From a virus, in IMG/VR virus record IMGVR_UViG_3300006919_000335, positions 1 to 27,542 of that record: a stretch of 27,542 nt of DNA. One strand, 5' to 3'. The position numbers were made by a program, and so were the translations under genes. Positions 1 to 27,542 of the stretch are shown here, piece by piece. The number at the start of each line of letters is the position of its first letter. Positions within the stretch are counted from its first letter, which is position 1. The notes below the pieces were generated by a model. It was not told the DNA's origin. It saw only the letters and a program-made list of their open reading frames with translations, and made no database searches.

Positions 1-2861
1 TAATTGTAGGAGGCAGCATCTTTTGTAGGAAAGACAATAGCTGCTACATCAGTATTTCCATCTCTATTTATAGTTAAAGTCCCACCACTAGCACTAGTAT
101 TACTATTAATTGTTAAATTTTGCACAAAAACATCCCCACTAGCACTTATAACAGAGGCTGAGATTGAGGCAGAAGTGATTGCTCCTACAGTAGTTACTTG
201 TTGTAGGTTTTGAGGGTCTCCACTACCACCACCCCCACCATAAGAACCAGTGTGGAAGAATTGACCTGTAGTAGTATTAACCATTACGGTATTGTAAGCA
301 GCTCCAGCAGCATCACTAGTATCAGCATATATATTACCACTTGCGCTTATGTCACTAGAAGCTGTGATAGATGTGTCAACTAAAACTGCTCCAAAATTTT
401 GAATTCTTAATTGATTTATACTAGAGTTATAAAGAAGGGTTTTGTTAGCACCTTGTGCCCCAAAAATTACTCTACCAGTTCCATCACTTGCTGATGTAAC
501 TAAACCATTACGAACTGTCATATAGGCTGTATCACTTGCAGGATATTCTATTCTTACTTTATCATCTGCTATAAACTGAGGAATATAAAGTCCAGCACCT
601 GGGGAAGGGTTGGATAATATCCACCCTGATTTATATCCAATAACACCATCTTCAGGAAGTCCCAATCGAAGAGCAAGTTCTGTTTGGGATCCAGTTGTAG
701 CAATTACTAAACCTGTGTTGGATCCTGTTTCTCCTACTAGTAAACCACCACTTGCAGTAATTGAAGCTGAAGTTTCGTTTCCTATAGTAGTTACTTCTTG
801 GAGGTTTTGGTCAGTTCCTCCTCCACTACCATAAGAGCCAGTGTGAGTGATTAAACCTGTGGTAGTGTCAATTACTAGAGCAGCTCGTGTAGCAGTACCA
901 TCATCGTAATCAGTAAGGGCATATATGTTACCACTTGCACTTACGCTACCACTAACTGTTAATTTTTCTCCAGGAAATTTTTCACCAATTCCTACATAAC
1001 CATTTGAACCAGTTATTACAAAATCTAAATTAGTGTCAAACCCTTCGTCTCTAGCTATAATAAATGAACCTGATTCTTGGACTGTACCTAAAGATACATT
1101 TGTAAGAGGAGCATCGGAATTTTCAAAGTGGATGTAAACATCATCTTCTCCACCATTTTGAGAACGCATTTCAAATTTAGCACTACCATTAGTTCTAAAT
1201 TGTAATGTAGTACTTGTTAAATCTAAATATCGGATATCATTAGATCCATCAGTTCCACCTGTTAACCTCCACCCATTTTCTCCTGTTATAATGTTTTTAG
1301 ATGTTCCTTTAATATGTATAGAACTTCCGGAGATGTTGCCACTTGCACTAATTATAGATGAGGTAATAGAGGTAGTATTTACATTAGGTACTGTTAGTAT
1401 TTCTGTACCTGGGTTGTAAGTTATAAGGTTAGACTGATCTATACCAAGAGCTTGATATCCATTATAAGTGCTATTAGTCCCTAAAATAAGGGGACGCTCT
1501 TGGCTGGTAAAAGGTTGGATGTTTGCTACTGAAGAAGAAAATCCAAAAATAGCAACATTAGCTGTGGTTGCCCACGAAGCTGTGCCTATTAAATTTGTTC
1601 CTGCTGCACTTGCACTTACAATAGAAGCTGTTATGGCATTTGTAATGGGACCATTAATAGTAATAGATGAACCTTTAAGGTTTGTTACAATATTAGTGTT
1701 TCCTATTTGGGCAATATTACTAGCATCTATGCCTAATAAGTTTCGTGTAGTAGTAGTATCGGCTTGGGTTCCTGCAAAATATGTAGCGTTATCTAATACT
1801 ATTCTACCACCAAAGGAAGTATCGCTTGTCCCACTTGAGCTAATAAACCCAGGAATACTTACTAATCCTGAAGAGGATAGGATTAAACTAGCTGTTTCAG
1901 CATTTTGAAATACTGTATAAAAGTGCAAACCAGCTGTTGCACTACTTCCAGCTGTGTATGCACCATCTCTTTCAGAAGAAATTCTACCAGCATTTGCGGT
2001 TCCACTTCCTTGTATAAATTTAAGAGAAACACTAGGATCTATACCTGTAGATTGATTTTTTATGGTAAGGGCTGTAAAATCTCCAGTTGAGGAGGAGTTA
2101 ATGAGTGCTTCTCCATTAGTTACATACCCAGATGATGTGATATCATTAATTTCAAGATCTCCACTACCACTAATAGAACCTAAACTAGGATAAAATGTTA
2201 TTGTTTCACCATTAATTGCATTAGTACCTAAGTGAAGTCCATCTGTTTTTTGGTATAAGTAAAAATCAGGGGAACCATCATATTCTTCAAACCAAATGTA
2301 TGGTCTTAAACTTTTTAAATGAAGACCTCCCTGTGAAGTATCAGAAGCTGTGATAAGTAATTTAACTGTATCACCCCCTCCTGTATCCCCTTGGATAGTT
2401 ACTGTAAAAGGATCTCCACTACCTAAAGCCGAAAGATTAACTAAATTATCACTAAGTGTAATTTTAGTGTCGCTATTACTATGTTGAATACCTGAACTAG
2501 CTGAGATCCAAGTAGCGGAGATATCTCCAGCAACTGTTAAATTACCTGGGTTAGGGGTAAAAGTTATATTTGGGGTAATATATACATCAGTTGGGTTAGT
2601 ATTATCACCTAGTAATATACGTTTAGCAGTAGAAGCAACTGTTGAAGTTGTAGCAATATCATCAGCAGTGCCACCTCCACCACCACCACTTCCATAAGAT
2701 CCAGTATAATAAATAGCACCTCCAGTTCCAACTACTAATACTTTTTCAGTTGCAGGATCCCCGGGAGAGACATCAAGACCCGAAGCAGTAAGAGCATTTA
2801 CATATGCGTTACTGCCTGAGAGGAGGACTTTTCGCCATTGGGGAACTACGGGATCTGCCAT
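1..2861 (-). CDS. Tail fibre / adhesin-like protein (3' end outside window)
   Basis: The frame is open from an ATG at 2861 to the left edge: 953 codons with no stop, so the C-terminus is missing. The N-terminus carries the motif WRKVLLSGSN (about residues 9-18), shared with the two fibre genes upstream, followed by a Gly-rich linker (TGSYGSGGGGGG). The rest is low in Cys and Lys and rich in Ser, Thr, Gly, Asn and Ile, with many SASGNI-type beta-repeat units. This composition is typical of trimeric phage fibres. Two long modules near the 3' end are internal repeats (see repeat entries). Its own conserved box lies 16 bases before the ATG. A role in host attachment is inferred from composition and from its place at the end of the baseplate/fibre cluster. 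No chaperone or peptidase domain is visible in the part present. Confidence 0.75.
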   Translation of the reverse strand, partial: MADPVVPQWRKVLLSGSNAYVNALTASGLDVSPGDPATEKVLVVGTGGAIYYTGSYGSGGGGGGTADDIATTSTVASTAKRILLGDNTNPTDVYITPNITFTPNPGNLTVAGDISATWISASSGIQHSNSDTKITLSDNLVNLSALGSGDPFTVTIQGDTGGGDTVKLLITASDTSQGGLHLKSLRPYIWFEEYDGSPDFYLYQKTDGLHLGTNAINGETITFYPSLGSISGSGDLEINDITSSGYVTNGEALINSSSTGDFTALTIKNQSTGIDPSVSLKFIQGSGTANAGRISSERDGAYTAGSSATAGLHFYTVFQNAETASLILSSSGLVSIPGFISSSGTSDTSFGGRIVLDNATYFAGTQADTTTTRNLLGIDASNIAQIGNTNIVTNLKGSSITINGPITNAITASIVSASAAGTNLIGTASWATTANVAIFGFSSSVANIQPFTSQERPLILGTNSTYNGYQALGIDQSNLITYNPGTEILTVPNVNTTSITSSIISASGNISGSSIHIKGTSKNIITGENGWRLTGGTDGSNDIRYLDLTSTTLQFRTNGSAKFEMRSQNGGEDDVYIHFENSDAPLTNVSLGTVQESGSFIIARDEGFDTNLDFVITGSNGYVGIGEKFPGEKLTVSGSVSASGNIYALTDYDDGTATRAALVIDTTTGLITHTGSYGSGGGTDQNLQEVTTIGNETSASITASGGLLVGETGSNTGLVIATTGSQTELALRLGLPEDGVIGYKSGWILSNPSPGAGLYIPQFIADDKVRIEYPASDTAYMTVRNGLVTSASDGTGRVIFGAQGANKTLLYNSSINQLRIQNFGAVLVDTSITASSDISASGNIYADTSDAAGAAYNTVMVNTTTGQFFHTGSYGGGGGSGDPQNLQQVTTVGAITSASISASVISASGDVFVQNLTINSNTSASGGTLTINRDGNTDVAAIVFPTKDAASYN
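165..355 (-). repeat. Intragenic repeat module, copy B (fibre gene)
   Basis: It encodes SASGNIYA, a stretch ending NTTTGQF, TGSYGGGGG, then QNLQQVTT and SASISAS. The order and spacing match copy A at about 750-955. DNA similarity is obvious over the TGSYG and QNLQ parts. Boundaries are approximate. Confidence 0.7.
750..955 (-). repeat. Intragenic repeat module, copy A (fibre gene)
   Basis: It encodes SASGNIYA, IDTTTGLI, HTGSYGSGGG, QNLQEVTT, then SASITASGG, in the same order as copy B at about 165-355. A shorter related element (TGSYGSGGGGGG) occurs once more near the N-terminus, around 2665-2710. Boundaries are approximate. Confidence 0.7.
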
Positions 2862-2877
2862 ACTTTATTCGTTTCTT

Positions 2878-2885
2878 ATAAATAT
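2878..2885 (-). promoter_or_regulatory. Conserved AT box before partial fibre gene
   Basis: Minus strand AATATTTATA (core ATATTTAT), 16 bases before the ATG at 2861. It lies in the 25-base gap after the 55-aa gene and is one of 12 such boxes. Confidence 0.55.
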
Positions 2886-2886
2886 T

Positions 2887-3054
2887 TTATTTTTGAAGAG
2901 GGGGTGGTGGTGGAACTTCTTGAAGTTTAGTATAATTTCCCTCTAATTTAGATAAAACATTAGAAACAAAGTGGACATTTTTACCTTGTACGGTGGAATT
3001 GTGAACTGCCGAAATTAAAAAGGCATATTCATTTAAATCTAATTTGACATTCAT
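2887..3054 (-). CDS. Small helical protein, unknown function
   Basis: A 55-residue protein starting MNVKLDLNEY. A longer in-frame start at 3120 exists but would place the conserved box (3072-3079) inside the gene and overlap the preceding fibre gene, so I chose 3054. It is predicted mostly helical and ends in a run of five prolines. It aligns without gaps to the 62-aa protein at 6953-7141 over about 35 residues (V.L....E...LI......T...K....V......KL), with roughly 10 identities and matching hydrophobic positions. Both sit directly before a fibre gene. Function is unknown; a fibre-assembly or regulatory helper is only a guess. Confidence 0.65.
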   Translation of the reverse strand: MNVKLDLNEYAFLISAVHNSTVQGKNVHFVSNVLSKLEGNYTKLQEVPPPPPLQK

Positions 3055-3071
3055 AACATTTAATTTTGTAT

Positions 3072-3079
3072 ATAAATAT
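3072..3079 (-). promoter_or_regulatory. Conserved AT box before 55-aa gene
   Basis: Minus strand TATATTTATA, 17 bases before the ATG at 3054. The box is itself palindromic (TATAT-TT-ATATA in part). It lies in the 44-base gap after the 791-aa fibre gene. Confidence 0.5.
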
Positions 3080-3098
3080 ATTAATTCAATTAAAAATG

Positions 3099-5474
3099 TT
3101 AACCCATAGTATAGATCCACACATTGCTATCAGATCCTGCAGGATCTTTATCTCGATCTACATACCAAGTTCCTAAACTATCTATAGCTGATACATCTCT
3201 TAAGTAAGTATTATTGGAGGCTGGGGTATCATTAGTTTTGATTCTAACTTGAGATAGGAAGCCGTTAAAAGCACTTCCTGTGGCAGTATATATATTCCCC
3301 GAAAAAATGTCTTGTTCGTCCCATTCTACATCTCCTTTAGTTACACCCCACCCTATTTCACTAAATTCAGGATCATTAGCCCCTAAAGCTCTTGAATAAT
3401 AAACCGCAGCCCCCTTAGCATTAGCATTCCCAGCATCAGAAGAAGTTTGTATAATAATCCCTCCATTATCTCTACTAAAAGGATATGTTGTTGCACTTCC
3501 ACTATTTAATTCTATAAAGGGATCTGTGGTTTGGAATTCACCCGCCCAAATTGAAGATATATTTGAACTAGATATAACTGTAAGGTTGCCTGCTACTAAA
3601 ACCGATCCTGTAATATTTCTATTGTTAGGAAACACATACCCTTGCCTGAAATCTAGGATACCGACATTATCTGGGGGGGTATTGTTGTATTTAACATCTA
3701 CTGCGGTATTAGTTGTAGGAGTACCAGTTTGGGAAACTGCTAAAGTACCTTGCGAAAGAACTGTGTTAAAATTAATAAATCCAGAAGAAGTTAAGGCATA
3801 ACTAGTGTCTACATCAATAATAGTACGATCATTAAAGTTACGGTAATTTAATCCTAAACCCGGTAATGAGCTAGTAAGTTGTAATTTACCATCTTGTCCA
3901 ACTAATCCAGTAAATGAAAGACCACTGGAATCATCAAGGTCTATAGATGCTGTACCTGTTCCCCCACTTCCAAATGTACCTGCTAGACCATTAGCTGTGA
4001 AAGTATCTGTTAATCTAAGCTGGTCAGAAACAATATTAATTCCTAATTGTCCCGGATCTATAGTTATATCAATTTGTTCTTTATTAGTCCCCGTAAAGTC
4101 TAAGTTAGTAGTACCCCCTTGAGCTAACCCATCAGCTAATTCGAGTCCTCCTGCATTTGTACCATCTTCAAATCCTCCTCCAAATATAAAAGAATCACTA
4201 ACGCTTTCAAGTTGAAGGCCTGATTTGTTTATAGCACCTGTAGAGGTACCTAAGGTAGTCATAGGATATAACCTAAGACTCATAGTAGTAGGAGCATTTC
4301 CTACAAAATTAGTTACAACAGAACCATTTTCATCTATAAAGATGAGTCCATCTCCTCGGGTTAATGCTTTATCTACAGGAAGATCATTTAATACTACTCC
4401 CGTTAGTGATCCTGAATATCCTCCATATACATCTCCTATAAAGCTTCCTGTAAGGTTTCCAGTAAATTGGGGTCCAACTTCGGCTGTTGAACCTGTTATT
4501 TCAAATTTAAAAGGACCTACAGCAAGTTGGTCTGGGGGGGTTTGATACCCTATACTATAATCTTCGTGGCCTCTAATTCTAAGTTGCCATCTTTGTCCTG
4601 CCATAATACCATCATATGTGGTACTATCTATTTCAAACGAACCTGTAAAAGAAGCAGAATAGGGAGAGGTTGTAGAAGGCCAATCAAATTGATCTCTAAA
4701 ATCTATATCATCTGCTATAATTTCACTTGAGTCTACATACTCAGGATCACCACTACTATACACAAACCATCTTCTTAAAGTGATAGCAATATCTTTCCCC
4801 CCTGATCCATAAGCACCTGTAAAAATAATTGGGATTTGGAATGAAGCTGTAATACCTGTACCTACAGGCATCCCTCTAGTAAATTCTATATAATCCCCAA
4901 TATCTGTAGAAAGATATGTAGTGTTTTCAGGAGTAGAAGTATAACTACCAGTAAAAGCTATAGGAAAAGGATCAAACGCTTCACCAGGTAATTGAAAACT
5001 AGCTGTATCTCCTGGTTCAGGGCCCTCTAGTTTGGACCCAGACCTGATTTGACTGTTTATAGTAGTTTGTTGGAAGCCTCCAAATTCTAATGTAGGTTCA
5101 TAAGCTATACTAGAAGTACGTTCAAATCCCCCATAAGTATTATTTTTAAATAAAGCTGGGAAGCTTATAACACCATCTTCAGGAATTGGTTGGGGTGATC
5201 CTACTGTAGATGAAGAAATAGAAGAGTTAGGAACATTGACTGAATGAGAGGCAATATTATTACCAACGTTAATTAAGTAAGTTGAATCATAAGTATTTTC
5301 AAAAACAATACTACTACTAGCTTGCCACCCTCCAGTAATAGGATCTCTAAATATAATTGATTTAGAAGTATTTGCCTCATCTAGAATTCCTAAATCTACA
5401 GAAGAAGTTAAAGAATATACTTCCAGATTAGAACCTGAAATTAGTACTTTTTTCCATTGTGGTGTTCCTGGCAT
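3099..5474 (-). CDS. Tail fibre / adhesin-like protein
   Basis: A 791-aa protein. The N-terminus has WKKVLISGSN (residues 7-16), the motif shared by three fibre genes here. The middle is beta-rich with units such as SSGLSFTG and SSLPGLGLNY. The C-terminal third has a pattern (ELNSGS, then GGIIIQTSS, a Tyr-rich step and a GWGV motif, ending WIYTMG) that parallels the C-terminal third of the 486-aa protein just upstream, so the two look like paralogues. It starts 3 bases after that gene's stop and has no AT box, so it is probably co-transcribed with it. I infer a virion surface fibre; no enzyme motif is visible. Confidence 0.75.
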   Translation of the reverse strand: MPGTPQWKKVLISGSNLEVYSLTSSVDLGILDEANTSKSIIFRDPITGGWQASSSIVFENTYDSTYLINVGNNIASHSVNVPNSSISSSTVGSPQPIPEDGVISFPALFKNNTYGGFERTSSIAYEPTLEFGGFQQTTINSQIRSGSKLEGPEPGDTASFQLPGEAFDPFPIAFTGSYTSTPENTTYLSTDIGDYIEFTRGMPVGTGITASFQIPIIFTGAYGSGGKDIAITLRRWFVYSSGDPEYVDSSEIIADDIDFRDQFDWPSTTSPYSASFTGSFEIDSTTYDGIMAGQRWQLRIRGHEDYSIGYQTPPDQLAVGPFKFEITGSTAEVGPQFTGNLTGSFIGDVYGGYSGSLTGVVLNDLPVDKALTRGDGLIFIDENGSVVTNFVGNAPTTMSLRLYPMTTLGTSTGAINKSGLQLESVSDSFIFGGGFEDGTNAGGLELADGLAQGGTTNLDFTGTNKEQIDITIDPGQLGINIVSDQLRLTDTFTANGLAGTFGSGGTGTASIDLDDSSGLSFTGLVGQDGKLQLTSSLPGLGLNYRNFNDRTIIDVDTSYALTSSGFINFNTVLSQGTLAVSQTGTPTTNTAVDVKYNNTPPDNVGILDFRQGYVFPNNRNITGSVLVAGNLTVISSSNISSIWAGEFQTTDPFIELNSGSATTYPFSRDNGGIIIQTSSDAGNANAKGAAVYYSRALGANDPEFSEIGWGVTKGDVEWDEQDIFSGNIYTATGSAFNGFLSQVRIKTNDTPASNNTYLRDVSAIDSLGTWYVDRDKDPAGSDSNVWIYTMG

Positions 5475-5477
5475 ATC

Positions 5478-6938
5478 TTAAGCGTATATATAAACTGAGC
5501 TTTCGTTTGTAGCTGGGGCTGTAGTTATTATAAGTTGACCCTGTTTATCACTATCATTAGATCCAAAAGTAGGGGTTGAGACTAATACAGTAGCTTCGGG
5601 ATCAGAAGTAATTTTAGTAGTTACTAGTGCCGTAGCATTACTTCCTGTAACTGAAAGGTTTGTTGTAGTAACGGCAACGTTATCTACACTTACTCCCCAC
5701 CTTTGAGCATCAGAATCATAAAACATAAATGCTCCATTACCTGACCCTTGGCTTACAATAAAACCACCATCTCCTGTGTTGGAACCACTATTTAAAAGTA
5801 TAAATTGGTCCGCTATATTTAAGTTTTCGGTTTCAAATGAAGCACTTACAAGAGATCCTGTGACTGTAAAATTTCCTTCAACATATAAATCCCCTTGGAA
5901 AGTAAAATCACCAGTAAGAGTAGTGTTTAAATCATATGTAAATGTAGGATTATCAATTAAATTAGCTTCAAAACCACCAGGAACAGCAGTACCATCACTA
6001 GTTAAAAGTATATTAGTAGAACCAGTTTTAAAAGTTACAGTAGCTGAAGATGTAACTACAAAGGATGGGTCGATTTCTAATTCATCGTATTGACCTGCAT
6101 CTGCCCATTGCAACCCATCTCCTGGGAGAGTAGATACTAAACGAAGCTCGCCATTGGGGGAAGAACCAGCAAGTGTTAGACCACTGTTTGTAGCTAAATC
6201 TACACTTAGGACACCAATAGAATAAGCTAAACCATCTCCTGCTATATTACTATTTATAGTTAAACCACTACTTCCTGTGTCTAGCCCTGAGTTGGGGGCT
6301 AGGTTAATACTCATAGTTGAGTAGTTATTAGTAGAAGCACTTGGAAAATACAAACCTGCCCCTGCTAAAGAAGAAGCTAATTTTAATCCACCACCACTAA
6401 ATTCTAAACCACCGTTAGAAGCAGTATAAACTGTAACAGTAACCGCATCTGTACCATTATATGAAAAATCTTCTCCTGAGGAAGAAATAATACCATTAGC
6501 ATTAGTAAGAGGGTTAGGTAATGTACCTACTACTCCTGTTAACCCCGAACCATCTCCTGTAAAACTTCCAGAAAAAGTACCATCTATAAATTGAATTTGA
6601 TTAGTATCAGCATCATAAAATAAACTACTAGTAGCTTGTAATCCTCCGTGGGAGGGGTGCCAAAATAATATTTGTGAATTATCTTGAACATTATTAGGAG
6701 TACCTGAGGCTGAGATATTGTAGGTTGTGAGACCAATATTATCTAAGTAAAGTTGACCCCCATTACTAGAAGTATATTTTACATTAAAATCAGATCCAGA
6801 GCTAAAAAATCTTCCTGTAGAACTGTGTCTAAAAACAACTTCAGTGTCTTCAGATATTGCTCCCATTACGGAAGCAGTAATTGCAGCTACGTGAGCATTA
6901 GAACCCGATATTAATATTTTTCTCCATTCAGCTGACAT
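5478..6938 (-). CDS. Tail fibre / adhesin-like protein
   Basis: A 486-aa protein beginning MSAEWRKILISGSN. The middle holds repeats of the form NSGL..GSSGL.I.S.LAGDGL, typical of beta-structured fibre shafts. The C-terminal part (ILLNSGSN, GGFIVSQGSGNGAFMFY, RWGVSV, ending VYIYA) mirrors the C-terminus of the next gene. It starts 14 bases after the 62-aa gene and most likely shares its transcript. Attachment function is inferred from composition, paralogy and position. Confidence 0.75.
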   Translation of the reverse strand: MSAEWRKILISGSNAHVAAITASVMGAISEDTEVVFRHSSTGRFFSSGSDFNVKYTSSNGGQLYLDNIGLTTYNISASGTPNNVQDNSQILFWHPSHGGLQATSSLFYDADTNQIQFIDGTFSGSFTGDGSGLTGVVGTLPNPLTNANGIISSSGEDFSYNGTDAVTVTVYTASNGGLEFSGGGLKLASSLAGAGLYFPSASTNNYSTMSINLAPNSGLDTGSSGLTINSNIAGDGLAYSIGVLSVDLATNSGLTLAGSSPNGELRLVSTLPGDGLQWADAGQYDELEIDPSFVVTSSATVTFKTGSTNILLTSDGTAVPGGFEANLIDNPTFTYDLNTTLTGDFTFQGDLYVEGNFTVTGSLVSASFETENLNIADQFILLNSGSNTGDGGFIVSQGSGNGAFMFYDSDAQRWGVSVDNVAVTTTNLSVTGSNATALVTTKITSDPEATVLVSTPTFGSNDSDKQGQLIITTAPATNESSVYIYA

Positions 6939-6952
6939 GTGTTAAATTGGTA

Positions 6953-7141
6953 TTATTGTTGGTGATATTTTTCAGTTTCGTCTATACAAGTTTGTAACTT
7001 GTAAATTAAATCATAAACTACTTGAATATCTTTAATTTTACAAGTACCTTCTGCTAATAGAGGAATTAAAACTTCACATTCGTGTCCACTAAGTAATACT
7101 TTGGGTTCAGATGCTTTTTGTCTTATTGATTTTTGATCCAT
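6953..7141 (-). CDS. Small helical protein, unknown function
   Basis: A 62-aa protein with helical character and two Cys residues (around 37 and 56 by eye). It resembles the 55-aa protein at 2887-3054 without gaps over about 35 residues and, like it, is followed directly by a fibre gene. It has its own AT box 18 bases upstream. I do not recognise a family. A helper for fibre folding or a small structural part are both possible; nothing in the sequence decides it. Confidence 0.65.
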   Translation of the reverse strand: MDQKSIRQKASEPKVLLSGHECEVLIPLLAEGTCKIKDIQVVYDLIYKLQTCIDETEKYHQQ

Positions 7142-7159
7142 AACGTTTGTGTTTTATGT

Positions 7160-7167
7160 ATAAATAT
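7160..7167 (-). promoter_or_regulatory. Conserved AT box before 62-aa gene
   Basis: Minus strand TATATTTATA, 18 bases before the ATG at 7141, in the 29-base gap after the 161-aa gene. Confidence 0.55.
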
Positions 7168-7170
7168 ATG

Positions 7171-7656
7171 TTAAGTTTGAATGCCTGCGAAAAAATTTGA
7201 GGCTGAGTAGATTATAGCTCCAGCTATAGCAGTTGGGGTTGTTAAAGTTTCTTGAATAACTAATCCAGATCCTGAAATTACTAAGTAATCGTGGGATGTG
7301 TGTTTTTTTAATTTTATAGGGATAGCTGAAGATCCTATAAATGATACTTCTTCTATATTTGCAATACTTGCTGAAAATCCTATACTTGCTGAGTCTCCAT
7401 TTTCTAAGGTTTCTTGGAGACCTAATCCTGATCCACTTAAAGCTATGTCTATTTTAGTCCAACCATCTTCATTATTCCAATTAGCTACATCAGTAAGAAT
7501 AAAATATTCTTTAGAACTAGTGACATATGCTGTTAGTCCCTCAAAGACGTTATTAACACTAAAGGCATATAAATCTACTGAACTAGAAACTGTAAATCTA
7601 GCATCAATAGGATCTGTGTTACCTATGTTAAATCCTTGGGGTAAATTATATGCCAT
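7171..7656 (-). CDS. Probable fibre-associated virion protein
   Basis: A 161-aa protein. Near the N-terminus it has a DARFTVSSSVDLYAF stretch followed by EGLTAYVTSSKEYFIL and a Trp, a pattern often seen at the head of phage tail-fibre proteins. It contains a short internal duplication, SGSGLGLQETL (residues 74-84) and SGSGLVIQETL (128-138). It starts 6 bases after the 604-aa gene's stop and has no AT box of its own, so the two probably share a transcript. Function beyond a likely structural role is unknown. Confidence 0.6.
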   Translation of the reverse strand: MAYNLPQGFNIGNTDPIDARFTVSSSVDLYAFSVNNVFEGLTAYVTSSKEYFILTDVANWNNEDGWTKIDIALSGSGLGLQETLENGDSASIGFSASIANIEEVSFIGSSAIPIKLKKHTSHDYLVISGSGLVIQETLTTPTAIAGAIIYSASNFFAGIQT

Positions 7657-7662
7657 GTTTTA

Positions 7663-9477
7663 TTAAGTGTATAATTTAAATTCTACAGTTTTACTAGCCC
7701 CACCTGCTTGAATAGCAGAAGATCTATAATACTTGTAATTTGTAGTAGTACCACTAGTAAAAGCTCCTATAGAACCAAATCCATCGTTGTCTATTTGAGT
7801 CAATGTAATACCATCATCTATAACCACGTATAAATACTTGTCACCTGACCAAGTCAGATCAAATATATAATTATTAAGTTCACTAGAAGTATTTGTTTGG
7901 AATACAACTGTTCCTCCGTTATTGGTCCAATCTAATATATCAAGTAGGTCTGATTCTGTTGGAACGTTACCTGTAAAATGGCCATCTGGGAAAGCTGCGT
8001 ATCTTAAACTGACTATTCTACTAACGGTTTTATCAGCTGATCGGTTTACAGTTGCAGGGGTTCCTAACCCATTAGAAGTATATGCTGCAACAACATTACT
8101 GAAGTTAGTAGTACTAGTTTCAGTAATGGTTAAAGTACTTGGGGAGCTAGGATCAGGAGAAATTGAGCTGCGAGTCCACCCATCGTCATCTGCTCCGTAT
8201 GTTCCGTAATAGGCTACAGATCCCGTAGCCCCTAATTCTACTGTTATATCAGTATCGTTATCTCCTGTGTTACTCACATAAGCATTACTGTCTAAAGTAT
8301 CGTAGGTTAAGTTGTAGCTAGGAAGATCAGGGTTTAATTTATTGAGATTAACAGTAACCTGAGCAGACTGTGTAGTGAAATCACTTCCATCTTCTAATCT
8401 AACGTGAACTGCCCCCCTAAATATTTGTTGAGATCCTGATTCAAAATAAGCTTGGTCTGTTGCACTAAAATCACTAATATTAAAAGTAATATAACCATCA
8501 GTTTCTGTAGATGTCGCTAAGGTTTCAAAATCACCCTCTCTATACCCTAACACTGAGGCTGAGAGAAAAGTGTTAGAGGAAGCTGTAGTGTATTGGAGAA
8601 CCATTTTGTAATTGTCATCAATTACATAAGTTCCACTTCCTGGTCCTGAGAATCTATTAGTGTTAAATTGGTCGTTACCTGAAGTGGTTGAAGTAGGTAC
8701 TGTAAAACTAGTAATAGATGGGGTAGCAGGACTACCAAATTGGAGAATAAGTTGTCCTGTTATAGGATCAGAAGTTACATATACATTTGAATCGTAATCA
8801 ATAATCTTTAAATTATTTAATGAAGTAATAGCACCTGATCCAGTTTGATATGTAGTAGCAGTGCCTCCCCCACCTTGTGAAGAAACTGAAATACATACTC
8901 TTTCTCCATCTGTGAAAGGAGTAGTACTAGTTTGGGTTAAAACAGTTAGTGAAGAGGAATCAAGAGAAGCTGTAAAAGTATTACTACCTATAACGATTTG
9001 ATCATCATCTGTTGTTTGGGTATAGTAATTAAATTGAACTTCTTGAGTAGTGGTACTTAAAGTAATAGATCCTGAAGAGGAGTTTTGTATAAGGTAGTTA
9101 TATAAATTTACTCCATTAGCTGATTCGCTGTTAAATAATAAATACAGAGTATTATTTAAATTTGTTTTAGGGTAACTTATAGTACCTGCTGGTCCCTCTC
9201 CTCCTGAAGTTCCTACGAATTGAAATTTGCCTGTTTCAGCAAATGCCTTTACTCCAGTACCACTTTTACCTATTAATGTAGTAGTATTAGAATCGAAAAT
9301 AAACTCATAACAAAAATCTTGAGAAGATGTGGTATAACACACCGATCCATTGCTTAGATCATAGTATAGTGAAGCAAAGTTTTCTAAATCAGAAGTTCCA
9401 CAAGCACTAGCATTTAATTTTACTGTGCCTACAAAACTTTGGGTAAAGTTTCCATCTATTGCAAATCTTTGTGCCAT
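7663..9477 (-). CDS. Large beta-rich virion protein, probably baseplate or fibre
   Basis: A 604-aa protein, rich in Thr, Ser, Asn, Asp and Tyr and poor in Lys, consistent with an extracellular beta-sandwich protein. The N-terminal 60 residues include several Cys. The middle (about residues 255-385) looks Ig-like or fibronectin-like by its alternating hydrophobic pattern. The C-terminal 80 residues (a GDKYLYVVIDDG motif, ending VEFKLYT) resemble terminal domains of marine phage structural proteins. It heads a transcription unit with its own AT box 21 bases upstream. I do not recognise an exact family; I infer a role between baseplate and fibres from its position. Confidence 0.6.
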   Translation of the reverse strand: MAQRFAIDGNFTQSFVGTVKLNASACGTSDLENFASLYYDLSNGSVCYTTSSQDFCYEFIFDSNTTTLIGKSGTGVKAFAETGKFQFVGTSGGEGPAGTISYPKTNLNNTLYLLFNSESANGVNLYNYLIQNSSSGSITLSTTTQEVQFNYYTQTTDDDQIVIGSNTFTASLDSSSLTVLTQTSTTPFTDGERVCISVSSQGGGGTATTYQTGSGAITSLNNLKIIDYDSNVYVTSDPITGQLILQFGSPATPSITSFTVPTSTTSGNDQFNTNRFSGPGSGTYVIDDNYKMVLQYTTASSNTFLSASVLGYREGDFETLATSTETDGYITFNISDFSATDQAYFESGSQQIFRGAVHVRLEDGSDFTTQSAQVTVNLNKLNPDLPSYNLTYDTLDSNAYVSNTGDNDTDITVELGATGSVAYYGTYGADDDGWTRSSISPDPSSPSTLTITETSTTNFSNVVAAYTSNGLGTPATVNRSADKTVSRIVSLRYAAFPDGHFTGNVPTESDLLDILDWTNNGGTVVFQTNTSSELNNYIFDLTWSGDKYLYVVIDDGITLTQIDNDGFGSIGAFTSGTTTNYKYYRSSAIQAGGASKTVEFKLYT

Positions 9478-9498
9478 TCTTTACTTGCTGATTTAGTT

Positions 9499-9506
9499 AT
9501 AAATAT
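9499..9506 (-). promoter_or_regulatory. Conserved AT box before 604-aa gene
   Basis: Minus strand AATATTTATA, 21 bases before the ATG at 9477. It is flanked by a 6-bp inverted repeat (GATTTA / TAAATC). Confidence 0.55.
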
Positions 9507-9510
9507 TAAA

Positions 9511-10125
9511 TCAATTCATGAATTGAGTATAGTTGTGTTTAAGATATGCACCCAAACCATATAAATTTTCTATATTTTCTTTATATTCTACTGTGTTTTT
9601 ATTTTCTCTAGCTATTTCTTCAGGGACACCTGAGATGACCCAATTTAGGGTAAAAGGAGTATAAAGCTTATACAATAATGATTTATCTTTGTCTTTTAGT
9701 TTAATAAAATCATTTTGACTTATTTCAATAAATAAAGATTCGTTTATTTTTTTGCAAAAAAATCTAGTAAATTCACCGGATTTATAATCATTTTTAGTAG
9801 GATGCCCTAAAATAAATTTTGGTACTGAGGGGTATTTGGAAACATCTATATTGTTTAACCTAGCATATTGAAGGGAATTAACATTAGCATCAATATAAGA
9901 GGTTTCAACTTCTGTGGGAGGTTCTGCTTGTGGAAATGGAACTGCTTTATTGCTAGTTTTAACTAATTCAATATTAGACCTAGGACTGTCAGGAGTTTTA
10001 CCTGCAAAAAATTTACCATTAGAAGTACTCCAATAATCTCCCGTGTAAGATTGACCAGTATTGAGTACTGTTAATTCAGCATTACTATATAAATTAGTCT
10101 GTATTTGGGATTTGGGGTAGTACAT
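9511..10125 (-). CDS. Virion-cluster protein of unknown function
   Basis: A 204-aa protein, more soluble and charged than the fibres (Lys, Asn and Tyr rich). Its ATG overlaps the stop of the hub gene by one base (TAATG), so translation is probably coupled and the protein is likely made in step with the hub. The middle has a PKFILGHPTKNDYKSGEFTR stretch and the C-terminal part a Tyr/Asn-rich helix. I recognise no family. Candidate roles are baseplate wedge or hub accessory protein; this rests on gene order only. Confidence 0.6.
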   Translation of the reverse strand: MYYPKSQIQTNLYSNAELTVLNTGQSYTGDYWSTSNGKFFAGKTPDSPRSNIELVKTSNKAVPFPQAEPPTEVETSYIDANVNSLQYARLNNIDVSKYPSVPKFILGHPTKNDYKSGEFTRFFCKKINESLFIEISQNDFIKLKDKDKSLLYKLYTPFTLNWVISGVPEEIARENKNTVEYKENIENLYGLGAYLKHNYTQFMN

Positions 10126-13100
10126 TAAGCAAAAGTTATATCAAGGTTAAATATGTCATTTACTCCTAATGTTTTATAATTAATACCTTTTTGGTTAGCA
10201 TAATTTTTAGCAGTTTCTAATGAAGCGGCTGTGTTTACTTTAACCCCAAAGTGGACTGGGTCAAAATAACTGTTAAAATTCCCACCCCAAGAAGAAACAT
10301 CAGCATTTTTAGCAGCATTTACTATTCCTAAATTTACCCAAGTTTCTTTAGTATGAATGTTAGGACCAGGGAAATTATTAGACGCTATTAATTTTCCTGT
10401 TTTTTGGTCATAAATGTTTAAATCAAAAGCACATCCATAATTGTGTTGGGAGGTACCAGCGGGAGCGGTAGTAACTTTTCTAACAAATAAATTATTTTGT
10501 TGAGCGAAAGTTCTTAGTGTAGAACTAATCTCAATTCTAGCACCTCTTAAAGCAGGTTCTTGAAGCATATAAGTTAAAAATGTTAACTGTTTTTGCCTAA
10601 CTTGAGGATGTAAATATTGGACAGCCTGTTCTGGGGTGACCACAGTACCTGGGGTGATTCCAAAGTTTTCTTGGGCGGAGGTGGATGAGATTACTAATAA
10701 GGGTTCTAAAGTAGGATCAGTAAATAAAGATTCTCCAGTAGGGGTAAATATAGGTTGTGCAGTAGGTACAGATGGGGGTTCGGTTGCAGAGTTTCTTTCC
10801 CCTACTATTATATTCCCAGAAGGATTAAAAGGAGTATTTCTTTCAGCAGGCCATGATAAAGTATTTACAACAGTTTTCCAATCTCCTCCATTAAGGTCAT
10901 GGGATACTCCTTGTATAATAAAATTAACATTATCAGGATAAGATGGAGGTAAGATATAATCAGGACTTATATCAAATTTTTCATAAAGTTTAAATCCTGC
11001 TATCCCATCCATAGTAAGAGATAATTCTACAGGGATAAAGAAAGGGGAAGTAATTTCACCGGCTCCGGCTCTCCATTCTAAATCGTAAGCTAATAAATCT
11101 CTTAAAGTATTAGAACATTCATCAATTTCTTTTTGAGAACGTAAAAATCCTTTATTATATTGTGTTATAAAGTGATCATTTAATAAAAATATCTCAGATT
11201 CAAATCTCGCCATAGGAGAAGGAGGTTCGTTTTTACCACTTATAAAATAGGGTTTAGCCCCTCTTGCTATTCTATCTACTAATCCTTTATTTAGTCTTTG
11301 AAATGAAGATATTTTTTCTCCTGTTGTTCCCCCATCAGGATTTTGAGCTGCTATAGCTATTGAATTTTGTAATTTAGGAAAAATTTTACTACTAAAATTT
11401 AAACTTCTAACAAAGCTTCCTAATTCTAAACTATTTCCTTTCTGAGAATTTTTAGAGCCTAAACCATAAACGTGAATTGGAGTAGCTTCTGAAGCTCCTG
11501 GGGATATACCTGGGATTGTAGTGTCATCGTAGATCACAACGGTATTAGTTTCTTCGGAATAGGAAGTGGAAAAACTATTTATGTTACCTGTTACACTAGA
11601 TACCGGGCCTAAAATATTATTTATGTAATCTCCTAAGCTAACATTACCATTTTCATCTTTGCTATCATTTAAAACTTTAATAAGAAAATCTAAATTTAAC
11701 ATAATTCCCATTATATCAGCCGCAAAAGAATTATTAGATTTAGGTCTAAATAAATTATCAGGTTTGGCTCCAACTGCATCTATTGGGGCTGATGGAGTAG
11801 AAACATTGCCTCCGTTGGTAAAATTACCATTTCCTTTATATTTTTGTACTATTTCTAAATCTCTAGCTTTAGATGCTAAATCTTCACTTTTTTTAAATAC
11901 ATAGCTAGCTTGGGGTAAACTATTATTTAAATAACAAATTTTAGGATCTGTGGATTGTTGATAAGGATGAGATAACATCCATGATTTTCCATATCTATGA
12001 TCTATAGAAATAATAGGAGTTAATTTAAGTTCGTTTATACGTTGTTCTTGTTCATCTAAATTAAGTTTCCTAAACTCAGGATCATTTTTTAAATCTGCTT
12101 CAGTAGAATATAATAATCCTCTGTCGTTAATAAATCTTAAAAGTAATCCTAAACTAATATAATATTGAGGTGCTTCAGTACTTTCTCCATCGGATTGAGT
12201 TTCCATCGCAATTGATACAAATTCACCTTCTCTAATGAGAGGAAAACCCCACAATTGATTAGCATCATCATCAGGAGTATTAGTAAAAAATTTAGTACCA
12301 TAAGTAGTAATAGCATCAAAATTTTGACCTTTAACTACTTCTTTCCAGTTTTGGAATATAGTTTCTAAAAGACTTCCATTACCTGTTCCAGGAATATCTC
12401 CTCCTGCTCCACTTCTGTTTACTGTTAAGGAATCTATAAGCCCTCCTCTTGTTATTATATCTAAATTAATAGTATAAGTAGCATCGTCATTGAATGACCA
12501 GTTAAAATTACTTATATAACCTATAAAACCGTCATAATTGTAACTAGATCGTTTTCTTTCATCGATTAATGCTTCAGTAATAGATGAAAAATCCCCAGTT
12601 TTATTCATAAATTGTTCAAAAGGAATAGTAGAAAAATCTTGTCTTAACTGTAGGTTTTCATCATTATCATAGTATACCGTATGACCCCATTCTACGAGTA
12701 TTGTAAACCCTAATCTCAAATATAGTGCCTCAATAAGTCTAAACTGATCAGGGTTATGAGCTTTAAGACTAATATTTGCCTTACGAATTGCTCCTCTATT
12801 AAGGGCTTGAACAGAAATACTCTCAATTCCGGGGGGTGGGCTGTAACCCCATTGGGTAGAGTTTCCTATACCATATTGGGCTAATACTTGTTCTGAGAGG
12901 TTATTTGTAGAAGTTGAAAGGGCTTTATTAGGGAGAGTGCCTTTAGAATTTATAGCCCCACTAAATAAAACTAAATTTTTAGCTAGTTCACTTCCGTTTT
13001 CAGCAAAATCTCCTAACCCAGCTAAATTTATATCATTAATATCAACACTAGAAGCTACTCTTAACCAAGTAGCTTTACTATTATTAAAAATAGCATCTTC

Positions 13101-13190
13101 AGTAGTTGGAGTGGGATTACCTAACTTTTTTTGTCTAACTTTAATTTGGTTAGATAATCCTATTTCTAAATTTTCCCCTATTATACCCAT
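10125..13190 (-). CDS. Baseplate hub protein with C-terminal M15-type peptidase domain
   Basis: A 1021-aa protein. The first roughly 300 residues resemble the T4 gp27 hub family of marine phages: YSPPPGI (about 115), RGAIRKANISLKAHN (about 132-146), LYLRLGFTILVEWG, and a YISNFNWSFNDD step. The last roughly 150 residues have the zinc-peptidase pattern of M15 L-Ala-D-Glu or D-Ala-D-Ala peptidases: SQHNYGCAFD with H916 and D923, and DPVHF with D977 and H980. This gives the two His and one Asp that bind zinc, and the Asp three residues before the last His that acts as catalytic base in phage T5 endolysin. T4 instead uses the lysozyme gp5 at this place. I infer that it digests peptidoglycan during DNA injection. 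It overlaps both neighbours by one base (TAATG). Confidence 0.8.
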   Translation of the reverse strand: MGIIGENLEIGLSNQIKVRQKKLGNPTPTTEDAIFNNSKATWLRVASSVDINDINLAGLGDFAENGSELAKNLVLFSGAINSKGTLPNKALSTSTNNLSEQVLAQYGIGNSTQWGYSPPPGIESISVQALNRGAIRKANISLKAHNPDQFRLIEALYLRLGFTILVEWGHTVYYDNDENLQLRQDFSTIPFEQFMNKTGDFSSITEALIDERKRSSYNYDGFIGYISNFNWSFNDDATYTINLDIITRGGLIDSLTVNRSGAGGDIPGTGNGSLLETIFQNWKEVVKGQNFDAITTYGTKFFTNTPDDDANQLWGFPLIREGEFVSIAMETQSDGESTEAPQYYISLGLLLRFINDRGLLYSTEADLKNDPEFRKLNLDEQEQRINELKLTPIISIDHRYGKSWMLSHPYQQSTDPKICYLNNSLPQASYVFKKSEDLASKARDLEIVQKYKGNGNFTNGGNVSTPSAPIDAVGAKPDNLFRPKSNNSFAADIMGIMLNLDFLIKVLNDSKDENGNVSLGDYINNILGPVSSVTGNINSFSTSYSEETNTVVIYDDTTIPGISPGASEATPIHVYGLGSKNSQKGNSLELGSFVRSLNFSSKIFPKLQNSIAIAAQNPDGGTTGEKISSFQRLNKGLVDRIARGAKPYFISGKNEPPSPMARFESEIFLLNDHFITQYNKGFLRSQKEIDECSNTLRDLLAYDLEWRAGAGEITSPFFIPVELSLTMDGIAGFKLYEKFDISPDYILPPSYPDNVNFIIQGVSHDLNGGDWKTVVNTLSWPAERNTPFNPSGNIIVGERNSATEPPSVPTAQPIFTPTGESLFTDPTLEPLLVISSTSAQENFGITPGTVVTPEQAVQYLHPQVRQKQLTFLTYMLQEPALRGARIEISSTLRTFAQQNNLFVRKVTTAPAGTSQHNYGCAFDLNIYDQKTGKLIASNNFPGPNIHTKETWVNLGIVNAAKNADVSSWGGNFNSYFDPVHFGVKVNTAASLETAKNYANQKGINYKTLGVNDIFNLDITFA

Positions 13191-13498
13191 TATGAATTTA
13201 ACTGATTAAAAAGATTGATTGCTTGACCTGAGTTGGAGGGGATTCTTAATTGAGTACCCAAAGGCAAATGAAATGAGTTTTGAGGAAGCTCACTATTCGC
13301 GGCAGAAATAACCCACCATAAATTGGGATTTCCATAAAATTGGTTTGCCAACAGATCTAATCTATCTCCTTCTCCAGTTAAGACATAAATGTCATTTTCA
13401 GATAAAGGTATTTTTGGATATTTAGCTGTAGAATAAAACCTGGTCCCATTATTTTCGGTGGGATTTTCAATTATTTTTATGCGTGAATATCTAGACAT
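13190..13498 (-). CDS. LysM-domain baseplate protein, gp53-like
   Basis: A 102-aa protein. Residues 37-89 form a LysM-like fold: YVLTGEGDRLDLLANQFYGN, then WWVISAAN and a GTQLRIP end. Small LysM proteins next to the hub are found in most contractile tails (gpX of P2, gp53 of T4-like phages), where they bind the hub or wedge and help set the baseplate. T4 gp53 is about 196 aa, so this is a short form. It starts in a TAATG overlap with the 616-aa gene and ends in one with the hub gene. The LysM call is firm; the gp53 equivalence is inferred. Confidence 0.75.
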   Translation of the reverse strand: MSRYSRIKIIENPTENNGTRFYSTAKYPKIPLSENDIYVLTGEGDRLDLLANQFYGNPNLWWVISAANSELPQNSFHLPLGTQLRIPSNSGQAINLFNQLNS

Positions 13499-15348
13499 TA
13501 GCTTTGAGTTTCAATTGAAGACCCGTTAGTCGCAGCTCTTGCCTTTTGAGAGAATTTATAACCTCTACCTCCTGCTCCTAAGTTAATAAATTGTTCGTTA
13601 GGAATAGCTTTTTCACCTGTAACATAATCTCTAGAAACTAGATTTTCAACAAAATTATGAATAGGTGTGAAAGAAAAACTATCTACATCTATAATTTGGG
13701 GAAGTTGAAGAGAATTATCGTCTTCACTTCCATCTAATTTTCTTCCAATATCCCAAGGAGATTCTTCAGGAATACTAAAATTAATACTATTTAATATACC
13801 TAAAGTATTATTTAAATAATCTCCTACTGTTAATTTAATTATATTACCTCTCATAAACCCACCAGCAGAATAATTAGGAGCTATTACAGAAGCAAGATAA
13901 TTTAACTTACTATATAAAATAGATTGTTCATATTTAGAATGAACTACTACTCTAAATCCCATATTAATATCTCTACGATAACCATTATACTTGTAAAAAC
14001 TATTTCCTCTGCCCATATATTTTATAGCATTCCATTCTGCATTATGTTGATCTGAGAATGTTTTTAAATAAGCTCTAAAGTGGATCCAAGTTGTGTTTCG
14101 AGTTTCGCCTGTGGAATCTAAATCAAGAACACCTATATTAAATTTAATTATATCATCATACCCTTCACCTTTTCTAGCACTTTCATTTGTAGAAGAATAT
14201 AAAGGTTGAGCATTAACTGAGTCAGGTTGAAAAATATCAAGGTCAGGTTTAGAAAGAGAAGAAATATCAGTAGTATAATAAACAGATTTATCTCTTCCTT
14301 TTTTTCCAGGATCTCCTTCTCCGTAAGTTTTAGATCTATTAAATTCTGTATAGTCTGTAGGGGTACCGATTAATTGTTTAATTCTATTATCTTGGACTCC
14401 AGTTAAGGATTTTGCCTCAGTAGATAAAAAGTCGGTTTCAAAATTGGAAATTCCTTCAAGGCTAAACCCAGTTGAAGTAGATTTAGATCTTTTAACAATT
14501 AATTCAGGAGTGTAAGTTAAGAACTGGGAGTGGATTTCTCCTGTGGTTTTGTTACGGTTTAAACCTTCATTTGTATTAAATACTCTCCTTATAGCTGTTT
14601 TTCCTCCAAGAGTAGCATTTGGGCCTCCTATATATTGGAATAATAAAGTAGGATCTTGGGATATACCAAATATACCTAAATTGGTTTTAGCAGCATCAAT
14701 ATTTTTTACAGCTTGAGCTATATTTTGACCTATATTTCTAAACGAATTAGAACCTTTTAATGAGTTAAACAAATTTCTTCCTCTACTTAATAAAGAATCT
14801 ACTTCAGAAACCCCTTCAAGATTAGTTTTAGGAGAAACTATTTTATTTTCGTATAAAAGTAATAATTTGTTTTTATTTTCTGATCCTAAAGTATTAGTAT
14901 TATATTCAGTTTGGGTCTTTTTAAAGTATTTGTCGTTATCATCTATACGAAGAGTTTTCCCTTGCTTTACAAAATGAATTCCAACATTGTTAACTGCTGC
15001 CTGAGCTATAGTATTTACAGGATTATAAGCTCTAGCAGGAGCAGCACCTGTTAATGGGGCTTGTCTTGAAAGAAGTTCTTGTTTAGTAATAAACAAATAC
15101 CCATTAGGGGATCTTAAATTAGTTAAAAAATTAGTTAATCTAATTTCATCTTCAAGAACAGCTGATACGGCACGTACACCTCCTCTTATAAGAAAATCAT
15201 TTCCTAAAAAAGAAGTGCCAAAATTCATAGACCTCGTCCTACTAGGAGGATCTTGACGAAAGTAGGGTTGACCACTCCATCCACCACCCCTCCTATCCCT
15301 CCCATATTTTAGGGAGGTTAGGTCTGAAGTCATATCAACTAAAGGCAT
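13498..15348 (-). CDS. Probable baseplate / tail-tube cap protein
   Basis: A 616-aa protein, soluble, with no signal peptide or membrane segment. The N-terminus is Arg/Gly rich (YGRDRRGGGWSG). Around residues 400-500 there is a conserved-looking block: WIHFRAYLKTFSD, then WNAIKYMGRGNSFYKYNG, MGFRVVVHS, and a LYSKLNYLASVIAPNY step. I associate this block with tube-initiator or baseplate proteins of marine myophages, at the place of T4 gp48/gp54, but this is from memory of similar proteins and is not certain. Position supports it: it lies between the tape measure and the LysM/hub genes. Both ends are TAATG overlaps. Confidence 0.5.
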   Translation of the reverse strand: MPLVDMTSDLTSLKYGRDRRGGGWSGQPYFRQDPPSRTRSMNFGTSFLGNDFLIRGGVRAVSAVLEDEIRLTNFLTNLRSPNGYLFITKQELLSRQAPLTGAAPARAYNPVNTIAQAAVNNVGIHFVKQGKTLRIDDNDKYFKKTQTEYNTNTLGSENKNKLLLLYENKIVSPKTNLEGVSEVDSLLSRGRNLFNSLKGSNSFRNIGQNIAQAVKNIDAAKTNLGIFGISQDPTLLFQYIGGPNATLGGKTAIRRVFNTNEGLNRNKTTGEIHSQFLTYTPELIVKRSKSTSTGFSLEGISNFETDFLSTEAKSLTGVQDNRIKQLIGTPTDYTEFNRSKTYGEGDPGKKGRDKSVYYTTDISSLSKPDLDIFQPDSVNAQPLYSSTNESARKGEGYDDIIKFNIGVLDLDSTGETRNTTWIHFRAYLKTFSDQHNAEWNAIKYMGRGNSFYKYNGYRRDINMGFRVVVHSKYEQSILYSKLNYLASVIAPNYSAGGFMRGNIIKLTVGDYLNNTLGILNSINFSIPEESPWDIGRKLDGSEDDNSLQLPQIIDVDSFSFTPIHNFVENLVSRDYVTGEKAIPNEQFINLGAGGRGYKFSQKARAATNGSSIETQS

Positions 15349-15554
15349 TATACTCTTCCAGCTTGTCCTTCGGGGGCTTTGTCTTTATAGGTTACAGGGG
15401 TTTGACCATTGTTTAGGTCTAAGTTAGAATTAGCTAATAAGGATACAACACCATTAGCTCCTGCTACTGTGTTAACATTAGGAGTTTGACCGTTGAATCC
15501 TAATGAAGAATCACCCTTTTGTAATTTTGCTAAGATTGAATTATCTGTTGCCAT
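15348..15554 (-). CDS. Small Asn/Gly-rich protein, unknown function
   Basis: A 68-aa protein with two QTP-containing segments (NGQTPNVNT and NGQTPVTYKD). It is the first gene of the baseplate transcription unit and its stop overlaps the start of the 616-aa gene (TAATG). It has the longest leader in the window, with the AT box 36 bases before the ATG. I do not recognise it; it may be a small baseplate component. Confidence 0.6.
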   Translation of the reverse strand: MATDNSILAKLQKGDSSLGFNGQTPNVNTVAGANGVVSLLANSNLDLNNGQTPVTYKDKAPEGQAGRV

Positions 15555-15590
15555 AATTGTTTTGATTTAAAATTAAAAAATTGGTTTATT

Positions 15591-15598
15591 ATAAATAT
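15591..15598 (-). promoter_or_regulatory. Conserved AT box before baseplate operon
   Basis: Minus strand AATATTTATA, 36 bases before the ATG at 15554, just after the tape-measure stop at 15605. It is the only box in front of the five-gene block 15554-9511. Confidence 0.55.
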
Positions 15599-15604
15599 TC
15601 AAAG

Positions 15605-18600
15605 TTATTGAGTTCTATAAGAAGACATTCCAAGAACAGTTCCAACTTTATTACCATCCATATTAATTATACCCCCTTTTTCTACAGCTGCTACTAAACG
15701 TTCTAATAATTCTACAGTACGAGCATTATCCCCACTTCCACCTCCCATAGGATTAGTAGCTCCTATTACTATATCATCGGGTCTGAATTTTTGAATAGGT
15801 TGGCCTGGTCTTGAGATAAAATCAGAAGCTGTATCGGTAGCGATTTGGGTTTCAGATGTTCCTCCGGTTTCTGCTATTAATGGATTAATACCTTCTGTAT
15901 CGGTTTGACCCCCAAATACGTCAATTGCCATTTGGCCTAAACCAGACATATCAACGTTTTCAGATACTAAGTCAGCAACCATTCTTCCAATATAATCACC
16001 TGCCATACCTCCTAACATAGTACCTACTACTGGTACAGGAATAAGAGATCCTAGTACTGCTCCTAAAGCACCCCCACCCAATCCACCTAAAGCATTTAAA
16101 GTAGCACTACCTACAGTTCTAGGGTCAGCAGCGGATCCTGCGGCTTGAGAAATTTCAAAAGCAGCAATTGCTGGGCCTATTAAAGCTCCTATTCCGGGTA
16201 GCTTTTTCAAAAGTTTACTTACACCACCACCTTTAAAGAATTTTTTAACGTGGGTCATAGGGTTTACAGCATCTAAGGCTTTACCACCCATTTCCATAGC
16301 TTGACCTGCTACACTTTTAACTCCACCAACAGCTTTACTTACTCCTCCCTTAACAAAATCAAATGCTTTACCAAATAAACCACCTCCTCCACTTTTGGCA
16401 GCAGCTGTTGTTGCAGTTTTAGCAGCACCTCCACTTCCTTTAGCTGCGCTTGTTGCTGCTTTAGCAGCACCATCTACTCCACCTCCCATAGATGAAGCAG
16501 CAGCAGCTGCCCCTCCCCCTGCTGTGGTAATATTTTTAGCTAAACTACCTGCTTTACCTACTGCATCTCCAATACCTTTGGCAAAGTTTTTAATACTATT
16601 AATAGCCCCTGAGAGGATATCTTTAAATGAGCTAAATATGCCTTTTAATTTACTTCCAGCAGTTGCCACATTATCAAGATTTCCAGTCATTGCTTTAGCA
16701 GCATCATCTACAGAATTAGAAGCGGCCTTAGCAACGTCGTCTGTGGCATTCATTGCGGCTTTAGCAACGTCATCTGCAGAATTGGCTGCTGATTTAGCCA
16801 CATCATCCATAGAATTAGCAGCAACTTTAGCGGCATCATCTGCTGTTCCTCCTAATTTACCTAAACCTTTACCTAAATCGTCTACTGATCCTCTGGCTCC
16901 CTTAATACTTTTAGTAAATTGTTTAAATTGGGCAATTCCCCTACCTAGTTTCATTAACAATATAGCAGCGGTAAGGGCACCAATTGCTACAGTTAATGCT
17001 GGGATATATTTGGCTAATTGGTTCAGGGCATCCTTCATCCCTGTGATAGCTTCTGTGGGGAATGCAGAAGCCATGGTATCTGCCATTTTTATTTGGGCTT
17101 CTTGAGCTTTTTCTTGTAAAGTTTGAGCTTCAAGTTGTCGAGTTATTTCTTTTGCACCTTCAGTTTCTCTTAATTTTTGTAATGCTTTTTCTCTTAACTC
17201 AACATCTTTAATAGCCATTGCCTCCTCATACTTTTTCTTAACGGCTTCATCAACGCTAGTAGCTCCTTCAACATTTAGGGCATTAAGGGCAGACTGTTGG
17301 ACAAACATGTCCGACATTGATTCTCGAGTCATACCCATTGCTTTGGCAACTGACTCTTGTTCAATGCGGTTCATTTTAGTAAACTTCTCTTGGGTAATGC
17401 CTTGTTTTTGTAATTCTTTACCTAAAGTAACAAGGTCATTATCTAAAGCAGCGGCCCTGGCTTTTTCTAAGTTAAGGTCTCGGCCTAATAATAGTTCGGC
17501 CTCTAATTCGTTTGCAATAGATTGTTCAAAGTCTAATAATCCCCCAGCAATATTATCTAGTTCTCCCATGCTCAAGCCCATCTTCTTGGCTTGATAAGCA
17601 GCTTCAGCTAAATTTTTACCTTGGGCTTGGGTAGAAAGTTTAACTGCATTAGACATATTATTAACATCTTTTAAGATGCCTTTATAATCTATAGCAGTAC
17701 CATTAACGGCATTTAATACTTGAACTGAACCTATTGCTTCGTTAGTAAACTGTTCAAAGTTTTGACCTGAGGCAAGGGAGAATTGATTAAGTTTAGAAGC
17801 TTCATCTGCAGAAACACCCATCTGCTTTGTCATAGCAGTAAAAGTGAGCAATGTTTCTGATGACATTTTGGCTGTAGTACCTAATGCCTGGTTAGCTTCT
17901 ATTAAAGATTTATTTAAGTCTCCAGCTGTTACACCCTGGATAGTATTAGCAGTGTGGATTAATTCTTTTTGGAAATTAATAGCCTCAGTAGTGTTCATAT
18001 TGAGAGACTTCTCAAGAGTTACTGAAGCCTCATCTAATCTATTAAATCCTTCAACTGCAGACTTAATACCAAAAGCAGCTATACCTTTTCCTATATCGGC
18101 AAAAATACCTGTTCCCTTTTTTATATCTAAAAGGGATTTACCCATAGCCTTCATAGTACTATTGCCCTCTACTAACTCATCATTAAATTTATCAGCAGCA
18201 TTAGCTAAACCATCAAAAGCTTTACGTAGAATAGGTACTTCTTGAACCATCTCAGATACCCCTTTAAAAGGGTTAACCTTTTCTATTTCTCGGGTAGTCT
18301 GATGAATGTTTTCAAATTGTTTTTTTACTTCTTCAGATATACTATTTTGTTCCTGAAGTTGTACTAGGGATTCTGCTAAAGCATCTGCTTCATCCATAGC
18401 TTCTTCTCCCCCAATTTCATATAAAGTGTTTATATTTTCCTGAAGGGTGGCTATTTTTGCTGCTCTAGCAGCTGATTCAGCATCTAGTTTAATTAAATCT
18501 GATTTGAATGTTTTTTCAAGACTTAATCCCTTTAATTGATCTTTTGTTAAACCTTGAAGTTTTTTAGCAAGTTTTTCTGCTTGGGTTTGGGATGACTTGA

Positions 18601-18751
18601 AAGTATCTAAAGTATCACCTGATATTTTAGCTGAGTTTTTAGCTGCTTCATTTAAAGCACTGCTAATGCCCCCTAAAGCAGATAATAAGCGGGTAGCTTC
18701 TTGATTAACCTTTTTTAGGTTTTCAGGATTTAAATTAGGATCAAATGCCAT
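15605..18751 (-). CDS. Tail tape measure protein
   Basis: A 1048-aa protein, the longest in the window, with the expected layout. The first roughly 570 residues are helical, Lys/Glu/Ala-rich coiled coil. There is a hydrophobic segment at about 580-604 (IPALTVAIGALTAAILLMKL), an 11-residue repeat block at 638-696, a Gly/Ala-rich tract, and a second hydrophobic region near 880-960 (LGGGALGAVLGSLIPVPVVG). Tape measures fill the tail tube, set its length and are ejected ahead of the DNA. At about 1.5 angstrom per residue this would suit a tail near 150 nm. T4 gp29 is about 590 aa, so this one is much longer. The gene follows a terminator-like hairpin and an AT box only 4 bases before the ATG. Confidence 0.85.
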   Translation of the reverse strand: MAFDPNLNPENLKKVNQEATRLLSALGGISSALNEAAKNSAKISGDTLDTFKSSQTQAEKLAKKLQGLTKDQLKGLSLEKTFKSDLIKLDAESAARAAKIATLQENINTLYEIGGEEAMDEADALAESLVQLQEQNSISEEVKKQFENIHQTTREIEKVNPFKGVSEMVQEVPILRKAFDGLANAADKFNDELVEGNSTMKAMGKSLLDIKKGTGIFADIGKGIAAFGIKSAVEGFNRLDEASVTLEKSLNMNTTEAINFQKELIHTANTIQGVTAGDLNKSLIEANQALGTTAKMSSETLLTFTAMTKQMGVSADEASKLNQFSLASGQNFEQFTNEAIGSVQVLNAVNGTAIDYKGILKDVNNMSNAVKLSTQAQGKNLAEAAYQAKKMGLSMGELDNIAGGLLDFEQSIANELEAELLLGRDLNLEKARAAALDNDLVTLGKELQKQGITQEKFTKMNRIEQESVAKAMGMTRESMSDMFVQQSALNALNVEGATSVDEAVKKKYEEAMAIKDVELREKALQKLRETEGAKEITRQLEAQTLQEKAQEAQIKMADTMASAFPTEAITGMKDALNQLAKYIPALTVAIGALTAAILLMKLGRGIAQFKQFTKSIKGARGSVDDLGKGLGKLGGTADDAAKVAANSMDDVAKSAANSADDVAKAAMNATDDVAKAASNSVDDAAKAMTGNLDNVATAGSKLKGIFSSFKDILSGAINSIKNFAKGIGDAVGKAGSLAKNITTAGGGAAAAASSMGGGVDGAAKAATSAAKGSGGAAKTATTAAAKSGGGGLFGKAFDFVKGGVSKAVGGVKSVAGQAMEMGGKALDAVNPMTHVKKFFKGGGVSKLLKKLPGIGALIGPAIAAFEISQAAGSAADPRTVGSATLNALGGLGGGALGAVLGSLIPVPVVGTMLGGMAGDYIGRMVADLVSENVDMSGLGQMAIDVFGGQTDTEGINPLIAETGGTSETQIATDTASDFISRPGQPIQKFRPDDIVIGATNPMGGGSGDNARTVELLERLVAAVEKGGIINMDGNKVGTVLGMSSYRTQ
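16664..16840 (-). repeat. Five-fold 11-residue repeat in tape measure
   Basis: Five tandem 33-base units encode DD(A/V)AK.A..N. variants (for example DDVAKSAANSA and DDVAKAASNSV), plus a partial sixth, DNVA. An 11-residue period fits a hendecad coiled coil. The DNA units are diverged, so this is not a recent expansion. Confidence 0.8.
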
Positions 18752-18755
18752 GTTA

Positions 18756-18763
18756 ATAAATAT
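18756..18763 (-). promoter_or_regulatory. Conserved AT box before tape measure gene
   Basis: Minus strand AATATTTATT, only 4 bases before the ATG at 18751 and directly after the poly-T end of the hairpin at 18772-18797. A promoter -10 at this spacing would give an almost leaderless mRNA. Confidence 0.5.
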
Positions 18764-18771
18764 TTAAAAAG

Positions 18772-18797
18772 AAAAAGCATCACTGGGATGCTTTTTT
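18772..18797 (-). terminator. Rho-independent terminator-like hairpin before tape measure gene
   Basis: A perfect 10-bp stem (plus strand AAAAAGCATC and GATGCTTTTT) with a 5-base loop. On the minus strand the stem is followed by T5-C-T5. Because both arms end in A/T runs it could act in both directions. It overlaps the stop codon of the 84-codon frame (18780-18782), so termination would occur right after that gene. Confidence 0.7.
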
Positions 18798-19034
18798 CAT
18801 ATTAGTCGAATAAGTAGGTGACTTTGCTTGTGCGTTTTTTTCCGCTTCTTGCCTAGCAGCCCCCTGAAGCCAGCTTTGGGTTGCTTCTTCTTGTTGTGAA
18901 TTGTTTTTCTTATCGTAAAATTCTTTTATTTTATGAAAGGTAAATTTACGAAGCCACGTAGGCATATTATAAACATCACTCCAAGAATACCCTCCCTGTC
19001 CGTGAAATACAATTTCATGTATTTGAGTAAACAA
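18780..19034 (-). CDS. ATG-less reading frame before tape measure; candidate frameshift extension of the gp26-like gene
   Basis: 84 codons from a TTG at 19034. There is no ATG near the N-terminus; the first in-frame one is within NMPTW. It is the only gene here without an ATG, and it has no AT box. The frame stays open upstream to a TAG beside the T7 run and overlaps the end of the gp26-like gene in the +1 (= -2) frame. The protein has IHEIVFHGQGGYSWSD, NMPTWLRKF, then a charged helix. The 'W, MP, R' pattern recalls the T part of tail-assembly chaperones. It may be made from TTG or, as I favour, as a 97-residue extension by frameshifting at 19074-19080. It lies between tube and tape measure, exactly where such chaperones map. 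Confidence 0.65.
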   Translation of the reverse strand: MFTQIHEIVFHGQGGYSWSDVYNMPTWLRKFTFHKIKEFYDKKNNSQQEEATQSWLQGAARQEAEKNAQAKSPTYSTNMKKASQ

Positions 19035-19059
19035 ATTTTGACGGACTAGGGGTGCCGCC

Positions 19060-19803
19060 TCAGAGGTCAGGCCAAAAAAAGCCTAACTCGATAGGAAGCT
19101 TTACAGTTTCGCTTTCCCCCTCAGCATTTGTTAATACTACATCCATATCAACATCTGGGGCTATATGACTATAGTGTTTTCTAAATTCTCTGACATCTTT
19201 GGCTAAAAAATAGTTGTTAACAAATTCTCTAATATCCTTTCTTTCAGAAGAACCATTAACTGCTATTATAGTATGAGCCAATCTCGTAGTTACGTCAGCA
19301 GAAGTTGATTTACTAATTTTTTTAAGTCCTTTTAATTCAGAATCGATCTTTTTTTCATCGTGACCTGTTAAAAGTTTAAAAGTGATTTTATTTTTAGTGT
19401 GTGGGAGTTCATATTCAAATGAATTTTTTCCTCTTACATAAAGAGTTTCATCTAAAAACTTGTTTTCTAAAGATGCTAAATCAATTTCTTGTTCTGTTCC
19501 ACCGTAAGTAACATCATACTTTCCACCATATGCCAAAACACGTGCCGCAATCATAATTGCATTTTTATCACCCACTAGTAAATCATCATAATTAAATTTT
19601 GTTACAAGTAAGGATTGAAGTAATTTATCAATTACGGATCCGTTTTTGATATAGTTTTGGTTTGTTAAAATGTCTTCCTCTTTAGCAGTCATGTATTTTA
19701 TTTCTACTTTTCCCTCTGCTAAAGGATGACCTTCGGGGTATAAAAGACCTTTTGAAGGTAATTCTATAACCTCTGTTGGTAAATTAAATTGTGTATCACT
19801 CAT
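19060..19803 (-). CDS. T4 gp26-like baseplate/tail assembly protein
   Basis: A 247-aa protein beginning MSDTQFNLPTEVIELPSKG. The N-terminal IELPSKGLLYPEGHPLAEG, the following IKYMTAKEEDIL and the NGSVIDKLLQSLL step are typical of the T4 baseplate-hub assembly family (gp26-type, about 208 aa in T4). An in-frame ATG at 19854 is rejected because it lies in the hairpin at 19843-19870; the AT box 21 bases upstream also favours 19803. The gene ends LGFFWPDL over a run of seven T, four codons before its stop, and may shift into the next frame there to give a protein of about 340 aa. It likely helps build the tail or load the tape measure. Confidence 0.75.
   Translation of the reverse strand: MSDTQFNLPTEVIELPSKGLLYPEGHPLAEGKVEIKYMTAKEEDILTNQNYIKNGSVIDKLLQSLLVTKFNYDDLLVGDKNAIMIAARVLAYGGKYDVTYGGTEQEIDLASLENKFLDETLYVRGKNSFEYELPHTKNKITFKLLTGHDEKKIDSELKGLKKISKSTSADVTTRLAHTIIAVNGSSERKDIREFVNNYFLAKDVREFRKHYSHIAPDVDMDVVLTNAEGESETVKLPIELGFFWPDL
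19074..19080 (-). other. Candidate programmed frameshift site (T7 run)
   Basis: In the gp26-like frame the bases read GGC TTT TTT TGG. A +1 slip of Phe-tRNA from TTT to the next TTT enters the downstream 84-codon frame at GGC (19073) without a mismatch; a -2 slip also works. The run sits in the loop of a 7-bp hairpin (arms GTTAGGC and GCCTGAC, one G-U pair). The zero-frame stop is at 19060-19062. Confidence 0.5.
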
Positions 19804-19824
19804 TTTGTATAACTTTGTTTTGAT

Positions 19825-19832
19825 ATAAATAT
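19825..19832 (-). promoter_or_regulatory. Conserved AT box before gp26-like gene
   Basis: Minus strand TATATTTATA inside a perfect 6-bp inverted repeat (plus GATATA-AA-TATATC), 21 bases before the ATG at 19803 and directly after the hairpin at 19843-19870. Confidence 0.55.
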
Positions 19833-19842
19833 ATCGAGAAAT

Positions 19843-19870
19843 AAAGAAGCGCACTTTCGTGCGCTCCTTT
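19843..19870 (-). terminator. Rho-independent terminator-like hairpin after tail tube gene
   Basis: A 12-bp stem with a GAAA tetraloop on the minus strand (GC core AGCGCAC / GTGCGCT, then one G-U, one G-C and three A-T pairs). A T-rich stretch, TTCTTTATTTC, follows. It lies 21 bases past the tube gene's stop at 19892. It is the most GC-rich intergenic element in the window. Confidence 0.75.
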
Positions 19871-19891
19871 TATATAATATTTTGGCTTATA

Positions 19892-20380
19892 TTAGTAATT
19901 CAAGACTGCATAATCGAGTGCAAGTGTTAACGAAATCTCAACTGGGTTTTCAGTGTTGTCGTAGTTGAAATCTCCAAATGTAGCTGCTGTAATAATACAG
20001 CCCTTAAGTACCCATTCACTTACTACATCACCTACAGGACCTAAAAGGTTAAGGGTTAAATCTTTTTTGTAGAAATCAGAGTAACCATCTCTACCTGTTA
20101 CGGATTCGTGTCCTAATCTTACCCATTCCATTACGGTTTGTGCTCCAGAAGGAGTAATTGGATCGTGAAGGGTTAGAGTAACATCATTCCAAGTAGTTTT
20201 ACCTTTGATCTTACGTAAAACGTTGATGTAGTTTATTGTAATTGCGTTTTGGGTAACTCCAATACCACTGATGCCTTTAACTGCATAGCTAGGAATACCA
20301 TCCATATACAATATGAACCTATGTTGTTGTTTGGGTTCAAATGCTGTGAAAAAAATTTCGTTTGAATCTAATACTGCCAT
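19892..20380 (-). CDS. Tail tube protein, gp19-like
   Basis: A 162-aa protein, nearly the same length as T4 gp19 (163 aa). Family features: FEPKQQHRFILYMDGIPSYAVKG near the N-terminus (split here as FEPKQQHRF and ILYMDGIPSY), a central KGKTTWNDVTLTLHDPI, EWVRLG, and LKGCIITAATFGDFNYD followed by a beta-strand LTLALDYAVL. Hexameric rings of this protein stack to form the tube through which DNA passes. It lies right after the sheath gene and is followed by a strong terminator-like hairpin, so it probably forms its own abundant transcript. Confidence 0.93.
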   Translation of the reverse strand: MAVLDSNEIFFTAFEPKQQHRFILYMDGIPSYAVKGISGIGVTQNAITINYINVLRKIKGKTTWNDVTLTLHDPITPSGAQTVMEWVRLGHESVTGRDGYSDFYKKDLTLNLLGPVGDVVSEWVLKGCIITAATFGDFNYDNTENPVEISLTLALDYAVLNY

Positions 20381-20397
20381 TTTTGTTGTTTTTGATT

Positions 20398-20405
20398 ATA
20401 AATAT
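20398..20405 (-). promoter_or_regulatory. Conserved AT box before tail tube gene
   Basis: Minus strand AATATTTATA, 17 bases before the ATG at 20380, in the 66-base gap after the sheath gene. The rest of the gap is AT-rich with no convincing hairpin. Confidence 0.55.
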
Positions 20406-20446
20406 TAGAGAATCTGTTTTTTTATACTTTTAAGGTTAAACTTCTA

Positions 20447-22150
20447 TCAATCTGGGAAGGAGGCTCCTGTTGGTTGAACATTGAAGTTTAGGATGATAAA
20501 TTCAGCAGTTCTAGTTGGTTGGAGGTAAACCTGACCCACTAATTCATTTCTGTCAATTACCGCTGCTGAGTTTAATGACTCATCCATAACAACCTTAAAC
20601 GCATATAGACCTTGTCTTTGTTGAACTGATTCAAGATATGGGTTTACAATTGCTAAGAAATTATTTCTAGTAGCTTGTGTGTTTGGTTCAAATACTATAT
20701 TACCAGCTTGTGAATCCAAGAATTGTTTGATGTTAATCAACAATCTTCTAACGTTGATACGGTCAAGAGCTGAGGCTTTAGTTTGAAGTGTTTTCTGACC
20801 AAATACTACAACACCTGCGTTAGGGAAGGCAGTAATTGGGTTAATTTTACCTGCATAAAGAGTATCTCTATCTGTTTTAGTAAGAGATTTTTGAGCTCTT
20901 ACTACTGTTGGGAGAGCACCTCTATTTAAACCTGCAGGTGCGAACCAAGGCTCACCTACACTATCGTTGTAGGCAAACACACCAGCAATAAATGTTGAAG
21001 GTGGTGCCCAGTTTAATTTACCAAGAGCAGGATCACTAGCTAACAACCATGGGAAGTAAGCAGCCGCATAAGAGTTATTAATTGATGCCGCTGTAGAAAC
21101 TGCAGATGATACACTTAAATCTGTATAGTCTTGGAGATCAATTACAGCAATTGAATCTGCTCTATCCTTAGTGTTTGTTAATAAAATATCTAATGGGGTG
21201 CTGTGGTCTGTGTAGTTCAAACCAGGAGCAGCAATTGAGGTATATTTGTAAGCTGTATCGTTCAATAGGTAGAATGAAGCTGTGTAGTCACTACCAGAAA
21301 CACCACAAATGTTGGTTGGGGTAATATCTTTACCGAAGAGAGCACCTGCTACTAATGCACCAGTACCACCATTAAATGAACCACTACCTGCAGAAGGAAC
21401 ACTAGCAGTATATGCTGAGACTCTTACATTACCTAAGCTATCAGAATAGTTTGGAGTATCATTTATATCAGAAACATAAACATAATTACTTACAGTTGGA
21501 TATTCACCATTAACCTGGGTGTAAACATTAGCTCCGGTTCCTGAAGTTGAAAGGTATTGAGTACCTACTGCTTTACCAATATAATTGTCGTCAAATGGAT
21601 CAAGAGTTACATTGTTATATTGTTCAAGGATAATCTTGTTATTAGTATCATCATCACCTCTTCTAATTATTAAGTTAAATGTACCTGATGAAGTGTTAGG
21701 GTTGGTAATTTCATATCTAATATTAAGTTTAGATCCGCTTGCCAACAAACCACCAGAATTTTCAGAGCCAGTACTATTTTGATCAGCACCCGCTGAAATG
21801 GTGTTTAGTTTAAATGATACTGTTGAACCTGAACCAGCAACAGAAGCTGAAGCTGCAGTATAGGCACCTCGCACAACTCTACTAACTAAAAGGCTTTCAC
21901 CTCCGTTGTTAAAGTAGTTATAAGCTGCTGTTGAGTTGAAGAATGAATAGGTGCTGCTACCACTATCAATAGTATCACCAAATTTAGCCACATATCCTGC
22001 GTATGATGTTACTAATTGGGGAACATTAACTGGTCCTTTGACTGTAGGACCAACTATTGCAGCACCCGCCTGAATAATTCCATCAGGAATAAATGACTGG
22101 TCTGTTTCGTTGATATAAATACCAGGAGAGACGATGTTGTTGTTTGCCAT
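20447..22150 (-). CDS. Tail sheath protein, gp18-like
   Basis: A 567-aa protein (T4 gp18 is about 659 aa). The N-terminus VSPGIYINETDQSF and AAIVGPTVKGPVNVP are typical of contractile sheaths, where this arm links neighbouring subunits. The C-terminal domain has RRLLINIKQFLDS, FEPNTQATRNNFLAIV, and ends with RTAEFIILNF, the most conserved part of the family. The middle (about 130-330) is a variable, surface-exposed beta domain. The protein forms the outer tail layer that contracts on infection. It has its own AT box, which touches the stop codon of the preceding small gene. Confidence 0.95.
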   Translation of the reverse strand: MANNNIVSPGIYINETDQSFIPDGIIQAGAAIVGPTVKGPVNVPQLVTSYAGYVAKFGDTIDSGSSTYSFFNSTAAYNYFNNGGESLLVSRVVRGAYTAASASVAGSGSTVSFKLNTISAGADQNSTGSENSGGLLASGSKLNIRYEITNPNTSSGTFNLIIRRGDDDTNNKIILEQYNNVTLDPFDDNYIGKAVGTQYLSTSGTGANVYTQVNGEYPTVSNYVYVSDINDTPNYSDSLGNVRVSAYTASVPSAGSGSFNGGTGALVAGALFGKDITPTNICGVSGSDYTASFYLLNDTAYKYTSIAAPGLNYTDHSTPLDILLTNTKDRADSIAVIDLQDYTDLSVSSAVSTAASINNSYAAAYFPWLLASDPALGKLNWAPPSTFIAGVFAYNDSVGEPWFAPAGLNRGALPTVVRAQKSLTKTDRDTLYAGKINPITAFPNAGVVVFGQKTLQTKASALDRINVRRLLINIKQFLDSQAGNIVFEPNTQATRNNFLAIVNPYLESVQQRQGLYAFKVVMDESLNSAAVIDRNELVGQVYLQPTRTAEFIILNFNVQPTGASFPD

Positions 22151-22175
22151 GAGTTATTCTTGTTTGTATTTTGTT

Positions 22176-22183
22176 ATAAATAT
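22176..22183 (-). promoter_or_regulatory. Conserved AT box before tail sheath gene
   Basis: Minus strand AATATTTATA, 25 bases before the ATG at 22150 and ending next to the stop codon at 22185-22187. Confidence 0.55.
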
Positions 22184-22184
22184 T

Positions 22185-22454
22185 TCAAGAGGTTTCAAGA
22201 TTAGATTCTGCTTTAATGAAAGTTCCTGAATCTAAATCTATGCTGCCATTTCCATATTTTTGTGTTAGATCTTGTCCTATTTTAATTTCAGATTTTTTAA
22301 GTTCTTCAATTTGTTCTACTAATTTTTCTTTTTGCAACTCCAATAATTGAATATTGTACTCTATTTGACCTAAAGAAGCAACAATACGATTTTGGGTTTC
22401 TTGCAACTGGATAAGAGAATTAAGCTCTTCTTGGGATAATTTTGTTTGTTCCAT
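22185..22454 (-). CDS. Small coiled-coil protein
   Basis: An 89-aa protein. Residues from about 5 to 67 form a continuous amphipathic helix rich in Glu, Gln, Leu and Lys (LQETQNRIVASLGQIEYNI, QLLELQKEKLVEQIEELKK), followed by a short polar tail. The shape recalls prefoldin-like or scaffold-like helpers. It lies alone between the gp15-like and sheath genes with its own AT box. I do not recognise a family; a chaperone for sheath or tail-completion proteins is possible but unproven. Confidence 0.75.
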   Translation of the reverse strand: MEQTKLSQEELNSLIQLQETQNRIVASLGQIEYNIQLLELQKEKLVEQIEELKKSEIKIGQDLTQKYGNGSIDLDSGTFIKAESNLETS

Positions 22455-22470
22455 AACTTTTAATTTGTTA

Positions 22471-22478
22471 ATAAATAT
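22471..22478 (-). promoter_or_regulatory. Conserved AT box before coiled-coil gene
   Basis: Minus strand TATATTTATT inside a 6-bp inverted repeat (plus TTAATA-AATA-TATTAA), 16 bases before the ATG at 22454. Confidence 0.55.
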
Positions 22479-22501
22479 ATTAAAATTTTTATAAATTAAA
22501 T

Positions 22502-23353
22502 TTAGCGTAAATTATTAGTAGTAGTCTCTTGATCAAACATAATTTTTGAAGAACTAAATACTTTTTTAGGTGATATTAAATCTTTTTGTATTACGTCTGG
22601 GATGAGATAACCTTTGAGGGTTAAATCGAATGTAGCTTTTACCGTTCTTATGTCACCTGAGGGGGTATCAGTAGACATATCAAAGGAATTGATTAAAGTA
22701 TTAAATTTAAATCTTTCAGGATCACCCCAATAAGAATTAGCAGCGTAATTTATAGCTTCTACTATTTTATTTAATTGGTCTACATAATAGGTATAAGCTA
22801 TACAGCTATAAGTAATAGTAACAAAATCAGGAATTACTATAGCATATGATTCTTTAATAGGATTAGTATCATTTAAAACATTAAACTTACTATATGCATT
22901 TGATTTTGTATAAGATTTTTGAAAATATTCAAAATGATGTAAACGGTTAGCATCTATTTTATAGTAAGTAGAATCATTTTTCATACTAGTTCTCTTTACT
23001 AAGATAAGAGGGGCCATAATTTTACCTTTAGCATCTCTATAATAACCATCTTTTTGAACATCCTTCCATTTTTCGGGGGACCCATATTTAATAGGAACAG
23101 GAATTCTTTGATTATTTTGTACTACAAAAGGTTGAATAACTTTTTCAAAATAATAAAAAATAGTTTCATCAATATCTTGAATACCTAAACTAAAAGGTTT
23201 AGTAGTATCATCTTTAAATGATATTTGTTCTCCTCTATTTAGAGCAGTTCTAGTATTAGGTTTTCCCCTACCTAACTTGTCGTAAGGTTCTATTAAACTA
23301 TTACTAATCTCTTCTTGAGATTTTGGTATAGGTATTCTTCCTTGTGTTGCCAT
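22502..23353 (-). CDS. Tail completion / sheath stabiliser, gp15-like
   Basis: A 283-aa protein (T4 gp15 is about 272). Matching features: DETIFYYFEKVIQPFVV, a VPIKYGSPEKW step, DAKGKIMAPLILVKRTS, an ITYSCIAYTYYVDQLNKIVEAINY segment (read here in parts), and a FDLTLKGYLIP near the C-terminus. In T4, gp15 caps tube and sheath and forms the surface that docks to the neck. It overlaps the gp14-like gene by one base (TAATG), as expected for partners made in fixed ratio. Confidence 0.85.
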   Translation of the reverse strand: MATQGRIPIPKSQEEISNSLIEPYDKLGRGKPNTRTALNRGEQISFKDDTTKPFSLGIQDIDETIFYYFEKVIQPFVVQNNQRIPVPIKYGSPEKWKDVQKDGYYRDAKGKIMAPLILVKRTSMKNDSTYYKIDANRLHHFEYFQKSYTKSNAYSKFNVLNDTNPIKESYAIVIPDFVTITYSCIAYTYYVDQLNKIVEAINYAANSYWGDPERFKFNTLINSFDMSTDTPSGDIRTVKATFDLTLKGYLIPDVIQKDLISPKKVFSSSKIMFDQETTTNNLR

Positions 23354-23862
23354 TATAATCTTTCTTTAGTTATTCCTAATAAATCTCCAGGCATATAATT
23401 AGTGTTACACACAACTGAGAAGTTAGCTCCAAAATTTTCTAATCCGGGGTTAAGGGGATTAGCATTATTTGGATAATCTGGGTTTTTGCCTACTATATAT
23501 TGGTTTGAATTTATGTTATTAACTTCGTAATATCCGTTTTGATATAAAATTATATCACCAACTTCAGGTACTACATTAGCATCTACTAAATCTTCCCTTA
23601 AGAATCTAAACTCAATTCCCCATTTAAAATCTATACCTAAATCACTTTCAGGATATTCTTGATCTTGTCTTGCAATTAATGCATTAAATAAATAAGGACC
23701 TTCTAAGTATCTACCCGAGGAAGCTTCACCATAAATATTAACTGTAGTTTGAGATAAATTATGTTTGTAAAAAGCACATTGTTGAGTTATAATATCCCCC
23801 ATCAACTCACGGTTAATGGTTGTGAATAAATTTATATCACGGGATTTTCCAAATAATGCCAT
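23353..23862 (-). CDS. Neck protein, gp14-like
   Basis: A 169-aa protein (T4 gp14 is about 256 aa, so this is a shorter form). It has DINLFTTINRELMGDII, a TTVNIYGEASSG motif, FKWGIEFRFLREDL and a VPEVGDIILYQNGYYEV strand, a set I associate with gp14-type neck proteins of marine T4-like phages. It would help seal the packaged head and present the docking site for the tail. TAATG overlaps join it to the genes on both sides. One copy of the AT-box core lies inside it (23731-23738), probably by chance. Confidence 0.75.
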   Translation of the reverse strand: MALFGKSRDINLFTTINRELMGDIITQQCAFYKHNLSQTTVNIYGEASSGRYLEGPYLFNALIARQDQEYPESDLGIDFKWGIEFRFLREDLVDANVVPEVGDIILYQNGYYEVNNINSNQYIVGKNPDYPNNANPLNPGLENFGANFSVVCNTNYMPGDLLGITKERL

Positions 23863-25013
23863 TAGCCAATAAAAATTGTAAAGGGTACGTTATTTAAATC
23901 CTTTTGTAAAAACTCAGCTTCTTGTGCTTTTTTTTCTAATAATTTATTCCTAGAAGTTTCTTCAAGGTATGCCCTTAATCTTTCAATTAATGCTGTTTTT
24001 TCAGCAGTTGCTGCTGTGATAAGATCTCCATGGTTTAAAGTAACCTCAGCATTAGGGATAGGAACAGTTCCATACTTACCTCTTATATACCCTAACATTT
24101 CTTTACATAATGCTAAAGTATATTCAAAAATCCATTGTCTACCAATTGAATTAATATATGAATAAGTTGGGTTAGCATAAGGTACAGTTGAAATATCTGT
24201 TACAACTCCAGTTCCTAAACTACCAGAAACAACAGGATTATTCCTATCAGATTTTAAAACATATTTAAAATATAATTTTTCGCTTCTAGTAGGTATAGGG
24301 AATATTCTGATTTTATTGTTAACTAATTCAAAACTATAATTAGATTTTCTAACCATATCATTAAATTCAATGGCTTGAAGTTTACCTAAATCATAGTTAA
24401 TAGGCATTAGTAAGAAATTGATGCCTGGGGTATAGTTACCAAATCCAAAAGCGTCTAATAATCCTTGTACATCTGTGCCGGTACCAGCATAAGGGTCAAA
24501 ATATCTTACAATTGAAGGAGGGGCTTGATAGAATATTTCTTTAACTTCAATATTAGCTTTTTCTATACTTTCAGAAGTAGCAAATTCTTGTAAATCATAA
24601 ACTTGAGTTCCAGCTGTCATTTGAATGCTGCCTGTTCTGTATTCAACAGAGCCCCCAACACCTGCTTCACTACCGTATTGTTCTGCTATTCTAATTACAG
24701 TTCCTAAGTTAGGTTGTTGTAATTTATAATTTAAATTAGAACCTGTGATTGAACCTTCAAGGGATAAATAATTTTGAGATGCTTGATAAGCAAATACTTC
24801 ATTACCGTATGTAGTTACTGCTTCTTCAAATGCTGCATAAAAGTTAATGTCTTGTAATTCTACATCAGTAAGAGGATACCCTAAACGACGAGAACAAAAT
24901 ACTGCTACTTTATCAGCGTCAGTTTGGAAGTCAGTGTCGTTATCATAAAATCCAAAAGGTGTGTTGCCAGGAAAAAACGAGCTAGAGCCCGGCCAGATTG
25001 CTGCATTTGCCAT
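23862..25013 (-). CDS. Neck / head completion protein, gp13-like
   Basis: A 383-aa protein (T4 gp13 is about 309). The early block CSRRLGYPLTDVELQDINFY followed by AFEEAVTTYGNEVF is typical of gp13 and related head-completion proteins. The middle includes MPINYDLGKLQAIEF and a KIRIFPIPTRSEKLYFKYV strand pair, and the C-terminus is a long helix (TAATAEKTALIERLRAYLEE). It would bind the portal after DNA packaging together with the gp14-like product. It heads a three-gene coupled unit with an AT box 11 bases before the ATG. Confidence 0.8.
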   Translation of the reverse strand: MANAAIWPGSSSFFPGNTPFGFYDNDTDFQTDADKVAVFCSRRLGYPLTDVELQDINFYAAFEEAVTTYGNEVFAYQASQNYLSLEGSITGSNLNYKLQQPNLGTVIRIAEQYGSEAGVGGSVEYRTGSIQMTAGTQVYDLQEFATSESIEKANIEVKEIFYQAPPSIVRYFDPYAGTGTDVQGLLDAFGFGNYTPGINFLLMPINYDLGKLQAIEFNDMVRKSNYSFELVNNKIRIFPIPTRSEKLYFKYVLKSDRNNPVVSGSLGTGVVTDISTVPYANPTYSYINSIGRQWIFEYTLALCKEMLGYIRGKYGTVPIPNAEVTLNHGDLITAATAEKTALIERLRAYLEETSRNKLLEKKAQEAEFLQKDLNNVPFTIFIG

Positions 25014-25024
25014 GTTGTTTTCTT

Positions 25025-25032
25025 ATAAATAT
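25025..25032 (-). promoter_or_regulatory. Conserved AT box before neck operon
   Basis: Minus strand AATATTTATA, 11 bases before the ATG at 25013. It sits within a perfect 8-bp inverted repeat (plus TTTTCTTA at 25018-25025 and TAAGAAAA at 25033-25040). Confidence 0.55.
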
Positions 25033-25054
25033 TAAGAAAATCAAACAGAATTAC

Positions 25055-26323
25055 TTAAAAGGTTTTATTTAAAACAAAAAGTTTAGAATATATAGAATTT
25101 CCGGTATTATTAAATTGAGCTGTAATATCTAATTTATTAGAAATAGTAGTAGTAAAAGTTGTATTATTTTCATCACTAAAGTTTACACCCACAAAATCAG
25201 TAGAAGCATCTTTAGTATAAAAGAATTGTCCTGCTGATAGGATAGAAGCAGTTCCTGTTTTTCCAATTGCATAGACTGTGAAATCTATTTGCATTCTCCA
25301 TCTAGTACCCGTGGCATTAGCTAATGTTATAGGACCTGTGGAAGTTAATAATGTAGTTCCTGTTTTACCTCCGTTAATTCTAATTGCTAGAATATCATTA
25401 TTTTGAAAAGTACATACCCCAGCCATAACTACTCTAAAAGAATCTCCTACTTGAAACCCATTTGCCGGAACAGATAAGGTTCCAGCTCCTCCATCAATTA
25501 AGCTACCTGCTGTGATCCCAGTTACAGGGGTGCTTGAACCAGTTTGAGCAAACAACCCATAATTAAATGGAAAATATCCAGGAAGGGAAGATATAGGGAT
25601 TTCTGTGTTTTGGTTGTTTGAATTTCCAACCCAAATATAATTTTCTGTTAAAGAGGAAGTAAGTGTGTTAGATATTATTTCTCCACTTGCACTTATATTT
25701 GAAGCTGTTATAGATGTAAAAGGTTGTTCTACATTAGTTGCTAAAATATATGAAGCACTTGTAGCATTAGCTACATTATCAATGGTTAATATAAATTGGC
25801 TTCCATCTCCTTTAGTAAAATAAACTCTATCACCTACTCCAACATTAGATGCTGTGATGAGAAATGAGCCTGTGTCTATAGGAGTTGTTTCTATTTCTAC
25901 ATTAAATGTATCTCCATTACCTTTAGTAAAGGTTAAGTTAGGATTAGAATAAGAGGCAGTTATTAATAATGAACCTGTATCTTGAACACTACCAGAAGGA
26001 CCTTGTGGTCCTGTGTCTCCTTTAGGACCTTGGGGACCTACAGTATTAACATTAACAATACTAGTAATACCTTGGTTTACTGTTATTGTTTTTCTTAAAT
26101 CTGTTACTGTAATACCATTGCTAGGAGGGATATTTATACCAACTGTGGTAGGAGTTAATGAAGTATTAACTACATTATCAGATACAGTTATAGTATTAGA
26201 TGCTCCTTTATTTACTGTAATAGAGGTATTATCCCCAGAATTTACACTTACTGTTTTTGTAGATTGGGGAGTAATTACAACTTGATTAGTTGTAGTAGAT
26301 ACATTTACAGTATTAGATGACAT
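25055..26323 (-). CDS. Collagen-like virion fibre protein
   Basis: A 422-aa protein in three parts. The N-terminal 90 residues are Thr/Val/Asn-rich beta repeats. Residues about 95-111 hold five collagen triplets (GPQ GPK GDT GPQ GPS G). After a Ser/Thr-rich shaft with an ISASGEI unit comes a C-terminal domain of about 170 residues (FQVGDSFRVVMAG, ILAIRINGG, RWRMQIDFTVYAIG, ending FVLNKTF) that looks like a jelly-roll tip domain found in phage and giant-virus surface proteins. It begins one base after the preceding stop. Such proteins form trimers; I infer a head or neck fibre from its place next to neck genes. Confidence 0.75.
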   Translation of the reverse strand: MSSNTVNVSTTTNQVVITPQSTKTVSVNSGDNTSITVNKGASNTITVSDNVVNTSLTPTTVGINIPPSNGITVTDLRKTITVNQGITSIVNVNTVGPQGPKGDTGPQGPSGSVQDTGSLLITASYSNPNLTFTKGNGDTFNVEIETTPIDTGSFLITASNVGVGDRVYFTKGDGSQFILTIDNVANATSASYILATNVEQPFTSITASNISASGEIISNTLTSSLTENYIWVGNSNNQNTEIPISSLPGYFPFNYGLFAQTGSSTPVTGITAGSLIDGGAGTLSVPANGFQVGDSFRVVMAGVCTFQNNDILAIRINGGKTGTTLLTSTGPITLANATGTRWRMQIDFTVYAIGKTGTASILSAGQFFYTKDASTDFVGVNFSDENNTTFTTTISNKLDITAQFNNTGNSIYSKLFVLNKTF

Positions 26324-26324
26324 A

Positions 26325-26723
26325 TTAATAAGGTCCTTCTGTAACTTCTGGGAGTAGTTTAATTGATCCTTCTATTAATCTAGTGACTATGGGGTATACA
26401 CTGCCTGTTACTATTTCTAAGTCATAAGCTGCTTCATTAAAATCTAATAATGAAGATGAATTGGCTGAAATATAAATCCCAATAGTGCCTGAGGTTGGGG
26501 GGTTTAATCCTGTTGATCCACTCATATTAAGCCCAGTACCATCATCAGCTAAACTAGAGGATAAAGTAAGATATACTGTTTCAGAACCCTTACTAGGGCG
26601 AATTTGCATTCTAGCTTGATAATCAGTTAAATCTATAGGATCTCCATTTGAATCTTTGTAAGAAATTTCAAAATCTACAGTAGATCCTTGTTCAATAGCA
26701 AATGAGTATTTTCCAGCAGCCAT
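26325..26723 (-). CDS. Small beta-rich virion protein (BppU N-terminal-like)
   Basis: A 132-aa protein. Pattern: YSFAIEQGSTVDFEISYKD, DPIDLTDYQARMQIR, GTIGIYISANSSS, then YDLEIVTG and RLIEGSIKLLPEV. This order is common in short structural proteins of tailed phages and resembles the N-terminal domain of the lactococcal baseplate protein BppU. In T4-like marine phages such proteins lie next to fibre genes and may anchor the fibre. It is probably co-transcribed with the collagen-like gene, from an AT box 11 bases upstream. Exact location in the virion is unknown. Confidence 0.7.
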   Translation of the reverse strand: MAAGKYSFAIEQGSTVDFEISYKDSNGDPIDLTDYQARMQIRPSKGSETVYLTLSSSLADDGTGLNMSGSTGLNPPTSGTIGIYISANSSSLLDFNEAAYDLEIVTGSVYPIVTRLIEGSIKLLPEVTEGPY

Positions 26724-26734
26724 ATTTTTTATTC

Positions 26735-26742
26735 ATAAATAT
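26735..26742 (-). promoter_or_regulatory. Conserved AT box after phoH
   Basis: Minus strand AATATTTATG, 11 bases before the ATG at 26723, overlapping the last base of the phoH stop. It lies in a perfect 8-bp inverted repeat (plus ATTTTTTA at 26724-26731 and TAAAAAAT at 26743-26750). Confidence 0.5.
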
Positions 26743-27440
26743 TAAAAAATAGGATTATCTTCATAATAATTTCTTAAATCCTCTACAATTTCATTACGGT
26801 GATTAGACGTAAGTGTAATACCTGCTAGATTTTTAACTTTACGAGATGCCTTGTATAAATATTTAAAACCTGAGTCTGCTTTTTTCTTAAGATCAATTTG
26901 GTGATCATCACCACATACTATCATTTTTGAACGTAAACCTAAACGTGTTACAATCATTTCCATTTGTTCATGTGTTACGTTTTGGGCTTCGTCTACAATA
27001 ACACATGAATCTAAAAATGTTCTACCCCTCATAAATGATACAGGTACAATTTCTATTTTACCTTCTTCAATAAATTTTTCAACTTTAACTTTATCGTAAA
27101 GTGAAAATAAATTTTGGTAAATAGGTTGAACCCAAGGATCCATTTTTTCTCTAAGATCGCCTGGTAGAAAGCCGATTTCCTCCTTTGAGACGGTTGGTCT
27201 TGTAATGATAATTTTTTCGTAAATTCGCCTTAGTAACCCGTCTAGAGCTACCTGACATGCTAATAATGTTTTCCCTGAACCTGCCTGACCTGCTAATAAA
27301 GTAACTGTGTTGTCCAATATAGTTTGTTTAGCTTCCTTTTGCTCCTCGTTTAGTTGTATTTTAAATTTTATAGGATTTTTCACTACTCTTTTTTCTCTGA
27401 AGATATCTTCAGCTTCGGGGGTGTTGTTGAAATGGGTCAT
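26742..27440 (-). CDS. phoH: PhoH-family P-loop ATPase
   Basis: A 232-aa protein. Walker A is GQAGSGKT (residues 51-58), Walker B is VIVDEAQN (147-154), followed by the VCGDDHQID motif (175-183) and an SNHRN with R215, the arginine region of this superfamily-1-like ATPase. PhoH is one of the commonest auxiliary genes of marine phages; related bacterial proteins act on RNA as ATPases or helicases, and its role in infection is unsettled. The start at 27440 is set by an in-frame TAG a few codons upstream. It overlaps the preceding partial frame by 32 bases and has no AT box, so it may be read from a transcript that starts outside the window. Confidence 0.93.
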   Translation of the reverse strand: MTHFNNTPEAEDIFREKRVVKNPIKFKIQLNEEQKEAKQTILDNTVTLLAGQAGSGKTLLACQVALDGLLRRIYEKIIITRPTVSKEEIGFLPGDLREKMDPWVQPIYQNLFSLYDKVKVEKFIEEGKIEIVPVSFMRGRTFLDSCVIVDEAQNVTHEQMEMIVTRLGLRSKMIVCGDDHQIDLKKKADSGFKYLYKASRKVKNLAGITLTSNHRNEIVEDLRNYYEDNPIF

Positions 27441-27542
27441 TTCTAAAATTGATTTTAACTAGTTTGTCTAAACCTGCATTTACGTGCATTTCATCATCTA
27501 AGACAAGGTCAAAATCGTATCTTTTGTCCAATGGAAGGACTA
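27409..27542 (-). CDS. C-terminal end of an unidentified gene (partial)
   Basis: An open frame enters from the right edge and ends with TGA at 27409-27411, giving 43 visible residues (VLPLDKRYDFDLVLDDE, then MHVNAGLDKLVKI and a tail ending QQHPRS). The acidic then helical composition looks coding, and the other two minus frames are closed in this stretch. It overlaps the phoH start by 32 bases. I cannot identify it; the alternative is that it is a chance open frame. Confidence 0.45.
   Translation of the reverse strand, partial: VLPLDKRYDFDLVLDDEMHVNAGLDKLVKINFRNDPFQQHPRS

Follow-up and report, generated by a model that had tools for sequence, protein, structure and literature searches.

An AT-rich box in the intergenic gaps of uncultured contractile-tailed phages: a probable late-promoter -10 element and its candidate phage sigma factor

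Introduction

The late promoters of phage T4 carry a box about one helical turn ahead of the transcription start, show no conservation at -35 and are AT-rich downstream (PMC2988020). Those of KVP40, 44RR, S-PM2 and the Aeh1 variant are reported to be highly similar to the T4 consensus when read in sense (PMC2988020). In Flavobacterium the -7 element of sigma-A promoters occupies -12 to -5, with transcription beginning 4-5 nt beyond it (PMC9723704, PMC6847099). Bacteroidetes are without Shine-Dalgarno sites, and their translation is tuned by A residues close to the ATG (PMC6847099). Here we analyse a stretch of 27,542 nt (the window; IMG/VR record IMGVR_UViG_3300006919_000335) that corresponds to the neck/tail module of a phage with a contractile tail and includes sheath, tube, hub, tape measure and PhoH genes. 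The phage belongs to a lineage of uncultured viruses whose hosts are in most cases probably Bacteroidetes. A preliminary description of this DNA had drawn attention to an AT-rich box in its intergenic gaps and proposed either a novel -10 element for a late phage sigma factor or an RNA processing or translation element. No description of such a promoter class was found in a search of a library of open-access papers.

Results

The gene (minus) strand of the window carries 14 copies of the box ATATTTAT and the other strand a single one, at 26130; the distribution of the box is strongly non-random and strand-specific. The 12 gap copies and the two copies within coding sequence (23731..23738 and, in the PhoH-like gene, 26855..26862, both on the minus strand and unlikely to have a role) lie exactly where the preliminary description had placed them, and they account for every gene-strand copy. 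With genes counted from ATG starts, 13 gaps measure at least 15 bases and 12 of them hold a box, the smallest being 18 bases long; the thirteenth, a gap of 94 bases (18966-19059), precedes a doubtful 61-aa ORF (18780-18965). As that description also had it, overlapping junctions and those of up to 14 bases all lack the box. Chance would supply 0.25 copies in the window gaps, with a maximum of 3 in 5,000 simulations, under a first-order Markov model with the dinucleotide make-up of the gap sequences themselves, a figure that replaces a hand estimate of about 0.1. The extended form WATATTTATA, earlier given as the usual one, matches nine of the 12 gap copies, the exceptions being 18756, 22471 and 26735. 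Scanned for generic sigma-70 promoters, the window gave matches at close to chance level.

A motif search of relatives' gaps, which the preliminary description had recommended, was made blind to this finding by seeking the most gap-enriched 8-mer in 80 IMG/VR contigs with a related sheath gene. It ranked ATATTTAT first, with 358 gap copies on the gene strand against eight on the opposite strand and 2.3 expected from coding DNA, although these related contigs are non-independent observations. Over whole records the strand bias of ATATTTATA was 32:4, 18:0, 13:0, 11:0, 19:2, 11:1 and 10:1, and 16:1 in Flavobacterium phage immuto, the nearest isolate to the window that was found, whose tail module is syntenic with it and whose clear orthologues share about 32-60% protein identity. 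At 56 of 62 loci a box lies no more than 120 nt from the sheath gene. Too few genes lie on the other strand for an orientation test with divergent genes, and some boxes precede genes, such as that of GroES, whose late character is not obvious.

Aligned, 375 boxes give the logo [A.91/C.09]TATTTAT-A.78-A.83-n-A.63-R-A.87, in which R and the final A occupy positions 11 and 12, the first T of TATTTAT being numbered 0. Where the box stands 18 nt or more from the ATG, the purine is kept at 11 (95%; A.67 G.28) and the A at 12 (89%), and the pair recurs, as AA in 26 of 34 cases, among the loci L104-L183, which were fetched with another protein, the sigma candidate described below. Upstream there is no -33/-35 element, information reaching at most 0.13 bits at every position from 45 to 6 bases ahead of the core. 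Judged by the box-to-start distances of T4 and Flavobacterium, the conserved A sits at the expected start position, and the purine/A pair past the core looks like the transcription start.

On the minus strand of the window this prediction places +1 at 2872 for the box at 2878..2885, giving an 11-nt leader to the ATG at 2861 of a tail-fibre-like gene, at 3066 for 3072..3079 (ATG 3054), at 7154 for 7160..7167 (ATG 7141), at 9493 for 9499..9506 (ATG 9477) and at 15585 for 15591..15598 (ATG 15554). The baseplate hub gene (box 19825..19832, ATG 19803) would start at 19819, the tail tube gene (20398..20405, ATG 20380) at 20392 and the tail sheath gene (22176..22183, ATG 22150) at 22170, followed by predicted starts at 22465 for 22471..22478 (ATG 22454), at 25019 for 25025..25032 ahead of the head-tail connector (ATG 25013) and at 26729 for 26735..26742 (ATG 26723), a box that overlaps the stop codon of the PhoH-like gene. 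Predicted leaders in the window run from 6 to 31 nt. The tape measure gene (ATG 18751) has its box, at 18756..18763 on the same strand, only 4 nt ahead of the start codon; were transcription to begin at the A of that ATG, its mRNA would be leaderless.

Of 384 gaps, 49 have an intrinsic terminator no more than 70 nt upstream of the box and one has it downstream; at gapless junctions the count is two of 284. In the window a minus-strand terminator with a 10-bp stem and a T-rich tail (18772..18796) is directly upstream of box 18756, and a hairpin with a 7-bp stem and a T-rich tail on the gene strand (19848..19865, minus strand) is upstream of box 19825.

These features bear on two readings in which the box would act in RNA. 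As a translation enhancer or ribosome standby site, needed wherever a gene stands clear of the one upstream, it would suit its invariable position shortly upstream of start codons and the way in which Bacteroidetes, having no Shine-Dalgarno sites, tune translation by A residues near the ATG (PMC6847099). The spacing to the ATG is however loose, mostly spread over 1-44 nt, and the conserved downstream bases keep register with the box and not with the ATG; gapless junctions have no box, terminators precede it, and in Microcystis phage Mel-JY01 the boxes coexist with, and lie upstream of, separate GGAG-like ribosome sites adjoining the ATG. We regard this reading as very unlikely. A site at which a long late transcript is processed into separate units would likewise be found mostly in gaps, as the box is, and in T4 the 5' ends mapped by primer extension cannot separate initiation from processing (PMC2988020), but terminators directly upstream would leave little transcript for cutting and the presence of the box tracks that of a sigma-like gene (see below), which makes processing highly improbable. 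A promoter fits better than either of these RNA-level alternatives of the preliminary description.

The same description had likened the box to the T4 late -10 in the opposite orientation. The resemblance exists only in the reverse complement, which contains TATAAATA in nine of the 12 window gap copies, so that T4-type late promoters firing antisense to the genes might be envisaged. In a count of the same kind, however, the T4 late region gave TATAAATA in sense as its top 8-mer and no TATTTATA in its gaps, whereas all 12 window gap copies read ATATTTAT in sense and not TATAAATA on the non-template strand. With no genes in the antisense direction, and with start-like bases and terminators placed for the gene direction, antisense firing is extremely unlikely.

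A promoter on the gene strand might still be an ordinary host sigma-A promoter, a variant of the -7 element TAnnTTTG that is constitutive or early. The host -7 element shares the TA start at -12/-11, and the early promoters of the phage itself contain ATATTTA within their -7 box. The early-looking hypothetical module of immuto has gaps that carry TTG-N20-TAT[A/C]TTTAGGTAT, which is of host type with a strong -33 element, and the host-type promoters of its early genes can be summarised as TTG-N20-TATATTTAG. The TTG at -33, about 20 nt ahead of the -7 element, is present in these early promoters but absent at the box; the box logo, TATTTATA, has no G and departs from TAnnTTTG in lacking a conserved G after TTTA, and T is depleted two bases ahead of the core. 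The two kinds of promoter also segregate by gene module. The preliminary description had held that equal abundance in early-gene gaps would speak against a late signal; in immuto the box is found in 21 of 33 virion-module gaps against one of 32 early-module gaps (Fisher p=1.3e-7) and the host-type motif shows the reverse pattern (four of 33 against 18 of 32, p=2e-4), with the same partition of both motifs in G001, a 155-kb relative (p=0.008 and 0.009), all these p values being descriptive since the module limits were set after inspection and by gene content, not timing. Neither motif is present in 11 of the 33 virion-module gaps of immuto. That the boxes are host sigma-A promoters is accordingly very unlikely.

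A gp55-like sigma gene, the search for which had also been recommended, has a candidate in immuto. A scan of its genome with the PHROG family of T4 gp55 (phrog_234) gave one weak match (E=0.008), gp118 (78174-78872), annotated as 'hypothetical' and belonging to a large and conserved family with at least 600 matching stretches in IMG/VR. The sigma profile PF04542 matches 17 of 27 family members with a best E of only 0.01; genome searches with PF04542 (E<=1) and with phrog_12791 gave no match. Alignment of the family to gp55 by hhalign was weak (E 0.0014, probability 18%, 98 columns), and solved structures, searched by sequence with the sigma alignment, yielded nothing relevant. For a first AlphaFold2 model, built from 27 relatives (pLDDT 77), the best aligned chain was T4 gp55 in the open complex (7d7c_F, Z 9.6, 126 residues); a second from a broader alignment (pLDDT 81) gave sigma factors nearly throughout the matches listed, with gp55 at Z 9.9. 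Superposed on sigma factor region 2, the models show an rmsd of about 2.4-3.2 A over 84-105 residues, with gp55 among the best, and the second model alone about 2.4-3.0 A over 84-97 residues. Foldseek returned no match at E<=0.001, yet most of its rows were nonetheless sigma factors. A helical protein can attain Z values of this size by chance, and the weight of the structural case lies in the near-exclusive presence of sigma factors among the matches rather than in the Z values alone. The gp118 family is thus predicted to have a sigma-70-like fold corresponding to region 2.

The location of this gene suggests how it may be related to the box. It lies upstream of baseplate genes, and the gap directly after it holds a box at 100 of 104 loci, while a box is found within 1.5 kb upstream of it at only one of 72; the sigma gene is therefore apparently not box-driven, as expected of a regulator made before its targets. 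The 27.5-kb window contig itself does not carry the gene, so that its link to the sigma factor runs through relatives. Among 23 sheath-bearing contigs, classed as linear and mostly short fragments, the sigma profile found no match, and the longest of them, G001, starts just downstream of the expected site of the gene. When loci were sampled differently, around the baseplate wedge gene of G001, the sigma gene was present in 23 of 25 checked (L203 has a fragment at the contig end and L256 none). On one contig, G033, the sigma gene occurs together with a sheath sharing 53% identity with that of the window and with boxes distributed 31:3 by strand. The boxes of the wedge-gene loci read ATATTTATA, with 54 A : 1 C at the base before the core, a base that may vary with sigma clade (against 42 A : 75 C).

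Across 50,697 phage records the gp118 family occurs only in immuto, in Mel-JY01 and in one 484-kb uncultured phage (LR756508). Mel-JY01, the only other annotated isolate with the gene, was tested as a prediction: ATATTTAT proved to be its top gap 8-mer (14 against 1, with 0.41 expected). In LR756508 the box is only weakly enriched and not clear, and 50-kb stretches of T4, Cellulophaga phi14:2, Tenacibaculum PTm1 and crAss001, which have no gp118 gene, show no such enrichment. From this co-occurrence and the predicted fold, a gp118-type factor probably reads the box.

Discussion

We consider it very probable that a phage sigma factor of the gp118 family reads the box as the -10 element of late promoters, and the promoter role of the box, taken alone, more probable still. 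The novel late -10 element envisaged in the preliminary description gains support from the start-like bases, the missing -33 element, the upstream terminators, the concentration in the virion module and the syntenic gene with a predicted sigma-70 fold. In the mechanism that we infer, [A/C]TATTTAT(A) on the gene strand would start late (virion) transcription units at the conserved purine/A about 5 nt past the core TATTTAT, in the absence of a -33/-35 element, yielding short A-rich leaders and, at the smallest spacings, leaderless mRNAs. The reader would be the host RNA polymerase core with the phage sigma-70-family factor. The gene of that factor would not itself be driven by a box but would lie immediately before the first virion operon that is.

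On this reading, transcription could be mapped from sequence in a large group of T4-like phages that are uncultured and in most cases probably infect Bacteroidetes, and a conserved 'hypothetical' gene would gain a candidate function, that of a sigma factor. The cultured phage immuto would offer a matched sigma/box pair as a model for a late sigma factor without the T4 clamp, and the natural series of sigma/box variants a means of studying how -10 recognition changes. A broader proposal, which we advance tentatively and hold to be a little less probable than its opposite, is that widespread unannotated gp118-type sigma factors in hundreds of viral contigs, with a -10 code of their own, run clamp-independent late transcription in clamp-less T4-like phages with a family A polymerase, and that the base before the core changed with the sigma clade.

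Among described systems the T4 late promoters, served by gp55, gp33 and gp45, come closest. Shared with them are an AT box of 8 bp that lies roughly one helical turn ahead of the start (here a predicted one), the lack of a -35 element, an AT-rich downstream stretch, placement before late genes and a small phage factor of the sigma-70 family (here a candidate). The sense sequence differs, being [A/C]TATTTAT(A) here and TATAAATA in T4, and the gp118-type candidate, barely recognisable as gp55 in sequence, has an extra C-terminal helical domain. Profiles of the gp45-type clamp (PF02916, phrog_223) gave no match in immuto, in G001 or in two further long contigs, whereas T4 scores 2.9e-35, although absence by profile is not proof; immuto is annotated with a family A DNA polymerase, a further difference from T4. 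The promoters of KVP40, 44RR, S-PM2 and Aeh1 share lineage-specific variation at the first box positions, but the core differs here. With the sigma-A promoters of Bacteroidetes and Flavobacterium (TTG at -33, TAnnTTTG at -7) the box has in common TA at -12/-11, if the start is the conserved A, and the early promoters of immuto are of that same kind, while the late box has no -33 element and carries TATA for TTTG at -8 to -5. By analogy, then, the box most likely works like a T4 late promoter, yet by its sequence it is not a T4 late promoter.

Among the related viral loci (drawn from L104-L271), the base before the core of the box, TATTTAT, differs between two clades. In the clade fetched by the baseplate wedge gene of G001, a 155-kb related viral contig, A precedes the core (54:1), whereas in that fetched by gp118, the sigma-70-like candidate factor of Flavobacterium phage immuto, C mostly does so (42 A : 75 C). 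Because only two clades are compared, co-evolution of this base with the sigma factor is a lead rather than a tested relationship. Within G001 (L094-L101), TATGTATAA replaces TATTTATAA as a variant box in some gaps, mostly late (before 9895, 28094 and 64552).

Region 2 of the sigma-like protein is 60-100 residues longer in L206:3329-4207 and L252:374-1384, the extra residues lying within that region and directly preceding the AKAYSYFGT segment. At four loci, purine-rich gaps of the GAAATGAGAAA type, 110-135 nt long, lie 1-1.5 kb 5' of the sigma gene (L210 2208-2317, L247 2026-2160, L250 1982-2112 and L262 about 1715-1847).

The window also encodes a 1021-aa tail protein (10125-13190, minus strand) whose C-terminal part, residues 857-997, is an endolysin-like domain (phrog_2649); the immuto 'carboxypeptidase' gene is related to this gene.

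In the early module of G001 (135,900-155,027), the -7 box of the promoters, TATATTTAC, resembles that of the immuto early promoters, but the upstream element is of the GGCTTACA type where immuto has TTG.

Follow-up and report, generated by a model that had tools for sequence, protein, structure and literature searches.

A G/GT-type tail assembly chaperone gene probably expressed by +1 frameshifting

The window analysed here is a stretch of 27,542 nucleotides from a virus (IMG/VR record IMGVR_UViG_3300006919_000335). Between its tail tube and tape measure genes lies a locus that in all likelihood specifies a G/GT-type tail assembly chaperone in two forms, the long one of which would be made by +1 ribosomal frameshifting. 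Comparison with related loci reveals two conserved reading frames, an invariant YUU_U core at the shift site, no conserved start for the second frame and, through intermediates, homology to gp26/gp51 of T4. The production of two chaperone forms by a frameshift is a well-known phage trick, the forward direction being less usual.

The locus, its proteins and the probable host

On the minus strand of the window, the tail tube gene is followed by ORF1, by an overlapping frame without a start codon and by the tape measure gene:

19892..20380, minus strand: tail tube protein, gp19-like, upstream of ORF1 (PF06841, 1.3e-8; phrog_4542, 2.5e-24)
19060..19803, minus strand: ORF1, gp26-like short chaperone (TAC-N, counterpart of G), 247 aa, from ATG at 19803 to TGA at 19060
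19072..19083, minus strand: shift site GGC TTT TTT TGG with the invariant core YUU_U; T7 run at 19080-19074
18780..19073, minus strand: ORF2, the +1-frame extension (TAC-C, counterpart of T), 97 aa from GGC to stop, predicted to be made only after the shift
15605..18751, minus strand: tape measure protein, 1048 aa, downstream of ORF2 (phrog_167, 4.5e-5, and position)

This gene order, which the first-pass annotation had put forward, is borne out by the PF06841, phrog_4542 and phrog_167 matches, and it is also found in Flavobacterium phage immuto, Microcystis phage Mel-JY01, SP-15 and LIS04. ORF1 ends in ...Gly-Phe-Phe-Trp-Pro-Asp-Leu, encoded by ...GGC TTT TTT TGG CCT GAC CTC TGA, and it is here, as that annotation had seen, that the gp26-like gene (19803-19060) overlaps the start-less frame at GGC TTT TTT TGG (19083-19072). 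The second frame, +1 or equivalently -2 relative to ORF1, is indeed open upstream as far as the T7 run, directly 5' of which it opens at a TAG (19085-19083). Because this TAG closes the +1 frame on the 5' side and the TGA ends ORF1 on the 3' side, any crossing between the frames is confined to 26 nt. Read-through gives a predicted fusion of 243 + 97 = 340 aa, the size estimated earlier.

Judged by its sequence, ORF1 belongs to the T4-like gp26/gp51 family, the link to gp51 running only through a group of nine other T4-like or jumbo phages in which the extension lies in the -1 frame (KVP40, S-SM2, Munch, PA5oct, Atu_ph07, Vibrio 2.275.O, XacN1 and C48C1 among them). PF12322 (T4_baseplate) is matched by 39 of 51 relatives, at best with 2.8e-78; ORF1 of the window itself stays slightly under the cut-off of 24.5 (22.5 bits, E 1e-4) and matches the baseplate hub family phrog_150 at 1.4e-13. 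In profile comparisons the +1 fusions align with the -1 fusions across the junction (99.7%, E 2.6e-27), the -1 fusions align over their length with T4 gp51 (98.5%), and gp26 aligns with the N part, the first 200 residues, of gp51 (99.1%); the direct comparison of +1 fusions with T4 gp51 was not significant. On the basis of these alignments, T4 has a short gene (gp26) and a pre-fused long gene (gp51). The earlier suggestion that gp26 and the small protein following it are the counterparts of G and GT is thereby supported, T4 gp51 being the fused order as one protein, via the -1 group.

The AlphaFold2 model of ORF1 has a pLDDT of 92, and the two best of 614 solved chains for its residues 1-94 are YqbN (3klu, Z 5.7) and the HK97 tail assembly chaperone (2ob9, Z 5.0), the next-best reaching Z 2.4. 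Since a Z under 8 is not decisive, the N-terminal match of the model favours a chaperone fold without proving it. Among the predicted viral relatives are SP-15 (TM 0.81) and a number of T4-like hub assembly proteins. The model of ORF2 consists of helices only and is of low confidence (pLDDT 68).

The window is a genome fragment; in the complete genomes of immuto and Mel-JY01 the gene is in single copy. The nearest isolate is immuto, with 54% identity in ORF1, and 20 of the 21 gene starts of the window are without a Shine-Dalgarno sequence. On these two grounds a Bacteroidota host is probable for this T4-like phage. Bacteroidota ribosomes hide their anti-Shine-Dalgarno, so that gene starts of this kind are as expected, although in many of these bacteria prfB still has its AGGAGG-type frameshift site (PMC8710568). 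A gene for the ribosomal protein bS21 was seen in Mel-JY01 (L003) and in the record of locus L194; it is absent from immuto and from two further large viral records checked. In Bacteroidia, bS21 helps to hide the anti-Shine-Dalgarno.

Conservation of the site and direction of the slip

The coding strand of the window has three T7 runs, so that such a run means little on its own and conservation has to carry the case. A first scan yielded 80 viral contigs, to which named phages were added, and among these were 83 loci with a recognisable extension; a second search round gave 107. The non-redundant set of the +1 group comprises 128 sequences, less than 90% alike and with ORF1 protein identity down to about 40%. 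The extension is in the +1 frame in 83/83 first-round and 105/107 second-round loci, counts that do not amount to independent events because the sequences are related. At the shift site YUU_U is present in all 128 non-redundant loci with the downstream frame in +1; the slippery run, whose conservation had been proposed as a check, is thus conserved.

The site reads TTT TTT in 51 of 53 relatives and TTT CTT in the other two, and the first-round overlap is almost without exception TTT TTT TGG CCT GAC or TTT CTT TGG CCT GAC. Variants in the second round are TTC TTT TGG, TTT TTT TTC, TTT TTT TAC and TTT CTT TAC, and the extension is in +1 in SP-15 (TTT TTT CAC), LIS04 (TTT TTT AGT) and RM378 (TTT TTT TGG) too; scans with SP-15, RM378 and GXN1 proteins gave few or no new loci. 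The codons that follow YUU in the +1 group are UGG, UAC or UUC, all of them sense codons. In a single relative (L074) the 3' end of ORF1 reads AAC TTT TTT TGA CCT GAC; this change of TGG to TGA, either a true variant or a read error, makes the site RF2-like (UUU UGA C). The base preceding the U-run is C in 105/128 sequences of the +1 group, although only about 10% of third positions are C, and would disfavour -1 slippage.

The extension is conserved from its first residue (GLT.E..R..LF.QIHEIVF..GGY.W..VYNMP.WLR), and this conservation begins ahead of any possible shared start codon. Among 53 relatives no start codon proved to be conserved in it, in line with the missing start that had been proposed for checking. 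The more specific statement, that the frame has no ATG and TTG only, stands in part: there is no ATG close to the frame start, while ATGs occur further inside (in ..YNMP..) and the TTG is not a start, its column holding TTG in just 3 of the 53.

That ORF2 is nevertheless a separate small protein, made from a non-ATG start (TTG, CTG, ATT) or by re-initiation, seems very improbable. Nearly all relatives (52/53) have a CTG in the overlap, many have a GGAGG upstream, and an ATG is found at the start of ORF2 in two relatives and in phage LR756511, all of which would suit such a protein. However, the CTG is accounted for by double coding of the overlap and is absent from SP-15, LIS04, GXN1 and the Streptomyces phages; a start upstream of the run is blocked in many relatives, because a +1-frame stop sits directly 5' of it; the lack of Shine-Dalgarno sequences at gene starts of the window speaks against initiation guided by one; and a separate start would leave the requirement for YUU_U unexplained.

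Double coding itself is apparent from codon choice. Among 84 conserved amino-acid columns of ORF1, single-codon usage is strongest at the overlap columns F, F, P and D, with one codon in every sequence bearing that residue; the Asp is GAC in 51/51 sequences, as against about 20% GAC elsewhere. A fixed Pro CCT and Asp GAC are what an overlap coding in two frames predicts. Over codons 9-35, pN/pS is 0.31 in the extension frame versus 1.0 and 1.6 in the other two frames, which also hold stops there; over a short stretch ahead of the TTG column it is weaker, at about 0.6. The extension is annotated as a 36-aa hypothetical protein in immuto (L002, 4836-4946) and as one of 39 aa in SP-15 (L006, 4809-4928), and is without annotation in LIS04 (L113, 2703-2932). 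As several records mislabel or omit the extension, the long chaperone is absent from annotation.

Relatives with a normal ATG on the downstream gene had been named as the finding that would speak against a frameshift. Close by, they occur in two loci only (L102/L132 and L107/L133), where the extension is in the -1 frame with its own ATG; YUU_U is lost in L102 (TTC TTG TAT), and CTT T is retained in L107. Both are nested in the +1 clade, adjoining the +1 relatives L134 and L135, and the split therefore looks derived, in a tree whose deep branches are long and unsure as to how often +1 arose. Since the extension of these two derived relatives has an ATG in a different frame, some phages may be able to do without a covalent fusion. 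Another split was seen in LR756511 (L007), whose ORF2 is in the -1 frame and starts at an overlapping TAATG. In KVP40 and S-SM2, too, an ATG lies near the start of the extension, which makes a separate start possible in these two phages.

The same frame could be reached by a -2 slip on U7, as proposed for Mu, which would add one extra Phe. The first-pass annotation had left the direction as +1/-2; of the two, +1 is upheld, and we regard -2 as improbable. After a -2 slip on U7, pairing of the P-site tRNA is perfect again and the frame reached is identical to that of +1, and even TTT CTT TGG could re-pair as UUC with just a first-position G:U. The sites with a broken U-run speak against it: lineage B with TTC TTT TGG (15 loci in one set and 14 in another, largely the same contigs; 4 non-redundant), LR756508 (AAC TTT CTA), GXN1 (TTC TTT CGT) and the Streptomyces phages BRock/LuckySocke (CTG TTT CGC/CAG) all keep the +1 frame, yet their landing codons after -2 mispair, and acceptable re-pairing follows only after +1. 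Furthermore, the invariant part is YUU_U and not the Us further upstream.

That the frames are joined by transcriptional slippage on T7, or by a homopolymer sequencing error, has a negligible chance of being right. A transcript with 6 T or 9 T would be in frame; nevertheless, the T-runs are broken by C in relatives, and sites with runs of only 3-4 T (TTCTTTTGG, TTTCTTTGG, TTTCTATTC) keep the frame relation. As to sequencing error, finished genomes of isolated phages show the same state, as do more than a hundred independent assemblies.

Signals around the site

Codon-choice outliers of ORF1 cluster in the 40 nt before and the 15 nt after the site. Three further elements of the window are of interest here:

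19114..19122, minus strand: G-rich GAGGGGGAA, at -42 to -34; the GGAGG of most relatives is missing from the window's own subclade
19082..19095, minus strand: possible small hairpin CCUA-UCGAGU-UAGG, its 3' end one base 5' of the T7 run
18772..18796, minus strand: terminator-like hairpin AAAAAGCATC-CCAGT-GATGCTTTTT, spanning the 3' end of ORF2 and immediately preceding the tape measure gene

The upstream hairpin has four base pairs in the window (-3 kcal/mol), and its 3' end mostly lies 2-6 nt ahead of the U-run across relatives. Among the 128 relatives, combining the 5' half from one sequence with the 3' half from another lowers its stability (z -6.2, 0/200), against z -0.8 to +1.3 for control segments. 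This partner-swap test was used because the register of the hairpin varies, which is also why RNAalifold, applied to the ungapped flank, gave no consensus structure. Mononucleotide shuffles of the upstream segment give a z of only -0.2 to -0.65; the excess of folding is partly due to GC-rich codon choice, so that the hairpin rests on covariation and not on stability. A GGAGG within -36 to -12 is found in 66% of sequences, compared with 0-4% in most other stretches of the gene; it lies mostly at -31 or -28 and is missing from the window's own subclade. Downstream, a search for a stimulatory hairpin or pseudoknot gave no strong structure (mean z -1.1 at +12..+92 versus -0.7 in controls).

When a stem-loop sits 4 nt 5' of a shift site, -1 frameshifting is attenuated and +1 frameshifting can be stimulated (PMC5009743, PMC6321510). 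The upstream hairpin, together with GGAGG in many relatives, probably tunes the rate of shifting. The conserved GGAGG and the covarying mini-hairpin appear to be new. We know of no stimulator with the 28-31 nt spacing of this GGAGG.

A terminator-like hairpin similar to that at the end of the extension, with differing stem sequences, occurs in 25/49 relatives, and it may lower transcription of the tape measure gene relative to the chaperone. A strong hairpin, AGCGCAC-TTTC-GTGCGCT, was also observed between the tube gene and ORF1 (19848-19865). It is terminator-like on the plus strand, with TTCTTTATTT following on the coding strand, and in SP-15 a terminator is annotated at the equivalent position.

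Known systems and the place of this family among them

The locus shares with lambda G/GT, P2 E/E', HK97 gp13/14 and many siphophages its position between tube and tape measure, the start-less downstream frame and, as predicted here, a short chaperone with a long form made by a shift; the HK97 chaperone adds the weak fold match to the N-terminus of ORF1. In contrast to lambda G/GT, ORF1 is 247 aa long, belongs with PF12322 and has extra domains. Lambda G/GT and its relatives shift -1 (PMC5009743), unlike the +1 site at YUU_U of the window: ORF2 is in +1 and the site is C_UUU_UUU_U, not the X_XXY_YYZ of a lambda-type slip. The -1 GTTTTT site of Vandenendeviridae (PMC12846349) likewise lies where a chaperone gene overlaps a C-terminal extension and differs in direction. 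Closer to the window, KVP40 and the other members of the -1 group have the same overlap, family and Phe-Phe position, which reads U_UUU_UUY with ORF2 in -1 and U before the run, versus C in the +1 group.

As to T4, PMC10885494, citing Vladimirov et al. 2022, presents the T4-like gp26/gp51 chaperones as a short and a pre-fused long gene. By way of the intermediates, gp51 corresponds to an in-frame fusion of ORF1 and ORF2 and gp26 to ORF1 alone. T4 thus has two genes and no frameshift, whereas here there is one gene, in one copy in complete relatives, with a predicted frameshift. Vladimirov et al. (2022, Virology 566:9-15) reportedly described T4-like chaperones and the G/GT reading of gp26/gp51 (PMC10885494, PMC12846349). 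Among the other papers searched, none describes a +1 site in T4-like chaperones.

The site itself is reminiscent of RF2. In prfB a +1 slip takes place at a P-site CUU_U, UUU_U being a rare natural variant in a minority of species (PMC5009743), and the site of Flavobacterium johnsoniae is AGGAGG UAU CUU UGA C (PMC8710568). The loci studied here share the P-site CUU_U/UUU_U (128/128) and, in many relatives, a purine-rich GGAGG upstream. They differ in that RF2 has UGA in the A site, where the window group has UGG/UAC/UUC (UGA only in L074); in that the RF2 Shine-Dalgarno is 3 nt from the shift codon, as opposed to 28-31 nt between GGAGG and the run; and in that RF2 autoregulates, which is not implied for the chaperone site. 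Other +1 shifts in phage structural or assembly genes are that of the chaperone of the archaeal myovirus HSTV-2, very likely +1, and those of Listeria PSA cps/tsh (PMC5009743), the latter in genes for capsid and tail-shaft proteins, where the slip takes place at a proline codon.

From the comparisons we infer that the fusion is made, and likewise its amount, its binding partners and the roles of hairpin and GGAGG. Most ribosomes would finish ORF1 and release the short chaperone of 247 aa. In a minority, the peptidyl-tRNA on UUU (or CUU), with UGG/UAC/UUC waiting, would slip one base forward onto UUU, and subsequent reading in the +1 frame would give the 340-aa long form with its helical C-terminal domain, the C ahead of the U-run keeping -1 slippage down. 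By analogy with lambda, many short copies would coat the tape measure protein and few long copies would recruit tube subunits. The weak points for a +1 slip are that none of UGG, UAC and UUC is a known slow codon here and that the A site is without a stop except in L074.

The G/GT-type chaperone is ordinary in kind; what appears to be new is its form, with the +1 direction at an RF2-like site that has a sense codon, and with a possible 5' signal. It could tentatively be imagined, although we would not rate it as the likelier outcome, that this is a new type of +1 signal, YUU_U with a sense codon, driven by a small hairpin about 3-5 nt 5' of the U-run and, 28-31 nt upstream, by a GGAGG, the phages having hosts in which the ribosome normally conceals its anti-Shine-Dalgarno, and that a single family has moved between -1 shifts, +1 shifts, split genes and duplicated genes to meet its need for two products. 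Although T4 is the textbook exception to the G/GT solution, that solution would be alive, in the forward direction, in a large and mostly uncultured branch of T4-like phages. The family can be regarded as a natural experiment, with one Phe-Phe position tuned for -1 (U_UUU_UUY), for +1 (C_UUU_YUU_U), for separate genes or for duplication, and if the upstream hairpin and GGAGG matter, it would allow control of +1 shifting from the 5' side to be put to the test.
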